Assembly: GCA_947503305.1 (NCBI GenBank)
Contig: CANNDF010000003.1
Coordinates: forward strand, 372,001-436,000
DNA: 64,000 bases
Source: an uncultured Dokdonia sp.
Lineage (GTDB): Bacteria; Bacteroidota; Bacteroidia; Flavobacteriales; Flavobacteriaceae
Reading direction: 5' to 3'
Part shown: positions 1-64,000 of the stretch, piece after piece
Layout of the letters: every line of letters begins with the position of its first letter
How positions within the stretch are numbered: position 1 is the stretch's first letter
Program-made: the position numbers and the translations under genes
The notes under the pieces: generated by a model
What the model was told of the DNA's origin: nothing
Databases searched by the model: none
Seen by the model: the letters and a program-made list of their open reading frames with translations, nothing else

Positions 1-180
1 ATCACCTACAACACCAGCAACTCCATCTACTTTAAATTTTGAAAATGACTTTATACTGTCTGTATTTACTTGTGTGATAACCTCATTAACTGTATTTTGA
101 GCAAATACTGTTGGGCTTACTAATAAAGCTATGAGTACTAACTTAATTGTAAATTTCAAATTTTTTGTTTTTAATTGCAT
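1..180 (-). CDS. SurA-like periplasmic peptidyl-prolyl isomerase, N-terminal fragment
   Basis: This is the 5' end of a minus-strand gene that runs off the left edge. About 60 residues are visible: a signal peptide ending near VFAQ, then a segment ending DGVAGVVGD. That phrase is typical of the mature N terminus of Bacteroidota SurA-type chaperones (family knowledge). The ATG at 178-180 lies 38 bp inside the 3' end of the preceding gene in another frame, which suggests translational coupling. Placement as the third gene of a run of parvulin-type folding factors supports a role in outer-membrane protein folding in the periplasm. The catalytic domain is outside the window, so isomerase activity is inferred. 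Confidence 0.75.
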   Translation of the reverse strand, partial: MQLKTKNLKFTIKLVLIALLVSPTVFAQNTVNEVITQVNTDSIKSFSKFKVDGVAGVVGD

Positions 181-1000
181 CATCTTTAATCTCCTTTTCT
201 AGCTGTTTTACTAATGTCAACTTTCTTTTATTCCGTATGATTTGATCAATGGTTGGCCTTACATATTCTAGAGGTGCCGTTTCATTTCGCGAAAGCGTAG
301 CCTTGACAGCGATCAAATATAATCCTAATGAATCTCGTAGTTGTAAAAAATTGGTTTTTTTTAACAATTTATCGGCATTTGAGGCATTAATTGGGTTAAT
401 CCCTGCTTGAACTACACTTCTCTTGACCCATATTGAATCATTCAAAAAATAATTTTTAAACTGTAATCGTATGGAGTCTAATTGTACTCTATCTTCTGGT
501 TGAAAGTCAATAAAAAGTTTTTGCAACTCTTTACTGTCCTTAAAATCTGGTCCTACTTGGATATATCGCAATTGGATAAGCTCTTCGTTAAGCTTAAAAT
601 TATGCTTATTTGCTTCATAAAATTGCTTTGCTTCTTGATCTGATACTGTACTATCCAATCGTTGATTAATCAACCTGTCTTTATATAGTTTTGTGTATAA
701 ATCACTTCGGTAATCTTGAACTAATTTCTCAAATTTATTTTGCTCTTCTTCTGACAAATTCAAAAGTGCTCCATCTAGTAATAGCTGATTTGTTGCCCAA
801 TCATTAATATAGTCTGTAATTATTGTTGCACTATCCAAAAGAAATTCTTTTTCTTTTAAAACTTTTTCTACATCTTTTTTGTACAGAACTTTTTTATTTA
901 CTCTAGCTACCACTTCTTCTGGTGCAGAGTTATCAAAATAACCGCAGGACCCAAGAAGAAGACATATTAAACTTAATATAACACCTTTGAGTAAACTCAT
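143..1000 (-). CDS. Parvulin-like lipoprotein without a clear catalytic domain
   Basis: The 285-residue product starts with a lipoprotein signal (LGSC, Cys19), so it should be anchored in the outer or inner membrane facing the periplasm. Directly after it comes ARVNKKVLYKKDVEKVL, which resembles the opening 'A-x-V-N-x-x-x-(I/L)' helix of SurA/PpiC proteins. The rest is helical and charged, and I see no parvulin core such as the HI(L/M) and GGDLG motifs found in its upstream neighbour. It probably acts as a chaperone-like partner without isomerase activity. Its ATG overlaps the stop of the upstream gene by 4 bp (997-1000), and its own end overlaps the surA-like gene, so the three are one operon. 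Confidence 0.7.
   Translation of the reverse strand: MSLLKGVILSLICLLLGSCGYFDNSAPEEVVARVNKKVLYKKDVEKVLKEKEFLLDSATIITDYINDWATNQLLLDGALLNLSEEEQNKFEKLVQDYRSDLYTKLYKDRLINQRLDSTVSDQEAKQFYEANKHNFKLNEELIQLRYIQVGPDFKDSKELQKLFIDFQPEDRVQLDSIRLQFKNYFLNDSIWVKRSVVQAGINPINASNADKLLKKTNFLQLRDSLGLYLIAVKATLSRNETAPLEYVRPTIDQIIRNKRKLTLVKQLEKEIKDDAIKNKKFEIYN
283..296. repeat. Window palindrome, degenerate copy (2 mismatches)
   Basis: CATTTCGCGAAAGC, with the left end altered. It lies in the parvulin-like lipoprotein gene and is read LSRN. Confidence 0.55.
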
Positions 1001-2952
1001 TCTCCCACTTCTTTAATTAAGGTTTTAAGAACTTTTTCATCTACTGTTATCTTAGATGAAATCTTAAGCTCTTCTAACCAATCTTGTTCAATTTCTTTTT
1101 GAAAATCATTGATCACTGTCCCTTTTATTTCGTCTAAAGTTCTTAATCTTGATGGTAGTATTTTTATAACGTTATATAATACATATTCATTGTCATTTTT
1201 ATAAATATCACTTAACCCTAGGGTTGGGGTGTATTCCTTTACAATGTAGTTTGTATCTGCTTTTGTTATTTCCTTATTACTAAAGAGCGCATTTACTTCC
1301 TGATCTTTATTTATGATCCCTTCTATACTTTCAATATCTACTCCTTTTCTTAATAGTTTTTTGATTTTAGTGAGTGTAGACTTCTTACTTCCAGTAATAA
1401 TCGTTACTTCCAACTGTTCTGGCTTTCTATATGTCTCTATGTGATCTTGGTAGTATTTTTGAAGTCGTATAGTGTCATTTTTTGCTATTCCCCAAACTTT
1501 AGACTCTAATAAATCAAAAAGTAGTAATCCTTCTTTATATTCTCGTAAGACTGCTTTAAATTCTGGATTATGTTCTTCTAAGTGGTTTTCATGATAACGT
1601 CTAATCGTACGACTAGTCCATGCATTTAAAGCTTGCTCAACAAAGTTTTTTTTAGAAGAATACGATTGCCTTTGTAAAGTATTTGTTATGTATTTACCAA
1701 AGTCTATATATCGTAAAACTGTATCATTTAATGTAAATACAACCTTATCTGCATCTTTAGTTGAGTCACCATATCTCCAGCCTTTTTTAGCGTCATTATC
1801 TGGTAATAATTGGACAAAATGTGGTACAACTTCTATAGCATCTTTTATCCCGTAATAAGAACGTAATTTTGTGATGAGAGTATCTGATATAATTTTAGAG
1901 CGTTCATCTCTTTTTAATTTTGCCTCGATAGCATCGCGTTCTTGTTCATAACTTTTTACAGGAAATTTTTCTATTAGCTTAGCGATATGCCATCCAAATT
2001 TAGTCTTGAAAGGTTCCGTGTAATCTCCAATATTTTGTAACAGAAATACTTTCTCTTCAAATATTGGACTACTTAATTGACCTGATTCAAAACGTCCTAA
2101 GACTCCTCCTTTTACAGATGATCTTTTATCATCACTATGTATTTTGGCAAGGTTTTCAAAGTCTCCTCCATTTTCTATTAGTGTATAAATATCTTGTATT
2201 CTCTTTTCTGGATCTAATGTTGAGTCTTTTTGCTTTAAGGAAATCATAATATGTGCTACTTCAATAGCACCCTGATATTCTCGTTTTGCAGTAGTTTGTA
2301 CAATATGATACCCAAATTGGGTTCTAAAGGGTAAAGAGACTTCTCCTGTATCTATAGAAAAAGCAGCTGTCTCAAATGGATACACCATTTTAAAAGCTTT
2401 AAACCATCCTAAATCCCCACCATTTTTCTGAGCAGATGGATCATCACTATATCTTTTTGCAACGGTTTTAAAATCCTCTCCTTTTACAATTAAATCTCGA
2501 GCTTGTAATATTTTTGAATACGCTTTTAATGTATCTTCTGGAGTTGCCTCTGCCCCTATTCTTACTAATATGTGTCTTGCGTTTACCTCTGTGACTGTGC
2601 GATCATATGCTTCTTTTATAAGAGACTCTGTTACTTCTACATCTGTCAGATAGTTTTTAACCAGTTGTTTTCTATAGCCTTTTAACTCTCTTATATACGT
2701 AGGTTTTTTGTGTAGACCTTGTTTATAAGCTTCTTGTACTTTTAATTTATACTCTTTAAAAAGTTCTAAATACTGCCTAGGATCTTTTTGAGTATCATCT
2801 TTTACGAGACTTATATTTTTTTGATATACAGATTTAAATTCTTCTACAGTAATCGCCTCATCGTTAATATATAAAAGGACGGTTTCATCGCTCTGAGAAA
2901 AACATAAAAAGGAGGTAGTTAGAAAAAAAAGTGTGCAAAAATACTTTAACAT
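997..2952 (-). CDS. Periplasmic peptidyl-prolyl isomerase with two parvulin domains
   Basis: This is a secreted PpiC/SurA-type folding factor of about 651 residues. The open frame extends to 3003, but the ATG at 2952 is chosen because it opens directly into a normal signal peptide (MLKYFCTLFFL...FSQ) and sits just after a promoter-like element. Two parvulin cores are visible. The first is near residues 122-222, with ARHILVRIG and GGDLGWF. The second is near 229-330, with VAHIMISLK and GGVLGRF. The C-terminal half is a helical region without a recognised fold. It is the first gene of the three-gene folding-factor operon. It probably helps outer-membrane proteins mature in the periplasm; the substrates are not known. 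Confidence 0.88.
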   Translation of the reverse strand: MLKYFCTLFFLTTSFLCFSQSDETVLLYINDEAITVEEFKSVYQKNISLVKDDTQKDPRQYLELFKEYKLKVQEAYKQGLHKKPTYIRELKGYRKQLVKNYLTDVEVTESLIKEAYDRTVTEVNARHILVRIGAEATPEDTLKAYSKILQARDLIVKGEDFKTVAKRYSDDPSAQKNGGDLGWFKAFKMVYPFETAAFSIDTGEVSLPFRTQFGYHIVQTTAKREYQGAIEVAHIMISLKQKDSTLDPEKRIQDIYTLIENGGDFENLAKIHSDDKRSSVKGGVLGRFESGQLSSPIFEEKVFLLQNIGDYTEPFKTKFGWHIAKLIEKFPVKSYEQERDAIEAKLKRDERSKIISDTLITKLRSYYGIKDAIEVVPHFVQLLPDNDAKKGWRYGDSTKDADKVVFTLNDTVLRYIDFGKYITNTLQRQSYSSKKNFVEQALNAWTSRTIRRYHENHLEEHNPEFKAVLREYKEGLLLFDLLESKVWGIAKNDTIRLQKYYQDHIETYRKPEQLEVTIITGSKKSTLTKIKKLLRKGVDIESIEGIINKDQEVNALFSNKEITKADTNYIVKEYTPTLGLSDIYKNDNEYVLYNVIKILPSRLRTLDEIKGTVINDFQKEIEQDWLEELKISSKITVDEKVLKTLIKEVGE

Positions 2953-2973
2953 ATCATACTTATATAGGGTTTG

Positions 2974-3003
2974 CAAAAATAATAAATCTATGATGCTATA
3001 CAA
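2974..3003 (-). promoter_or_regulatory. Bacteroidota-type promoter of the parvulin operon
   Basis: On the minus strand there is a CTTG-like -33 box (TTG at 3001-3003), a 19-bp spacer and TATTTTTG at 2974-2981. This fits the Bacteroidota consensus TTTG-N19-TAnnTTTG. The predicted transcript would start roughly 15 bases before the ATG at 2952, which also supports that start. Confidence 0.6.
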
Positions 3004-3204
3004 GGTGTAGATACAATTATAAATTATACTAATTACTCATAAATAAAGGCCATCTATTGTTATACAGAGTATACTATTTAGTACTTAAATGATCTATACC
3101 CTCTAGTCTTATCGTACATGATTTTATGTATAGAGATGTATCATAAGTAGTATATGCTATTATAGCAGTGTTTTTTTTATTAATTTAACAGAAATAAACC
3201 TTCC

Positions 3205-5442
3205 ATGTTTTACCATACAATTGTCAGGAAGTTTCGTTTAAATTCATTCCGTTCTAAGGCTATTTTGTCATTTTTAATTTTCTTAGGATTATTAACGGTA
3301 TGGATTGGATCCTATTTTTATATTCATAGAAAAGACAAAATAGCAGAAACACTTTCTATATCTATTATAGATATTTCCAGACAGTTTGATACTAATATCA
3401 ATAATTATAATACCTTTTTTTATACAGGATATAAAAATGCTGCTTTTTATAATAAATCAGAATCTAGTTCTCTTTATCTCTATCTAGCAAATTTAAGAGC
3501 TATTCCAGAACAACTTAAGCAAGTAGAAGATATAGCCAATGGAATTAATGTTGCAATTGACGTAAAACCGCTTTTAGAACATTACAGAAGTCTGAGACAA
3601 GAGGTACTTACAATTGTCGCAAAGATGGAACGAAGAGGATTTAAAGATTTTGGGATAGAAGGTAAAATGAGGGAGAAAGCCGAACGACTGTTGATGCGTT
3701 CAGATATGGACAAAGCTACTTTATTGGAGTTACGTCAACTAGAAAAAGATTTTCTCTTAAGTGCTAATGACAGCCATGTTATTTCTTTTAATAATTTATA
3801 TCAAGATGTATTAGCAAATCGAGAACTTAGTGATAGCACTCGTATTCTATTAAGGGGCTATTCTGAAGATTTTAGAAGTATCGTTAGTCTAAGTAAAGAA
3901 ATAGGAGATGATTCTAAAAATGCATTGCATGAACGAATTAAATCCTTGCATAGCATACTTCAAAAAGATATCTCAGATATAAACACAATTACAACTAAAA
4001 AAATTGAAGCAAAAAGATTTACACAATCATTGACTACAGCTATTATAAGTACCTTACTGGCATTGGCTCTTGTCTTACTCATTTTATATTTATCAAAAGA
4101 TCTTACACAAGGTGTCGCCACTCTCAATGAAAATATTGAGCAATTTATATCTAGTGATTTTAAAGAAGAAAATCAAGAAATAAAATACGATCACAATATT
4201 GCAGAGATAGCCTCTTTGTTTTCTAGCTACCAAAAATTAAAAGACGCTCTGTTACACACGATAGAAGAACTAAAAGTAAGTGCAAAAAAAGCTACTGATA
4301 ATGCAAGTTATAAAACTCAATTTTTATCAAAAATGAGCCATGAAATGCGTACCCCTCTTAATGGAATTCATGGAATGCTTCATTTACTAAAATCTGAAGG
4401 TGTTAAAAAAGAGCATAAAGAATATATAGAAATTGCAGAGCGATCTACAGATCAGTTATTAGACCTAATCGGAATGATACTGGATCATTCCAAACTTGAA
4501 ACAGGTAACTTAGAGATAGAAGAAAAATCTGTAGACTTAGAAAATGATATTGCATTATTAATGCGGATTTTTGAGTACCAGGCAAAGGAAAAAGGCTTGG
4601 ATTTTCAGTATAAAAATACGAGTGATACTAGTTACAAAGTATATGCAGATACATTAAGGTTGCAACAAGTTTTAATGAATTTAATTAAGAATGCAATTAA
4701 GTTTACGCAACTAGGTAAAATTACTGTACAAATACAAGAGACTACTTTTTCAAAAAACAAACAACATTTACGTTTTATAATTACTGATACAGGCATCGGT
4801 ATGGAAAAAAAGGACTTTGAAAGACTTTTTCTCTCATTCGAACAAGTAGATAATTCCAAAACCCGAGAATATGACGGTGCTGGTTTAGGACTTTCTCATT
4901 CCTATTATTTATTAGAATTAATGGATAGTCAATTATGTGTTGAAAGTCAATTAGGTGTAGGCACTACATTTTATTTTGATCTTTCATTAAAAAAAGACAG
5001 TACAAAAAGTAGGAAGGATATCACTCAAAAAATTGAAACTGCGCTTTCTAAAAATCCTGGAAACACCCATGCATTAGTGGTAGAAGATAACCTCATAAAT
5101 CAAAAAGTGATAAAAAAACTATTAGCAAAGTTACAAATCACCTGTGACCTAGCTACTAATGGGAAAGTAGGTGTAGATCTGTTTAAAGAAAATACATATG
5201 ATCTTATTCTTATGGACCTTAATATGCCTGTCATGGGTGGAATAGAGGCTACAAAACTCATAAAATCATTAGAAAAATATACCCGTCAAACACCTCCTAT
5301 TATTGCTGTTACCGCTGGTGCAAATAACGAAGATGCTGATTTTGTAATTCATAATGGACTAGATGAATATATAGGCAAACCTATAGATTTTCATATGCTA
5401 AAGTCTGTTATTAAAAAATATCACAATCTGGATAATACATAA
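3205..5442 (+). CDS. Hybrid sensor histidine kinase / response regulator
   Basis: This 745-residue inner-membrane protein has a transmembrane helix near residues 18-38, an extracytoplasmic sensor of about 230 residues that I do not recognise, and a second helix near 274-297. The kinase core follows. The H box is FLSKMSHEMRTPLNG with the phosphorylated His at 379. An ATPase domain follows with N box LMNLIKNAIKFT and G boxes DTGIGM and GAGLGLS. A C-terminal receiver domain has ALVVEDNLINQ and LILMDLNMP, with the acceptor Asp at 671, and ends with a conserved KP (GKPID). No separate response regulator lies beside it, so phosphotransfer is either internal or to a distant partner. It converges with icmF. 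The signal it senses is unknown. Confidence 0.9.
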   Translation: MFYHTIVRKFRLNSFRSKAILSFLIFLGLLTVWIGSYFYIHRKDKIAETLSISIIDISRQFDTNINNYNTFFYTGYKNAAFYNKSESSSLYLYLANLRAIPEQLKQVEDIANGINVAIDVKPLLEHYRSLRQEVLTIVAKMERRGFKDFGIEGKMREKAERLLMRSDMDKATLLELRQLEKDFLLSANDSHVISFNNLYQDVLANRELSDSTRILLRGYSEDFRSIVSLSKEIGDDSKNALHERIKSLHSILQKDISDINTITTKKIEAKRFTQSLTTAIISTLLALALVLLILYLSKDLTQGVATLNENIEQFISSDFKEENQEIKYDHNIAEIASLFSSYQKLKDALLHTIEELKVSAKKATDNASYKTQFLSKMSHEMRTPLNGIHGMLHLLKSEGVKKEHKEYIEIAERSTDQLLDLIGMILDHSKLETGNLEIEEKSVDLENDIALLMRIFEYQAKEKGLDFQYKNTSDTSYKVYADTLRLQQVLMNLIKNAIKFTQLGKITVQIQETTFSKNKQHLRFIITDTGIGMEKKDFERLFLSFEQVDNSKTREYDGAGLGLSHSYYLLELMDSQLCVESQLGVGTTFYFDLSLKKDSTKSRKDITQKIETALSKNPGNTHALVVEDNLINQKVIKKLLAKLQITCDLATNGKVGVDLFKENTYDLILMDLNMPVMGGIEATKLIKSLEKYTRQTPPIIAVTAGANNEDADFVIHNGLDEYIGKPIDFHMLKSVIKKYHNLDNT

Positions 5443-5460
5443 GTATTATAGTAAGAGACA

Positions 5461-8400
5461 TTACATATTCCTACGATACTGTCCTCCTACTTCAAATAAA
5501 GCACTTGTTATTTGCCCCAATGAGCAAACTTTGGTTGCTTCCATAAGGTATTCAAAAATGTTTTCATTATTAATAGCTGCCTCTTGAATTTTTTTGATCT
5601 GAATTCCTGTTTTATCTTTTTTAGATATATGCAGATTCTCCAACATCTCGATCTGATATTGTTTTTCTTCTTCGGTTGCTCTGATAACTTCTTCAGGTCT
5701 CACCGTAGGACTTCCTTTACTACTTAAAAATGTATTAACACCTATAATAGGGAATTCTCCTGTATGCTTTAAAGTTTCATAATATAAACTTTCCTCTTGA
5801 ATCTTGCTACGTTGATACATTGTTTCCATAGCACCTAATACACCTCCACGTTCTGTAATACGATCAAATTCTGTCAAAACAGCTTCTTCTACTAAATCTG
5901 TAAGCTCTTCAATAATAAATGAACCTTGTATAGGGTTCTCATTTTTAGCTAGTCCTAATTCCTTATTGATGATTAACTGTATAGCCATAGCACGACGTAC
6001 ACTTTCTTCTGTAGGTGTTGTTATAGCTTCATCATAGGCATTGGTGTGTAATGAATTACAATTGTCATAGATCGCATATAATGCCTGTAACGTAGTACGT
6101 ATATCATTAAAGTCTATCTCTTGCGCATGAAGACTACGACCTGATGTTTGTATATGATATTTAAGCATTTGAGCACGAGGATTTGCAGCATATTTTATTT
6201 TCATTGCTTTGGCCCAAATCTTACGAGCTACACGGCCTATTACTGCATATTCTGGATCAATTCCATTTGAGAAAAAGAAAGATAAATTTGGTCCAAATTT
6301 ATTAATATCCATTCCTCTACTCAAGTAGTATTCTACATAAGTAAATCCATTTGCAAGTGTTAAAGCAAGTTGCGTTATTGGGTTTGCTCCTGCTTCAGCA
6401 ATATGATACCCAGATATGGATACAGAATAAAAGTTACGAACTTGTTGTTCTATAAAGTATTGTTGTACATCTCCCATTAACCGCAATGCAAATTCTGTTG
6501 AAAATATACATGTGTTTTGAGCTTGATCTTCTTTAAGGATATCTGCCTGTACCGTACCCCGTACTTGGGTAAGTGTTTCTACTTTTATCTTTGAATATAC
6601 TTCTTCTGGTAAAACTACATCTCCTGTAACTCCTAAAAGCATTAAACCTAATCCATCATTACCTTCTGGTAAATCTCCTTGATATGTTGGACGCTCTTTT
6701 CCTTTATATAGAGATGCTATCTTTTTTTCTACTTCGGCTTCTAGATTATTTTCTTTTATATATTTTTCACAATTTTGATCAATTGCCGCATTCATAAAAA
6801 ATCCTAATAGCATAGGCGCAGGCCCATTTATAGTCATACTTACTGACGTCATAGGGTGACTTAAATCAAAACCAGAATATAGTTTCTTTGCATCATCAAG
6901 GCAACAAATAGACACCCCAGCATTTCCTATTTTTCCATAAATATCAGGACGATGTCCTGGGTCATTACCATAGAGAGTAACACTATCAAATGCTGTACTT
7001 AATCGTTTGGCAGGCATGCCAAGACTTACATAATGAAAACGCTTATTGGTACGCTCTGGACCACCTTCTCCAGCAAACATACGAGTAGGATCTTCTCCTG
7101 TACGTTTAAAAGGGTATAAACCTGAGGTATAAGGAAATTCTCCTGGGACATTCTCTTGAAGACACCATCTCAAAATATCACCCCATGCTTCATATTTAGG
7201 TAATGCAATTTTAGGTATTTGCGTATGAGATAGTGATTCTGTATGTGTGTCAATTTTAATCTCTTTTTCTCTTACTTTAAAGGAATATACTGGATTCTTA
7301 TAGCGATTTACTTTTTCTTCCCAACCTAAGACTACTTCCCAGTTATAAGGATCTAGGTCTAGTTTTATACGATCAAACTGAGCCAAAAGCAATTTAATGA
7401 GTTCTGTATCCTCTTCAAGGATTTCAGATGGTATATTCAATCCTGTTTTATCAATAGTGGGAGCCGTTCCAGTGATACTCTGAATCGTTTTATAAACTCC
7501 ATAAAGTCGTTGTGCTGTTTCTTGTTGTACTTTTGCAGAAGCATCATATCCCCTATTGCTTTCAGCAATTTCACTTAAATATCGGGTTCGTGATGGTGGA
7601 ATTACAAAAATTTTCTCACTCATCTCTTTACTAATCTCAAAAGTAGAAACCAGATTTGCTTCATTTACTTCATTTACCTTCTCCATAATCTTCTTATAGA
7701 GGGTATTCATCCCTGGGTCATTAAACTGTGATGCAATTGTTCCATATACAGGAAGCTCTTCTTGAGGAGTGTCCCATAAATTATGGTTACGCATATATTG
7801 CTTTTTCACATCTCGTAAAGCGTCTAGAGAACCACGTTTATCAAACTTATTAATGGCTACAAGGTCTGCAAAATCAAGCATATCTATCTTCTCTAACTGA
7901 GTGGCGGCTCCAAACTCTGGAGTCATTACATATAAAGAAGTATCTGAATGTTCTAATATCTCTGTATCTGACTGACCGATACCTGAAGTCTCTAGAATGA
8001 TCAAGTCATACTCAGCAGCTTTAAGTACTTCTATAGCTTCTGCAACATATTTTGAAAGCGCTAAGTTACTCTGACGCGTTGCAAGAGAACGCATATATAC
8101 ACGTGGTGAATTAATCGCATTCATACGAATACGATCACCTAGCAATGCCCCTCCCGTCTTTCGTTTTGAAGGATCTACAGAAATAAGGCCTATTGTTTTT
8201 TCTGGAAAATCAATAAGAAACCTACGCACCAGTTCATCTACTAATGAAGATTTTCCCGCTCCTCCAGTTCCTGTTATACCTAACACTGGAGTTAATGATG
8301 TTTTATTTTTTGTATGTATAATTTCTAAGGTCTCGGCAGCTACTTCTGGAAAATTTTCTGCTGCAGAAATTACACGTGCTATTGCACGAGGGTTCTTCTC

Positions 8401-8877
8401 CGTAAGATGATCTACCTCGCCATTGAGTTGATCACCTACCGGAAAATCCGATTGCATTACAAGGTCATTGATCATACCTTGTAAGCCAAGTTCTCTACCA
8501 TCATCAGGAGAATAAATACGAGTAACTCCATAATCCATTAACTCCTTAATCTCTTCAGGGAGAATAACGCCACCGCCACCGCCAAAAATCTTAATATGTG
8601 AGGCTCCCTTTTCTTGTAAGAGATCGTACATATATTTGAAATACTCTGTATGACCTCCTTGATATGAAGTCAAAGCAATTGCATTTGCATCTTCTTGAAT
8701 TGCGGTATTTACAACTTCTTCTACGCTACGATCATGTCCTAAATGTATTACCTCTACTCCCGTACTTTGGATAATACGTCTCATGATATTTATCGCTGCA
8801 TCATGTCCATCAAAAAGAGATGCGGCTGTAACAATTCGTACTTTATATTTGGGGGTATAGGGCTTTATTTGTTCCAT
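5461..8877 (-). CDS. icmF: Fused isobutyryl-CoA mutase (IcmF), B12-dependent
   Basis: IcmF interconverts isobutyryl-CoA and n-butyryl-CoA with adenosylcobalamin and carries its own G-protein chaperone. All three parts are visible in one chain of about 1138 residues. The B12-binding domain is at about residues 13-145, with [13 protein letters not shown] supplying the cobalt-ligating His. The MeaB-like GTPase is at about 190-440, with P loop GTGGAGKSS and NKFDKRG. The large mutase domain starts near 545 and contains [19 protein letters not shown], the IcmF form rather than the methylmalonyl-CoA mutase form. The ATG at 8877 is preferred to an in-frame TTG at 8883. Some fused mutases act on other branched acyl-CoAs, so the exact substrate is inferred. 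The cytoplasmic enzyme probably serves branched-chain amino acid or fatty acid breakdown. Confidence 0.92.
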
Positions 8878-9039
8878 CTTCAAAGAAAGGTCGTTTTTAC
8901 GCTGTAAATTTACGTAATATTCAACAAAATGCTGGTTTAATTACAATTATTAAAATTACAATCAAATAGTATCTATAGGTAGTATTCCTTTACTTTTTAA
9001 AACCTACTCGTAATTATATTCTACTTAACGTAGTAAAGC

Positions 9040-9990
9040 TTACAACTCATAAGTAGCACCTTGCTCAGCAAAGTGATATCCTTGTTCTTCTAAGAGTAAT
9101 CGTTGAGGGTTATCTCTTTCTAATGCTACATTAGAGTGATTAAAATGTATAAATATAATTTTTGATTTTGTAGTAAAATCTGTTTCTTCAAAAAGAGCTA
9201 CTGTTTCTTCAATAAATGGATGAGGAACTTCATTCATAGGTCTTGAAATTTCACCATCAGAGAAAAAAGTAGCATCCAAAAATGCATAGTCTACACGCCT
9301 TACTTCTTCTACAATAGACTGCTCCCATTTAGACCATTTATCAATATCAGGAATGAATAAAGCGGTTTTATTGGGCCCTTCAATACGATATCCAACAGTT
9401 TCAGAAAATTCATCTCTATGTGGTACTAGGAATGGTGTGATTTTTAGCTTTCGCGAAAGCGTAATACTACGATCAGCAACTATCTTCTGTATTGTTATAT
9501 TGTTAAGGTCAATCAACTGATTCCAAGGACCATTACTTTCTAAAAAATCTTGCATCAATGGCATCGTAAATACAGGAATATTCTTTGCTCCCATAGCTTC
9601 TCTGCCAAAATGCATTAAACCTGTATAATGACCTATATGTGCATGCGTAAGAAAAACACCATCTATAATCGTTTTATTTTCAACATCTTTTCCCAAAAGA
9701 TATAATTGCTCCGGCATATCAGGAGTCGCCTCAAAAAGGTATTTATGATTATTTTCTTTATCTATAAGACCTAGACTAACTACTAACTCTTTAGAGTTTG
9801 CTCCTGTACTGATTGCCTCAAACTCATGCGTATTATTAATATGTGGATATCCACCATCTTGAGCGATTCCCAATACTTTAATGTAATATGGAGAAGTAAC
9901 TAACGTAGTTTGTTTGTTATCTACATTCTTTGTTTTTGAACAAGCGCAAAACAAAATTAAGCTAAACACTATACAATGTCTTAAATTCAT
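9040..9990 (-). CDS. PqqB-like metallo-beta-lactamase-fold lipoprotein
   Basis: The 316-residue product has a short N-terminal signal with a Cys at position 17 (LFCACS), so it is probably a lipoprotein outside the cytoplasm. The mature part opens with LGIAQDGGYPH, a phrase shared with PqqB and its relatives. The metal-binding stretch is THAHIGHYTG (His116, His118, His121), where the usual Asp of HxHxDH is Gly. Later LDATFFSDGE and FIHFNHSN complete an MBL-like core. No other pqq genes are nearby, so PQQ synthesis is unlikely; a general hydrolase is more plausible. One copy of the window's palindrome (9447) lies inside the gene and encodes LSRK. It is divergent from the DUF4197 gene. Confidence 0.75.
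   Translation of the reverse strand: MNLRHCIVFSLILFCACSKTKNVDNKQTTLVTSPYYIKVLGIAQDGGYPHINNTHEFEAISTGANSKELVVSLGLIDKENNHKYLFEATPDMPEQLYLLGKDVENKTIIDGVFLTHAHIGHYTGLMHFGREAMGAKNIPVFTMPLMQDFLESNGPWNQLIDLNNITIQKIVADRSITLSRKLKITPFLVPHRDEFSETVGYRIEGPNKTALFIPDIDKWSKWEQSIVEEVRRVDYAFLDATFFSDGEISRPMNEVPHPFIEETVALFEETDFTTKSKIIFIHFNHSNVALERDNPQRLLLEEQGYHFAEQGATYEL
9447..9460. repeat. Window palindrome GCTTTCGCGAAAGC
   Basis: Perfect copy in the PqqB-like gene, read LSRK. Confidence 0.9.
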
Positions 9991-10021
9991 ATATTTACAT
10001 TAATACTTTAAAGATACCCAA

Positions 10022-10729
10022 ATGAAAAAGATAATTGCATTATGTTTTGTTATATGTGTAAGTTCATGTGCAGAATTACAACAAGTCGTTAATAATTTAC
10101 CACAGGAAGGAACTGGTATTCTATCACAAGCCCAAATAGGGAATGGTCTTAAAGAAGCATTACAATTTGGTATAGATAAACAAGTATCAAAGCTTACAGC
10201 TACCGATGGATTCTATAGAAATGAACTCACAAAAATTTTGTTACCGGAAGAATTACGGAAAGTAGACAAAACATTAAGAGATATTGGATTAAGTAAACTG
10301 GCTGACGAAGGGCTAAAGGTTTTAAATAGAGCTGCCGAAGATGCTGTAAAAGAAGCGACTCCTATTTTTGTAAATGCTGTAAAAGAAATTACGTTTACTG
10401 ACGCAAAAAATATTTTATTAGGTAGTGATAATGCTGCCACTCAATATTTAACTTCAAAAACAGAGCAAGCATTATACGCAAAATTTAACCCCGTAATAAA
10501 AAACTCTTTTGGAAAAGTTGGTGCAGATCAAATCTGGGAAAACTTAATTACACGTTATAATAATATCCCGCTTACAAATAATGTAAATCCTGATCTTACA
10601 GATTATGTAACACAACAGGCATTAAAAGGTGTCTATACAATGATTGCAGTAGAAGAAAAAGAAATTAGAAATAAGTTATCTTCAAGAACAACAAATCTAT
10701 TGCGACAGGTTTTTGCTTTACAGGACTAA
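10022..10729 (+). CDS. DUF4197 lipoprotein
   Basis: This 235-residue protein has a lipoprotein signal (VSSC, Cys16) followed by an all-helical domain that matches my knowledge of DUF4197: an early GLKEAL segment, then paired Ala-rich helices and the phrase DAKNILLGSDNAATQYL. DUF4197 proteins are periplasmic and of unknown function. It starts 31 bp from the divergent PqqB-like gene, so the two probably share a regulatory interval. No catalytic residues can be pointed out. Confidence 0.85.
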   Translation: MKKIIALCFVICVSSCAELQQVVNNLPQEGTGILSQAQIGNGLKEALQFGIDKQVSKLTATDGFYRNELTKILLPEELRKVDKTLRDIGLSKLADEGLKVLNRAAEDAVKEATPIFVNAVKEITFTDAKNILLGSDNAATQYLTSKTEQALYAKFNPVIKNSFGKVGADQIWENLITRYNNIPLTNNVNPDLTDYVTQQALKGVYTMIAVEEKEIRNKLSSRTTNLLRQVFALQD

Positions 10730-10862
10730 TAAGAGAGCTTCAATAGCTTACTTTATTACAATTACTATCATAATATACAAGTTAATAATTAATGTGCAAT
10801 AAACATCTAATTATCAACTTTTTACGTATATTAGATAGTCTACACCCTCAAACTAACAAATC

Positions 10863-11030
10863 ATGGCCTCTACTTCTAAACACCTATCTTTAAAAGATTA
10901 TATGCAACGTAAGTATATGCGCCTTATTGAAGAGGCATATAATATACGATATACAGATTCTGGAATGAGCGATGTACTTACATATGAGGCACTTAAACTG
11001 GACCAGAAATTAAAATTCTTACAACTGTAA
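10863..11030 (+). CDS. Small helical protein, 55 residues
   Basis: A short open frame opens at an ATG and encodes 55 residues. The central stretch YMQRKYMRLIEEAYNIRYTD is followed by a second helix, EALKLDQKLKFLQL. The helical hairpin layout resembles the small Lacal_2735-type proteins common in Flavobacteriia and, more loosely, Spo0E-like hairpins. It fills an otherwise empty 400-bp interval. No function is known, and it could be a chance frame, although the start and the amphipathic pattern argue for a real gene. Confidence 0.5.
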   Translation: MASTSKHLSLKDYMQRKYMRLIEEAYNIRYTDSGMSDVLTYEALKLDQKLKFLQL

Positions 11031-11129
11031 CATAATAAAAAAAGCTATCTAATTTATATTTAAGCACTTAATTGTATATGTGACAATTAAGCTTTAATTT
11101 TATGATTATAAATTAAATTCGAAATAATT

Positions 11130-12068
11130 ATGAAAAAAAACTACCTATTAGGTTTAGCACTATTGTTTGCTATAACCATGAATTCACAAATCATTGATGA
11201 TGATTTAGAATCCTATGATCTAGGACAAATCGGAGCTGCAAATACAGATGTTTGGTCAGTTTGGTCTGGTACCCCTACAGATGCTACTGCAGAAGATCTT
11301 ACTATTTCTGATGTTACTACTGCCTCTGGAGATAGATCTGGATTCTTAGGAGCTGGTCCTGGACCACAAGATGTAATGTTACTTCTAGGGAATCAAACTA
11401 GTGGTACATACACCCTGCAATTTAATATGTTTATTCCTACTGGAAAAACGGGTTATTTTAATATCCAAGGCGAAACCGAAAACGGTGGTGCTGGTGATGG
11501 AGGAATGGGCGTATTTAATTCTTTCAATATTGTATTTAATAACACGCAAAGTGCTTCTGGTGCTCCAGGAACTGCAGGGTTTTATCCTACCGTAACTGAT
11601 AATGAAGCTACTGTTTCATGGTCTTACCCAGAAAATGAATGGTTTGAAGTATTAATATTTTTTGATGTAGACTTACTAGAATTTTCTATGACGGTAGCAG
11701 GAAACGAGATTGAAACTCAATTTTTTAGTGCAGATGGTACACTGGGTGCTATTGACTTTTTTGCCATAGACGCAAACAATGAGTTTTTTATTGACGATGT
11801 ACTATTTGTAGAAGGCACATTATCTACTCCAGAATTTTCTGAAGATACCATAAGTGCTTATCCAAACCCAGTTGTAGATGTATTAAACATCAACACAAGA
11901 ACAAATGTTTCTACTATTGAAATATTTGATACTCTAGGAAAACGTGTTGCATTATCAAATCCTAATAGTATCTCTCCATCTATGGATATGAGTACTTTAA
12001 AATCAGGAATCTATTTTGTAACGATAACTGCTGAAGATTCTTCTCAGACGATTAAGGTTATAAAATAA
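11130..12068 (+). CDS. Secreted protein with T9SS type A sorting domain
   Basis: The 312-residue protein has a signal peptide (MKKNYLLGLALLFAITMNSQ) and a C-terminal type A sorting domain of about 75 residues. That domain has AYPNPVVDVLNI, then IEIFDTLGKRV and the ending GIYFVTITAEDSSQTIKVIK. Such tails send proteins through the type IX secretion system to the cell surface. The middle (about residues 20-230) is acidic and beta-rich and looks like a concanavalin-type jelly roll, but I cannot identify the ligand. It converges with the BtuF-like gene across a shared terminator. Confidence 0.85.
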   Translation: MKKNYLLGLALLFAITMNSQIIDDDLESYDLGQIGAANTDVWSVWSGTPTDATAEDLTISDVTTASGDRSGFLGAGPGPQDVMLLLGNQTSGTYTLQFNMFIPTGKTGYFNIQGETENGGAGDGGMGVFNSFNIVFNNTQSASGAPGTAGFYPTVTDNEATVSWSYPENEWFEVLIFFDVDLLEFSMTVAGNEIETQFFSADGTLGAIDFFAIDANNEFFIDDVLFVEGTLSTPEFSEDTISAYPNPVVDVLNINTRTNVSTIEIFDTLGKRVALSNPNSISPSMDMSTLKSGIYFVTITAEDSSQTIKVIK

Positions 12069-12095
12069 GGTAATAAAAAACCTATTAAACTTTTT

Positions 12096-12134
12096 AAAGA
12101 GGTTGTTTTAATAAATAATTAAAGCAACCTCTTT
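12096..12134. terminator. Bidirectional terminator between convergent genes
   Basis: AAAGAGGTTG (12096-12105) pairs with CAACCTCTTT (12125-12134), and the inner T- and A-rich bases extend the stem. T runs follow on both strands. The right arm lies within the last codons of the minus-strand gene. Confidence 0.7.
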
Positions 12135-12904
12135 TTTAATGCAGTAAAGTAATCAAAAGCTTTTAAGACCCTACTTCCATACCAAGAAAAATATTCTCCA
12201 TCTACTAGAATCACTTTTGCATCCGTATATTTTTCTAATTCTTTAATATGTTTTTCTTTAAATGGGAATGGTTCTGAAGAAAGAAAAATATAATCTAATT
12301 CTTTAAGTTGATCAAGACTTATTTCTGGATATCTTTTAGTAGTACTGAATGTATTCTCAAATCCACATAGAGTAAGTAAATGATCTATAAAAGTACCTCC
12401 ACCTGCTACCATCCATGGATTACGCCATATAAAATAAGCGACCTTATAGGTAGGAGTATCTAACACTAATTCTGTAAAACTATATAAAGAACTCTTTATT
12501 CTATTTGTTAAAGATCTCGCAGTATTAGTACAATTAAAGATGACTCCGTACTGATAAATAAGTTCTAAATTATCATCAATAAATGTAATATCTGATACAT
12601 GGACAGGAGCAATTTCTGATAGTTTGACAACCATTTCTTCTGTATTTTCTTCTTTATTACAGAGTATAATGTCTGGTTGTAATTTCTGTATTTTATCTAA
12701 GTGAACTTGTTTTGTACCTCCTACCACTTCTTTTTCATCTATTAAATCTGAAGGGTGTACACAAAATTTTGTAATGCCTACTATATGATCTCGTAAACCT
12801 AAATCAACCAATAATTCTGTTTGGCTTGGTACTAATGATATAATTCGTTTTGGGGAATGGGTTATAGCTATACTTCTTCCTAGTTGATCTAGATAGTTTG
12901 CCAT
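12119..12904 (-). CDS. Helical-backbone metal receptor (BtuF/FhuD-like), no signal peptide
   Basis: The 261-residue protein has the type III substrate-binding fold of cobalamin and siderophore binding proteins: RIISLVPSQTELLVDLGL, the mid-chain LDKIQKLQPDIILCNK, and later WRNPWMVAGGGTFIDHLL. These proteins normally sit in the periplasm and feed an ABC importer. Here the N terminus (MANYLDQLGRSIAI) is polar with no signal peptide, and no ABC transporter genes are beside it. It is the last gene of prfA-pyrF, 11 bp after pyrF. It may bind a corrinoid or metal complex in the cytoplasm; that is inference. Confidence 0.75.
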   Translation of the reverse strand: MANYLDQLGRSIAITHSPKRIISLVPSQTELLVDLGLRDHIVGITKFCVHPSDLIDEKEVVGGTKQVHLDKIQKLQPDIILCNKEENTEEMVVKLSEIAPVHVSDITFIDDNLELIYQYGVIFNCTNTARSLTNRIKSSLYSFTELVLDTPTYKVAYFIWRNPWMVAGGGTFIDHLLTLCGFENTFSTTKRYPEISLDQLKELDYIFLSSEPFPFKEKHIKELEKYTDAKVILVDGEYFSWYGSRVLKAFDYFTALKKRLL

Positions 12905-12915
12905 AGATATCTATT

Positions 12916-13734
12916 TTATACTTTACCTAATATAGCTTGCATAGCATGTTGCATTTCTTGGGCAACTCCCCTGGCAGCACTGGCAAAATCTTCTCTCTGA
13001 GATTTATAAATGATACCCCTAGAAGAGTTGATAAGTAGCCCTATATCCTTAGTCATTCCGTATGTACATACTTCGTCTAGACTGCCTCCCTGAGCGCCTA
13101 CTCCAGGAACAAGTAAAAAAGCTTCTGGAATAATAGTACGTATTTCTGTAAGATATGTTGCTTTAGTAGCTCCTACTACATACATTAATTGATCACTTCC
13201 TTCATAGCTTTTAGACGTTTCTAATACGTGTTTATATAACTCTTTATCATCTATTTTTTGAGTTTGAAAATCAAAAGCTCCCTTATTAGATGTTAATGCT
13301 AGTAATATAGTATGTTTATCTTCAAAAGCCAGAAAAGGCTCTACTGAGTCTTTTCCCATATATGGAGCAACGGTCACACTATCAAAGTTTAAATCTTCAA
13401 AAAACGCTTTTGCATACCGAGTAGAGGTATTACCTATATCACCTCTTTTAGCATCAGCAATTGTAAATTGTTCTGGATAATTATCGTTAAGGTAATTGAT
13501 TGTTTTTTCCAATGCCATCCATCCTTTTAACCCATAAGCTTCATAAAAAGCAATATTAGGTTTATACCCTACACATAAATCATGAGTCGCATCAATAATT
13601 GCTTTATTAAATGCAAAAATCGGGTCTTCTTCATCTAATAAATGGCGAGGTATTTTATCCAGATCTGTATCTAATCCTACGACTAGAAAAGATTGCTTTT
13701 TGCGAATTTGTGCTATTAATTCCTGAGTAGTCAT
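12916..13734 (-). CDS. pyrF: Orotidine 5'-phosphate decarboxylase, long form
   Basis: PyrF removes CO2 from OMP to give UMP, the last step of de novo pyrimidine synthesis. The catalytic signature D-x-K-x-x-D is visible as [11 protein letters not shown] (Asp94, Lys96, Asp99). Phosphate-binding features follow late in the barrel ([11 protein letters not shown]). At 272 residues it belongs to the longer bacterial type 2 group. It sits between prfA (25 bp gap) and the BtuF-like gene, probably in one transcript. Confidence 0.95.
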
Positions 13735-13759
13735 TATATCTTCAAGGGTTCAACTTTGT

Positions 13760-14839
13760 TTATAACTCTCCTTCGTTAGCTTTAAGTTTCTCAGTATTTT
13801 CTACCAATTGTAATTCGTCAAGAATCTTCTGTATATCTCCATTTACAATATTTTGAAGATCATACAATGTTAATCCTATACGATGATCAGTAACACGGCC
13901 TTGAGGATAGTTATAGGTTCTAATCTTTGCACTACGATCTCCACTACTTACTTGCGAATTACGCTTTGCAGCATCTTCTTCTTGTTTTTTGGCAAGTTCC
14001 TGATCGTATAAACGAGAACGAAGTACTTTAAACGCTTTTTCTTTATTCTTATGTTGTGACTTTTGATCTTGACATTGTGCTACCAATCCGGTAGGAACGT
14101 GTGTTAATCGTACTGCAGAATAGGTTGTATTTACAGACTGACCTCCAGGTCCAGAAGAACAAAAGAAATCAATACGCACATCTTTAGGATCTATTTGAAC
14201 ATCAAATTCTTCGGCTTCTGGTAATACCATTACTGTAGCTGCACTGGTATGTACCCGTCCTTGCGTTTCTGTCTGAGGGACACGTTGTACACGATGAACA
14301 CCCGCTTCAAACTTAAGAGTCCCATATACATCTTCTCCTGTAATCTCAAATTGGATTTCTTTAAAACCTCCAGAAGTCCCTTCAGAAAAATCTACTGTAC
14401 TATGACTCCATCCCTGCTTACCATCAACATACTTCGTATACATCCTATATAAGTCTCCTGCAAAAATACTTGCTTCATCTCCTCCAGTTCCTGCTCTTAT
14501 TTCTACAACTACATTCTTGGCATCTTCAGGATCTTTAGGAATAAGCATCATTCTAATTTTTTCCTCAAGCTCTGGAATTGCATTCTTTGCTTCGTCTAGC
14601 TGCATCTTTGCCATTTCAACCATTTCTTCATCACTACCATCAGAAATAATCTCTTCTGCCTCTTCAAGATTGTTTGTATACTCTATATACAAAGCCCGTT
14701 CATCCATTAAAGCTTTAAGATCTTTATACTCTTTATTGAGCTGTACATATCGTTTTTGATCTGTGATTATATCAGGTTGAATGATTAAATCACTGACTTC
14801 ATCAAAACGTTGTTTTACTATTTGGAGTTTTTCTAGCAT
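13760..14839 (-). CDS. prfA: Peptide chain release factor 1
   Basis: RF1 reads UAA and UAG stop codons and triggers peptide release. The GGQ catalytic loop is seen as [18 protein letters not shown] (Gly232-Gln234). The stop-codon reading tripeptide is PQT (residues 188-190), in place of the PAT found in Escherichia coli, followed by [11 protein letters not shown]. Its 359 residues are the normal length. It opens the operon with pyrF. The RF2 partner, with its programmed frameshift, is also in this window. Confidence 0.97.
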
Positions 14840-14990
14840 TTTCTATCTATAACTGGGAGGCGAATTTACGATTTTCCATCGATATTATCTTCGCCCCTAT
14901 ATCATTTGTTATCACCCTTCTATTTAATTTGTTGTAATTTTGGCTCATTTAGTATGACTACCCATTTATAGATAAGTACAAGGGAATAAT

Positions 14991-15476
14991 ATGATTAAAA
15001 AAGTAGGATTTGGAGGAGGTTGCCATTGGTGCACAGAAGCTGTTTTCCAAACTATAAAAGGTGTTACTCGCGTAGAGCAAGGATATATTGCTTATATAGA
15101 TGAGTATATTGATTTTTCAGAAGGCGTCATCGTTCATTTTGACACATCAAAAGTATCTTTAGAACAACTTATCCAAATTCATATAAACACACATCAATCT
15201 ACAAGTAATCATAGTTTTAGAAGTAAATATCGATCTGCTATGTATTGGTTTGAAAAAGAGCAGAAATACGCTTTCGCGAAAGCAATACAAACCCTACAAT
15301 CCCATTTTGAAAATCCTATAATTACAAAAGCACTACCCTTTGGAGCATTTAAAGCTAGCCGAGAATCCATACAGGACTATTTTAAAAAAAATCCAGATGC
15401 CCCTTTTTGTACACGGTATATTAATCCTAAGTTAGAAAAACTACAAAAAGAATATACAGATTGGGTTAAGGAGTAA
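14991..15476 (+). CDS. msrA: Peptide-methionine (S)-S-oxide reductase
   Basis: MsrA repairs oxidised methionine. The active-site motif appears as GGGCHWCTEAVF with the catalytic Cys11 (the family form is GCFWCxE), followed by GVTRVEQGY and the HINTHQSTSN segment. The 161-residue length is typical. The window palindrome at 15270 lies inside and encodes AFAKA in a surface-type helix. The last 11 bp overlap the end of the convergent retropepsin-like gene. Confidence 0.88.
   Translation: MIKKVGFGGGCHWCTEAVFQTIKGVTRVEQGYIAYIDEYIDFSEGVIVHFDTSKVSLEQLIQIHINTHQSTSNHSFRSKYRSAMYWFEKEQKYAFAKAIQTLQSHFENPIITKALPFGAFKASRESIQDYFKKNPDAPFCTRYINPKLEKLQKEYTDWVKE
15270..15283. repeat. Window palindrome GCTTTCGCGAAAGC
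   Basis: Perfect copy in msrA, read AFAKA. Confidence 0.9.
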
Positions 15477-16590
15477 TAAACACTTGTTTTTTCTCAATGG
15501 TAATACGCTTCCCATTTGCAAATACAAATTCAAAATCTTTGCCTTCGTTACTTATCTGTTTTTGATAAGTATTGAGAGTACAGAAATCTGTAAATATATT
15601 TCCGTTAAAACTCTTAATTTCATCCCCTTGTCGTATCCCAAGGTCCCAGGCTTCACTCCCTTCTCTTATTTGTACCACATACATTTTTTTATCTTTTACG
15701 ACAGCTGCACAATCATAATTCCAGGAATCGCTTTTAATAATTGCATCTGAAACGTATAGCTTGTCATTACTCAAACTTAGAAACAAACGTTTGTCTTTCC
15801 ATAAACTATTTCCGATTTTAGTACTTTGATTTCCATAATCTATCGCTGGAAAAAGAGTAACACTCCCGGATTGTACTTCAGGTAACTGTACGGCTGTATT
15901 ATATGTTTTGGTAAGTGTTCCATTTACATCATAAAAACCACTGTAAAATACAGCTTTAGGATATTGGTCTATACTCAACAAGGTATATGCAGTTTTATTT
16001 ATATCTGAATCCTTGGCACCCGTATCCAGGAGAAATTTGATCTTCTTTCCATTCATTTCCATAAAAACAGATGGACGATTATTACTAAAATCAAAATCTA
16101 ATTCATGCATTTCTTTTACGCCATCTGGATAGAAATCCGGAGGAGACATAATAAGCACTTTCTTCTCAAAGTCTATGGTCCAATTAAAGTGCTGTGTAAT
16201 ATCAACACCTAATACTCCATCTATATTATAACATGAAAAGATATCGCTATCCTGTGCTTTTAATATTCTGTGTCTGGTGATTTTTTTACTCCCTAATTGA
16301 ATGGTACCACTTTTATAATACCGCATCTTTGTTTTAGAACCATTAGAAGAATTTACATTCACTGTTTTTGAAGTACGTTTTAAGTCATCTGCCACCCAAG
16401 AAAACCCAACGGTAGTCTGAGCTCCTGTATCAAAAGCAAATTGTTTTTCTACGCCATTAAAGTGTATAGGAATTGTAATAATTCCAAGATCGTTTCTAAA
16501 AGGGATAGTATCTTGATATACCGTAGGCTTTTGAGCTTGTAGTATAAGGGTGATACAACAGAAGATTAAAAGAACGATGACTTTTTTCAT
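15466..16590 (-). CDS. Secreted retropepsin-like aspartyl protease with PDZ domain
   Basis: After a signal peptide (residues 1-19, ending LQAQ) this 374-residue protein has two retropepsin-like halves. FDTGAQTTVGFSW near residue 53 and FLLDTGAKDSDIN near 185 give two D-T-G motifs. A C-terminal PDZ domain follows, seen in GSEAWDLGIRQGDEIKSFNG. The pattern matches the aspartyl protease/PDZ family of Bacteroidota, which probably acts in the periplasm or at the cell surface. It overlaps msrA tail to tail by 11 bp. Confidence 0.82.
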   Translation of the reverse strand: MKKVIVLLIFCCITLILQAQKPTVYQDTIPFRNDLGIITIPIHFNGVEKQFAFDTGAQTTVGFSWVADDLKRTSKTVNVNSSNGSKTKMRYYKSGTIQLGSKKITRHRILKAQDSDIFSCYNIDGVLGVDITQHFNWTIDFEKKVLIMSPPDFYPDGVKEMHELDFDFSNNRPSVFMEMNGKKIKFLLDTGAKDSDINKTAYTLLSIDQYPKAVFYSGFYDVNGTLTKTYNTAVQLPEVQSGSVTLFPAIDYGNQSTKIGNSLWKDKRLFLSLSNDKLYVSDAIIKSDSWNYDCAAVVKDKKMYVVQIREGSEAWDLGIRQGDEIKSFNGNIFTDFCTLNTYQKQISNEGKDFEFVFANGKRITIEKKQVFITP

Positions 16591-16653
16591 AACTATTTAG
16601 AAGATTATATTAAATAGACAAAAAAAGGATATAACTGTTACAATTAGCAAGTA

Positions 16654-17835
16654 CTAATATTCAAATGTCCCTTTATCACTCGTAATCGTTAATTTCTTTC
16701 CATCTTTGCTTGTTTCTACCCTACCTATGATCTGTGCAGGCACATCAAAAGACTCAGAAATAGTTATTAATTCTTTTGCAATTTTTTCATCACAATAGAT
16801 TTCCATACGATGTCCCATATTAAACACCTGATACATTTCTTTCCAATCGGTTCCACTCTCTTTTTGTATAAGATCAAATAATGGCGGAATTTCAAAAAGG
16901 TTATCTTTTATAATGTGAAGATCATCTACAAAATGCAAGATTTTTGTTTGTGCTCCTCCACTACAATGCACCATTCCATGAATATCTGTAGCATCGTATT
17001 TGGAAAGAATTTCTTTAATAATAGGCGCATACGTTCGTGTAGGTGAAAGCACTAATTTCCCAGCATCTAAAGGACTGTTTTCAACAGCATCGGTTAGTTT
17101 TTTTGAACCACTATAGACTAAGTCATTAGGAACAGCAGCATCAAAACTCTCTGGAAATTTATCGGCGAGGTATTTATGAAATACATCATGCCTTGCAGAG
17201 GTCAATCCGTTGCTCCCCATCCCTCCGTTATATTCTTTCTCATAAGTCGCTTGTCCAAAAGAGGCCAGACCTACAATAACATTTCCGGGTTTAATATTTG
17301 CATTATCGATTACCTCACTACGCTTCATACGAGCGGTCACTGTAGAATCTACAATAATAGTACGTACAAGATCTCCTACATCTGCCGTCTCACCTCCTGT
17401 AGAATGAATTTCTACTCCAAAATCTTTTAGATCCTTAAGAAGCTCTTCTGTACCATTAATGATTGCAGAAATAACCTCCCCAGGAATTACATTTTTATTA
17501 CGGCCTATTGTAGATGAGAGCATTATTTTATCTGTAGCCCCTACACATAGCAAATCATCTACATTCATAATAAGGGCATCTTGGGCAATTCCTTTCCAAA
17601 CAGATATATCTCCCGTTTCTTTCCAATACATATAGGCTAGTGCAGACTTTGTGCCTGCACCATCTGCATGCATTACAAGACAATAATCATCATCTCCAGT
17701 CAAAGCATCAGGTACAATTTTACAAAAGGCCTTAGGAAATAACCCCTTATCTACATTTTTAATTGCATTATGTACATCTTCTTTCCCTGCAGAAACTCCT
17801 CTTTGGGCATATCGTTTTGAAATATCTTGGCTCAT
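16654..17835 (-). CDS. purM: Phosphoribosylformylglycinamidine cyclo-ligase (AIR synthetase)
   Basis: PurM closes the imidazole ring in purine synthesis, forming AIR from FGAM and ATP. The 393-residue sequence shows the PurM signatures YAQRGVSAGKEDV, HADGAGTKSALAY, GGETADVGDLVRT and, near the C terminus, GHRMEIYCDE. Bacteroidota PurM proteins are longer than the roughly 345 residues of Escherichia coli. A TATTTTTG element at 17853-17860 on the minus strand lies 18 bp before the start and probably belongs to its promoter. The purine gene purA is elsewhere in the window. Confidence 0.93.
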   Translation of the reverse strand: MSQDISKRYAQRGVSAGKEDVHNAIKNVDKGLFPKAFCKIVPDALTGDDDYCLVMHADGAGTKSALAYMYWKETGDISVWKGIAQDALIMNVDDLLCVGATDKIMLSSTIGRNKNVIPGEVISAIINGTEELLKDLKDFGVEIHSTGGETADVGDLVRTIIVDSTVTARMKRSEVIDNANIKPGNVIVGLASFGQATYEKEYNGGMGSNGLTSARHDVFHKYLADKFPESFDAAVPNDLVYSGSKKLTDAVENSPLDAGKLVLSPTRTYAPIIKEILSKYDATDIHGMVHCSGGAQTKILHFVDDLHIIKDNLFEIPPLFDLIQKESGTDWKEMYQVFNMGHRMEIYCDEKIAKELITISESFDVPAQIIGRVETSKDGKKLTITSDKGTFEY

Positions 17836-17888
17836 ACTATATAATCAAGTCACAAAAATAGTCATATTTAAAGGATTATAAAGGGTAC

Positions 17889-17902
17889 GTTTTCGCGAAA
17901 GC
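17889..17902. repeat. Window palindrome, 1 mismatch, intergenic
   Basis: GTTTTCGCGAAAGC between purM and the MACPF gene. Flanks GGTAC and ATACC extend the dyad. Confidence 0.8.
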
Positions 17903-18078
17903 ATACCAATCATTAACCATGTATATTGAGAGATTTTTCTGACTTTTTAATACTCTGATTTACAGTTTAAACCAGAGAAGAGTATCTATATCTATAGCTA
18001 TTTTTTCTTAACAAGATTTTACTTAATTTCACAGTATAGCTATTAGAACATCCCCCGCTAGAACGATAAAAAAGTACT

Positions 18079-21000
18079 TTGAAGACATTAAAGTTTTTAA
18101 GTGTGTTATTATATGCCTATTGTTTTCTCATATCAATAGAAAGTAATGCACAATCATCTGCTAGTAATAACATAGGATTTTCGGATTCTATGTTATCAAA
18201 AAATGATGTCCTAGGGCATGGATTTGACATACGTACCATTGATCCTCTTAATTGGAGTGCTTCATCTATTGGAGAAGTTTTTATAGCACCTAAAATCACA
18301 AGAGATAAAAAAACAATCTCATCTCCAGAAAGCTATCATTTTGTGACAAACACGTATGAGTTTGAAAAAGAAGTATTAAAAAGCGATTCAATAAACAGAC
18401 CATTAAGAGCTACAAATAGTAAAGCATATTTTAAACCATTTGGAGAAACCGCAAACTCAAATGTGCTAATGGTTTATACTCAAAAAAAAGTAATCACCGA
18501 AAGTGCTAAGTTCAACCCTATACAATCTCAGTTGGATATATCACTTATAGAAGATTTTAAACGATTAGGTCGGGATATTACACCTGCAGGATTTATTTCT
18601 CGTCATGGGACACATGTTGCGCAAGAAGTATCTTATGGAGGTCTATTTGTTTTAAGAAACTCTATTTCAAAAAATGACTTTATATATTCTCCATATACAA
18701 AAGACATATTTACAGATAAGCTTAAGGTTGAAATTAAAAATATACAAACAGAAGGTCCTAAAGAAGATCCCTATATACATACAAAAACTGGTGCGTTATA
18801 TACAGTAGGAGGACAAACCGAGTTGCCATGGTTTACACTTTGGGAAAATACAGTAAACACTAATAACCAAATACCCATAGATATAGAACTTACACCTATT
18901 GTAGATGTTTTAAGAGCTTTATCATTACCAGATATAGAAAACAAAATTGAAAAGCTAAATGTACTGGATAGTATTACACAAATAGCTACTCAAAGTGCTC
19001 GTTCGCAAATAAGTTCAGGTACAAAAAGTCATTTTTTTAAGAAATACTCTTTACGATTTAAACAAGAGATAGTCGACATCGTAAAAAAAAGTATGGGACC
19101 TGTAAAAACAAGTAGTAATGATTATACAGGGGATATTTTTTTTGGTGGTTTTTCAAAAGATGAAGCATTATTAAATACCAAACCTCTTATTGAAAGAGGT
19201 GGGTTACGACTGGAAACATTAATTACTGATGAATTAGTACGGTTAGATAAAAATGTAATTGTTACCATTAAACCCGACGATATCGAATATGGGTATATGA
19301 GTGTATGGGATGACACTAAGAAACTTTTTAAAAGTAAGGATCGTAAACGCTTACGAGTTGCTGGGTCTGAAGAAGCAAAAACATATTATAAAGATGCCCT
19401 TCTAAAGAATGTTCAAAAAACAGTCACAATTACTTCTGTAGATGATCATATCTACGAAGTTACCTATACAATGGAATTGGTAAAAGAAACGGACCTTCTT
19501 AAAAACTTAAATACAACCTATAACTATGCCTTAGATAGTGAGCTCGTAGCTGCTGCTGCTACAGGAGATATAGAAAAGCTTACACTACTCTTTGCAAGAA
19601 ACGCAAATACTAGAAATGATGGAGTAATACGATCCATAATAACAAATAAGCAATCGCCTAATGTGCTCAACTTTGTTCTAGATAATGGAATCATCCCAAC
19701 CACAAATGATCTTGACTTAGCCTTTGAGCGCGACTATTTTAATAGGGATTATGCATTGATACTTCTAGAGACAGGTGCAAGACCAAAGAATAATATGATC
19801 TATAAAGCAGTAGCTTATAGAGATGCTCCTACAATCTATGCATTGTTTAGAGAAGGGGCAGAACCTCGAAACAACGATCTTGCTTTTGCCCTTAGAATGA
19901 ACTACTACCCAACGGTTAAAGCCCTTATGGGAGAAGATTACGAATCATTTGAAGCAGGAAAAAATGAACTTTTACTCGCTGCAGAAAATAACGATGCAGA
20001 GCTCGCTCAAAAATTTATTGAATTAGGGGCGACTGCAGATGCCTATATTCTCTCTCAAGCTATATCTCATGATAATGAGACACTAAAAAATGTAATTATT
20101 CCTGTAACCGAAGCTAGTAGTGAATCTTTAAAAGTAGCCGCATCGATAAACGACACAAATCTTTTTAAATATTTTATTGATAAAGATGCAACTCTTGAAG
20201 AAGATACGGTATCAGAAATAACTATAGATAATAATAATACAACAATACTTGATCTTGCCTTAAAAAATGGTGGTAATGCTCAAAAAGCAATTACCTATGC
20301 AATCAAAAAACAAAATAAGCCAGCAATTGTAACTTCATTAAAGAATAAAGCAAATCCGGATGTCGTATTTGATTATGCTGTTAAAAAAAATGACATCACT
20401 CTCTTTGAAGATGCATTGGTAACATATAATGGAGATCCAGAAAAAGCATTACAAACAGCTGTAGAGAAAGATAAATTGGCATTTGCAGAACTTATACTTT
20501 CAAATAAGGATATGAAGGTAAACCCAAATAAAGCTATTGACTTTGCTGTAGAAAATGAAAATTTAACAATGGTGGAGTTATTAGTAAATAATGAAGGAGA
20601 TCCTAATATAGGAATTGAAAGAGCTGTTACAAAAGAGAATATCCCTATAGTACAATACTTAATATCCAAAGGCGCAGAAACCATAGATCCTTCCCTTATT
20701 AAAAGCGCCGTAAAAAATGAAAATCTTGAGTTATCAAAAGTACTCATAGAAGAAGGAGAAGCAAATGCAAATAATGCTATTGTAAGTGCTACAGAAACCG
20801 CAAATGTTGATATTACATCTTATCTACTTGACAAAGGAGCTACAGCAGACCAAGCGCTTAAGAGTGCCATGGAAACAAAAAATGAAGAAATTATTTTAAC
20901 CTTAATGAAAAATCTAGAGGCCCCGCTACATAATAACGCTCTTTCTACTGCTGCCAGAAAAGGAAATAAAAGAGTTATACAGTATTTAATTTCAGAAAAA

Positions 21001-21480
21001 AGCTTTAACCCACAAGAAGGCGTTGCAGATGCTATCCTCTATAAACAAGATGATGTTCTCAGCTATTTACTAAAATCTGGAGCAAAAGCTACACCAAATC
21101 ATATAAAGCAAGCTATTGAGTTTGATAATAGCAAAGGTCTTACACTGCTACTAGAAACAGGAATATCCATAAATACTCCCTTTGAAAATGGCTCTACTGC
21201 ACTTCATTTGGCTGTAGTGCAATCAGATCCAGAAAATCTTGACATACTTAACATACTGCTTTCTCAGAAAGCAATTCAAATAAATATAAAAAATAGCAAA
21301 GGAGAAACCCCATTACATCTAGCATCTAAAAAAGGGGAAGATATACTAACTATTATAAAATTATTAGTAGACAAGGGAGCAGATATTACGGCAAAAAATA
21401 CAAATGATGAAACTCCTATAGATTATTCCTTTGATAAAACCACAAAAAATTACCTCAAAAAAAGGGTGAAATCTCAATAG
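18079..21480 (+). CDS. Secreted MACPF pore-forming protein with a long ankyrin-repeat array
   Basis: This 1133-residue protein starts at a TTG: a stop codon lies 12 bp upstream and no in-frame ATG fits, while the signal peptide (residues 1-24, ending SNAQ) is complete. The N-terminal third has MACPF/CDC hallmarks: LGHGFDI at 45-51, the signature HGTHVAQEVSYGG at 176-188 (family form YGTHY-x6-GG), and later GGQTELPWFTLWENT before a helical PI-containing segment. From about residue 485 to the end there are roughly twenty ankyrin-like repeats. Most are degenerate, but the last ones are canonical (GSTALHLAV, GETPLHLASKKG). There is no T9SS tail or lipobox. MACPF proteins insert into membranes; an antibacterial or anti-eukaryote toxin or a surface adhesin are both possible. 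It converges with the curli operon. Confidence 0.82.
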   Translation: MKTLKFLSVLLYAYCFLISIESNAQSSASNNIGFSDSMLSKNDVLGHGFDIRTIDPLNWSASSIGEVFIAPKITRDKKTISSPESYHFVTNTYEFEKEVLKSDSINRPLRATNSKAYFKPFGETANSNVLMVYTQKKVITESAKFNPIQSQLDISLIEDFKRLGRDITPAGFISRHGTHVAQEVSYGGLFVLRNSISKNDFIYSPYTKDIFTDKLKVEIKNIQTEGPKEDPYIHTKTGALYTVGGQTELPWFTLWENTVNTNNQIPIDIELTPIVDVLRALSLPDIENKIEKLNVLDSITQIATQSARSQISSGTKSHFFKKYSLRFKQEIVDIVKKSMGPVKTSSNDYTGDIFFGGFSKDEALLNTKPLIERGGLRLETLITDELVRLDKNVIVTIKPDDIEYGYMSVWDDTKKLFKSKDRKRLRVAGSEEAKTYYKDALLKNVQKTVTITSVDDHIYEVTYTMELVKETDLLKNLNTTYNYALDSELVAAAATGDIEKLTLLFARNANTRNDGVIRSIITNKQSPNVLNFVLDNGIIPTTNDLDLAFERDYFNRDYALILLETGARPKNNMIYKAVAYRDAPTIYALFREGAEPRNNDLAFALRMNYYPTVKALMGEDYESFEAGKNELLLAAENNDAELAQKFIELGATADAYILSQAISHDNETLKNVIIPVTEASSESLKVAASINDTNLFKYFIDKDATLEEDTVSEITIDNNNTTILDLALKNGGNAQKAITYAIKKQNKPAIVTSLKNKANPDVVFDYAVKKNDITLFEDALVTYNGDPEKALQTAVEKDKLAFAELILSNKDMKVNPNKAIDFAVENENLTMVELLVNNEGDPNIGIERAVTKENIPIVQYLISKGAETIDPSLIKSAVKNENLELSKVLIEEGEANANNAIVSATETANVDITSYLLDKGATADQALKSAMETKNEEIILTLMKNLEAPLHNNALSTAARKGNKRVIQYLISEKSFNPQEGVADAILYKQDDVLSYLLKSGAKATPNHIKQAIEFDNSKGLTLLLETGISINTPFENGSTALHLAVVQSDPENLDILNILLSQKAIQINIKNSKGETPLHLASKKGEDILTIIKLLVDKGADITAKNTNDETPIDYSFDKTTKNYLKKRVKSQ

Positions 21481-21493
21481 TAAATCACAGGTA

Positions 21494-21507
21494 GCTTTCG
21501 CGAAAGC
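21494..21507. repeat. Window palindrome GCTTTCGCGAAAGC, intergenic
   Basis: Perfect copy between the convergent MACPF and curli-locus genes. No T run follows, so it is not a standard terminator. Confidence 0.9.
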
Positions 21508-21537
21508 ATTACTACTATCACTTATTGTTTCCTAAAA

Positions 21538-23055
21538 TTAATTAGATTCCCAATCTGCCATTTTTGCACCATCAGTAAATAGGATAAATAAATCTTGTTG
21601 ATTCCCAATATTAAAGGTTGCAATAGTAGGTATTGCTCCTGGATTATTAAGAACTCTAGTAAATATCACATTCCCTTCTGAAGGTGAGAATCTAGTATCT
21701 AAATCATTTTCACCTAATTGCGTACTGATATCTATAGCTTGCGTAGTATCTGCAATAATATCGTAAGTGAAAATTCGGCTTTCAAAAATTCGGTAATTTG
21801 AATTTTCTGCTCCAGACACATCATACGTATAAAGAATGGTATCTCCATTTGCACTTATATCTATTCCTCCTGCTGCGCCAGGAACAGATTCTAAGGCAAC
21901 GCTTTGTTCAACACCAGAAGATATATCTATTGTAAAGATCCGAACGTTATATCCATTAATATCATTGGTTTTAAGTGCCACTATATTGCTAGTAATCTCA
22001 GGTAAATCTATTTCTGATATAAACGAACCATCTGATGTCTGGTATAAAAATTCTAGTCCACTTCCATCCGTATTAATACTATATAATTTATCAAAATTTG
22101 CATAATATAATTTACTGCCATTCTCTGCCCAAGCATATCGCACTTCTTCTTGTCTAAAACCAACAACAGGAACACTACTTGTTACTTGCTGTACATCTTC
22201 TCCTGCCAGTGACATCGTAAATAAATGTGTCTCTCCTCCTACAGTTCTTAAAAAAGCAATCCGATTTACTATACTATTCCTTCTGGGTCTAAAACTATTT
22301 GAAGTTTCTGAAGTGATTTGTAAAACATTGATATCTGTTTGATTATTTCCTGTATCTTGACTACCAGAAAAAATAACATTATTTCCCCCTATTCTTCGTG
22401 TAAATAAAATAGGATTTGATGGGGAGTCTAAGGTTGTAAAACTACTTATCGTTGAAGTTACTGGGTCATTTGTTCCATCAGTAGCAGAAACTTGCCAAAA
22501 ATAATTAGTAGATAATCGTAAATTATTAACGACAAAAGTAGTGTCTTGTGATATCTCAAAATTTTGAATTTCATTAGTTCCACCATCCCTAAGTTGTAAT
22601 GTATAATCCAGATCATCATTCTCTGGATCTGTAGCATCCCAAGCAAACTCTACTTGTGTATCAAGTCCAACTTGTTCATCTTCAGGAAAAATTAATACAG
22701 GTTGAGAAGGAGCATCATTTGTTGTAGAAGAAGGTTCTAACTCAAAAGCAACATTAGAAATTGTATTTGCTGTAATAGCAACAGATTCAAAAGCAGCACT
22801 AAAACCGTCCAGTTCTGCTTGTACAGAATAGTCATCTACAAGAATATTATCAAATACGAAGTTCCCATTTTCGTCAGAAAACACAGTGCTAGAAGCTGGG
22901 TTTGTAGATATCTGAACATTTTCAAGAGGCAAACCAGTTGCACCTTCTATCACTGTACCTACTAATGTCCCTAGTACTTCCTCATCTATTGTACTTTCAC
23001 TACAACTTAATAAGGTGGCAATTGTAATACCTAATAAGAATATATTATTTTTCAT
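21538..23055 (-). CDS. Curli-locus lipoprotein with CarboxypepD_reg, FN3-like and beta-propeller regions
   Basis: The 505-residue protein is a lipoprotein (LLSC, Cys18). Residues about 30-105 look like a carboxypeptidase-regulatory-like domain (GTVIEGATGLPLENVQIS ... GNFVFDNI). Residues 115-215 resemble a fibronectin III-like domain (DLDYTLQLRDGG, LSTNYFWQVSATDG). The rest has TolB/WD40-like propeller repeats (ILFTRRIGG, RIAFLRTVGGETHLFTMS). Its start overlaps the csgG stop by 11 bp, so it is translated as part of the curli operon. It might bind the export pore or the fibre at the cell surface; this rests on operon membership only. Confidence 0.75.
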   Translation of the reverse strand: MKNNIFLLGITIATLLSCSESTIDEEVLGTLVGTVIEGATGLPLENVQISTNPASSTVFSDENGNFVFDNILVDDYSVQAELDGFSAAFESVAITANTISNVAFELEPSSTTNDAPSQPVLIFPEDEQVGLDTQVEFAWDATDPENDDLDYTLQLRDGGTNEIQNFEISQDTTFVVNNLRLSTNYFWQVSATDGTNDPVTSTISSFTTLDSPSNPILFTRRIGGNNVIFSGSQDTGNNQTDINVLQITSETSNSFRPRRNSIVNRIAFLRTVGGETHLFTMSLAGEDVQQVTSSVPVVGFRQEEVRYAWAENGSKLYYANFDKLYSINTDGSGLEFLYQTSDGSFISEIDLPEITSNIVALKTNDINGYNVRIFTIDISSGVEQSVALESVPGAAGGIDISANGDTILYTYDVSGAENSNYRIFESRIFTYDIIADTTQAIDISTQLGENDLDTRFSPSEGNVIFTRVLNNPGAIPTIATFNIGNQQDLFILFTDGAKMADWESN

Positions 23056-24472
23056 CTTCTACTAATGTATTTTCCTTAATCTTATTTTTATTTTTCCAAT
23101 TAAAATTATAATTCAGACCTAGTCCAAAATTATAATAAAAATCATCTCTTCTTCCTTGATCTAGAAAATCTAAATCATCAGATGTAACAACATTTTGTTC
23201 TGCAAATGCTTTTATACTGATTCTAGGAGAAACTTTATATTTTAGACCTAACCCAAATTGAAACTTAAAGAACGTTTTTCCAAATCTAAAACTCTCGTCT
23301 TCAGGTTTTACTAAATCTACAATCAATCCAGGACCAGCAAATACATAAGGACTAAAATCATCATTTGGTAATATATCAAAATGACCATTAAGATCTATAC
23401 TCCCAAATATATTGTCGTACGAGGTACCATTATCTATTTTGAAAATAGTCCCTGCAAGACCAACTCCTACATATTTTGTTAATCCAAATTCTACTTCTCC
23501 TTTACCCATAAAGCCTAACTTCCTAGTTGTATAATCTCCATCAGGCAATGTAAATCCTCCAGATAAGCTAATGGCATTATTATACTCTTTGTCTATAAAT
23601 AATCGATTGTATAATAATGTGGATTCATCCTGAGCTTTATCTTCTATATAGGAAGCGACAAGTTGATCGTTTGCCTGTTTCCCAAATTTTGTACTCCATA
23701 ATTGATCTTTTACGCCTTCTATAATAAGGTCATGTACTGCCTTTTCGATTGCATCTTTAACAGCAATTTGTACAGGCTCGTTTTGAGTAATTCCAGTTTC
23801 TGCTTCTAACAATCTTTGAAATTTCACAAACCTAAAAAAATTGGCATCTAAAGCCTGTGATAAAATAGTTTTAGAAACATAAATTGTTTTAAGAATCTCA
23901 CCACTGTTTGTGGAGACAGCTCTTAAATAAACAGTAATTCTATCCTGTCTGTATCGAGCAGATCCTCCTAGTCCAAAATATCGAGCACCTACACCTCCAG
24001 TAACAATATTAGTATCGTAAGAGATAATCCCTCCTTCCAAAATAAGACCTGCATATAATAATGGAGGTAATGGAGGTTCATTTGGATTTAAATTCTTTAT
24101 ATATTCTTGTTTTGTATTTCTTATAATATTACGTTCTGTAGATAGATTACTTAAGTTTTCTCTTTCAATAGGTACAAACCATCCAGAATCTTCTAATGCT
24201 TTTATAAGTATTGTTGTGGCACCTTGAGTTACTGCAGTACTAAAAGTACTTCCATTCTCAACGGCCTTAAATTGTCCTGTTTGATCGCTGAAATTATAAA
24301 CTGCAACTTCTAAAGGGTCTGCAGCCTCAGGCAAATCAAGTAAGTTTTTTGTGCTCGATGAGTATTCTCCTACTCTAGCGGGCTCTTGAAATATGGGTTG
24401 ATTAAAATATGTACCGCAAGATGTAAGCAAAAGTATTCCTGCAAAACCTGCAAGCTTTTTAAAATAAGACAT
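23045..24472 (-). CDS. csgG: CsgG-like curli export lipoprotein with extra C-terminal beta-barrel domain
   Basis: CsgG forms the outer-membrane pore that secretes curli subunits. The lipoprotein signal is LTSC (Cys19). The CsgG domain covers about residues 40-260, with VAVYNFSDQTGQFK, SGWFVPIERENL and RYRQDRITVYLRAVSTNSGE. Escherichia coli CsgG has 277 residues; this one has 475. The extra C-terminal part starts near residue 280 and shows alternating beta strands ending in aromatic residues (ISLSGGFTLP, VEFGLTKYVGVGLAG, FQFGLGLKYKV, FGLGLNYNFNW), typical of a small outer-membrane barrel. It lies 12 bp after csgF in the csgB-E-F-G operon. The pore function is well supported; the role of the barrel is unknown. 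Confidence 0.9.
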   Translation of the reverse strand: MSYFKKLAGFAGILLLTSCGTYFNQPIFQEPARVGEYSSSTKNLLDLPEAADPLEVAVYNFSDQTGQFKAVENGSTFSTAVTQGATTILIKALEDSGWFVPIERENLSNLSTERNIIRNTKQEYIKNLNPNEPPLPPLLYAGLILEGGIISYDTNIVTGGVGARYFGLGGSARYRQDRITVYLRAVSTNSGEILKTIYVSKTILSQALDANFFRFVKFQRLLEAETGITQNEPVQIAVKDAIEKAVHDLIIEGVKDQLWSTKFGKQANDQLVASYIEDKAQDESTLLYNRLFIDKEYNNAISLSGGFTLPDGDYTTRKLGFMGKGEVEFGLTKYVGVGLAGTIFKIDNGTSYDNIFGSIDLNGHFDILPNDDFSPYVFAGPGLIVDLVKPEDESFRFGKTFFKFQFGLGLKYKVSPRISIKAFAEQNVVTSDDLDFLDQGRRDDFYYNFGLGLNYNFNWKNKNKIKENTLVEDEK

Positions 24473-24484
24473 ATAGATAGATTA

Positions 24485-24892
24485 CTAGTTTGGGACAATT
24501 ACTTGGGTTTCTTCTCCATTTGATGTGTCTAGAATATTGATTACTAAACCTTCATCTGATTCAAAAACTTCTACAGCTAGTGTACCAAAAGAAAAGGTTC
24601 CTGGTTCTGTTAGGTCACCAATGGAACTTATTTGTTGTTGCGTAAGAGTTCTGGATATTTGACTTAAAATTTGATCATTCAAATTCTCTCCAAATCGTTC
24701 AAGATCACTTTGTTGATCTTGCTCATTTTGAGGGGCTGTAAGTCCATTTTGAGCTTGAGCAGAACTTAAAATTTGTTGATAATTAAAAGTGTCTCCCCCA
24801 AAAAAAGGACTGATAGGTCTGTATGAAAACTGTTGTGCAGATAAGCTTATACCTGCCATTAAGAATAATCCTAATAGTATGATTTTTTTCAT
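24485..24892 (-). CDS. csgF: CsgF-like curli assembly protein
   Basis: CsgF caps the CsgG pore and couples secretion to nucleation. The mature N terminus is QQFSYRPISPFFGGDTFN, then a QILSSAQAQN motif that closely matches the region of CsgF that inserts into CsgG (family knowledge). The ATG at 24892 opens a standard signal peptide, while an in-frame ATG at 24916 lies inside csgE and is rejected. The product has 135 residues. It begins 1 bp after the csgE stop and ends 12 bp before csgG, so the three are tightly coupled. Confidence 0.9.
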   Translation of the reverse strand: MKKIILLGLFLMAGISLSAQQFSYRPISPFFGGDTFNYQQILSSAQAQNGLTAPQNEQDQQSDLERFGENLNDQILSQISRTLTQQQISSIGDLTEPGTFSFGTLAVEVFESDEGLVINILDTSNGEETQVIVPN

Positions 24893-24893
24893 A

Positions 24894-25682
24894 TTAGTAT
24901 CGAGTAAATTGTTCATTTTGTTGTTCTAATCGTTGCAACTGGCCTAACACTCTATTAAGAGATGTAGACGCCATGCTTTTTAAAAATTCTTTCCTTGGTT
25001 GGGCAAAAAATCTCCAGACTAATTGATCATCTACAGTTACAGAAATTCTTGTATTACGCCCGCGTCCTGGGACTTCTTTTATAAGAATGTTCTTTGTTGT
25101 AATAATCTGTCTGTTATAAAATTCTGAATAAAAGTAACGATAAAAATCTCTACCAGCCTTAGTAATCGTTTTTTCTAGAACAAAACCTTGCAAAACAAAA
25201 CCATCTTGAGGTCTTGCTTGATCACCAGTATTTGTAAATAATTCTTCTTCAGGGGTAATAGGAATATCACTCTTACCTCCCTCTTCTAAAACAATTCTAT
25301 CTCTTCCGATAGGTTTTCCATCTACATCATAGATGATTAAAACTAATATAGTCTTTCCTTCTAAATTAAAATTTACAGTTAAATTAGTAAGTATTTCTTT
25401 TTGGTTAGCTTTTGAATAAAAGCGCTCTACTCGATTTGCTTTTTCTGTGTTTCCATTTTCATCTTGAGTAAAAATCATATAATCATAACTAAGATTATAA
25501 TTAGATGGAGTTACATTCTCGGCTGTTGCGATAAATGTATAGAACTCACTATTTTTTTCTACAAGAATTTTTGCCTTAATCTCTTTATTAAAAAACTGAC
25601 CATTCATTGAAGTACTTCCCATAAGAAATATTCCTAAAAAGACAATCAGTCGAAACACTATATAAAAAGATTTCAACGGCAT
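24894..25682 (-). CDS. csgE: CsgE-like curli chaperone with an extra N-terminal domain
   Basis: CsgE is the periplasmic gatekeeper that delivers curlin to CsgG. The CsgE domain is the C-terminal part, from about residue 160 (GFVLEKTITKAGRDFYRYF, VPGRGRNTRISV, WRFFAQPRKEF). Escherichia coli CsgE has about 129 residues; this protein has 262. The additional part, residues about 32-130, is a beta-rich domain (YNLSYDYMIFTQDENGN, KTILVLIIYDVDGKPIGRDR) whose strand pattern resembles CsgH/CsgC, the curlin aggregation inhibitors of other bacteria. No separate csgC or csgH gene is seen here. The resemblance is by eye and needs a structural comparison. A signal peptide covers about residues 1-29. Confidence 0.85.
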   Translation of the reverse strand: MPLKSFYIVFRLIVFLGIFLMGSTSMNGQFFNKEIKAKILVEKNSEFYTFIATAENVTPSNYNLSYDYMIFTQDENGNTEKANRVERFYSKANQKEILTNLTVNFNLEGKTILVLIIYDVDGKPIGRDRIVLEEGGKSDIPITPEEELFTNTGDQARPQDGFVLQGFVLEKTITKAGRDFYRYFYSEFYNRQIITTKNILIKEVPGRGRNTRISVTVDDQLVWRFFAQPRKEFLKSMASTSLNRVLGQLQRLEQQNEQFTRY

Positions 25683-25695
25683 TTATAGCGTATTA

Positions 25696-26238
25696 TTAAT
25701 TGAAACTTCTAATTATTAATGAAGGAGAAGCTTCTGTTTGTCTAAAGATAAGTGACTTCGTAATTGAATTTACTCCGATACGCTCAAATCTAAGATTATC
25801 TCCCTGTTGCTCTAATTGAAGTGAAACATCTTCTGATGGGCTATTTACCACATCTAAAACTACATTAAAATCTCCTGTTTGTTCTATATCGGCTATAGCC
25901 GTACGTGCTTGATAAAAAAGATCCGTTCTATTACCGGTACCCTCTTGCCGTACATTAATCTCACTAGATACTGTTGCAGTAGATATATTTGCTACATTTA
26001 ATTCTCCTATTTGTGTAAGAAATAATGAATTCCCTTGAATCTGACTATTCCTAGGATTAATATCATTATTAATCCCCAAATTACCAAATAGCGTTGGTGT
26101 AGCATTACTCACTTCGATTTCTATAACCTCATCTTCAGTTGTTTGCTCATCATCGTTATATGTTTGACTGAACATTGTCAGTGTTCCAAGAAAAAAAACA
26201 ACGGTACAAAGTGTGGTTATTTTATTAGAAAATTTCAT
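25696..26238 (-). CDS. csgB: CsgB-like minor curlin (nucleator)
   Basis: The ATG at 26238 starts a 180-residue secreted protein with a normal signal peptide; an in-frame ATG at 26262 adds only a poor N-terminal extension. After an acidic linker there are several degenerate curlin-type repeats with N, Q and G at fixed spacing: NSLFLTQIGELN, EINVRQEGTGN, IADIEQTGDFN, VSLQLEQQGDN and LIFRQTEAS. It is shorter and less regular than the three large curlins upstream and leads the csgE-F-G operon, which fits a nucleating subunit. The gene name is assigned by position and repeat type and could equally be a second minor curlin. Confidence 0.75.
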   Translation of the reverse strand: MKFSNKITTLCTVVFFLGTLTMFSQTYNDDEQTTEDEVIEIEVSNATPTLFGNLGINNDINPRNSQIQGNSLFLTQIGELNVANISTATVSSEINVRQEGTGNRTDLFYQARTAIADIEQTGDFNVVLDVVNSPSEDVSLQLEQQGDNLRFERIGVNSITKSLIFRQTEASPSLIIRSFN

Positions 26239-26275
26239 GATCATTATTATTAGGTTACTCATATCAAACTTGAAA

Positions 26276-26304
26276 AAGGAGGGATTATTTTAAAATCCCT
26301 CCTT
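26276..26304 (-). terminator. Terminator or attenuator between the last curlin gene and csgB
   Basis: AAGGAGGGATT (26276-26286) pairs with AATCCCTCCTT (26294-26304), an 11-bp stem with a 7-base loop. Read on the minus strand it is followed by TTTTT. It lies after the curlin gene that ends at 26375 and about 40 bp before the csgB start, so read-through would set the ratio of curlin to export machinery. Confidence 0.75.
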
Positions 26305-26374
26305 ATAAAACTATTTATAGCTTAATACTTTATGGTCTAAAAGTACTAAATTTATAATTAATGTAACTTATATT

Positions 26375-27892
26375 CTAGTTACATCCAGGACATAATTCTG
26401 GTACAGTAACCGTTCCAGGAGTGATTTGATCAAATTCCATCATTTCACCAAAATCACAAGTCTCAACTTGTAAACCTAAATCTCCACCAGAACCTGTCTG
26501 ATAGATATTTGCTTGGTTTCCTCCGTTTCCAGGACCAAATTGACCTGCATTTTGCTCTACTAATGCACTCTGTCCATCAGTCTGTACTACTTTAATTCTG
26601 TTTGCGCTACCATTCTGAAGGGTTTCAAGACGTGAATCATTTCCATACTGCTCAGTACTTACTAAGTTATTCTGACCTCTTTGTACAGAAAACGCATTGT
26701 TGCGCTTACCATCCTGGAACTGAGCTGCTTTATGGCTAAATCCGTTTTGACCGATAGCAGCTGTGTTATTATCATCCTTCTGATCTTGGAATGCATAATT
26801 ATCTCCTCCTGCTGGGTGACCATTAGAATTCTGAACAATTAATGCTTCTTGATTCCATCCAGATTGATTTTGTTGTGCTTTATTAGGTCCTGAATCTGCA
26901 CTACCAAACTGATGGATCTCTGCAGCACTCATTTTACCTGTTTGCATTTGAATAGCTTCTCCACCAAATGATCCAGCTTCTGAAACTGAAAGATCTCCAT
27001 CAATTGCATTTAATTGATCATATACATCTGTTTCACCATTTGCATTTGCAGCTCCATCATTATCTAAGAAAAATCCAACTCCTGTATCAAAACCTTGGTT
27101 GATATAAGCAGTTTCTCCCTGCACACCTTCATCTGCAGTTGAGTTTTGAACTTGCTTAGCTTTGTTATCATTTCCTAGTTGATCCGTAAAAGCAACGCTT
27201 CTTCCTGTATCCCCTCCTCCATCAGGAGTTCCCATTTGAGATATAGAAGCCTCATTACGAGCTCCAAATTGGGCTGTACCAGCAATCATACCGTCACTTA
27301 AATTCGGCCCGGCATTCTGATTGATTAAAGATTTGTTATCATCACCACCTTGAATAGCAGCGGCAGAACTTCTATCAAACGTTTGTTGAATTCCTACAAA
27401 GTTTGTCTTACCATCCTGATATACTTCGGCAGAGTTATACTGAGCTTGCTCTCCTGTACCTTGTTGAATCATAGCTACATTGTCTTCACTACCATCATCA
27501 AATTGTCCTTGATGAGCAACCGCAAGGTTTTCATCTCCTTGTTGTCCTATTTGAGCACCGTTTCTAGAACCACTCTGTTTTACTTCTGCTACATTCTCAA
27601 CTCCACTTTCTGGCTGTACTTCTCCAGTTTGCATGATACGAGCAATGTTTTCTCCTGTACCAGAACCATTATCCTGGCTAGTGTACACAGATTGTCTTGT
27701 TCCAGCTTGTGCAACACGAACTTTGTTTGCATTCCCAAACTGGTAGTTTTCTGTTACGTTTGCATCTGCATCACCAGAGATGTTTGAAGTGGTCTCTGTA
27801 GCACCTCCTAAAAGTGGTGCAGGATCTGTCTGCTGACCAAATGCAACCGTTCCTATGAAAAGTGCCAAAGCACCAAAAATCATTTTTTTCAT
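26375..27892 (-). CDS. Large curlin-repeat protein (CsgA-like), third of three tandem paralogs
   Basis: The 505-residue secreted protein (signal peptide ending VAFGQ) consists of about twenty curlin-like repeats of the kind N-x-A-x-(I/V)-x-Q-x-G: NKVRVAQAGTRQ, ENVAEVKQSGSRN, NLAVAHQGQ, NKSLINQNAG, NNLVSTEQYGND, NRIKVVQTDG. Escherichia coli CsgA has only five repeats in 151 residues. The C terminus is a non-repeat tail with three cysteines, ending VPELCPGCN, the same in all three paralogs. It is expected to be an extracellular amyloid subunit exported by CsgG. A terminator follows at 26276. Long antisense open frames here are shadows of the repeats. Confidence 0.88.
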   Translation of the reverse strand: MKKMIFGALALFIGTVAFGQQTDPAPLLGGATETTSNISGDADANVTENYQFGNANKVRVAQAGTRQSVYTSQDNGSGTGENIARIMQTGEVQPESGVENVAEVKQSGSRNGAQIGQQGDENLAVAHQGQFDDGSEDNVAMIQQGTGEQAQYNSAEVYQDGKTNFVGIQQTFDRSSAAAIQGGDDNKSLINQNAGPNLSDGMIAGTAQFGARNEASISQMGTPDGGGDTGRSVAFTDQLGNDNKAKQVQNSTADEGVQGETAYINQGFDTGVGFFLDNDGAANANGETDVYDQLNAIDGDLSVSEAGSFGGEAIQMQTGKMSAAEIHQFGSADSGPNKAQQNQSGWNQEALIVQNSNGHPAGGDNYAFQDQKDDNNTAAIGQNGFSHKAAQFQDGKRNNAFSVQRGQNNLVSTEQYGNDSRLETLQNGSANRIKVVQTDGQSALVEQNAGQFGPGNGGNQANIYQTGSGGDLGLQVETCDFGEMMEFDQITPGTVTVPELCPGCN

Positions 27893-28301
27893 AATAAAAA
27901 GGTTTAATTAATAATTATATAAATGGTTAATAAATACACATTAATAGCGTACAGGGTATCAATCTGCATATTCAAAATGACCTGCACCAGCTTATTTCTT
28001 TTATTATGGGGGAAATATAATTCCGGGGGATACTTGGAAATATATATAGCTAATTTATGCAATTATAAGATGCATTTGAAAACATGATTCATTTTTTCGA
28101 CAAAACGTATATCAAAGTACAAACAACATATCTTCAATAGCCCATATTTACAGTACTTAACAACAAAAAGGGGCAAATGCCCTATAATGAGACATTATAC
28201 TATCAACAAGAATTTTCTTACGGAAATTGATTGATATTTTTATGACTTTCTTAAACAAGACTTTCACTAACGATTTTATGCTAATTTAACAGGGGATGTA
28301 C

Positions 28302-28315
28302 GCTTTCGCGAAAGC
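28302..28315. repeat. Window palindrome GCTTTCGCGAAAGC, intergenic
   Basis: Perfect copy between the second and third curlin genes; it is not part of the elements shared by the three curlin promoters. Confidence 0.9.
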
Positions 28316-28376
28316 ACATAAATTACACCTTATTTTATATCAATATAATACGATCTATTAACTCTTGATATAAAAC

Positions 28377-28416
28377 AAAAAGGAGGAAATGTATAATAAC
28401 ATTCCCTCCTTTTCAA
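28377..28416 (-). terminator. Terminator after the second curlin gene
   Basis: AAAAAGGAGGAAATGT pairs with ACATTCCCTCCTTTT with one mismatch, around a short AT-rich loop, about 20 bp after the stop at 28434. An A run on the plus strand gives a T run at the transcript's 3' end. Confidence 0.7.
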
Positions 28417-28433
28417 TATGATTTTTATATATC

Positions 28434-29954
28434 CTAGTTACATCCAGGGCATAATTCAGGAACAGTAACTGTACCTGGAGTGATTGGATCAATATCCATC
28501 ATTTCTCCAAAGTCACAAGTTTCAACCTGTAATCCTAAATCTCCACCAGAACCTGTTTGGTAAATATTGGCTTGATTACCACCTGGTCCACCGAATTCTC
28601 CAGCATTTTGTTGTACAAAGGCGCTTTGACCATCAGTCTGTACTACTTTGATTCTGTTATCACTACCATTTTGAATAGTTTCAAGACGTGAATCATTTCC
28701 GTACTGCTCTGTACTAACTAAGTTATTCTGACCTCTCTGAACAGAAAATGCGTTGTTACGCTTACCATCCTGAAATTGTGCCGCTTTGTGATTAAATCCA
28801 TTCTGACCTATCGCAGCTGTATTATTATCATCTTTTTGATCCTGGAAAGCATAGTTATTTCCTCCTGCAGGGTTTCCATTAGAATTTTGAATAATTAACG
28901 CTTCTTGGTTCCATCCAGATTGGTTTTGTTGTGCTTTGTTAGGATCTACAGATCCACTTCCAAATTGATGAATCTCAGCAGCATTCATTTTTCCAGTTTG
29001 CATTTGAACAGCTTCACCTCCGTAAGACCCTGCTTCTGCTACTGATAAATCACCATCAAGATCATTAAGTTGTCCTGCGACATCATTAGTACCATTAGCA
29101 TTAGCCGCACCATCATTATCTAAAAAGAATCCTGGTCCTGCTAGTGTATCACCCCCTTGGTTAATGAAGGCAGTTTCACCTTGAACTCCTTCATCTGCAA
29201 TCGTATTCTGGATTTGCTTTGCTTTGTTATCATCTCCTTCTTGGATACCGAAAGCTGCATTTCTACCTGAATCACCACCACTCTGAGGAGTAGCATTTTG
29301 AGAGATAGTAAATTCATTACGGTTACCTAGTTGAGAAGTACCAGAAAGGTGACCATCACTTAAGTTTGGACCTGCATTTTGATTTACAATAGTCTTGTTA
29401 TCATCTCCATTTTGAATACTTACTGCAGAACTTCTATCAAAAGTTTGTTGAATTCCTGCAAAGTTATTTTTACCATTTTGGTATACTTCTACAGCATTAA
29501 ACTCTGCTTGCTCTCCAGTACCTTGTTGGATTAAAGCAACGTTACCTTCACTACCTGCATCATCTTGCCCTTGGTGAGCTACAGCAAGGTTTAAATCTCC
29601 TTGTTGTCCAATTTGAACACCGTTAGTAGTACCACTTTGTTTTACTTCTGCAACATTTTCTACTCCACTCTCTGGTTGTACTTCTCCAGTTTGCATAATA
29701 CGAGCAATATTCCCTCCTGTACCAGAACCATTATCTTGGCTTGTATATACAGATTGTCTTGTACCAGCTTGTGCAACGCGAACTTTGTTTGAATTCCCAA
29801 ATTGGTAATTCTCTGTTACGTTTGCATCTACATCACTAGAGATGTTTGTAGTTGTTTCTGAAGCCCCATTTAATAAAGGCTCTGGAGCAGTTTGTTGACC
29901 AAAGGCAACAACCCCAATAGAAAAAGCTGCAACACTCAAAATCATTTTTTTCAT
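28434..29954 (-). CDS. Large curlin-repeat protein (CsgA-like), second of three tandem paralogs
   Basis: This 506-residue protein aligns with its two neighbours along the whole length, with the same signal peptide type, repeat order and ending (ETCDFGEMM ... CPGCN). It differs from the others mainly in the middle repeats, for example NEFTISQNATPQ and FGIQEGDDNKAKQIQ, and it contains a LAGPGFFLDNDG insert-like stretch between repeats. Like the others it should be a secreted amyloid subunit. It has its own terminator and upstream region, so it can be expressed alone. Confidence 0.88.
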   Translation of the reverse strand: MKKMILSVAAFSIGVVAFGQQTAPEPLLNGASETTTNISSDVDANVTENYQFGNSNKVRVAQAGTRQSVYTSQDNGSGTGGNIARIMQTGEVQPESGVENVAEVKQSGTTNGVQIGQQGDLNLAVAHQGQDDAGSEGNVALIQQGTGEQAEFNAVEVYQNGKNNFAGIQQTFDRSSAVSIQNGDDNKTIVNQNAGPNLSDGHLSGTSQLGNRNEFTISQNATPQSGGDSGRNAAFGIQEGDDNKAKQIQNTIADEGVQGETAFINQGGDTLAGPGFFLDNDGAANANGTNDVAGQLNDLDGDLSVAEAGSYGGEAVQMQTGKMNAAEIHQFGSGSVDPNKAQQNQSGWNQEALIIQNSNGNPAGGNNYAFQDQKDDNNTAAIGQNGFNHKAAQFQDGKRNNAFSVQRGQNNLVSTEQYGNDSRLETIQNGSDNRIKVVQTDGQSAFVQQNAGEFGGPGGNQANIYQTGSGGDLGLQVETCDFGEMMDIDPITPGTVTVPELCPGCN

Positions 29955-30414
29955 AATAAAAAAGGTTTAATTAATAATTATATAAATGGTTAATAAATAC
30001 ATTTTCATTAAGACGCAAACAAGCATACTTCATCTTCTACAATGTTATTGTCTATTTTATTTATAAATGGGGGGATGCATTTCTTATTTTATAGAAGGGG
30101 GGGCTTCCAAGAAATACAACCGCAAGGTAGATAAATATCTATACGGTACCATTTTTTTGTAAGTATTTTCGACAAAAAGAAGGTTTTTGAAAAAAAATAA
30201 AACATAAGTAACTATATATTAGATATTTAATTTAAACACCATTCCATATACGACACATACAATCGAATTGATAACAAGAATTTTCTTACAATAAATAAAT
30301 GAGATATTTTTACTACTATTTTTCGGATAAGCCGTAAAAAAAAGGAGAGGTAAAAACCTCTCCTTTGTAATTGTATTAGTAACAAAACTGTTACTAATCA
30401 TTTTAAATATAATC
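29955..30414 (-). promoter_or_regulatory. Upstream region of the second curlin gene, with shared elements
   Basis: This 460-bp gap carries the same four elements as the other curlin promoters: the conserved leader (29955-30003), two G runs (30069-30074 and 30097-30103, here 22 bp apart instead of 12), TTTTCGACAAAAA near 30167-30178, and AACAAGAATTTTCTTAC at 30273-30289. The terminator of the first curlin gene lies at its far end. A 60-codon open frame on the minus strand here has no supporting features. Confidence 0.6.
30341..30366 (-). terminator. Terminator after the first curlin gene
   Basis: AAAGGAGAGGT (30341-30351) pairs perfectly with ACCTCTCCTTT (30356-30366) around AAAA. The A run at 30336-30343 becomes the T run of the minus-strand transcript. 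Confidence 0.8.
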
Positions 30415-31932
30415 CTAGTTACATCCAGGGCATAATTCAGGAACAGTTACTGTACCTGGAGTGATTGGATCGATATCCATCATTTCACCAAAGTCACAAG
30501 TTTCAACTTGTAATCCTAAATCTCCACCAGAACCAGTTTGGTAGATATTAGCTTGGTTTCCTCCGATACCACCTTCACCTCTGTTTTGCTCAACTAAAGC
30601 ACTCTGACCGTCATTCTGTACGATTTTGATTCTGTTATCTCTTCCTCCTTGATAAGACTCAAGACGAGAATCATTTCCGTACTGCTCAGTACTTACTAAG
30701 TTGTTACGTCCTCTTTGAGCAGAGAATGCATTATTACGCTTTCCATCCTGGAATTGAGCAGCTTTATGATCAAATCCATTTTGAGCGATACCAGCAGTAT
30801 TATTATCATCTTTTTGATCTTGGAATGCATAATTATTTCCTCCATTAGGGTTTCCATTAGAGTTTTGAATAATTAATGCTTCTTGATTCCATCCAGACTG
30901 ATTTTGCTGTGCATTATTTCCATCTACAGCATCACTACCAAATTGGTGTATTTCAGCAGCATTCATTTTACCAGTTTGCATTTGAACAGCTGTTGCGTTA
31001 AAAGAATCTTGTGGTACATCATTTGCGATATCACCATCAAGGTCATTAAGTTGACCTGCAACATCAGTAGTACCATTACCATTTGCAGCTCCATCATTAT
31101 CAAGAAGAGCACCTACAGGATCTCCAGTGAATCCTTGATTAATAAAAGCAGTCTCTCCTTGTACACCTTCGTCAGCAATTGTATTTTGAATTTGCTTAGC
31201 ACTGTTATTTGCTCCATCTTGAACTGTACGTGCAAAGTTTCTTCCAGAATCTCCTCCACTCTGTGGCGTAGCTGTTTGCATGATAGTAGACTCATTTGCA
31301 AGACCTCTTTGTACATTACTAGCAATATGACCATCACTTAAGTTTGGACCTGCATTTTGATTAATTAAAGACTTGTTATCATCCCCGATTTGTCTTGAAG
31401 AAGCAGAACTTCTATCAAACGTCTGCTGGATTCCTACAAAGTTTCTATCTCCATCTTGACGAACTTCTGCAGAGTTATATTGTGCTTGCTCTCCAGTACC
31501 TTGTTGAATTAAAGCAACGTTATCTTCACTTCCTGAATCACTTTGTCCTTGATGAGCTACTGCAAGGTTTTCATCTCCTTGCTGTCCAACTTGAACACCG
31601 TTTCTAGAACCGCTCTGCTTCACTTCTGCTACGTTCTCAACACCACTTTCTGGTTGTACTTCTCCAGTTTGCATGATACGAGCAACATTTTCTCCTGTAC
31701 CAGAACCATTATCCTGGCTTGTATATACCGATTGTCTTGTTCCTGCCTGAGCAACGCGAACTTTATTTGCATTACCAAATTGGTAGTTCTCTGTTACATT
31801 GGCATCTGCATCACCAGAGATATTTGTCGTAGTCTCCGTAGCGCCACCTAAAAGAGGAGCCGGAGCCGTCTGTTGCGCAAAAGCAACAGCTCCAATCATA
31901 AGTGCCGCAGCACTAAAAATCATTTTTTTCAT
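30415..31932 (-). CDS. Large curlin-repeat protein (CsgA-like), first of three tandem paralogs
   Basis: The 505-residue protein is the paralog furthest upstream in the direction of transcription. It has the signal peptide MKKMIFSAAALMIGAVAFAQ, then about twenty curlin repeats (NKVRVAQAGTRQ, GVQVGQQGDEN, ARTVQDGANNSAKQIQ, NLVSTEQYGND) and the shared three-cysteine tail. A stretch near the middle (DIANDVPQDSFNATAV) is unlike the other two copies, showing that the paralogs diverge in blocks while their ends are held constant. Its role as extracellular fibre subunit is inferred from the repeats and the adjacent csg genes. Confidence 0.88.
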   Translation of the reverse strand: MKKMIFSAAALMIGAVAFAQQTAPAPLLGGATETTTNISGDADANVTENYQFGNANKVRVAQAGTRQSVYTSQDNGSGTGENVARIMQTGEVQPESGVENVAEVKQSGSRNGVQVGQQGDENLAVAHQGQSDSGSEDNVALIQQGTGEQAQYNSAEVRQDGDRNFVGIQQTFDRSSASSRQIGDDNKSLINQNAGPNLSDGHIASNVQRGLANESTIMQTATPQSGGDSGRNFARTVQDGANNSAKQIQNTIADEGVQGETAFINQGFTGDPVGALLDNDGAANGNGTTDVAGQLNDLDGDIANDVPQDSFNATAVQMQTGKMNAAEIHQFGSDAVDGNNAQQNQSGWNQEALIIQNSNGNPNGGNNYAFQDQKDDNNTAGIAQNGFDHKAAQFQDGKRNNAFSAQRGRNNLVSTEQYGNDSRLESYQGGRDNRIKIVQNDGQSALVEQNRGEGGIGGNQANIYQTGSGGDLGLQVETCDFGEMMDIDPITPGTVTVPELCPGCN

Positions 31933-32300
31933 AATAAAAAAAGGTTTAATTAATAATTATATAAATGGTTAATAAATACACAACTAAATAAGACACAGGA
32001 CCTACTCCTACATTTTCTTACAAATGTCTATATCTTAAATTAAATATTATATAAATAATCTAGGGGGATACGTATTCTTGGGGGAGATTCATATAGAATA
32101 CAGTGCTAATTTATGTAATTAGCTATTTACTTTTATACTAGAAATTGAGTTTTTCGACTAAATGTATTTGAAAATAGTAATAAAAAAAAGCTGTAATCCC
32201 TATAAACACTGACAATAAACATAAAAAGGGGCGTTTGCCCCTTTTTATGTTGAAAATAAGATATTTAGGATTTTTCTTACGGTATAAATTTATAATCTAC
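31933..32300 (-). promoter_or_regulatory. Upstream region of the first curlin gene, with shared elements
   Basis: The 368-bp gap holds the conserved leader (31933-31981), G5 runs at 32063-32067 and 32080-32084 (12 bp apart, as in the third copy), TTTTTCGACTA at 32150-32160, and GATTTTTCTTAC near 32269-32280. A strong hairpin terminator of the glutamine synthetase gene sits at 32224-32247. Confidence 0.6.
32224..32247. terminator. Terminator after the type III glutamine synthetase gene
   Basis: AAAAAGGGGC (32224-32233) and GCCCCTTTTT (32238-32247) form a perfect 10-bp stem around GTTT, with A and T runs on both sides. It can stop transcription in either direction and isolates the curlin promoter region. 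Confidence 0.85.
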
Positions 32301-34484
32301 TCAGTTTACAAATAAAAGCTCTCTATATTTAGGTAAAGGCCATAGTTCATCTTCTATTAATAATTCTAATTTATCACAATGACGTCTTATCTTATTAAAG
32401 TAAGGCAAGACATTCTGACAATAAGCTTTTGATTTGGGTAATAAGGTTAATTGATTTGCTTTTTTACGTTCGTCTGTCATTTCTGTTATATGCATATTGA
32501 TTGCAGTACTATGTTCAGAAATTGCTTTTATTATCTCACTTTGTTCTTTTGCATAAGTTAAATACTTCTCACCATAAATTTCCTTTAACCCTTTTACATT
32601 ATTAATGAGTACATTTTGATACCTAATAGCTGTAGGGATAATATGATTACGAGCGACATCTCCTAATACCCGACTCTCTATTTGTATTTTCTTTATATAA
32701 GCAGAGATTTCAATCTCATATCTAGCCTGAATCTCAACATTATTCATCACTCCTAAAGATTCATATAATGCTATTGTTTTATTGGATATATTCTCAGCTA
32801 GTGCATCTGGAGTATTTTTATTATGACTTAATTTTCTTTTCTTGGCTTCTTTTTCCCAAGCTTCTCCATATCCATCCCCTTCAAAACGGATTTTTTTACT
32901 GTCTTTTATATACTCTCTTAAAATATTAAAGATAGCATCGTCTTTTTTCATAGATGCCTCATCTATCAGAGTATCAACCTCAACTTTAAAATCTTTAAGT
33001 TGATTAGCCACTATAGTATTAAGAACCACCATAGGGTTTGCGCAATTTGCAGTGGCACCTACAGCTCTAAATTCAAACTTATTTCCAGTGAATGCAAAAG
33101 GTGAAGTTCTATTTCTATCTGTATTGTCTAATAAAATTTCTGGAATCTTACCTACTACATTAAGCTTAAGATCTGTCTTTTCCTGAGGAGACAATTTACC
33201 GTCTGTCACTTTTTCAAGCTCGTCAAGAACTTGTGTTAATTGTGTCCCGATGAATACTGACAGAATCCCAGGAGGGGCTTCATTTGCTCCTAAACGATGA
33301 TCGTTTCCTGCACTAGCAATTGATGCTCTTAATAGCTCTTCATACGTATATACAGCTTTAATGGTATTTATAAAGAATGTCAAAAATTGTAGATTCTTCA
33401 TAGGGGTACTACCCGGACTCAATAAATTTACTCCTGTATCTGTTGCTAGTGACCAATTATTATGTTTACCACTACCATTAATTTGATCAAAAGGCTTTTC
33501 ATGAAAAAGAACTTTGAAGTGATGACGTTCAGCAACTTTCTCCATGATATCCATAAGTAAAGAATTATGGTCTACCGCAAGGTTTGCTTCTTCAAAAATA
33601 GGGGCAATTTCAAATTGATTAGGAGCTACTTCATTATGACGAGTCTTAACAGGTATTCCTAAAACAAGACATTCTTGTTCTAACTGTTTGAGATAGTTCA
33701 AAACACGAGTAGGTATAGAACCAAAATAATGATCATCCAGCTGTTGCCCTTTTGCAGATGCATGTCCAAGTAGAGTTCTTCCAGTAAGCATGATATCAGG
33801 TCTTGCAGCGGCCAATGCGCTATCAATAAGGAAGAATTCTTGCTCCCATCCTAAAGTTGCATTTACTTTAGATACATTTTTATCAAAATACTTTGCAACA
33901 TCTGTTGCTGCATCATCAATAGCATTCAATGCGCGTAATAAAGGGGTTTTATAATCCAATGCTTCACCAGTATATGCAACAAATACAGTAGGTATACACA
34001 ATGTGGTATCATAAATAAACGCCGGGGAGGTAGGATCCCAAGCTGTATAACCTCGTGCTTCAAATGTATTACGTATACCACCATGTGGGAAACTTGAAGC
34101 GTCTGGCTCTTGCTGGACAAGTTGTCCTCCATCAAATTTTTCTATAACATTCCCATCGGTAGTAATTTCAAAAAAAGCATCATGCTTTTCTGCTGTTGTT
34201 CCAGTAAGAGGTTGAAACCAGTGTGTATAATGAGTAGCACCCTTGTCTAATGCCCAGAGTTTCATTCCTGTAGCAATAGCATCTGCAGTGGTGCGATTAA
34301 TTTTATCTCCTTTACGGATAGCACTCATTACACTTTCAAAAGCAGATTTTGGAAGATGTTGACGCATCGCTTGTTCTTCAAAGACGTTATTATTATATAA
34401 CAATGAACGACGATCCTCTTCCTTATTATTACTTAATACACGATGTTGTACATCATGAAGTGCTTGAAATCTTAATATAGGCAT
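32301..34484 (-). CDS. glnN: Glutamine synthetase type III
   Basis: GSIII makes glutamine from glutamate, ammonia and ATP in the cytoplasm. The 727-residue length, more than twice that of GSII, and the opening MPILRFQALHDV are typical of the Bacteroidota GSIII family. The ATG at 34484 is chosen for that reason; the open frame continues to 34637 but the extra 51 residues match nothing in the family. Catalytic-core motifs include FIYDTTLCIPTVFVAYTG, GWEQEFFLID, TRHNEVAPNQFEIAPIFEE and GSGKHNNWSLATD. It is divergent from a second glutamine synthetase, of type II, across a 294-bp interval. Confidence 0.95.
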   Translation of the reverse strand: MPILRFQALHDVQHRVLSNNKEEDRRSLLYNNNVFEEQAMRQHLPKSAFESVMSAIRKGDKINRTTADAIATGMKLWALDKGATHYTHWFQPLTGTTAEKHDAFFEITTDGNVIEKFDGGQLVQQEPDASSFPHGGIRNTFEARGYTAWDPTSPAFIYDTTLCIPTVFVAYTGEALDYKTPLLRALNAIDDAATDVAKYFDKNVSKVNATLGWEQEFFLIDSALAAARPDIMLTGRTLLGHASAKGQQLDDHYFGSIPTRVLNYLKQLEQECLVLGIPVKTRHNEVAPNQFEIAPIFEEANLAVDHNSLLMDIMEKVAERHHFKVLFHEKPFDQINGSGKHNNWSLATDTGVNLLSPGSTPMKNLQFLTFFINTIKAVYTYEELLRASIASAGNDHRLGANEAPPGILSVFIGTQLTQVLDELEKVTDGKLSPQEKTDLKLNVVGKIPEILLDNTDRNRTSPFAFTGNKFEFRAVGATANCANPMVVLNTIVANQLKDFKVEVDTLIDEASMKKDDAIFNILREYIKDSKKIRFEGDGYGEAWEKEAKKRKLSHNKNTPDALAENISNKTIALYESLGVMNNVEIQARYEIEISAYIKKIQIESRVLGDVARNHIIPTAIRYQNVLINNVKGLKEIYGEKYLTYAKEQSEIIKAISEHSTAINMHITEMTDERKKANQLTLLPKSKAYCQNVLPYFNKIRRHCDKLELLIEDELWPLPKYRELLFVN

Positions 34485-34778
34485 ATCTATAGTTTTATTA
34501 GATCTCCTACAATAATTACTATAGTGGAGACGTGCTAACGAGTATTTATTCATACTAACAGATTTACTTTTGGCAGGAGCAAATACATTATTAAGAATTA
34601 AACTATGGCAAATATACAAGTATTTCAAAAAACACACCCTAAAAATAAGATACCCCTAAAAAAATAGGGGTTGTTAATAAAATTATTGATTTTTTTAATA
34701 AATAGCCCCTCTATTTATAAACCTAACTAATGTAAAAATGTATATTTGCATCTTAATTATAAAAAATAATATGCCGTT
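34485..34778. promoter_or_regulatory. Divergent control region between two glutamine synthetase genes
   Basis: This interval must hold both promoters. TATATTTG at 34741-34748 is a good -7 element for the plus-strand gene, though no -33 box is clear. CAAATATA at 34609-34616 is a -7 element for the minus-strand gene. Between them lies a hairpin, ACCCCTA (34652-34658) and TAGGGGT (34665-34671) around A6. A second CCCCT at 34706-34710 could pair with the same AGGGG, so two exclusive structures are possible. Confidence 0.5.
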
Positions 34779-35789
34779 ATGAGCAAGTCAAAACTAGAAT
34801 ACATTTGGTTAGACGGGTATGAGCCCACACAAAACATGAGAAGTAAGACTAAGGTCGTAAATGACTTTAGTGGAAAACTTGAAGATTGTCCTATCTGGTC
34901 TTTTGATGGATCATCAACAAAACAAGCTTCTGGTGGAGCATCAGATTGTTTATTGAAACCTGTAGCAATTTATCCAGATCCTCAACGTGAGAATGGGTTC
35001 TTAGTAATGACTGAGGTATTAAGTGCAGACGGTACTCCTCACCCATCAAACCATCGTGCAAAGATTGATGATGATGATAATGATTTTTGGTTTGGTTTTG
35101 AGCAAGAATACTTTATTATGGATACTGCCACAGGTCTCCCATTAGGATTCCCAGTAGGAGGATATCCAGGACCTCAGGGGATGTACTATTGCTCTGTAGG
35201 GGGTAAAAATACACATGGACGTGATTTTGTAGAAGAGCATGCAGACTTGTGTATTGAAGCTGGATTAAATTTTGAAGGAATTAACCAAGAAGTTGCTTCA
35301 GGACAATGGGAATTCCAATTATTTGCCAAAGGCGCAAAAAAAGCAGGTGATGAAATATGGGTAGCACGCTACTTATTAGATCGTCTTACAGAACAATATG
35401 GATGGTACATAGAATACCACCCAAAACCGGTTAAAGGGGATTGGAATGGATCAGGAATGCATGCCAATTTCTCAAATACTACCTTGCGTACATGCGGATC
35501 TAAAGAAACATATGAAAAAATTTGTGAAGCATTCAGACCAGTAGCTGCAGAGCATATTGCTGTATATGGAGCATATAATGACCAACGTTTAACAGGTCTT
35601 CATGAAACGGCATCTATACATGATTTCTCTTATGGAGTATCTGACCGTGGAGCTTCTATACGTATTCCTATTATTACTGTGGAGCAAGGTTGGAAAGGAT
35701 GGCTTGAAGATCGTAGACCAGCTTCAAATGGAGATCCATACAAGATTGCAGGACGTATTGTAGAAACCGTAAAAAGTGCAAAAATTTAA
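34779..35789 (+). CDS. Glutamine synthetase type II (eukaryote-like)
   Basis: The 336-residue protein is the short GSII form: YIWLDGYEPTQNMRSK, PIWSFDGSSTKQA, FGFEQEYFIMD, GNGSGMH-type NGSGMHANFS, and the late SDRGASIRIP. GSII enzymes are decameric and common in eukaryotes and some bacteria, including marine Bacteroidota. Together with the divergent GSIII it gives the cell two unrelated ammonia-assimilating enzymes, possibly used at different nitrogen levels. A terminator follows at 35813. Confidence 0.95.
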   Translation: MSKSKLEYIWLDGYEPTQNMRSKTKVVNDFSGKLEDCPIWSFDGSSTKQASGGASDCLLKPVAIYPDPQRENGFLVMTEVLSADGTPHPSNHRAKIDDDDNDFWFGFEQEYFIMDTATGLPLGFPVGGYPGPQGMYYCSVGGKNTHGRDFVEEHADLCIEAGLNFEGINQEVASGQWEFQLFAKGAKKAGDEIWVARYLLDRLTEQYGWYIEYHPKPVKGDWNGSGMHANFSNTTLRTCGSKETYEKICEAFRPVAAEHIAVYGAYNDQRLTGLHETASIHDFSYGVSDRGASIRIPIITVEQGWKGWLEDRRPASNGDPYKIAGRIVETVKSAKI

Positions 35790-35812
35790 TTAATTGATTA
35801 TTTATGGTTAAG

Positions 35813-35837
35813 CGCTCATTAGTAATTCTAATGAGCG
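35813..35837 (+). terminator. Terminator of the type II glutamine synthetase gene
   Basis: CGCTCATTAG (35813-35822) and CTAATGAGCG (35828-35837) form a perfect 10-bp stem around TAATT, followed by TTTCCTTTT. Confidence 0.8.
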
Positions 35838-35859
35838 TTTCCTTTTATAAGAGGTTTAT

Positions 35860-35873
35860 GCTTTCGCGAAAGC
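35860..35873. repeat. Window palindrome GCTTTCGCGAAAGC, intergenic
   Basis: Perfect copy between the convergent GSII and antiporter genes, after the GSII terminator. Confidence 0.9.
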
Positions 35874-35882
35874 GAACCACGA

Positions 35883-36821
35883 TTACATAAATGTAGATCC
35901 AATAAAGAGTAAATAGGCTACAAAAATTAATAAACCTTTATATCTAGAAATTTTTAAACGTTTAGGCAAAAAAGCAAGCGGTAAAAGAACTGCCGCAAAA
36001 CCTATCATCCAAAAAATATTAGTAGACAAAACACTGGCATCAAAATCACTGATAGGCTTTATCATAGATGTAAACCCTAATACCGACGCTATATTAAATA
36101 TATTAGAACCTATAAGATTTCCCAGAGAAATCGCTTTCTCTTTTTTTAAAGCTGCAATTATAGAAGCTGCTAATTCTGGAACACTGGTTCCTATTGCAAT
36201 TACCGTCATAGAAATAACAGTATCACTCACACCAACAGCTTTTGCAAGTGATTCTGCTCCTTGCACTAACCATTCTGAACCAAAATACAATGCCAATGCT
36301 CCTATAACTAACCAAATAGCAATTTTAAAATAAGAACTTTTTGCAAGTCCATCATCTACCCCATCATCAATGCGATTTTTACGCGCTCGCCGTATTAAAA
36401 AAAACAAATACAAACTAAGAGCACTTACCAGACCTACGCCTTCTATCTGGGATAGCGTTCTATCATTACTAAGCATAAAGTATAACGCAATAGAAAATAG
36501 CATCATCACTGGCCAATTAAAGCCAAAAAAGTCTTTATCAACTGTCAGTGTAGATATAATTGCCGTAAGACCAAGTACCAGACCTATATTTGCGATATTA
36601 GACCCTATTACATTTCCAAGAGCTATATTGGAATTTCCATCTAAAGCAGCCTGCAAACTTACTAATAGTTCTGGAGCAGAGGTTGCAAAAGAAACAACAG
36701 TTAACCCTATAACCATCTTAGAAAGATTGAGTTTAAAGGAAAGCCCTACAGATGCACGTACCAAAAACTCACCACCAACTACAAGTAGTAAAAAGCCAAT
36801 AAGTACATAGAAAATACTCAT
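35883..36821 (-). CDS. Calcium/sodium antiporter (CaCA family)
   Basis: This integral inner-membrane protein of about 312 residues exchanges Ca2+ for Na+ or K+. Both alpha repeats of the CaCA family are visible: SFATSAPELLVSL with GNVIGSNIANIGLVLG in the first half, and AIGTSVPELAASI with GNLIGSNIFNIASVLG in the second. They are inverted halves of about five helices each. The ATG at 36821 is preferred to the longer frame at 36848 because the hydrophobic N terminus starts there. It is convergent with the GSII gene, with a palindrome copy between them, and divergent from rsh. Confidence 0.92.
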   Translation of the reverse strand: MSIFYVLIGFLLLVVGGEFLVRASVGLSFKLNLSKMVIGLTVVSFATSAPELLVSLQAALDGNSNIALGNVIGSNIANIGLVLGLTAIISTLTVDKDFFGFNWPVMMLFSIALYFMLSNDRTLSQIEGVGLVSALSLYLFFLIRRARKNRIDDGVDDGLAKSSYFKIAIWLVIGALALYFGSEWLVQGAESLAKAVGVSDTVISMTVIAIGTSVPELAASIIAALKKEKAISLGNLIGSNIFNIASVLGFTSMIKPISDFDASVLSTNIFWMIGFAAVLLPLAFLPKRLKISRYKGLLIFVAYLLFIGSTFM

Positions 36822-36973
36822 ATAAAGAATTTTGCGCGAAGATAACAAATAGTAGTTCAGAGAACGACCAAAATTAAATATTCTGAAACAATATAAGTAA
36901 CATCTATATTACAAATAAAGGGTATGCTTTTTGCTTTGCCTATTACATATAAAATAGTACATTAGTTGTAACG

Positions 36974-39184
36974 ATGGAACTTACACCTGCATTCATAGAA
37001 TCCGAAAATAAAGAACTTACACGTCAGTACAAAAAATTACTGCGTATAAGCTATCAGACCCTTACGACCACAGATAAAAAAATGATCCGTAAGGCTTTTG
37101 ATGTTGCTGTAGATGCACATAAAAAACAACGCCGTAAATCTGGTGAGGCCTATATTTTCCATCCTCTGGCTGTTGCGCAAATCGTTGCTAGCGAAATTGG
37201 ACTCGATGCTACATCTATAGCAGCAGCATTGTTACATGATGTTGTAGAAGATACTGAATATACCCTTATAGATCTTGAGCAAATTTTTGGAGAAACTGTA
37301 GCGCGTATTGTAGATGGGCTTACAAAAATATCAAACTTAAAAAAAGATAGAGATGTATCCCTGCAGGCAGAAAACTTTCGGAAAATGCTACTCACTATTA
37401 ATGATGATCCGAGAGTAATCATTATTAAAATAGCAGATCGTTTGCATAATATGCAAACCATGGACGCTATGCGCCCAGACAAACAAGCAAAGATTTCTAG
37501 TGAGACATTATATATCTATGCTCCTCTTGCGCATAGAATGGGATTATACAATATCAAAACCGAACTAGAAGACCTAAGTCTTAAATATACAGAACCAGAT
37601 GTGTATAAAGACATTAAAGATAAAATCAAAGAAAGTAAAGAGCAACAAGACAAATACATACGTGATTTTAAAAAGGTAATTGAAGATTCCTTAGACCAAG
37701 AAGGGTTAAATTATGAAATTAAAGGACGTCCTAAATCTATTTATAGTATTAGGCGTAAGATTTTAAATCAAGGAGTAAGCTTTGAGGAAGTCTACGATAA
37801 ATTTGCAATTCGAATAATCTATAAAAGTGATGCGGCTAACGAGAAATTTTTAGCGTGGAAAATATACTCTATTGTTACAGATCACTTTAGACCTAACCCT
37901 ACCCGACTTCGGGATTGGATTTCATCACCAAAATCTACAGGTTATGAAGCGCTTCATATTACAGTTATGGGATTAAAAGGTCGCTGGGTAGAAGTGCAAA
38001 TACGATCAGATCGTATGAATGAAATAGCAGAAAAAGGATATGCAGCTCACTTTAAATACAAGCAAGGAGATGATGGTGACAAAGGTCTGGATGAGTGGAT
38101 TAATAAATTACAGGAAGCCCTTGAAAATCCAGATACAAATGCTGTCGATTTTGTAGAAAACTTCAAACTCAATCTTTATAATAAAGAAATATTTGTTTTT
38201 ACACCTCAAGGAGATCTCAAATCCTTACCCAAAGGAGCGACACCATTAGACTTTGCATTTAGTGTACATACAGAAGTAGGAATCCATACTAGAGGCGCCC
38301 GCGTAAATGGAAAGTTAGTCCCTTTAAGTCAAGAACTTAAAAGTGGAGATCAAGTAGAAATTATAACTTCAGACCATGCAAAACCTACAAATAACTGGTT
38401 AGACTATGCCACTACTGCTAGAGCGCGATCAAAAATTAAATCATCCCTAAAAGATGAGAAAAAAGAAACCGCAGCAGACGGAAAAGTGATACTCTCTAGA
38501 AAACTTAAATCTCAAAAGATTCAACTTAATGAAAAAGTAGTAAATGAACTTGTCTCCTACTTTAAATTAAATACCAGTTTGGATTTATTTTACAGAGTAG
38601 GTATAGGTACTATAGATAATAAAATGATAAAAGAATTTGCTACACAACGTAGTAATGCTTTTATGAGTTTTATTAAAAATAAAATTCGAAAAAATAGTAC
38701 TCCTGAAGATGTAGATAGAGATGAAATCACAAACAAGTACGATGATCTGGTATTTGGTCCTGATGAACAAAAATTAGATTATACAATCTCTCCATGCTGT
38801 AAGCCTATCCCTGGAGATCCTGTTTTTGGTTTTACTACAATTAATGAAGGCATAAAAGTTCACAAAAATAATTGTCCAAATGCAATTTCTATGCGGAGTA
38901 AATATGCATACCGTATCATCTCTGCAAAATGGATAGACTCTAGTGCTGTAGGTCATCAAGTAGAAATTAAACTTACCGGAATTGATAATCTTGGCCTTGT
39001 CAATGAGGTAACCAAAGAAATTTCAGACCATATGCATGTAAACATCAAAGGGATTAGTTTTACAACTAATGGAGGGGTGTTTAATGGAAACATAATTGTT
39101 ATTGTACAAAGTAAGGAACATCTTAAAAAGTTAATAGATAACTTAAAAAAAATCAATGGTATTGACAAAGTCACTAGAGTATAA
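36974..39184 (+). CDS. Bifunctional (p)ppGpp synthetase/hydrolase (Rsh)
   Basis: The 736-residue alarmone enzyme shows the full RelA/SpoT layout. The HD hydrolase domain has AALLHDVVEDTEYT (His88, Asp89, Glu92, Asp93). The synthetase domain contains GRPKSIYSIRRK and SSPKSTGYEALH. A TGS domain follows (IFVFTPQGDLKSLPKGATPLDF), and a C-terminal ACT domain. The loop that is RxKD in bifunctional enzymes and ExDD in RelA reads RLRD here (311-314), the bifunctional type with Lys replaced by Arg. Both activities are therefore expected. It is followed after 29 bp by a fur-like gene and then purA, probably one operon linking stringent response, metal control and purine synthesis. Confidence 0.93.
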   Translation: MELTPAFIESENKELTRQYKKLLRISYQTLTTTDKKMIRKAFDVAVDAHKKQRRKSGEAYIFHPLAVAQIVASEIGLDATSIAAALLHDVVEDTEYTLIDLEQIFGETVARIVDGLTKISNLKKDRDVSLQAENFRKMLLTINDDPRVIIIKIADRLHNMQTMDAMRPDKQAKISSETLYIYAPLAHRMGLYNIKTELEDLSLKYTEPDVYKDIKDKIKESKEQQDKYIRDFKKVIEDSLDQEGLNYEIKGRPKSIYSIRRKILNQGVSFEEVYDKFAIRIIYKSDAANEKFLAWKIYSIVTDHFRPNPTRLRDWISSPKSTGYEALHITVMGLKGRWVEVQIRSDRMNEIAEKGYAAHFKYKQGDDGDKGLDEWINKLQEALENPDTNAVDFVENFKLNLYNKEIFVFTPQGDLKSLPKGATPLDFAFSVHTEVGIHTRGARVNGKLVPLSQELKSGDQVEIITSDHAKPTNNWLDYATTARARSKIKSSLKDEKKETAADGKVILSRKLKSQKIQLNEKVVNELVSYFKLNTSLDLFYRVGIGTIDNKMIKEFATQRSNAFMSFIKNKIRKNSTPEDVDRDEITNKYDDLVFGPDEQKLDYTISPCCKPIPGDPVFGFTTINEGIKVHKNNCPNAISMRSKYAYRIISAKWIDSSAVGHQVEIKLTGIDNLGLVNEVTKEISDHMHVNIKGISFTTNGGVFNGNIIVIVQSKEHLKKLIDNLKKINGIDKVTRV

Positions 39185-39213
39185 TTCATTAACTTCGCAT
39201 CTTTAATAGTGTC

Positions 39214-39669
39214 ATGAGTGTAAAAGCCACCATAAATAAAGATCAGGAGGTTGTAAAAAATGTATTTACATCCTATCTAGAAGAGAAAGGTCATCGTAAA
39301 ACACCAGAGCGATACGCAATTCTACAGGAAATATACAACAATCAAGAACATTTTGATATAGAATCCCTCTATATCAACATGAAGAACAAAAATTACCGTG
39401 TAAGTCGAGCTACATTATACAATACCATAGAGCTTTTGTTAGAATGTGGACTCGTGCGCAAACACCAATTTGGGAATACACAAGCTCAATATGAAAAATC
39501 ATATTTTGACAAACAACATGACCATGTCATCCTAGCCAATGGAGAAGTCATAGAATTTTGTGACCCACGTATACAAGCTATTAAAAAAACAATTGAAGAA
39601 GTTTTTGATATCACTATAGATAAACACTCTTTATACTTTTACGGAAAAAAGAACACCACCTCAAACTAA
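39214..39669 (+). CDS. Fur-family transcriptional regulator without the CxxC zinc site
   Basis: The 151-residue protein has the Fur winged-helix domain ([35 protein letters not shown]) and the metal-sensing His cluster (KQHDHVI). In most Fur proteins HDH is followed within a few residues by a C-x-x-C structural zinc site; here the sequence reads [15 protein letters not shown], with the first Cys pair absent and one Cys left. It should still bind DNA and a regulatory metal. Whether it is Fur, PerR or another member cannot be decided from sequence. It sits between rsh and purA, with only 8 bp to purA. Confidence 0.88.
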
Positions 39670-39677
39670 CAATACGA

Positions 39678-40952
39678 ATGGCAGTAGATTTACTACTAGG
39701 TCTCCAATGGGGAGATGAAGGAAAAGGAAAAATTGTAGACGTACTCACAAAAGATTATGACATTATAGCTCGATTTCAAGGAGGTCCAAATGCTGGACAT
39801 ACTCTTGAATTTGATGGTATAAAACATGTTCTTCATACAATACCATCGGGTATATTTCATGATAATGCCATGAATATTATAGGAAATGGAGTTGTAATTG
39901 ACCCTGTTATTTTTAAACGTGAACTAGAAAATCTAGATAAGTTTGAAGGACTTGACTACGTTTCTAAAATGCGCATTTCCAGAAAAGCACATTTGATTTT
40001 ACCCACACATCGCCTCCTTGACGCTGCATCAGAAGCATCAAAAGGGAAAGCAAAAATAGGATCTACACTTAAAGGAATAGGACCTACATATATGGATAAA
40101 ACAGGTAGAAATGGTATCCGTGTGGGGGATTTAGAATTATCAGATTGGAAAGAACGTTATAAAGCATTACGCAATAAGCATATTGCTATGATAGATTTCT
40201 ATGATGCAAAAATAGAGTATGACCTCAATGAGCTAGAAACTGAGTTTTTTGGCGCCATTAAAGTTTTAAAAACTCTAACATTCATAGATTCGGAAGAATA
40301 TTTATATCAATCTCAAAAAGCTGGAAAAACGATCCTAGCAGAAGGAGCACAAGGCTCATTGCTAGATATAGATTTTGGAACCTATCCATATGTAACTTCT
40401 TCAAACACTACAGCAGCAGGAGCATGTACTGGCTTAGGGGTAGCACCTAATAAAATAGGAGAAGTTTTTGGAATCTTTAAGGCATATACTACACGCGTAG
40501 GTTCTGGACCTTTCCCTACAGAATTATTTGATAGCGATGGAGAGACTATGGGTCGCGTAGGAAACGAATTTGGAGCTACAACAGGCCGACCAAGAAGATG
40601 TGGATGGTTAGATCTTGTAGCTTTGAGATATGCTGTGCAGATCAATGGTGTAACACAACTTATGATGATGAAAGGAGATGTGCTTTCTGGTTTTCAGACC
40701 TTAAAAGTATGCACGGCATATAAATATAAAGGAGAGACTATCGAACATCTCCCATATAATATTGAGCCAGAAAATATAGAAGTCGTATATAAAGAAATGC
40801 CAGGCTGGGAAGAAGATCTTACAAAAATGACCGATGCTTCTCAACTACCAAAAGCACTAAATGATTACATAGATTTCTTAGAAAAAGAGCTAGAGACGCC
40901 TATAAAAATAGTTTCTGTCGGTCCCGACCGTACACAAACTATTATAAGATAA
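39678..40952 (+). CDS. purA: Adenylosuccinate synthetase
   Basis: PurA joins IMP and aspartate using GTP, the first committed step to AMP. The N-terminal P-loop-like motif GLQWGDEGKGKIVD (Gly12-Lys18), GPNAGHTLEFDG, the GIGPTYMDKTGR loop and GRPRRCGWLD are all present. Its 424 residues are standard. The PurA-type C terminus (VSVGPDRTQTI) is intact. It is the last gene of rsh-fur-purA and ends at a hairpin terminator at 40971. Confidence 0.97.
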   Translation: MAVDLLLGLQWGDEGKGKIVDVLTKDYDIIARFQGGPNAGHTLEFDGIKHVLHTIPSGIFHDNAMNIIGNGVVIDPVIFKRELENLDKFEGLDYVSKMRISRKAHLILPTHRLLDAASEASKGKAKIGSTLKGIGPTYMDKTGRNGIRVGDLELSDWKERYKALRNKHIAMIDFYDAKIEYDLNELETEFFGAIKVLKTLTFIDSEEYLYQSQKAGKTILAEGAQGSLLDIDFGTYPYVTSSNTTAAGACTGLGVAPNKIGEVFGIFKAYTTRVGSGPFPTELFDSDGETMGRVGNEFGATTGRPRRCGWLDLVALRYAVQINGVTQLMMMKGDVLSGFQTLKVCTAYKYKGETIEHLPYNIEPENIEVVYKEMPGWEEDLTKMTDASQLPKALNDYIDFLEKELETPIKIVSVGPDRTQTIIR

Positions 40953-40970
40953 TATCTTGCAAAAGTACCT

Positions 40971-41014
40971 ATATAAAACCCGTTTACTTATCGTATAGTA
41001 GCGGGTTTTTATAT
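40971..41014 (+). terminator. Terminator after purA
   Basis: ATATAAAACCCG (40971-40982) pairs with CGGGTTTTTATAT (41002-41014); an inner ACT/AGT pairing extends the stem. The run of T after CGGG fits an intrinsic terminator for the plus strand. Confidence 0.7.
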
Positions 41015-41076
41015 AAAAAGTCCTTTTGACACTTCATTAACGCTTTCGGCAAGCAATTTGCTTATTTTTGTCAGAC

Positions 41077-42906
41077 ATGCAGTATTTAAAAAATATAGGT
41101 GTTCTCTTGATTGTTTTATTCGCTTTCGCGAAAGCTTATACTCAAGAACAAAAAAGAAAAGAGATAGACATCACATCTGATGTATCAAGAATAGACGAAG
41201 AAAAGTATCCAGGAGCTTTTATCATGAATAAAGCAACCAATCAAGTCTATATCATACATGAGGGAGTTGAAATGTGGTGTGATTTAGCTTTTCACTATAA
41301 AGACGAAAATTTTGTTAGAGCGCTAGGCAATGTAAAAATCAAACAAGGAGATTCAGTCTCTATGAGAAGCCGCTATGCAGAATACAATGGAAATACTAAA
41401 TTTGCATATGCTAGAGGCAATGTCTGGCTAAAAAAAGATACAACTACGGTTACCACAGACACGATGTATTTTGATCGTATCAAACAACAAGCATACTACA
41501 GAAGTGGTGGTATAGTAACCTCTCCCAATAGTGAGATAACCAGCAGAATAGGTCGTTATTATCTCGAAGACGATAAAATTTCTTTTATAAATAAAGTAGT
41601 TGTTACAAATCCAGAGTATGTAATCAATAGTGAGCAATTAGATTTTTATAGTGAAACAGAACATGCTTATCTATATGGCCCAACAACAATTACAAGTGAT
41701 TCCTCAAAAGTCTATTGTGAACGTGGCTTTTATGACACAAAAAATGACAATGGATATTTTGTGAAAAAATCACGTATAGATTATGATAATCGACAAGTCT
41801 ATGGAGATAGTCTTTACTTCGATAGAGTAACAAATTTTGCAAGTGCAACTAATAATATTAAAGTCTTAGATACACTTAACAATAGTCTTATAAAAGGCCA
41901 TTATGCAGAAGTTTATAGAGAAAAAGATTCAGTTTTTATCACAAAAAGAGCTGTGGCAATTACAGTAGAAGAACAAGACTCAGTCTATGTTCATGGAGAT
42001 CGACTTATTGTCACTGGGAAACCTGAGAATCGTATCGTAAGAGGGTATTATAACGTACGTTTATTTAAAAGTGATTTAAGTGGTAAATGTGATTCCATAC
42101 ATATTAATCAAAAAACAGGACTCACTCAAATGATACGAAAACCCATCTTATGGAGTGATCAAAGTCAAATCACTGGAGATAGTATTCACCTTATTAACAA
42201 TACTAAAACAGAAAAACTAGACTCCCTAAAAGTATTTAATAATGCATTTATAGCACAAAGAGATACCATATCTGGGTACAATCAAGTACGAGGGCAAAAG
42301 TTATATGGATTTTTTAATGAAGATAATGAACTTCATAAGGTCGATATTATAAATAATGCTGAGAGTATTGTATATATGAGAGAGGAAACTGGTAAACTTC
42401 AAGGCATAGACAAAAGTAAGTCTGCATCCATCACCATATTATTTGTTGATAAAGCCATTGATGAAATAACAAAATATAAAGACCCCGGAGGAAATGTATG
42501 GCCAGAATCGCAGTTTATTCAACAGCAACAAACCTTCGACACCTTTAACTGGAGAGGAGATGAACAACTACTAAGTAAAGAAGATATTTTTAAAGGGGAA
42601 GCTCCCTTTGAGATGACAAAAATTAAAGGGATACCATTACCCAATATAGATACCGATTTCTTTGACAGCCCGCCAGACGGAGAAATTCCTACCATACCAA
42701 AAGCATCAGATCTGACTCCGGAAGAGTTATTAAATAGAAAAGATGATGCACCTAAAATAGGAAACAAAGAAGAATCAAAAAACAAAGCTTCTCAAGATGA
42801 CTTGCAATCTGTAATTGATAAAAATAAAACAGAAGCTCAAAAAAAAGAGTATCAAAAAAAATACGGTAAAGGAAGTGATACTACCAAAAAGAAAGATGAT
42901 GGTTAA
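41077..42906 (+). CDS. OstA/LptA-like protein
   Basis: The 609-residue protein has a signal peptide and many OstA-like beta repeats, such as DSVSMRSRYAEYNGNTKFAYARGNVWLKK cut into units ending YxxGNV, and later DSKVYCERGFYDTKNDNGYF. The family transports or scaffolds lipopolysaccharide across the periplasm; Bacteroidota versions are large and less well studied. The ATG at 41077 is chosen over a TTG at 41068. The signal peptide contains the window palindrome (41122-41135), read as AFAKA just before the cleavage region. The C terminus is a Lys/Asp-rich tail. It is followed after 12 bp by the aminotransferase gene. Confidence 0.82.
   Translation: MQYLKNIGVLLIVLFAFAKAYTQEQKRKEIDITSDVSRIDEEKYPGAFIMNKATNQVYIIHEGVEMWCDLAFHYKDENFVRALGNVKIKQGDSVSMRSRYAEYNGNTKFAYARGNVWLKKDTTTVTTDTMYFDRIKQQAYYRSGGIVTSPNSEITSRIGRYYLEDDKISFINKVVVTNPEYVINSEQLDFYSETEHAYLYGPTTITSDSSKVYCERGFYDTKNDNGYFVKKSRIDYDNRQVYGDSLYFDRVTNFASATNNIKVLDTLNNSLIKGHYAEVYREKDSVFITKRAVAITVEEQDSVYVHGDRLIVTGKPENRIVRGYYNVRLFKSDLSGKCDSIHINQKTGLTQMIRKPILWSDQSQITGDSIHLINNTKTEKLDSLKVFNNAFIAQRDTISGYNQVRGQKLYGFFNEDNELHKVDIINNAESIVYMREETGKLQGIDKSKSASITILFVDKAIDEITKYKDPGGNVWPESQFIQQQQTFDTFNWRGDEQLLSKEDIFKGEAPFEMTKIKGIPLPNIDTDFFDSPPDGEIPTIPKASDLTPEELLNRKDDAPKIGNKEESKNKASQDDLQSVIDKNKTEAQKKEYQKKYGKGSDTTKKKDDG
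41122..41135. repeat. Window palindrome GCTTTCGCGAAAGC
   Basis: Perfect copy in the signal peptide of the OstA-like protein, read AFAKA. Confidence 0.9.
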
Positions 42907-42918
42907 CTAACTACGTGT

Positions 42919-44100
42919 ATGTATTCTGACTTCCAAAAATATCAAGCTCAAACAACACCTCATCCTCTTGCATTAGAAATCGCTTTTGCAAAAGGAAGTT
43001 ATGTATATGATAATAATGGGAAGGAATACATAGATTTTATAGCTGGAGTATCGGCCTGTAGTTTAGGTCATCAGCATCCACGAGTAAAAGAAGCTATTAC
43101 AAAACAACTAGATGCCTATCTACATGTAATGGTTTATGGAGAGTATATTCAAAAACCCTCAGTTCAATTAACAAAACTTCTTGCAAGTAATCTTCCTTCA
43201 CCTTTAGAAAGCACCTATCTTGTAAATAGCGGTACAGAAGCTATTGATGGAGCAATTAAACTAGCTAGAAGAGTTACTGGCCGTACAGAAATCATCGCTG
43301 CCTATAATGCATATCATGGTAATAGCTATGGAGCCCTTAGCCTGATGAGTCATGAAGAACGTATTGCTCCTTTTAGACCCGGTATTGGAGATATTTCATT
43401 TATCACCTATAACAATGAAGCCGACTTGTCTACTATCACCGAACAAACAGCAGCAGTTGTCTTGGAAACCATTCAAGGAGGTGCAGGATTTATAGTACCT
43501 AAAAATCAATTTCTTAAAAAAATAAAAATGAGGTGTCAAGAAGTAGACGCCTTATTAATCCTAGATGAAATTCAGCCTGGTTTTGGTCGCACAGGAAAAT
43601 TGTTTGGCTTTGAACACTATGATGTTATACCAGATATTTTAGTTTCTGGTAAAGGTATGGGTGGTGGTATGCCTATAGGTGCATTTACTGCTTCAAAAAA
43701 GCATATGTCCTTATTATCAGACAATCCAAAGTTGGGACATATTACAACTTTTGGAGGCCATCCTGTAATTGCAGCAGCAGCCTTAGCTACATTACAAGAA
43801 ATCACAGAAAGTGATTTAATTCAACAAACTTTAAAAAAAGAAGTACTCATTAGGGAACTCTTAGTGCATCCCTTAATAGATGAGATAAGAGGAAAAGGAT
43901 TAATGCTTGCATTAATAACAAAAAATGCATCTATAGCCTCCCAAGTTATTTTACAATCTCAAAAAGAAGGGTTGCTCTTATTTTGGTTACTTTTTGAAGA
44001 ACGTGCAATTCGGTTAACGCCTCCTCTTACGATATCAGAAGAAGAGATACGAAAAGGATGTGCAATTCTCTTAGGCGTTCTAGACTCAATAAACCGATAA
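42919..44100 (+). CDS. Class III aminotransferase (acetylornithine/GABA-type), PLP-dependent
   Basis: The 393-residue fold-type I enzyme has the class III signature LLILDEIQPGFGRTGKLFGF with Asp216, and the PLP lysine in SGKGMGGGMP (Lys245). VNSGTEAIDGAIKLAR binds the cofactor phosphate. Class III enzymes use ornithine, acetylornithine, GABA or related omega-amines; the substrate cannot be set from this sequence. It follows the OstA-like gene by 12 bp, probably cotranscribed. A near-palindrome at 42982 encodes AFAKG near the N terminus. Confidence 0.88.
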   Translation: MYSDFQKYQAQTTPHPLALEIAFAKGSYVYDNNGKEYIDFIAGVSACSLGHQHPRVKEAITKQLDAYLHVMVYGEYIQKPSVQLTKLLASNLPSPLESTYLVNSGTEAIDGAIKLARRVTGRTEIIAAYNAYHGNSYGALSLMSHEERIAPFRPGIGDISFITYNNEADLSTITEQTAAVVLETIQGGAGFIVPKNQFLKKIKMRCQEVDALLILDEIQPGFGRTGKLFGFEHYDVIPDILVSGKGMGGGMPIGAFTASKKHMSLLSDNPKLGHITTFGGHPVIAAAALATLQEITESDLIQQTLKKEVLIRELLVHPLIDEIRGKGLMLALITKNASIASQVILQSQKEGLLLFWLLFEERAIRLTPPLTISEEEIRKGCAILLGVLDSINR

Positions 44101-44105
44101 AAATA

Positions 44106-44135
44106 AAAAGGCGTTTCTATATAGAAACGCCTTTT
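44106..44135. terminator. Bidirectional terminator between convergent genes
   Basis: AAAAGGCGTTTCTAT and ATAGAAACGCCTTTT form a perfect 30-bp inverted repeat with A and T runs at the ends. It lies 5 bp after the aminotransferase stop and 20 bp before the end of the OmpA-family gene. Confidence 0.92.
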
Positions 44136-44155
44136 TTACATAATAAATAACACTC

Positions 44156-45262
44156 TTAGTTATTGATCAAACGGAATTCTGTTCTCCTGTTTGCTGCATG
44201 CTCACGCTCAGTACAAGAAACTCCATCAGAACATCTGTTTTTAAGCTTACGCTCTCCAAAACCATTTGCTACAAGTAAGCTATTGTTAATTCCTTTAGAA
44301 ATTAAATAGTTAGTTACTGCTTGTGCACGACGCTCAGAAAGATCCTGATTTGAAGTTGCATTTCCTCTTGAATCTGTATGAGAAGCAATTTCTAATTTAA
44401 CACCAGGGTTTTGAGCTAATAGAGGCAATAAACGTGTATCTATAAGATTTTTTGCCTTAGAAGTCAATGTAGCACTGTTTAAATTCCAATTAATTGGAAG
44501 TGCTTGATACTCAACAAGAGCACATTCTACTTCTCTCCAAGTAGTCAATCCACCTTTTTGCTTAAGAACTTCTTTACTTACTGTAGTATATGTAGCTGGT
44601 ACAGTTTCTTCAGTAGTTGTTGCATCCTTTACAAGTACTGTCTTAGTAATAGTACCATATTCTTCTGGAATTACTTCTTCTACAACACGAGCAGGTTGAT
44701 CTACAACTCTTTTTGTATAAGTAGCATTTGAAGAACCACCTGGAGTAGATTGTACAGAAGCATCTGCTGCTAGTGTTTTTAAAGAAACTGTTTGATACTC
44801 TGCAGGATATCCTTTATAACACCAGTAACGGCAATCATCAGGATTACTAGAAGCACAATCAGGAGCTGGAGCTCCAAGTTCCCATTGAGCATAAGCAGTT
44901 TTTGTTTCGATGGTTTCTGATCCATTTGCAAAAGAAGCTGGAATAATACGTAATGAAGATCCAGTTGTACTCTTAACATATGTTACAGTTTCTGTTTTAT
45001 ACGTAGCTGGGATTACTTTAAGACGCTTAGAAGCAGCTTTTACCAATACACGCTCAGTTTGAGTTTCATATTGTGCAGGCACTACTCTTAACACTTTATA
45101 AGCTGGTGTCTTTTGAATTTGCACAGTTTGAGTCTCATAAATATCTGGCGTTGTACAACGTACATAACATTTTCCTGGCTCAGGGTTTGCTGGTAAATCC
45201 TGTGCTTGTACTGAAGCAAAGGCAAAACCAAAAACCGAACATAATAATAAAATTTTCTTCAT
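44156..45262 (-). CDS. OmpA-family outer-membrane protein with an N-terminal VPAxYxT repeat region
   Basis: The 368-residue protein has a signal peptide (ending SVQA). The first 250 residues are a low-complexity region with repeated units of about 20-25 residues, each with the core P-(A/E)-x-(Y/F)-x-T, for example VVPAQYETQTERVLVK, VIPATYKTETVTYVK, VIPEEYGTITKTVLVK and TVPATYTTVSKEVLK. The C-terminal OmpA domain is clear: EIASHTDSRGNATSNQDLS and RRAQAVTNYLISKGI, which bind peptidoglycan. It should tie the outer membrane or a surface structure to the wall. The function of the repeats is unknown. The 203-bp upstream gap has a -7 element TATTTTTG (45310-45317) and a TATCGACAAAAAA element. Confidence 0.88.
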   Translation of the reverse strand: MKKILLLCSVFGFAFASVQAQDLPANPEPGKCYVRCTTPDIYETQTVQIQKTPAYKVLRVVPAQYETQTERVLVKAASKRLKVIPATYKTETVTYVKSTTGSSLRIIPASFANGSETIETKTAYAQWELGAPAPDCASSNPDDCRYWCYKGYPAEYQTVSLKTLAADASVQSTPGGSSNATYTKRVVDQPARVVEEVIPEEYGTITKTVLVKDATTTEETVPATYTTVSKEVLKQKGGLTTWREVECALVEYQALPINWNLNSATLTSKAKNLIDTRLLPLLAQNPGVKLEIASHTDSRGNATSNQDLSERRAQAVTNYLISKGINNSLLVANGFGERKLKNRCSDGVSCTEREHAANRRTEFRLINN

Positions 45263-45465
45263 AATAATTGATAGTTTTAAGTTAATGTGTTGGAATTCAT
45301 ATTAAAATACAAAAATATATCAATGACTTAAACTAATCCTTTAACAAATTTTAAGAAATTATTTCATAGATGTAATACCATAAAATATCGACAAAAAACA
45401 CAATTACTCATAGTTTTTAAGAGAAACTGCATTATTTAGGTTAAATTTTAAGAAGAAATATTTAA

Positions 45466-46485
45466 CTAATATGTGTCCAAAAACTTTAAAAAGCATTGAT
45501 GTTGCTCTTCGGTATAGTCCAAATGAGTTACTAATCGCAACATTCCTTGTCCCATATCACTTATAATTATTTGATTTTCAGACAATCTACTAACAAATGT
45601 TTGTGAGTCAGGAGAATCCGTGAGTTTAAAAATCACAATATTAGTCTCTACTGGAACTATATAGTTTACACATTGCACTTTTTCTAATTGCTTTGCAAGC
45701 TCTTTTGCTCTTCGGTGATCCTCTTTTAATCTATCTATATGATGATCTAATGCATATAAACCTGCTGCTGCTACATACCCTATTTGCCTCATACCTCCCC
45801 CTAAGACTTTACGTACACGCATTGCCTTATCCATAAAGCGTTGTTTACCTACTAATACGGACCCCATTGGGGCGCCCAACCCTTTAGAGAGACATACAGA
45901 AATTGTATCAAAGAGTTGTCCATATAGTATCGGGTCTTCATTATGAGCTACTATTGCATTCCATAACCGAGCACCATCAAGATGTAATCCTAATCCATAT
46001 TGATCACAAACACTCTTTATTTTTTTAATTTCATCTAGATCGTAACATGCTCCTCCCCCTTTATTGGTTGTATTTTCAAGGCAAACCAATGTTGTAAGTG
46101 GACTATGATAAAAATCAGGTGGATTTATTGCTGCCTCTACCTGAGTAGCAGTAATCATTCCTCTGGTGCCATTAAGTAATTTACAGGATACGCCACTATT
46201 AAAAGATACGCCACCGCCTTCATAATTATATATATGCGCATATGCATCTGCAATAAGTTGTTCTCCTGGTTGGGTGTGTATCTTTATCGCTGCCTGATTT
46301 GTCATACTTCCTGTTGGGAAATACAATGCACTATCCATTCCAAAAAGAGCAGAAATACGATGTTCTAACTCGTTAACAGTAGGATCTTCCTTATATACAT
46401 CATCCCCTACTTCAGCTTGCATCATAAAAGCTAGCATCTCTGGTGTAGGCTTTGTTAAAGTATCTGATCGCAGGTCTATTTTCAT
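45466..46485 (-). CDS. Low-specificity L-threonine aldolase
   Basis: The enzyme splits threonine or allo-threonine into glycine and acetaldehyde with PLP. The 339-residue sequence has [17 protein letters not shown] at the N terminus, the PLP-pyridine-binding [10 protein letters not shown] (Asp170) and the Schiff-base lysine in [12 protein letters not shown] (Lys201). All are typical of the GLY1/LtaE group. It lies 55 bp after the metzincin gene on the same strand and may be cotranscribed, although the functions are unrelated. Confidence 0.92.
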
Positions 46486-46540
46486 AGAATAAAAAATTTA
46501 AATAAAAGCAGAGGTTGTATTTATTATGTTTATGAAATAT

Positions 46541-48952
46541 CTATTCCTGATATATAATCTTTTCAAAGCATCCTATAGGTGAGCCATCTGGAATCTTTGG
46601 AGAGGGCAATACTTTAAAGTTTTCTGGTTTAGCAAATGCATTATTTATAATATCAATCATATATTGAGCATTTGGACCTGTATTTTTAGAAAGCTTAGAT
46701 TTTATTTTCTTGAGTTGTGCTTTCGCGAAAGCAGACGTCTGAGGAATTGCATTTTTATGCAATGCTAGATTAATCAAATGTTTAATTACATTATAGTTAA
46801 TAGTTTGTTGTACCTCGCTATTGTACGCATTTTTACTATTTGAATATAACGTTTTATCAACAAGTTCCTGTAAAACTTCTTCAAGACCAAGTTGTTTAGT
46901 ATCTAAGGATTTTTGTTGTATCAATCTATTAGCGCGAGCTGGGTGTAACAGAAGACCTAAAGTCATATCGCTAGCTGTAGATGCGACTCCTAAAGCATCA
47001 AAAGCGACATCCATTTTACTTTTAAAACTCTCTCTAGATCTCCAGTAACCATGTGCTCTTGGAGGGAATAAGGCAAGTTTATCTTCTGGAATAGCCAGTA
47101 CTTTTGCATTAAGAGTTTCTAATACAGCAGATAGTGCTTTACGCTGTTCGTCAGCATCCAGTACCTTAACAATTTTAAGATGTTGATCTCCTTTAACCGC
47201 ATAATTATAATCTATTCCTGCTATCATTTTGACCGTCGCTTCTGTTTGATAACGATGGTAAAAATATAAGGGGACAAAAACATCTTCCAAAACTGAGTAA
47301 GGTTCATTAGTACGAATATTATCCTCAGAAAAATTACGAATGGCTTGCTCACGGAGCGCTAGTAAGTTTTTTAATTCATCTGTGGCATTTGTACCGTTGT
47401 CCCAAAGGTGTGCTTTATAATGTGCTCCTCCTCGAGGTCGGGCATCACTATCTGTAATATATCGTAATCCCTTTTTTTCTGAAGTCTCTAGGATATTATT
47501 TAAATAATCCTTCTCATTAACCCCATCAGGTACAATCCCATAACTATAGGCAACAGTAACTTTATCCCATTCTCCTATTCCCGTAGCATAGGCATTAGAA
47601 AAATCTACATTTTTGCCTTTTAAAATAAGTGTAGGATGAGGGTAATCCATAACACTCGCCCGTCCATTAGGGCTAGCCGCAAAGTTATGTGCAAACCCAA
47701 TAGTATGGCCTACTTCATGAGCACTTAGTTGTCGTATACGAGCCAAAGCCATTTCCAACATTGGGGTATAATTATCATCACTATCTGCAAATGGTTTGTT
47801 CATTAGTGCTTGAGCGATCAAGAAGTCTTGCCTGATTCGCAAACTGCCTAGGCTTACATGTCCTTTAATAATCTCTCCTGTACGAGGATCAGTTACGCTA
47901 GCTCCATAACTCCAACCACGTGTACTACGATGTACCCACTGGATAACATTATATCGTACATCCATAGGGTCTGCATCTTCAGGAAGCATTTTTACTTGAA
48001 AAGCATCTTTAAAACCTATAGCCTCATAGGCTTGATTCCACCACCTCGCACCATCTAAAAGTGCTGAGCGTACGGGTTCTGGTGTCCCGGGGTCTAAATA
48101 ATAAACAATAGGTTCTACCGCTTCACTTACGGTTGCATTAGGGTTCTTTTTCTCTAATCGATGTCTATTAGCATAACGCTTGCGTATAGGTTCTTGAACT
48201 GGGGTAGCATAATCTAAAAAAGTCGTAGAAATGTTTCCTGCTCTAGGGTCAAATTCTCTAGGAGTATACGCATCATCAGGGAGCTTTACAAATGAATAAT
48301 GCTGGATTACTGTTAATGCCTTACTATCTGGAGCAACTGTCCTAATATTAGCTCCAGTAGCTTGACCTTTGTAGGTAAGTAGCGACTCAAACTCTGTATT
48401 ATCAGGAAAACTCTTGGTTCGTTCCATAGCCAATGCACTTCGACTATGATCAATCTTGTAAGTCCCTTCTTTTTTACTTTTTAAACGACTGGCAACACCA
48501 TGAGTATCCTCCATCAAAAAAGGAGTGATATCTATTACATATGTATCCCCTTTGGTCTCTTTTATTGGAAAACCAAAAAGAACCGACTTTGCAAAAGCTT
48601 CTTCAATAGATCTACGTTCTAATTTATTTTTGGTATTGGCTCTATAATTTTGATTAGGCTGAACAAGTAATAATTTATTACCTGCTTTTTGGAACTTTAC
48701 AATAGCGGTCCCTCCTAACTGTCCTCGGTCAATACCTATATCATTAGATCCAAGTCCTGTACGTAATGAATGTACATATAAAAACGCTTGATCTACTTGA
48801 TCTACTTCTAGATATAGTTTGTCTTCATTTTCATTGTAATGGATTTTAAAAAAACCTTCCTGTGTTTGAAGATCTGACTTTGAAGCCAGAAATTGTGCAT
48901 TCCCTATTCCACTAAAAAACAGTACGACTAGTACAAATATTATATCTCTCAT
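46541..48952 (-). CDS. Secreted metzincin-type zinc metalloprotease (DUF5117/DUF4953 type)
   Basis: The 803-residue protein has a signal peptide (ending IGNAQ). The zinc site is HEVGHTIGFAH (His412, Glu413, His416, His422), the extended metzincin motif, with a Met-turn at SVMDYPHP shortly after. The N-terminal region (LASKSDLQTQEGFFKIHYNE ...) and C-terminal region match the DUF5118/DUF5117 and DUF4953 arrangement of Bacteroidota proteases. The target is not known. The window palindrome at 46719 encodes AFAKA in the C-terminal region. Confidence 0.85.
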   Translation of the reverse strand: MRDIIFVLVVLFFSGIGNAQFLASKSDLQTQEGFFKIHYNENEDKLYLEVDQVDQAFLYVHSLRTGLGSNDIGIDRGQLGGTAIVKFQKAGNKLLLVQPNQNYRANTKNKLERRSIEEAFAKSVLFGFPIKETKGDTYVIDITPFLMEDTHGVASRLKSKKEGTYKIDHSRSALAMERTKSFPDNTEFESLLTYKGQATGANIRTVAPDSKALTVIQHYSFVKLPDDAYTPREFDPRAGNISTTFLDYATPVQEPIRKRYANRHRLEKKNPNATVSEAVEPIVYYLDPGTPEPVRSALLDGARWWNQAYEAIGFKDAFQVKMLPEDADPMDVRYNVIQWVHRSTRGWSYGASVTDPRTGEIIKGHVSLGSLRIRQDFLIAQALMNKPFADSDDNYTPMLEMALARIRQLSAHEVGHTIGFAHNFAASPNGRASVMDYPHPTLILKGKNVDFSNAYATGIGEWDKVTVAYSYGIVPDGVNEKDYLNNILETSEKKGLRYITDSDARPRGGAHYKAHLWDNGTNATDELKNLLALREQAIRNFSEDNIRTNEPYSVLEDVFVPLYFYHRYQTEATVKMIAGIDYNYAVKGDQHLKIVKVLDADEQRKALSAVLETLNAKVLAIPEDKLALFPPRAHGYWRSRESFKSKMDVAFDALGVASTASDMTLGLLLHPARANRLIQQKSLDTKQLGLEEVLQELVDKTLYSNSKNAYNSEVQQTINYNVIKHLINLALHKNAIPQTSAFAKAQLKKIKSKLSKNTGPNAQYMIDIINNAFAKPENFKVLPSPKIPDGSPIGCFEKIIYQE
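46719..46732. repeat. Window palindrome GCTTTCGCGAAAGC
   Basis: Perfect copy in the C-terminal part of the metzincin gene, read AFAKA. Confidence 0.9.
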
Positions 48953-48991
48953 TGCCAGATTTTAAAGAGTAGCTAAGATAGGAGTTTGTAT

Positions 48992-49005
48992 GCTTTCGCA
49001 AAAGC
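48992..49005. repeat. Window palindrome, 1 mismatch, intergenic
   Basis: GCTTTCGCAAAAGC with symmetric TAT and ATA flanks, between the metzincin and propeller-lipoprotein genes. Confidence 0.8.
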
Positions 49006-49030
49006 ATAATTATCTTATCATAAATCCTTC

Positions 49031-50134
49031 TTATCTTGGTATAACAATAAGTCCTAAACTCTGATCTGCAACAACGATATGTGTACTAGATGCAGCTACC
49101 CCAGTAGGTTCTACTAAAGAACTTCCAAAGGAATTAATCACAGACCCACTAGAAGGATCAATTTCATCGACCTCATCATTAGTTAATCCTACGACAAACA
49201 AAGAATTTCCATCTGTAGTTATATGTATAGGCTCATAAGGAAGTGAGATAGGAGATAATAAATTGCTATTTTCTATATCTATTACCTCTATGCCTTGAGC
49301 TGCAAAATGTGCTACATAAAGATTTCCGTTTAAAAACTCACTTTCTACAGGGAAATTTGCAGGACCAAACGGAGCGCCAAATGGACCTCCAAAAGAACCA
49401 GGAGTTAATACAATAACATCCGGAGTAGAAAGTACAGCACCAGCACCATTAAAGTTTACTATCTGTATGCCCCAATTTGCCACACTCCCCAAATCTTGTG
49501 AATAAAACCCTTGAGCACCTCCACTTACAGGTCTTACAGATACATCGGGAGCTCCTGTACGATTATCTACAATTGGAATGCCATCTGTAGCAACTTCAAG
49601 CGTAAGTGCTGAAGTAGAATAATTAAAAATTCGAGTATTAGAACCTCCAGCACCTCCAGAAACAGCCAATACGCAGTTTGCTGCAGAAAGACCAGAAAAA
49701 ATACTAAAGTTTGCTGTTTGTGTAGCAACTATTTCTGGAGACATAGGATCAGTAACTGTTAACATATGGATAGTTGATCCTGACTGAGTAAACAACAGCT
49801 CATTAGATACATCAACAGAAATATCATCTGCGTCAATAGAAACAACGCTTCTCTCATCAGTTTCAAGGTTTGCGATTTGAATTTCCGTATCACATGCTGC
49901 ATATGCATAGCCATTTATTATCACTACGTTTGCGCAACCATTTCCTCCTCGTAGTGTAGTAATATCAATATTTTGTCCTGTCAAGCCTTGATCTGTTTCA
50001 TCAGAAACGCTATTAGGTATAATGGCAGTTTTATTGCTGACAAAAATATCATCATCAGAAGTGTCTGTATTGCAGGAAATTACAAATCCCAAGCATACTA
50101 ATAAAATAAAATAATGTGTAGTTTTTTGAAACAT
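49031..50134 (-). CDS. Lipoprotein with beta-propeller-like repeats
   Basis: The 367-residue protein has a lipobox VISC (Cys21) and no recognised enzyme domain. Repeated blocks of four short strands, such as VVIINGYAYAACDTEIQIAN, NELLFTQSGSTIHML, NLYVAHFAAQGIEVIDI and NSLFVVGLTNDEVDEID, look like LVIVD/NHL-type propeller blades. It is probably at the cell surface or in the periplasm, with a binding role. It stands alone between the metzincin gene and prfB, with a near-copy of the palindrome (48992) downstream. Confidence 0.65.
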   Translation of the reverse strand: MFQKTTHYFILLVCLGFVISCNTDTSDDDIFVSNKTAIIPNSVSDETDQGLTGQNIDITTLRGGNGCANVVIINGYAYAACDTEIQIANLETDERSVVSIDADDISVDVSNELLFTQSGSTIHMLTVTDPMSPEIVATQTANFSIFSGLSAANCVLAVSGGAGGSNTRIFNYSTSALTLEVATDGIPIVDNRTGAPDVSVRPVSGGAQGFYSQDLGSVANWGIQIVNFNGAGAVLSTPDVIVLTPGSFGGPFGAPFGPANFPVESEFLNGNLYVAHFAAQGIEVIDIENSNLLSPISLPYEPIHITTDGNSLFVVGLTNDEVDEIDPSSGSVINSFGSSLVEPTGVAASSTHIVVADQSLGLIVIPR

Positions 50135-50231
50135 AGTACTATGTGTGTTAGTTGATTATATTCTATTACAGTCGTTAGTATAGAAGTATAATTACAGGAG
50201 TACTCTTGCCAGCTTTTTTACTAGTCTATTC

Positions 50232-50264
50232 TTTGGACTCTTACATAAAAAGAACTTATTTTTG
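50232..50264 (+). promoter_or_regulatory. Promoter of prfB
   Basis: TTTG at 50232-50235 and TATTTTTG at 50257-50264 match the two Bacteroidota promoter boxes, with a 21-bp spacer in place of the usual 19. The ATG of prfB lies 18 bp after the -7 box. Confidence 0.5.
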
Positions 50265-50281
50265 ATGCCTATAGATACATC

Positions 50282-51386
50282 ATGATTACTACCGAACAAT
50301 TAAAATCACTCCAAGAGCGTATAGAAAGCTTAAGGAGATATCTTTGACATCGATCGCAAATTGATCGAAATTTCAAACGATGAAGAAAAAACATTTGACC
50401 CAAATTTTTGGAACGATGCCAAAGAAGCAGAGGCTTTTATGAAAATACTACGTTCTAAAAAGAAATGGGTAAAAGATTATGAAACCTCAAAGTCATTATG
50501 TGATGACTTAGAAGTACTTTTTGAATTTGCAAAAGAAGGGGATGCAACCGAAGATGAAGTTCAAATACAATATGATAAAACCATTACTATTCTAGAAAGT
50601 ATAGAATTTAGAAATATGCTTTCTGAAGAAGGAGATGAAATGAGTGCTGTTCTTCAAATCACGGCTGGTGCTGGTGGTACCGAAAGTTGTGACTGGGCAA
50701 GTATGCTTATGCGTATGTACTTAATGTGGGCAGAAAAACAAGGATATAAAATTAAAGAACTTAATTTTCAAGAAGGTGATGTTGCAGGTATAAAAACAGT
50801 TACTCTCGAAATAGATGGTGAGTATGCTTTTGGATGGTTAAAAGGGGAAAATGGAGTACATCGTTTAGTACGTATTTCTCCATTTGATAGTAATGCAAAA
50901 CGACATACATCCTTTGCGTCTATATACGTCTATCCACTCGTAGATGACAGTATAGAGATCGATATTAATCCTTCTGATTATGAGATTGTCACAGCTAGAT
51001 CATCTGGAGCAGGAGGACAAAACGTAAATAAAGTTGAGACCAAAGTGCAATTGACACATTTTCCTAGTGGAATAAAAATATCATGTTCAGACAGTAGATC
51101 ACAACATGACAATAGAGCAACAGCATTGCAAATGTTACGATCTCAACTTTATGAAATAGAGTTACGAAAACGCATGGAAGCTCGACAAGATATTGAAGCT
51201 AGTAAGATGAAAATAGAATGGGGATCTCAAATAAGGTCCTATGTTCTAGATGATCGCCGTGTAAAAGATCATCGTACAAATTATGAATATAGACAACCTG
51301 AGAAAGTACTAGATGGAGAAATAGACGCATTTTTAAAAAGTTACTTGATGATGATGGGGCAAGATGAAGTGAGTGATGAATTATAA
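50282..51386 (+). CDS. prfB: Peptide chain release factor 2, made by programmed +1 frameshift
   Basis: RF2 reads UAA and UGA. Translation starts at the ATG at 50282. After 21 codons it meets CTT TGA C; ribosomes shift +1 on CTT so that reading continues GAC ATC GAT. Without the shift the product stops after 21 residues, so the 50361 frame is only the second part of the gene. The complete protein has 367 residues, close to the 365 of Escherichia coli. The stop-reading tripeptide is SPF (199-201) and the catalytic GGQ is at 244-246 ([11 protein letters not shown]). The shift lets RF2 regulate its own level. Confidence 0.96.
50333..50348 (+). promoter_or_regulatory. RF2 programmed frameshift site
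   Basis: The site reads AGGAGA TAT CTT TGA C. The internal Shine-Dalgarno-like AGGAGA is three bases before CTT, the same spacing as AGGGGG TAT CTT TGA C in Escherichia coli. The in-frame UGA is the signal that RF2 itself reads. Confidence 0.95.
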
Positions 51387-51430
51387 ACTAGGTCTATAAA
51401 AATCTATAACTATAAAAGATTACAGAAGCT

Positions 51431-52048
51431 ATGAAAAAAATAACAACCGTCATTTTTGATTTAGGAGGTGTTCTTATCGATTGGAATCCTGAGTATGTAT
51501 ACCTCAAAGAATTTAGAGGGAATCGAACAAAAATGGAATGGTTTCTAGAACATATCTGTGCATGGGATTGGAATGTAAATCAAGATGCGGGATATTCACT
51601 AGAAAAAGCAACCGAAGAACGCGTATCTTTATTTCCTGAATATGAGGAATTAATACGAATGTACTATGGTCGATGGGAAGAAATGTTAGGATATGCACAT
51701 GAAGGAACATTAGATATTTTAAAAAGACTTGTTAATAATCCAGATTACAGAGTACTCGCATTAACAAATTGGAGTGGAGAAACATGGCCTAAAGCAATTG
51801 CAAAATTTCCATGGTTACAATGGTTTGAAGGCATACTTGTTTCTGGAGATGAAGGAATGCGCAAGCCCTTTTCCGAAATATATGAACGAATGCTTTCACG
51901 ATATTCTATAAAAGCTTCAGAAGCAGTATTTATAGATGACAGTTTAAAAAACGTAAAAGGATGCGAAGATGTAGGTATTACGGGTATTCATTTTAAAGAT
52001 TCTCAAACGCTTGAAGTACAATTAAAAGCCCTAGGAATACAATTATAA
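51431..52048 (+). CDS. HAD-family phosphatase (YihX-like)
   Basis: The 205-residue cytoplasmic protein opens with KKITTVIFDLGGVLIDWN, the HAD motif I in the DLGGV form found in YihX-like sugar phosphatases. Motif II is RVLALTNWSGE, and motif III/IV appears as RKPFSEIYERM and VFIDDSLKNVKG. Such enzymes remove phosphate from small molecules, for example glucose-1-phosphate; the substrate is not set by sequence. It begins 44 bp after prfB. Confidence 0.88.
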   Translation: MKKITTVIFDLGGVLIDWNPEYVYLKEFRGNRTKMEWFLEHICAWDWNVNQDAGYSLEKATEERVSLFPEYEELIRMYYGRWEEMLGYAHEGTLDILKRLVNNPDYRVLALTNWSGETWPKAIAKFPWLQWFEGILVSGDEGMRKPFSEIYERMLSRYSIKASEAVFIDDSLKNVKGCEDVGITGIHFKDSQTLEVQLKALGIQL

Positions 52049-52062
52049 ACAATCATAAATAC

Positions 52063-52076
52063 GCTTTCGCGAAAGC
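52063..52076. repeat. Window palindrome GCTTTCGCGAAAGC, intergenic
   Basis: Perfect copy in the 44-bp gap between the HAD and ArsC-like genes. Confidence 0.9.
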
Positions 52077-52092
52077 AAACTAATAACTAACT

Positions 52093-52434
52093 ATGCTAAA
52101 AATATATCACAATCCAAGATGCATGAAGAGTCGTGAAGGACTTGCCATTTTAGAAGCTTCTGGAAAACCCTTCCAAATTATAAAATATATGGATGAGCCA
52201 CTGTCCTCATATGCATTAGAACAAATTATAGAATTACTAGAAATTCAGCCTATTGATCTCGTGCGTACTAACGAAATGATCTGGAAAGAAAGTTACAAAA
52301 ACAGAAAACTTACCAACGGAGAAATCATAAAAGCAATGGCAATGCATCCAAAATTAATACAAAGACCTATTGTAATTAATGGAAAGAAAGCAATTATTGG
52401 CCGTCCTCCTTTGAATATTAAATCTATTTTGTAA
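52093..52434 (+). CDS. ArsC-family protein (arsenate reductase-like)
   Basis: The 113-residue protein has a thioredoxin-like ArsC fold. MLKIYHNPRCMKSREGLAIL places the active Cys at 10, and RTNEMIWKESY and LIQRPIVINGKKAIIGRPP complete the family pattern. The usual form is NPRCSKS; here Ser is Met. Arsenate reduction is possible, but chromosomal ArsC-like proteins often have other roles. No ars transporter is nearby. A palindrome copy at 52063 lies just before its start. Confidence 0.85.
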   Translation: MLKIYHNPRCMKSREGLAILEASGKPFQIIKYMDEPLSSYALEQIIELLEIQPIDLVRTNEMIWKESYKNRKLTNGEIIKAMAMHPKLIQRPIVINGKKAIIGRPPLNIKSIL

Positions 52435-52464
52435 ATTGACAACTTAAAATTAACTCAAAGTATT

Positions 52465-52818
52465 ATGAAAAAATTAATTGTACTAGCGATCCTTTGTTTT
52501 TTAGGAATGGGATATGCACAAGCACAAGCCCCATCATTAAAAGCGCTTGCTACAAAAACTTCTGCTCAAGATGGTCTTACTGAATTACTTATTCAAAAAC
52601 TGAATCTTTCAGAACAACAAGTTGCTTCTGTAACAAAGATCATGGGAGCATATACAGCTGCTAGAAAAAGTGTGAATGAGTCTACTATGAGTGCAGAAGA
52701 TAAAAAAGTAAGATTAGACAAAGTGGATTTAAGAGAAGAGCAAAACATGAAAAATGTTCTTGATGCATCCCAGTTTGCAAAATATACTGAACTCGCAAAA
52801 GAATTCAGAAAAGGATAA
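52465..52818 (+). CDS. Small secreted helical protein, paralog of the next gene
   Basis: The 117-residue protein has a signal peptide ending AQAQ and an all-helical mature part with LTELLIQKLNLSEQQVASV, then EEQNMKNVLDASQFAKYTEL. The layout, a helix with (L/S)-x-x-Q-x-x-x-V followed by a helix ending in Q-(F/Y)-x-x-Y, resembles Spy/CpxP-like periplasmic proteins. No function is assigned. A strong terminator follows at 52847. Confidence 0.7.
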   Translation: MKKLIVLAILCFLGMGYAQAQAPSLKALATKTSAQDGLTELLIQKLNLSEQQVASVTKIMGAYTAARKSVNESTMSAEDKKVRLDKVDLREEQNMKNVLDASQFAKYTELAKEFRKG

Positions 52819-52846
52819 GCTATAAAACATAGCGTGTTATATACAC

Positions 52847-52874
52847 AAAACGTCAGTCTACCGACTGACGTTTT
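52847..52874 (+). terminator. Terminator between the two small secreted proteins
   Basis: AAAACGTCAGTC (52847-52858) and GACTGACGTTTT (52863-52874) form a perfect 12-bp stem around TACC, ending in T's. Confidence 0.88.
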
Positions 52875-52910
52875 AATTATTACAATTTATTATTTTATAA
52901 ACTACATATC

Positions 52911-53270
52911 ATGAAAAAAGCAATCCTATTAATAACTGTATGCCTTCTTAGCTTTGCAAGTGCACAAGCCCAGATATCAAAGTCTACAGTAAACAAATCT
53001 GACAATTCTCAAAAAGAAGCAAAAACAGTAGTGAGTGCACTTCAAAAGAACATCGAAGTTTCTGACTATCAATCAAAAGCTGTTTTAAAAATTTTAACTG
53101 CGTTCAATCAGGAAAGATCAAATGCTTTACAGATTACAGATAAGACTAAGAAAGTTCAACGTATAGAAGCCATTGACAAAAAGCAAGAAGCAAATTTACG
53201 TAATATCTTAAATGACCAACAGTATACAATGCTGGAACATCTCATTAAGGAGAATAAAAAGAAAAGCTAG
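52911..53270 (+). CDS. Small secreted helical protein, paralog of the previous gene
   Basis: The 119-residue protein has a signal peptide (ending AQAQ) and a mature part similar to its neighbour in helix order and key residues: NIEVSDYQSKAVLKILTAF, then KKQEANLRNILNDQQYTML. A tandem duplication is likely. As with the first copy, a Spy-like periplasmic role is only suggested. Each has its own terminator, so the two can be expressed at different levels. Confidence 0.7.
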   Translation: MKKAILLITVCLLSFASAQAQISKSTVNKSDNSQKEAKTVVSALQKNIEVSDYQSKAVLKILTAFNQERSNALQITDKTKKVQRIEAIDKKQEANLRNILNDQQYTMLEHLIKENKKKS

Positions 53271-53294
53271 TCTCTTTACTTCCAAATAATATTT

Positions 53295-53318
53295 AACGCC
53301 AGTTTAACTACTGGCGTT
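53295..53318 (+). terminator. Terminator after the second small secreted protein
   Basis: AACGCCAGT (53295-53303) and ACTGGCGTT (53310-53318) pair around TTAACT, followed by a run of T. Confidence 0.85.
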
Positions 53319-53357
53319 TTTTTATGTCATACTTTCGATTAAAATTGTTTTAAAAAC

Positions 53358-55799
53358 GTGAAGAAGCTTATATATGTATTAAGCATATTATGCGCAGTAC
53401 AAGTTGCATATAGCCAACGCCCTGAAAGAAAAGAAATTACAATATCGGGCAATGTTCAAGACAGGCTAGAAGCTATCCCATTAGAATACGCAACAATTAC
53501 TTTAATAAATACAAAGAATCCAAAAGAAATTAATGGAGGTATTACTAGTGCCGATGGTAGTTTTTCTATCATTACTAAAACTGGAATCTACGACATTAAA
53601 ATAGAATATATCTCTTTTAAACCCATCGTATTAAAATCTCAAAAATTAGTTAAGGATACTTCCCTTGGTAAAATCAACTTAGAAATTGATGCAGCAACCT
53701 TAGAAGAAGTAACAGTTATTGCAGAAAAAACAACAGTAGAGTTCAAACTAGACAAACAAGTATATAATGTTGGGAAAGACTTAACTGTACGTGGCGGTAC
53801 TGTAAGCGATGTACTTGACAATGTCCCATCTGTATCTGTAGATGTAGAAGGAAATGTCGCTTTACGGGGTAATGATGACGTACGTATCTTAATCAACGGA
53901 AAACCATCAGGGTTAGTAGGTCTTAATAGTACAGATGCATTACGTCAACTCCCCGCAGAATCTATAGAACGAGTAGAGGTTATCACTTCTCCTTCTGCCA
54001 GGTATGATGCCGAAGGAAGTGCTGGGATTCTAAATATTATATTAAGGCGCAGTAAGTTACAAGGACTTAATGGAGCACTTACGGCAAATGTAGGATATCC
54101 AGAATCATATGGACTATCGGGCAATGTAAATTATAGAACAGGAGATGTAAACTTTTTTACTACTGCTGGCTACAATAGACGAGGAACCTTGGGAAATTCT
54201 TTTACGTCATCGCTATTTGATTCTGGAAATACTTTAGAAGAAACTAGAGAATTTGATAGAGATCGTGTTGGGTTTAATGGAAATTTTGGTATAGAATATT
54301 ATTTAACTAATAATAAGAGTATTACGGCTTCTGTAGTTGTGAGAGATAGTGATAATGAAAATAACACAGAAAATGATATCCTACAGCTAGGACCTAATTC
54401 TGAAATACTAAGTATTTCTCAGAGAATCTCTCCAGAAGATGAAAAAGATCAAACATTACAGTATAGCCTTAATTATGATCAAAAATGGGAAAATGATGGA
54501 AACCTTTCAATAGAAATTCAATTAGAAGATAGTACAGAAGATGAGTTTAGTTTAATAGAAAACTTTTTAATTACTCCATTAGGCAATACAGAACGTGAAA
54601 CCAATCAGACAATTGAAGATCAAAATCGTTTTTTAGTTCAGGCAGACTACATTCTTCCTATAGGAGAAAACCAACGTTTTGAAGCGGGGTATCGTGGTAA
54701 TTTCAATGAACTAAATACAGATTATATAGTAACTTTTGAAGAAGTTAATCAATTAGGCCAAGGAACTGGTGATTTTCTATTGGATACAAATTTAAGCAAC
54801 AACCTTATTTATAAAGAAAATATTAACGCGGTTTACACTCAATGGGGTAGTAAGATAAATAAGTTTAATTATTTAATAGGACTACGAGTAGAACACACTG
54901 ACATAGAAATAGATCAACGTACAAGCAATGATTTTTCTGATCGTGATTTTACAAACCTCTTCCCTACTGTAAACTTAAATTATGAGTTAAATGAGAAGCA
55001 AACTATAAGTTTTGGATATAACCGCAGAATACGTAGAGCTCGAAGCAGGTTTATAAATCCTTTCCCGTCAAGAACTAGTGCAACAGCTCTTTTTCAAGGA
55101 AATCCTGATATTAACCCAAGTATATCAAACGGAGTAGATCTGGGGTATTTAAACCGAATAGGAAAAATAACACTCAATGGATCTATTTTCTTCCGTCGTA
55201 GCGAGGACATATTCACATTTATTACTGAGGACACTGGTGAAACAACAGTTATCAATGGAGAAAACATTCCTGTAGTACGAAGAACGCCTATTAATTTATC
55301 GCGCAACGATCGTATAGGAATAGAAGGTACACTCACATATGCACCTTCACGTAAATGGCGTCTTAATATAAATGCAAATCTTTTCAATTCTGAAACAGTA
55401 GGGGTTTTTGAAGGTACAGATTTTGGAGCAACAAATACCAGTTGGACAGTACGTCTTAATAACAAATACACACTCCCTGCAAAGATAGACTGGCAAACTC
55501 GTATCAATTACCGAGGACCTTCTGAAACTGCACAAAGCAAGAATGATGGCATTTTTTCTACAGATCTTGCTTTTAGCAAAGATGTTTTTAAAGAAAGGGG
55601 GTCTATCGCATTAAATATAAGGGATCTATTTAATAGTCGTAAAAGAAGGTCAGAAATTCTATTTCCATTTCCGGGAGAGAGTGAATTTCAGTTTAGAGAA
55701 CGTTCTATAAACCTATCCTTTACTTATAGATTTAATCAAAAGAAAAAGAGAGAACGTTCAGGAAGAGGATATGGAGGAGAGGACGATTTTGAAGGATAA
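53358..55799 (+). CDS. TonB-dependent receptor-like outer-membrane protein
   Basis: The 813-residue protein starts at a GTG with a normal signal peptide (ending AYSQ). A carboxypeptidase-regulatory-like domain spans about residues 25-110 (ITISGNVQDRLEAIPLEYAT). A plug domain follows with KQVYNVGKDLTVRGGTVSDV and ALRQLPAESIERVEVITSP, then RYDAEGSAGILNIIL. The rest is a beta-barrel of the OMP family-3 type. Such proteins import substrates or act with partner lipoproteins; no SusD partner is here. The ending RERSGRGYGGEDDFEG is a polar tail. The transported substrate is unknown. Confidence 0.88.
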   Translation: MKKLIYVLSILCAVQVAYSQRPERKEITISGNVQDRLEAIPLEYATITLINTKNPKEINGGITSADGSFSIITKTGIYDIKIEYISFKPIVLKSQKLVKDTSLGKINLEIDAATLEEVTVIAEKTTVEFKLDKQVYNVGKDLTVRGGTVSDVLDNVPSVSVDVEGNVALRGNDDVRILINGKPSGLVGLNSTDALRQLPAESIERVEVITSPSARYDAEGSAGILNIILRRSKLQGLNGALTANVGYPESYGLSGNVNYRTGDVNFFTTAGYNRRGTLGNSFTSSLFDSGNTLEETREFDRDRVGFNGNFGIEYYLTNNKSITASVVVRDSDNENNTENDILQLGPNSEILSISQRISPEDEKDQTLQYSLNYDQKWENDGNLSIEIQLEDSTEDEFSLIENFLITPLGNTERETNQTIEDQNRFLVQADYILPIGENQRFEAGYRGNFNELNTDYIVTFEEVNQLGQGTGDFLLDTNLSNNLIYKENINAVYTQWGSKINKFNYLIGLRVEHTDIEIDQRTSNDFSDRDFTNLFPTVNLNYELNEKQTISFGYNRRIRRARSRFINPFPSRTSATALFQGNPDINPSISNGVDLGYLNRIGKITLNGSIFFRRSEDIFTFITEDTGETTVINGENIPVVRRTPINLSRNDRIGIEGTLTYAPSRKWRLNINANLFNSETVGVFEGTDFGATNTSWTVRLNNKYTLPAKIDWQTRINYRGPSETAQSKNDGIFSTDLAFSKDVFKERGSIALNIRDLFNSRKRRSEILFPFPGESEFQFRERSINLSFTYRFNQKKKRERSGRGYGGEDDFEG

Positions 55800-55904
55800 T
55801 TAAATATCTTTTACAATCTATCGTTTTATAAAAAAATAAAAACTTTTGCAGTTCAAAAATCTACACTAGTTTTACGTTTGTAATCAATTTCAAAAAACTG
55901 AGCG

Positions 55905-56633
55905 TTGAACGCAATTTTAAAAAAAGAAATACAGTCCTTCTTTGCCTCTCCTATTGGATATCTTGTCATTGGTTTATTTCTGGTAGTTACCAGTTTATTC
56001 CTTTGGGTTTTTGACGGTTCCTTTAATATCCCCGATTCAGGATTTGCAGACCTTGCACCGTTTTTTCAACTAGCTCCTTGGGTTTTTACTTTTCTAATCC
56101 CAGCGGTTACTATGCGAAGTTTTAGTGAAGAACAAAAATCGGGAACCTTAGAATTACTTCTTACCAAACCTATAAGCACTTTGCAATTGGTTCTGGGTAA
56201 ATACTTCGGAGCATGCATGCTTATGATTATTGCAATAGTTCCTACACTCATATATGTCGTAGCCATATATCAACTAGGCAATCCTGTAGGAAATCTTGAT
56301 ATAGGGGTTACCATTGGATCTTATATAGGCCTTACATTACTTGCAGCTACGTATAGCGCCATAGGAATCTTTGCTTCTACCCTATCAAACAATCAGATTG
56401 TGGCTTTCATCATAGCAGTCTTTCTGTGCTTCTTTATCTATTTTGGCTTAGAAGGGTTTGCTACATATAACTTATTGGGAAGTGCAGATACATTTATTGC
56501 TAATCTGGGAATGCAATCTCATTACGATAGTATAAGTAGAGGAGTTATAGATACTCGAGATATCCTATATTTTTTAAGTCTTATTATTTTTTTTATCTAT
56601 CTCACCAAGAATAAATTACAAAAGACTCGATAA
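55905..56633 (+). CDS. gldF: Gliding motility ABC transporter permease GldF
   Basis: GldF, with GldG and the ATPase GldA, forms an ABC transporter needed for flavobacterial gliding. The 242-residue protein begins at a TTG and has about six membrane helices. ABC-2 permease features include FLIPAVTMRSFSEEQKSGTLELLLTKP. It is 9 bp before gldG. No gldA is in the window; it often lies elsewhere in flavobacterial genomes (family knowledge). Confidence 0.93.
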   Translation: MNAILKKEIQSFFASPIGYLVIGLFLVVTSLFLWVFDGSFNIPDSGFADLAPFFQLAPWVFTFLIPAVTMRSFSEEQKSGTLELLLTKPISTLQLVLGKYFGACMLMIIAIVPTLIYVVAIYQLGNPVGNLDIGVTIGSYIGLTLLAATYSAIGIFASTLSNNQIVAFIIAVFLCFFIYFGLEGFATYNLLGSADTFIANLGMQSHYDSISRGVIDTRDILYFLSLIIFFIYLTKNKLQKTR

Positions 56634-56642
56634 CGCTATTTT

Positions 56643-58337
56643 GTGAAAAAAATAAAAAAAATACCTGCTCTAGTCATTGCAATCTTAGGATTGATCCTAG
56701 TAAACTATCTTGGTACTTTAGTACATAAAAGATATGATCTTACACAAGACAAACGCTATACACTAAGTGAACCAGCAAAAGCAGTCATTGATCAAATTAA
56801 AAGTCCAATGATCATAGATGTGTTTTTGGATGGAGAATTTCCAGCTGAGTTTAGAAAATTACAAAACGAGACACGTTATTTACTAGAAGAGATTACAAAT
56901 TATAATAGTAATGTATCTTTCGTTTTCTCAAACCCCATAGAAGAAGGTGCAGATGCCAGTGTAGTAGCTCAACAATTTGCAGATTTTGGGATGACCCCGC
57001 TCCCCCTTCAAGTAAAACGTAATGGAGCAGCATCTACACAAACACTATTCCCCTGGGCTACTGCAAACCATAACGGAAAAGCGGTCCCTATATCGCTTAT
57101 TAAAAATGTTGCCGGAGCATCTCCGGAACAATTTGTATATGCCTCTACTCAAAACCTGGAATACACCTTTATCGATGGGTTTAATCGATTACTGAATGCA
57201 AAAACAAAACGAATTGCTGTATTAAAAGATAATGGAGAACTCCCGGATGCTCGTATTGCAGATATGTTTAGAAAATTAGGTGAGACCTATAGTATTGCTC
57301 CTTTCCCTATGGATGCTGTGACCTCTGAACCTGAAAAAGCGCTACAAGCTTTACAAAATACATTTAACCTTATTGTCATAGCCAAACCTACAAAAGCCTT
57401 TACAGACGCACAAAAATATGTATTGGATCAATACACTATGAATGGAGGCAATTCCTTATGGCTCATAGATGCCGTAGCAATGGAAAATGATAGTCTTCGC
57501 AATGATACCGGTAAAGCTCTAGCTTTTCCTAGAGATCTCAATTTAAACGATTTTTTCTTTAAATATGGCGCGCGTATCAACCCCGTATTGATTAAAGACT
57601 TATATTCTGCACCTTTAAGTTTGGCAACAGGAGATGGCAGTAGCTCACAATACACAGAATTACCTTGGTTTTATCAACCTAGCGTGCCTTCTTTTAATAC
57701 ACACCCTATTAACACCAATATAGAACGGCCAGTAAAATTTACATATGCAAATCAAATTGAGCTTCTTAATAATACGCCATCAATAACCAAGACAGTTTTA
57801 CTAGCGTCAAGCCCCTTAACTCGAATAGAAGGCACGCCAAAAGAAATTTCTTTAGATCAAGTGTCTATAGAACCAAAACAAGAAGATTATCAAGATGGGA
57901 GTCAACCCATGGCAGTACTACTGGAAGGCACTTTTGAATCTGCTTTTAAAAACAGAATACAACCCGTAAAATTAGAAAAAGTACGCTTTCGCGAAAGCGG
58001 AAAAGCCCCCTCTAAAATGGTAATCATAGCCGATGGTGACCTTATTGCAAATGATGTAGATCCACAAGGAAACGCTTTAGAATTAGGATTTGATTACTTT
58101 ACTAGAAATCAATACGGAAATAAAGAGTTTCTTCTTAATACTGTTAATTACCTCCTTGATGATAATGGGCTTATTAACATACGTAGTAAAGAGATTGCCC
58201 TGCCTTTTTTAAATACACCTCAAGTAGCAAAAAGTCTTAATAAGTGGCAAGCCTTAACTGTCGGGCTTCCTTTGGTGTTTCTATCGATTTTTGGAATCCT
58301 GTTTTACATACTTCGCAAACGTAAATACACACGATAG
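56643..58337 (+). CDS. gldG: Gliding motility ABC transporter substrate-binding component GldG
   Basis: The 564-residue protein starts at a GTG. An N-terminal membrane helix (ALVIAILGLILVNYLGTLV) precedes a large extracytoplasmic domain with the family phrase RYDLTQDKRYTLSEPAK. A C-terminal helix (LPLVFLSIFGILFYIL) follows. It pairs with GldF in the gliding transporter. A palindrome copy at 57985 is read RFRES, the third of the three possible frames. Confidence 0.93.
   Translation: MKKIKKIPALVIAILGLILVNYLGTLVHKRYDLTQDKRYTLSEPAKAVIDQIKSPMIIDVFLDGEFPAEFRKLQNETRYLLEEITNYNSNVSFVFSNPIEEGADASVVAQQFADFGMTPLPLQVKRNGAASTQTLFPWATANHNGKAVPISLIKNVAGASPEQFVYASTQNLEYTFIDGFNRLLNAKTKRIAVLKDNGELPDARIADMFRKLGETYSIAPFPMDAVTSEPEKALQALQNTFNLIVIAKPTKAFTDAQKYVLDQYTMNGGNSLWLIDAVAMENDSLRNDTGKALAFPRDLNLNDFFFKYGARINPVLIKDLYSAPLSLATGDGSSSQYTELPWFYQPSVPSFNTHPINTNIERPVKFTYANQIELLNNTPSITKTVLLASSPLTRIEGTPKEISLDQVSIEPKQEDYQDGSQPMAVLLEGTFESAFKNRIQPVKLEKVRFRESGKAPSKMVIIADGDLIANDVDPQGNALELGFDYFTRNQYGNKEFLLNTVNYLLDDNGLINIRSKEIALPFLNTPQVAKSLNKWQALTVGLPLVFLSIFGILFYILRKRKYTR
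57985..57998. repeat. Window palindrome GCTTTCGCGAAAGC
   Basis: Perfect copy in gldG, read RFRES. Confidence 0.9.
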
Positions 58338-58457
58338 CTGTTAATAAGTTTCTTTTACAGACCGTAGCTTTTAAAATATATTTGTAAGTAGCATTTTTAA
58401 TAAAAAATTGCACGATCAACTAATCTTAATTTTTGCAATAGCAAATTCCAAATTTAT

Positions 58458-59576
58458 ATGAAATTTATAGTCTCTAGTTCTTATTTACTCAAGCAATTAC
58501 AAGTTCTAGGAGGTGTAATCAACAATAGTAACACGCTTCCTATATTAGATAACTTCCTTTTTGAATTAAATGGAAATGCACTTACAGTTTCTGCCTCTGA
58601 CCTAGAAACTACAATAATGGCAAAACTAGAAGTAGAGTCTGTAGATAATGGCAGTATTGCATTACCTGCAAAATTACTTTTAGACACATTAAAAACATTC
58701 CCAGAACAACCGCTTACATTTACTCAAGAAGAAAATAATACCGTTGAGATAAGTTCTAATCATGGAAAATACGCACTTGCCTATGCAGATGGGGCGGAGT
58801 TTCCAAATGCTGTTTCATTAGAAGACCCTAGTGTGGTACGTATTCCAGGGAATATTATTGCTACTGCAATAAACAATACCATTTTTGCAAGTGGAAATGA
58901 CGACTTACGCCCAGTAATGAGTGGTGTCTTTTTTCAGTTTGCTACAGATGGACTAACGTTTGTAGCTACAGATGCTCACAAACTTGTAAAATATAATCGC
59001 ACAGATATAAAAGCATCACAAACAGCAGAGTTTATTATGCCCAAGAAACCTCTTAACTTACTCAAAAGTATATTAGGAGCAAATGAAGATGAGATTCTTG
59101 TTGAATATAATGATGCCAATGCAAAATTTACATTTGACAATACAGAATTAGTATGCAGGCTTATAGATGGAAAGTACCCTAATTATGAAGCTGTAATTCC
59201 TAAAGAAAACCCTAATAGACTTACGATAGACCGTAATCAGTTTTTAAACTCTGTACGACGTGTATCTATATTTTCTAACAAAACAACACATCAAATACGC
59301 CTTAAAATTGCAGGCGCAGAACTTAATATCTCTGCAGAGGATATAGATTATAGCAACAAAGCAGAAGAGCGCCTCACCTGTGATTATCAAGGAGATGATA
59401 TGCAAATAGGATTTAACTCACGTTTCTTAACAGAAATGCTTAATAATATGAATGCCAATGATGTTTCCTTAGAAATGTCATTACCCAATAGAGCTGGAAT
59501 ACTAACTCCCATCGATGGCTTAGACGAAGGAGAAAGTGTAACAATGCTGGTTATGCCAGTAATGCTCAATAATTAA
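58458..59576 (+). CDS. dnaN: DNA polymerase III beta subunit (sliding clamp)
   Basis: The ring clamp tethers polymerase to DNA. The 372-residue protein has three similar domains of about 120 residues, with MKFIVSSSYLLKQLQVLGGV at the start and the C-terminal MLVMPVMLNN, close to the classical M(P)M(R)L end. It is separate from dnaA, gyrB and recF, which are absent from this window, so the replication origin cannot be inferred here. TATATTTG at 58377-58384 could be its -7 box. A terminator follows at 59600. Confidence 0.97.
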   Translation: MKFIVSSSYLLKQLQVLGGVINNSNTLPILDNFLFELNGNALTVSASDLETTIMAKLEVESVDNGSIALPAKLLLDTLKTFPEQPLTFTQEENNTVEISSNHGKYALAYADGAEFPNAVSLEDPSVVRIPGNIIATAINNTIFASGNDDLRPVMSGVFFQFATDGLTFVATDAHKLVKYNRTDIKASQTAEFIMPKKPLNLLKSILGANEDEILVEYNDANAKFTFDNTELVCRLIDGKYPNYEAVIPKENPNRLTIDRNQFLNSVRRVSIFSNKTTHQIRLKIAGAELNISAEDIDYSNKAEERLTCDYQGDDMQIGFNSRFLTEMLNNMNANDVSLEMSLPNRAGILTPIDGLDEGESVTMLVMPVMLNN

Positions 59577-59599
59577 ATTTAAGTGTTAATAACGAAAAG

Positions 59600-59621
59600 G
59601 CGACTTCTCTATAGGAGTCGC
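59600..59621 (+). terminator. Terminator of dnaN
   Basis: GCGACTTCT (59600-59608) pairs with AGGAGTCGC (59613-59621), with one G-T pair, around CTAT and followed by seven T's. Confidence 0.8.
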
Positions 59622-59690
59622 TTTTTTTATAGGCATACCCATACATTAATATCCCATTAATTTTAAGTATTTTAGCATCCCAAAATAATC

Positions 59691-60770
59691 ATGGCAATGA
59701 AAAAAATCCTATATATACTTCTCGTAAGTACCCTACTATTTTCATGTAAGGAAGCAAAAAAAACAGTTGTAGAACCTGCAAAACCTGTATATATTGATGT
59801 TACATCTTTAGAAGGTGATGGTGACAAAGTACTCCCGAAATACCTTAATACAATAACTGAGGCCGAGCTTAAAGAAATGCTTTATGTATATGCAAGTGAT
59901 GAGATGGAAGGAAGGAATACAGGAGAACCAGGACAGAAAAAAGCTGCTGAATATTTAAGAAACTATTACATTACTAAAAAAATAGCATCAGGAACTAAAG
60001 ACGCAAATTATTTCCAAACAGTACCTAAAGAATTTTTTAGAAAAAATAGTGGCTTAAATGCATCTGAAAATGTACTCGCTTTTATTAAAGGTTCTGAAAA
60101 ACCAGAAGAAATATTAGTGATTTCTGCACACTTAGATCATATAGGAAAAGATAACAAAGGAAATGTGTACAATGGAGCAGATGATGATGGATCTGGTACT
60201 ATTGCACTTCTGGAAATTGCAGAAGCATTTAAACTAGCATCAGACGATGGATACCCTCCAAAACGTTCAATTTTGTTCCTTCATGTAACTGGTGAAGAAA
60301 AAGGGCTTTACGGTTCTAAGTATTATACAGAAAACCCTGTATATCCTCTTGAAAATACTATTGCAAACCTTAACATTGATATGATAGGACGCAATGATTA
60401 TGATCATAAAAAAGATAATAATTATATCTACTTAATAGGATCAGATAAGCTAAGTACTGATCTTCACAATATTTCTTCGGCTGTAAACATGAAATACTTC
60501 AATATTGGGCTCGACTATAGATATAATGTAGAGAACGAACCTAATAGATTCTACTACCGATCTGATCACTATAACTTTGCAAAGCACAATATCCCAATTA
60601 TATTCTATTTTAATGGAGTACATGAAGATTACCATAAGATTACTGACACTCCAGATAAAATAAACTATCCATTATATCAAAAAAGAGTTAAACTCGTTAT
60701 GGCAACTGCCTGGGAACTTGTAAATAGAGAAAATCGTCCTGTTGTTGATAAAGCAAAAGTGAGACCTTAA
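59691..60770 (+). CDS. M28-family metallopeptidase lipoprotein
   Basis: The 359-residue protein is a lipoprotein (LFSC, Cys19). The M28 zinc-ligand pattern is clear: ISAHLDHIG, then YNGADDDGSGTIALLEIAEA, THVTGEEKGLYGSKYY-like VTGEEKGLYGSK, and NLNIDMIGRND. M28 enzymes are aminopeptidases or related amidohydrolases. The start may be the ATG at 59691 or 59697. It probably acts on peptides in the periplasm or at the surface. A strong terminator follows. Confidence 0.9.
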   Translation: MAMKKILYILLVSTLLFSCKEAKKTVVEPAKPVYIDVTSLEGDGDKVLPKYLNTITEAELKEMLYVYASDEMEGRNTGEPGQKKAAEYLRNYYITKKIASGTKDANYFQTVPKEFFRKNSGLNASENVLAFIKGSEKPEEILVISAHLDHIGKDNKGNVYNGADDDGSGTIALLEIAEAFKLASDDGYPPKRSILFLHVTGEEKGLYGSKYYTENPVYPLENTIANLNIDMIGRNDYDHKKDNNYIYLIGSDKLSTDLHNISSAVNMKYFNIGLDYRYNVENEPNRFYYRSDHYNFAKHNIPIIFYFNGVHEDYHKITDTPDKINYPLYQKRVKLVMATAWELVNRENRPVVDKAKVRP

Positions 60771-60787
60771 TACCACTACATTATTTT

Positions 60788-60820
60788 AAAAAGCTTCGCA
60801 CAAAATATGCGAAGCTTTTT
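60788..60820 (+). terminator. Terminator of the M28 peptidase gene
   Basis: AAAAAGCTTCGCA (60788-60800) pairs perfectly with TGCGAAGCTTTTT (60808-60820) around CAAAATA. Confidence 0.9.
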
Positions 60821-60831
60821 TTTATAAATAT

Positions 60832-60862
60832 ATTGTCAATAAATAGAGATTGATTATCTTTG
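60832..60862 (+). promoter_or_regulatory. Promoter of the tRNA-His gene
   Basis: ATTG at 60832-60835, a 19-bp spacer and TATCTTTG at 60855-60862 match the Bacteroidota consensus. The tRNA begins 16 bp later. Confidence 0.75.
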
Positions 60863-60878
60863 CAGTCGCTATTTAAAT

Positions 60879-60953
60879 GGTGGTTGTAGCTCAGTTGGTT
60901 AGAGCATCGGTTTGTGGTACCGAGGGTCGTGGGTTCGAGCCCCATCTTCCACC
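60879..60953 (+). tRNA. tRNA-His (GTG)
   Basis: The cloverleaf is complete: D arm GTAGCTCAGTTGGTTAGAGC, anticodon loop TTGTGGT with anticodon GTG, and T arm GTGGG-TTCGAGC-CCCAT. The extra G at position -1, needed by histidyl-tRNA synthetase, is encoded at 60879. No CCA is encoded. Acceptor positions 5-68 and 6-67 are both T opposite T, so the stem has two mismatches in a row. A terminator follows at 60961. Confidence 0.95.
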
Positions 60954-60960
60954 CTTAAGC

Positions 60961-60988
60961 AAGAAGCTCCTCTACAAAGGAGCTTCTT
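60961..60988 (+). terminator. Terminator after tRNA-His
   Basis: AAGAAGCTCC (60961-60970) pairs with GGAGCTTCTT (60979-60988) around an 8-base loop and runs into T's. Confidence 0.88.
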
Positions 60989-61098
60989 TTTTTATAAAAA
61001 AATCTAGCTCCTACTTTATAAATACATCTAAATAAGTAGAAGTACTATAAAAACCCTTCTATTTTTATATTTTCGCATTTTAAAACCCATACGTGTTC

Positions 61099-62196
61099 AT
61101 GCCAATTAGAGCCCTTATTCTATGTTGTGTCTATTTATTCACATGGCATATATACACGCAAGAAACTGAACAAAAGCCTTTTGATGTCGAGTTTAATTAC
61201 TTTTACGGCAATATAGCAGAGCATAGCAAAGATATCGCGCATCTTATCACAGGACACCCTACAGGGTTTATAGCAAGTTATAATAGAAAGACATACGGCT
61301 TTAATGAATGGGAACGACGTTACAATTATCCTGACTGGGGATTTTCTTTCATTTATCAAGATTTAAAAAATGAATTTTTAGGAGATAATTATGGTCTATA
61401 CGGACATTATAATTTCTATTTTTTAAAACGCAAAGCATTCTTCAGAGTAGGACAAGGAATAGCTTATGCAACAAATCCATTTGACATTAATACAAATAAA
61501 AAGAACAATGCCTATGGATCCCATTTATTAAGCACCACTTTTATAATGCTTAATTACAAACAAAAACTTTTTAAAGACATTTCCATACAAGCAGGATTGA
61601 GTATTATACACTACTCAAATGGAAACGTAAGAGCTCCAAACTCTAGTACCAACACAATTGCAGGTAATATAGGGCTGGTCTACAAGCCTAAAAATCAAGA
61701 AATTCCTGATTTTATCCCCAATGTAAAATCTAAGTATTCAGAACCCATTACTTTTAACTTTGTACTAAGAGGAGGTATCAATGAAAGTGATCGTTTAGGC
61801 CTCGGAAGACATCAGTTTATAATAGGGTCTGCTTTTGTAGACAAACGCATCTCTCACAAAAGCACGTTACAGTTAGGAGTTGATGTTTTCTTTTCTAGGT
61901 TTTTAAGAGATCAAATTCGTTTTGAAGCAGTAGCATTTCCTCAATTTGGCACACAAGGGGATGAAGATTGGCGACGAGTAGGTATATTTGCTGGTCATGA
62001 ACTTCGTTTTGGACGTATAGCATTAGTAAGTCAATTTGGCTATTATGTATACTACCCTTATGATTTTGAAGGCCGTTTTTACATAAGAGCCGGGCTTAAA
62101 CGGTACTTTGGAAAACATTTTTTTGGAGCCGTTACTGTAAAGGCACATGGAGCAAAAGCTGAAGCTGTAGAATTTGGAATAGGATATCGATTATGA
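61099..62196 (+). CDS. PagL-like lipid A 3-O-deacylase / acyloxyacyl hydrolase family protein
   Basis: The protein of about 365 residues has a signal peptide (ending IYTQ) and a beta-barrel-like pattern. IIHYSNGNVRAPNSSTN carries the PagL-type H-x-S-N catalytic motif. PagL removes an acyl chain from lipid A in the outer membrane; here the protein is longer than PagL (about 170 residues), with extra strands. The ATG at 61099 is preferred to a GTG at 61093. The last bases overlap the next gene by 4 bp, so the two are coupled. Lipid A editing is inferred. Confidence 0.8.
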   Translation: MPIRALILCCVYLFTWHIYTQETEQKPFDVEFNYFYGNIAEHSKDIAHLITGHPTGFIASYNRKTYGFNEWERRYNYPDWGFSFIYQDLKNEFLGDNYGLYGHYNFYFLKRKAFFRVGQGIAYATNPFDINTNKKNNAYGSHLLSTTFIMLNYKQKLFKDISIQAGLSIIHYSNGNVRAPNSSTNTIAGNIGLVYKPKNQEIPDFIPNVKSKYSEPITFNFVLRGGINESDRLGLGRHQFIIGSAFVDKRISHKSTLQLGVDVFFSRFLRDQIRFEAVAFPQFGTQGDEDWRRVGIFAGHELRFGRIALVSQFGYYVYYPYDFEGRFYIRAGLKRYFGKHFFGAVTVKAHGAKAEAVEFGIGYRL

Positions 62197-62996
62197 AGTA
62201 TAATTTGACATATATATTAAAAACGATACTATTGCTTTCGCGAAAGCATACATTACACCTATTAATTGCAAGTACCATTATATATAGTTGCGATTCCGAA
62301 AGCGCAACAGATTGCCTTCAAACAGACGGAGATCCAATCACACGTAGTATAGAACTCCCCTTCTTTGATAAAGTGCGAACGGAAAATGATATGCGCTTAG
62401 AAATTACACAAGGTGAGCAACAGCAGATTATAATTGAAACTAGAGAAAACCTTTGGAATGACTTAGTCTTCAAAGTTGAAAATGAGACGTTTGTTATGCA
62501 AAATAAAAACGAATGCAATATTTTCAGAGGTTTTGGGCAGACATTAGTTAGAATTACTGTACCTAATCTGACTTTTATAAAGAATAGTGCAACTTTTGAG
62601 ATACGGAGTAATGGCACCCTTAACTTTCCAGAGGTTCTTCTAGAGAGTATTACTACACTAGGCTTAGAAAGTATTAATAAAACAGGAGATTTCTTTTTAG
62701 ATCTTAATACTGAGCAATTAAATGTTGTCGCCAATGGAATGAGTGATTTTCATATTACTGGCACAGCACAGCTATGTCAAATTCGATTTTCAGATGAATT
62801 TCCAAAATTCTATGGAGAAAATCTTATTGCCCAAGAAGTAGTTGTAAATCATACAGGAGCTGCTCCTATGATCGTAAATCCACAAGAGAGTATTACAGGG
62901 ACTATAAGAGGCACAGGGGATGTTATTTCTAGAAACATGCCACCCATAATAGATGTAGAAGAACTTTTTTCTGGAAGACTTATTTTTGAGGATTAA
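62193..62996 (+). CDS. GIN-domain (DUF2807) lipoprotein
   Basis: The 267-residue protein has a lipobox IYSC with Cys33. The leader is unusually long, and its start is the ATG overlapping the previous stop. The mature part has repeated beta units of the GIN/DUF2807 type (RLEITQGEQQQIIIETREN, RITVPNLTFIKNSAT, LNVVANGMSDFHITGTAQ). The domain forms a beta-helix, and its function is unknown. The palindrome at 62234 encodes residues 14-18 of the leader (LSRK), dividing it into two hydrophobic stretches. It is cotranscribed with the PagL-like gene. Confidence 0.85.
   Translation: MKYNLTYILKTILLLSRKHTLHLLIASTIIYSCDSESATDCLQTDGDPITRSIELPFFDKVRTENDMRLEITQGEQQQIIIETRENLWNDLVFKVENETFVMQNKNECNIFRGFGQTLVRITVPNLTFIKNSATFEIRSNGTLNFPEVLLESITTLGLESINKTGDFFLDLNTEQLNVVANGMSDFHITGTAQLCQIRFSDEFPKFYGENLIAQEVVVNHTGAAPMIVNPQESITGTIRGTGDVISRNMPPIIDVEELFSGRLIFED
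62234..62247. repeat. Window palindrome GCTTTCGCGAAAGC
   Basis: Perfect copy in the leader of the GIN-domain lipoprotein, read LSRK. Confidence 0.9.
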
Positions 62997-63116
62997 CTAC
63001 ACAAATATCTAGACAAACTACTAATTTATCAAAAGTTACGCTCTAGTCTATTATATCTTAGGGTGTTATTTTGAGTCTTTGTATCTTTATAGAGATTAAC
63101 ACTAAAAATAGTAATT

Positions 63117-63494
63117 ATGATAAAGGCAAAATATCAAAATGTCCTTGACTTAGGAGAAAAATTAAACATTCAAGATGGAGATGTAAAAGAAGAAAATGGC
63201 GTATTACATGTAAGCGGTGTAGCTGCAAATCAGTATGAAAAAAATCAAATATGGGATGCCATAAAAGCATCAGGGGGAGAAAGTCCTTCCGATATCGTTG
63301 CAGATATTAAAGTATCTGACACTTCAGTATATGCACGTCATACAGTAGCAAGTGGAGACACTCTAGGAAAAATAGCAAAACACTATTATGGAGACCCAAT
63401 GAAATACAAAGAGATCTTTGCAGCAAACACTGATATTCTTAAAAACCCTGACGTTATATTTCCAGATCAAGAATTAATCATTCCTAATTTATAA
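63117..63494 (+). CDS. BON-LysM protein (YgaU/Kbp-like)
   Basis: The 125-residue protein lacks a signal peptide. A BON-like domain covers about residues 15-70 (VKEENGVLHVSGVAANQYEK). A C-terminal LysM domain covers about 77-125 (YARHTVASGDTLGKIAKHYY, PDQELIIPNL). This is the layout of YgaU/Kbp, a cytoplasmic potassium-binding protein of Escherichia coli. The terminator at 63515 follows. Confidence 0.88.
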   Translation: MIKAKYQNVLDLGEKLNIQDGDVKEENGVLHVSGVAANQYEKNQIWDAIKASGGESPSDIVADIKVSDTSVYARHTVASGDTLGKIAKHYYGDPMKYKEIFAANTDILKNPDVIFPDQELIIPNL

Positions 63495-63514
63495 GAAGAT
63501 TATTTTCTTTTACA

Positions 63515-63554
63515 AAAAATCAAAACCCTTCCAATTTGGAAGGGTTTTGATTTT
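63515..63554. terminator. Bidirectional terminator between the LysM and DUF349 genes
   Basis: AAAATCAAAACCCTTCCAA (63516-63534) pairs with TTGGAAGGGTTTTGATTTT (63536-63554) around one T, a nearly perfect inverted repeat of about 39 bp with A and T tails on both strands. It separates convergent genes. Confidence 0.9.
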
Positions 63555-63648
63555 TTAGTCATGTCTAAAAATTTACTATTATATTCTTATTTTCAGATAT
63601 TTAAACACTTTGATTAAAAGCATCTATTTAATTGTATAAAATTTTTAG

Positions 63649-64000
63649 TTATGAGAACATTTCTCGTATTTTTTTAAGTTTTGCAGACCACATTGCCAGC
63701 TCTTCTTTGTGTTTATTGATATTCTTATGTACATCTTTTACCATAGGATTATCATCAGGAACATGCTGAAAAAAGCCAAGATTATTTTCTAACTGATTAA
63801 TCTCCGCTTTGATTTCCTGCACCTTCTTTGTGATAAAAAAGCGTTCTTTTTCAAGGGCTCTTTTATTATCTTCACTTGCTAATGACTCCATACGATTTTC
63901 GTATTTAATCATTTCTGACTCTTTCTTATCGATATCTAATTGTCCAAAAAGACCGTCCAAAGCTTTGTTAAACTGCTCGTCAATTTTCTTCTTTACGTAG
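63649..64000 (-). CDS. DUF349 protein, C-terminal fragment
   Basis: The open frame continues to the right edge, so the gene is partial; about 117 residues are visible. They start YVKKKIDEQFNKALDGLFG and continue as charged coiled-coil-like helices (EIKAEINQLENNLGFFQ). This matches the C terminus of the long DUF349 proteins of Bacteroidota (family knowledge). The TTG at 63960 is an internal codon, not a start. The function is unknown. Confidence 0.75.
   Translation of the reverse strand, partial: YVKKKIDEQFNKALDGLFGQLDIDKKESEMIKYENRMESLASEDNKRALEKERFFITKKVQEIKAEINQLENNLGFFQHVPDDNPMVKDVHKNINKHKEELAMWSAKLKKIREMFS

Follow-up and report, generated by a model that had tools for sequence, protein, structure and literature searches.

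Across the 64-kb window, the whole stretch of Dokdonia DNA analysed here, we found ten exact copies of GCTTTCGCGAAAGC, a perfect 14-bp palindrome, together with two copies carrying one mismatch (starting at 17889 and 48992) and one carrying two (at 283). Inside genes, the exact sites encode LSRK in a beta-lactamase-superfamily ORF (site 9447..9460; ORF 9040-9990, minus strand) and in the ORF at 62193-62996 on the plus strand (site 62234..62247), AFAKA in an MsrA-type ORF (site 15270..15283; ORF 14991-15476, plus strand) and in the signal-peptide part of an OstA/LptA-like ORF (site 41122..41135; ORF 41077-42906, plus strand), SAFAKA in a met-zincin-domain ORF (site 46719..46732; ORF 46541-48952, minus strand) and RFRES in an ORF with an ABC_transp_aux domain (site 57985..57998; ORF 56643-58337, plus strand); the degenerate copy with two mismatches (283..296) lies inside the ORF at 143-1000 on the minus strand. 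The corresponding part of the OstA/LptA-like ORF also carries an exact site in G015, G011, G014, G006, G008, G009, G002, G003 and G016. The intergenic exact sites lie between convergent ORFs (21494..21507, 14 bp past the stop of the ORF at 18190-21480 on the plus strand, and 35860..35873, with a counterpart within about 11 bp of the same place in G011 and G014) or codirectional ones (28302..28315 and 52063..52076). Both one-mismatch sites are intergenic, 17889..17902 with divergent ORFs on either side and 48992..49005 at a position where the aligned sequence of G011 has an exact site.

An earlier note on this DNA had counted ten perfect copies and three with one or two mismatches, and had put the expectation far below one copy per 64 kb. 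Both statements are borne out, with 13 copies at up to two mismatches compared with 0.13 expected (100 dinucleotide shuffles, largest 1), and the runner-up 14-bp palindrome of the window occurs once. The recurrence is neither close to expectation genome-wide nor confined to the window, the two outcomes that the note had named as speaking against it: the own 4.26 Mb genome holds 570 copies and none of the reversed-letter control, an excess of the kind expected of a HIP1-type palindrome, and 369-905 copies are found in each of the Dokdonia congeners (17/17 genomes sampled). Beyond the genus, assigned as Dokdonia with a PurA tree, two other genera in a sample of 237 from Flavobacteriaceae are rich in the site, the reversed-letter control reaching 1 in a few of the other genomes surveyed, and three 21-kb loci of the related genus Leeuwenhoekiella contain no exact copy. 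Among 80 named purA loci, the Dokdonia locus alone carries this palindrome at least twice; as for recurrent palindromes of their own in other genera, an AT-rich 12-mer occurs twice in each of two loci, a recurrence that we take to be chance. No description of the palindrome was found among the titles and abstracts listed, including for Dokdonia, Flavobacteria and Bacteroidetes, in a literature search that lay mostly outside subscription journals.

The sites are strictly preserved in place between species while their flanks diverge. Among aligned pairs with a flank identity of 0.50-0.75, 65 of 67 intergenic ones have an exact core, as do 0.77 (n=22) and 0.69 (n=144) of coding ones, compared with at most 0.5% for control 14-mers; these pairs share ancestry and are not independent, their queries were chosen as exact sites, and an exact core can seed its own alignment. 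As expected, the contrast shrinks at higher flank identity (intergenic pairs at 0.85-0.95: 0.96 for the core and 0.28 for the control). The many copies, and the in-frame AFAKA that the site encodes in many proteins, would suit a mobile or insertional repeat such as a REP/RAYT or other palindromic insertion element. Yet 24 of 44 aligned pairs with a site-less partner allele are gapless; in the remaining 20 a gap falls at most 20 bp from the core, and such a gap does not on its own amount to an insertion (15 of 21 sequences served as queries, and these pairs too are related by descent rather than independent). In SpoT the alleles at the site are graded. That many site-less alleles are gapless substitutions argues against an insertion element. 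In a comparison of 25 genomes, 9 site-rich and 16 site-poor, the Y1 (RAYT-type) transposase is missing in 5 of the 9 rich ones; we therefore reject RAYT as a partner and regard a mobile repeat as highly improbable.

The full site spans about 50 bp and consists of the core, TTAC arms and C-poor, G/T-rich flanks that end at a sharp edge near -18. Over 392 sites from four genome samples, C fills position -1 in 0.76 and T in 0.16, and T is found in 0.72 at -3 and in 0.62 at -4; the extension TAYGCTTTCGCGAAAGCRTA given in the earlier note is thus broadly right, though less so at -2, where A reaches only 0.49. The flanks are depleted in A and C and enriched in G and T: C stands at 0.05-0.07 in the own genome, G006 and g11 and at 0.16 in G230 (background 0.15-0.23), and the keto (G/T) fraction is 0.62-0.69 compared with 0.49-0.54 in the background. 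This G/T-rich flank, on the 5′ side of each strand, is phased in threes, with a z of 5.1 for T in 80 strict intergenic sites and 4.4 in 234 coding sites. By genome, the T phase reaches z 4.9 in G006 and 4.8 in g11; the own genome shows it weakly (z 2.2, not above the largest distant-control z of 2.4), and in G230 it lacks significance (z 1.0). In permutations, the flank period has p values of 0.005-0.05.

Relative to gene sense the flank signal is equal on both sides, and it is present in strict intergenic sites as well, which indicates a DNA signal rather than an RNA signal. Covariation between the flanks of the two half-sites is weak (z 3.1 at -1, 2.3 at -4, -2.0 at -6, others within 1.5), and on these grounds we reject a hairpin or RNA reading. 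The earlier note had likewise held that the site is not a terminator, a view supported by the T-rich 5′ side of each strand (A-rich 3′), which is the reverse of a terminator, and by the occurrence of sites in genes and in all intergenic classes; the T run 3′ of the stem that marks an intrinsic terminator is lacking. The flank composition might also be a second, separate signal, a mutational trace left beside a palindrome-binding protein, for instance by deamination of an exposed 5′ strand. Changes of A to G and of C to T both yield keto bases, in line with flanks depleted in A and C and richer in G and T, but the triplet phase and the sharp edge resemble contacts and not damage, and we consider such a trace quite unlikely.

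In the tracts examined, sites follow one another at a quasi-regular interval of 4-5 kb. Counting exact and one-mismatch sites, the gap CV is 0.50, 0.36, 0.54 and 0.45 in four tracts, compared with 0.93-0.99 for random placement (p <=0.0004), and the four tracts together contain one gap below 1 kb where about 31 are expected. Along the closed genome G006, 40 stretches hold 1-8 sites per 20 kb (dispersion 0.47) with no trend by eye, ori and ter being placed by GC skew alone. Sites show an intergenic excess (27/63, 78/190 and 42/82, with approximate coding and intergenic labels because ORFs were called mechanically) and no consistent promoter preference.

This distribution would suit a chromosome-organising site, at which a dimeric nucleoid protein on each copy bridges or anchors loops of about 4-5 kb, and the perfect dyad of the core, the weakly covarying and hence largely independent half-sites and the inconsistent promoter preference are in keeping with it, as is the even spacing without visible trend in G006. 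Against it, strand-asymmetric, G/T-rich, triplet-phased flanks would be unexpected for a bending or bridging protein, and a stretch of about 63 kb without an exact copy is tolerated, with one one-mismatch copy inside. Noc/NBS and parS sites are palindromes of 14-16 bp with TTTC..GAAA arms, and the site resembles them in length and in having such arms. Unlike them, it occurs in hundreds of copies, has another centre spacing and shows no visible chromosomal bias in G006, where placement near ori or absence from ter, as for Noc, was not seen by eye. ParB_N is matched in 25/25 genomes and exactly once in each of the 9 rich ones, so that site carriers, unlike Noc/ParB systems, have no second ParB-family protein; a Noc/ParB paralog is absent in 9/9 rich genomes and is rejected as the reader. 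The presence of ParB_N in rich and poor genomes alike indirectly supports the earlier statement that the site is not parS, and no parS consensus lies within one mismatch in the stretches of the own genome, G006, g11 and G230, the origin probably being outside them. The organising reading, listed in the earlier note as one of several unranked options, survives as one of two leading readings, and we hold it to be possible though rather doubtful.

Exact copies far outnumber near-copies, with 395 exact and 65 one-mismatch sites in the genome samples. A DNA uptake signal of natural transformation, spread by biased uptake like USS/DUS, could explain the genus-wide abundance and the intergenic excess; ComEC is found in 25/25 genomes, and uptake sequences, too, have been claimed to be evenly spaced (by Karlin et al., according to PMC1939737, the author of which, in the part available, finds the spacing less even). 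The USS/DUS of Pasteurellaceae and Neisseriaceae share with the site hundreds of copies and a flank preference beyond the core, but according to the available part of PMC7811141 their flanks are AT-rich and USS lie about 1 kb apart, compared with 4-5 kb for the Dokdonia site. Unlike them, the Dokdonia site is a perfect palindrome with few near-matches, whereas one uptake sequence has 438 exact and 947 one-mismatch copies (86 expected by chance; PMC1939737, in part), a comparison that is indicative only, as short motifs gain more chance near-matches than a 14-mer. It is also carried on phage contigs, with 2-7 copies in at least 11 viral records (32 counted among the matches listed), some of which are apparently near-copies by site positions (G816/G833; G813/G836), so that these counts are not independent. 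ComEC fails to separate rich from poor genomes, and the type IV pilus ATPase (T2SSE) exceeds the cut-off in 2/9 rich and 3/16 poor genomes; 7/9 rich genomes thus differ from USS/DUS carriers, and the type IV pilus is rejected as the reader. The uptake signal raised earlier is therefore not supported as one read by a type IV pilus, and we find an uptake signal unlikely.

Among one-mismatch copies the outer G and C are most frequently altered (36/62), as is reported for the ends of HIP1 in the available part of PMC4390886. HIP1 of cyanobacteria (GCGATCGC) is, like the site, a GC-rich palindrome iterated hundreds of times and restricted to a lineage, and a HIP1-type element would be kept by DNA methylation and repair. 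HIP1 has 8 bp, whereas the 14-bp core and about 50-bp selected footprint here, with G/T-rich, triplet-phased flanks, are far longer than a methylase site. Unlike HIP1, the site has no obligate C5 methylase: a match is missing in 4/9 rich genomes (G004, G006, G281 and G230), in a test that covered C5 types alone among DNA methylases. We therefore reject the C5 methylase as a partner; the HIP1-like methylation suggested earlier is not supported in its C5 form, and a HIP1-type element appears very unlikely.

Collectively, we are highly confident that selection acts on the site as DNA and that a dedicated symmetric protein or complex recognises it inside the cell, one copy per several kb being enough, so that a second nearby copy is not kept. 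The copies probably mark where a candidate protein grips the chromosome. No tested candidate family separates the 9 rich from the 16 poor genomes, and the reader protein was not found among them; as the samples cover part of each genome, a shared gene is likely to have been missed. Proteins sampled across the rich lineages gave one unusually similar outlier (97.4%, L354 and L303 over 342 aa), taken to be a conserved housekeeping protein.

On the best reading, the site would serve chromosome maintenance inside the cell, perhaps as a recombination station. The known Chi sequences are short, polar and non-palindromic. The Dokdonia site, dispersed like Chi at one per about 4-5 kb, is instead long and without orientation, its core being a perfect palindrome. 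Chi has 1008 exact copies in the 4.64 Mb of E. coli (PMC1939737, in part). AddB, which would be expected to read a Chi-type signal, gives no sign of tracking the sites, a point that weighs somewhat against a recombination station: it is present in 25/25 genomes, rich and poor alike, with no signal of co-inheritance with the site (identity to the own AddB 37-39% in g11, 46% in G230 and 39-46% in the 16 site-poor genomes). The weak triplet phase in the own genome and its lack of significance in G230 count against it as well. We nevertheless advance, tentatively, a recombination or repair station, which would do the work of Chi in palindromic form. The palindrome would be its stop or recognition signal, able to work from either side because it is palindromic. 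On each strand, a filament-forming recombinase of the RecA kind may use the 15-nt tract 5′ of the core, G/T-rich and triplet-phased, as its landing pad. Such recombinases read DNA in threes. The link between G/T-rich triplets and RecA is in part inferred; a literature search on RecA and GT-rich DNA returned nothing relevant. Even spacing fits a dsDNA-binding organiser equally well. With considerable reserve, we suggest that the site represents a novel type of chromosomal address: a palindromic station for recombination or organisation, about 50 bp long, whose symmetric core would fix the place and whose triplet-phased G/T arms, one on each strand, would nucleate a recombinase-type filament. 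Such addresses, on a likewise doubtful joint proposal, would stand one per several kb on the replicons of the cell, be read by a protein yet to be described, and have been gained more than once or repeatedly lost in Flavobacteriaceae.

The signature of about 50 bp is absent from one-copy viral records and present in multi-copy phages and transferred islands. At a detection limit of about 17 nt, named plasmids gave no match, and among named phages a 17-nt match turned up in two mycobacterial prophages, taken as chance. The signature marks DNA from these lineages, pointing out phages and transferred metal-efflux islands. A genome-wide signal whose spacing itself is so even has few known counterparts. 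The signal is long, exact and easily seen, and it occurs in marine bacteria with closed genomes; with no exact copies in the sampled Leeuwenhoekiella, comparison or a pulldown should lead to its reader. If the site is an organiser, it would offer an evenly spaced loop anchor open to direct testing; should it be a recombination station, it would form a palindromic counterpart of Chi and, to our knowledge, the first such signal in Bacteroidota.

We found that the 14-bp palindromic core GCTTTCGCGAAAGC occurs in the window in 10 exact copies, two with one mismatch and one with two, against 0.13 expected, and our recount thus agrees with the ten exact and three near copies of an earlier note; no other 14-bp palindrome in the window occurs more than once. 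The note had also proposed counts in the whole genome and in relatives, and these bear out the repetition: the 14-mer is found 570 times in the window's own genome (4,264,867 bases, 57 contigs), where the reversed control is absent, and the 17 other sampled Dokdonia genomes all hold between 369 and 905. The genus is called Dokdonia because the window falls, together with a named uncultured Dokdonia assembly, in a 17-row clade (support 98) of the PurA tree. The window also contains, at 21538-31932, a cluster that looks curli-like by eye, with a CsgG-like protein and three similar consecutive paralogs of 505-506 aa.

A family-level draw of 397 genomes, including the own one, gave 80 with one copy or more. 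Six, from three genera, are rich: two Dokdonia (570, 857), three of genus g11 (578, 664, 609) and one of genus g210 (G230, 408), the remaining 74 having 1-19 copies each. A draw of 395 genomes from the phylum gave matches in 22, with the own genome as the sole rich one and at most six copies in the rest; reversed-letter controls in both draws gave 0, or 1 in a few genomes. On the PurA tree, G230 clusters with Dokdonia and Leeuwenhoekiella (support 94) and g11 is placed elsewhere, and the rich label requires three changes, two of them forced by starred branches. An exact copy is missing from the three Leeuwenhoekiella loci, which contain a single near match. This placement and these loci suggest that the site-rich state was gained multiple times or lost repeatedly, a single gene being weak evidence on the exact history.

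The core is framed by arms, TTAC on its 5′ side and GTAA on its 3′ side, and by outer flanks that extend, 5′ of the core on each strand, to position -18. In 62 one-mismatch copies, the change hits the outer G or C in 36, the sixth base in 14, the fifth in 10, and either the centre or the pair of T's that follow GC in 2. Flank C drops from 0.15-0.17 to 0.05-0.07 in the own genome, the closed genome G006 and g11; in G230 the drop is from 0.23 to 0.16. Keto bases (G/T) rise to 0.62-0.69. T peaks at -4, -7, -10 and -13, a period of three with z of 5.1 at 80 strict intergenic and 4.4 at 234 coding sites (computed without -4 and -5; distant control positions reach z 2.4). Taken one sample at a time, the phase is clear in G006 (z 4.9) and g11 (z 4.8) but not in the own genome (z 2.2) or G230 (z 1.0). 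The flank signal is identical up- and downstream relative to gene sense.

Predicted ORFs cover 0.89-0.92 of the sequence; 27/63, 78/190, 42/82 and 8/60 sites in the four samples lie outside them, and no consistent preference for one class of intergenic region was found; genic sites most frequently use the AFAK frame (67/112 in G006). The coefficient of variation of the gaps in four tracts was 0.50 (60 sites), 0.36 (12), 0.54 (45) and 0.45 (49) against 0.93-0.99 for random placement, and one gap below 1 kb was observed against about 31 expected, in a test that counts one-mismatch sites and ends the own tract on contig C1 at 326 kb, leaving out an island. Under-dispersion of the counts per 20 kb is significant in G006 (p = 0.002) and in g11 (p = 0.004) but not in G230 (p = 0.15) or the own genome (p = 0.28), and no trend in density is visible along the G006 chromosome. 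The island (C1:326186-389711, about 63 kb) has no exact site and one one-mismatch copy, and is probably recently acquired DNA, since by eye it carries tyrosine recombinases, a DNA methylase and RHS-like genes. A further gap of 76 kb lies at 748-824 kb of C1.

Alignment of the purA neighbourhood (20 genomes and the window) gave 170 site-site pairs, 24 gapless substitutions and 20 pairs with gaps at most 20 bp away. SpoT shows a graded allele series, and in G010 the OstA-like signal peptide, aligned at the protein level, is unchanged in length but has other letters in place of AFAKA. At flank identities of 50-75%, the core is still exact in 65/67 intergenic pairs and in 0.69-0.77 of 166 coding pairs, compared with at most 0.5% for control 14-mers. 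Judging from these alignments, the simplest reading is that sites would arise by point mutation and then be held.

Copies in other genera are frequently clustered. In 17 stretches picked from such genomes (L031-L047; sources include G141, G118, G254, G127, G376, G029 and G386), with 40 sites having space for flanks, many stretches are mutually homologous across Flavobacteriaceae genera. Two of them, L034 and L036, were read in detail: Pfam identified two of the four proteins tested there as P-type ATPases, one as an outer-membrane efflux protein and one as a multicopper oxidase, the neighbouring genes have an RND-type metal efflux look by eye, and the sites often encode in-frame AFAKA. Because the palindrome is present on these cross-genus islands, in some with copies a conserved 933 bp apart, they can be traced to site-rich donors. 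Of 32 viral records searched, 11 have 2-7 copies, 19 have one, and the two Nonlabens phages have none. The densest complete-looking record has 7 in 37 kb and the sparsest multi-copy record 3 in 38 kb, a density similar to or lower than that of the hosts. The phage contigs behind L172, L185, L203, L213, L225 and L176 hold 2-7 sites each; several look Mu-like by eye, and some sites sit at matching positions across contigs. The flank signature is present in multi-copy records (20 sites; keto 0.65, C 0.10, T at -3 0.72) and islands (0.68, 0.09, 0.74) and absent from the 19 sites of one-copy records (0.50, 0.29, 0.18), so flanks separate true sites from chance copies.

Of the known kinds HIP1 (PMC4390886), USS/DUS (PMC7811141, PMC1939737), Chi, Noc/parS and REP/RAYT, all of them checked against one or more of their defining features, none gives a complete fit. 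Our four samples contain 395 exact and 65 one-mismatch copies, a sharper ratio than those given in PMC1939737 for an uptake sequence (438 exact, 947 one-mismatch, 86 of the latter expected by chance), E. coli Chi (1008, 8855, 3579) and a cyanobacterial palindrome (5648, 1830, 160), although the greater length of the motif here qualifies the comparison.

We tentatively read the site as a recombination station, in which the palindrome would be a two-way stop signal and a RecA-type filament would start beside it, on the three-phased G/T-rich tract that lies 5′ of it on each strand. RecA works in triplets and prefers G/T, and this reading was chosen because the strand-asymmetric triplet tract matches what such a filament would call for; among the papers listed by a literature search on this link, none was relevant. 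It is weakened by the fact that AddB, which would be expected to read a Chi-like signal, does not follow the distribution of the sites, and a site of a loop-anchoring organiser is a rival that we consider a little more doubtful still. Separately, the own AddB (L066:17525-20000) shares only 47-53% identity with its counterparts in five other Dokdonia genomes, not much above the 39-46% shared with site-poor genera, in contrast to 91-92% for PurA of the same Dokdonia genomes. Taken together, a DNA-level, symmetric and sequence-exact signal, present once per several kb in host and phage DNA, fits a chromosome-maintenance protein better than it fits a regulator, a terminator, a mobile element or a by-product of methylation.
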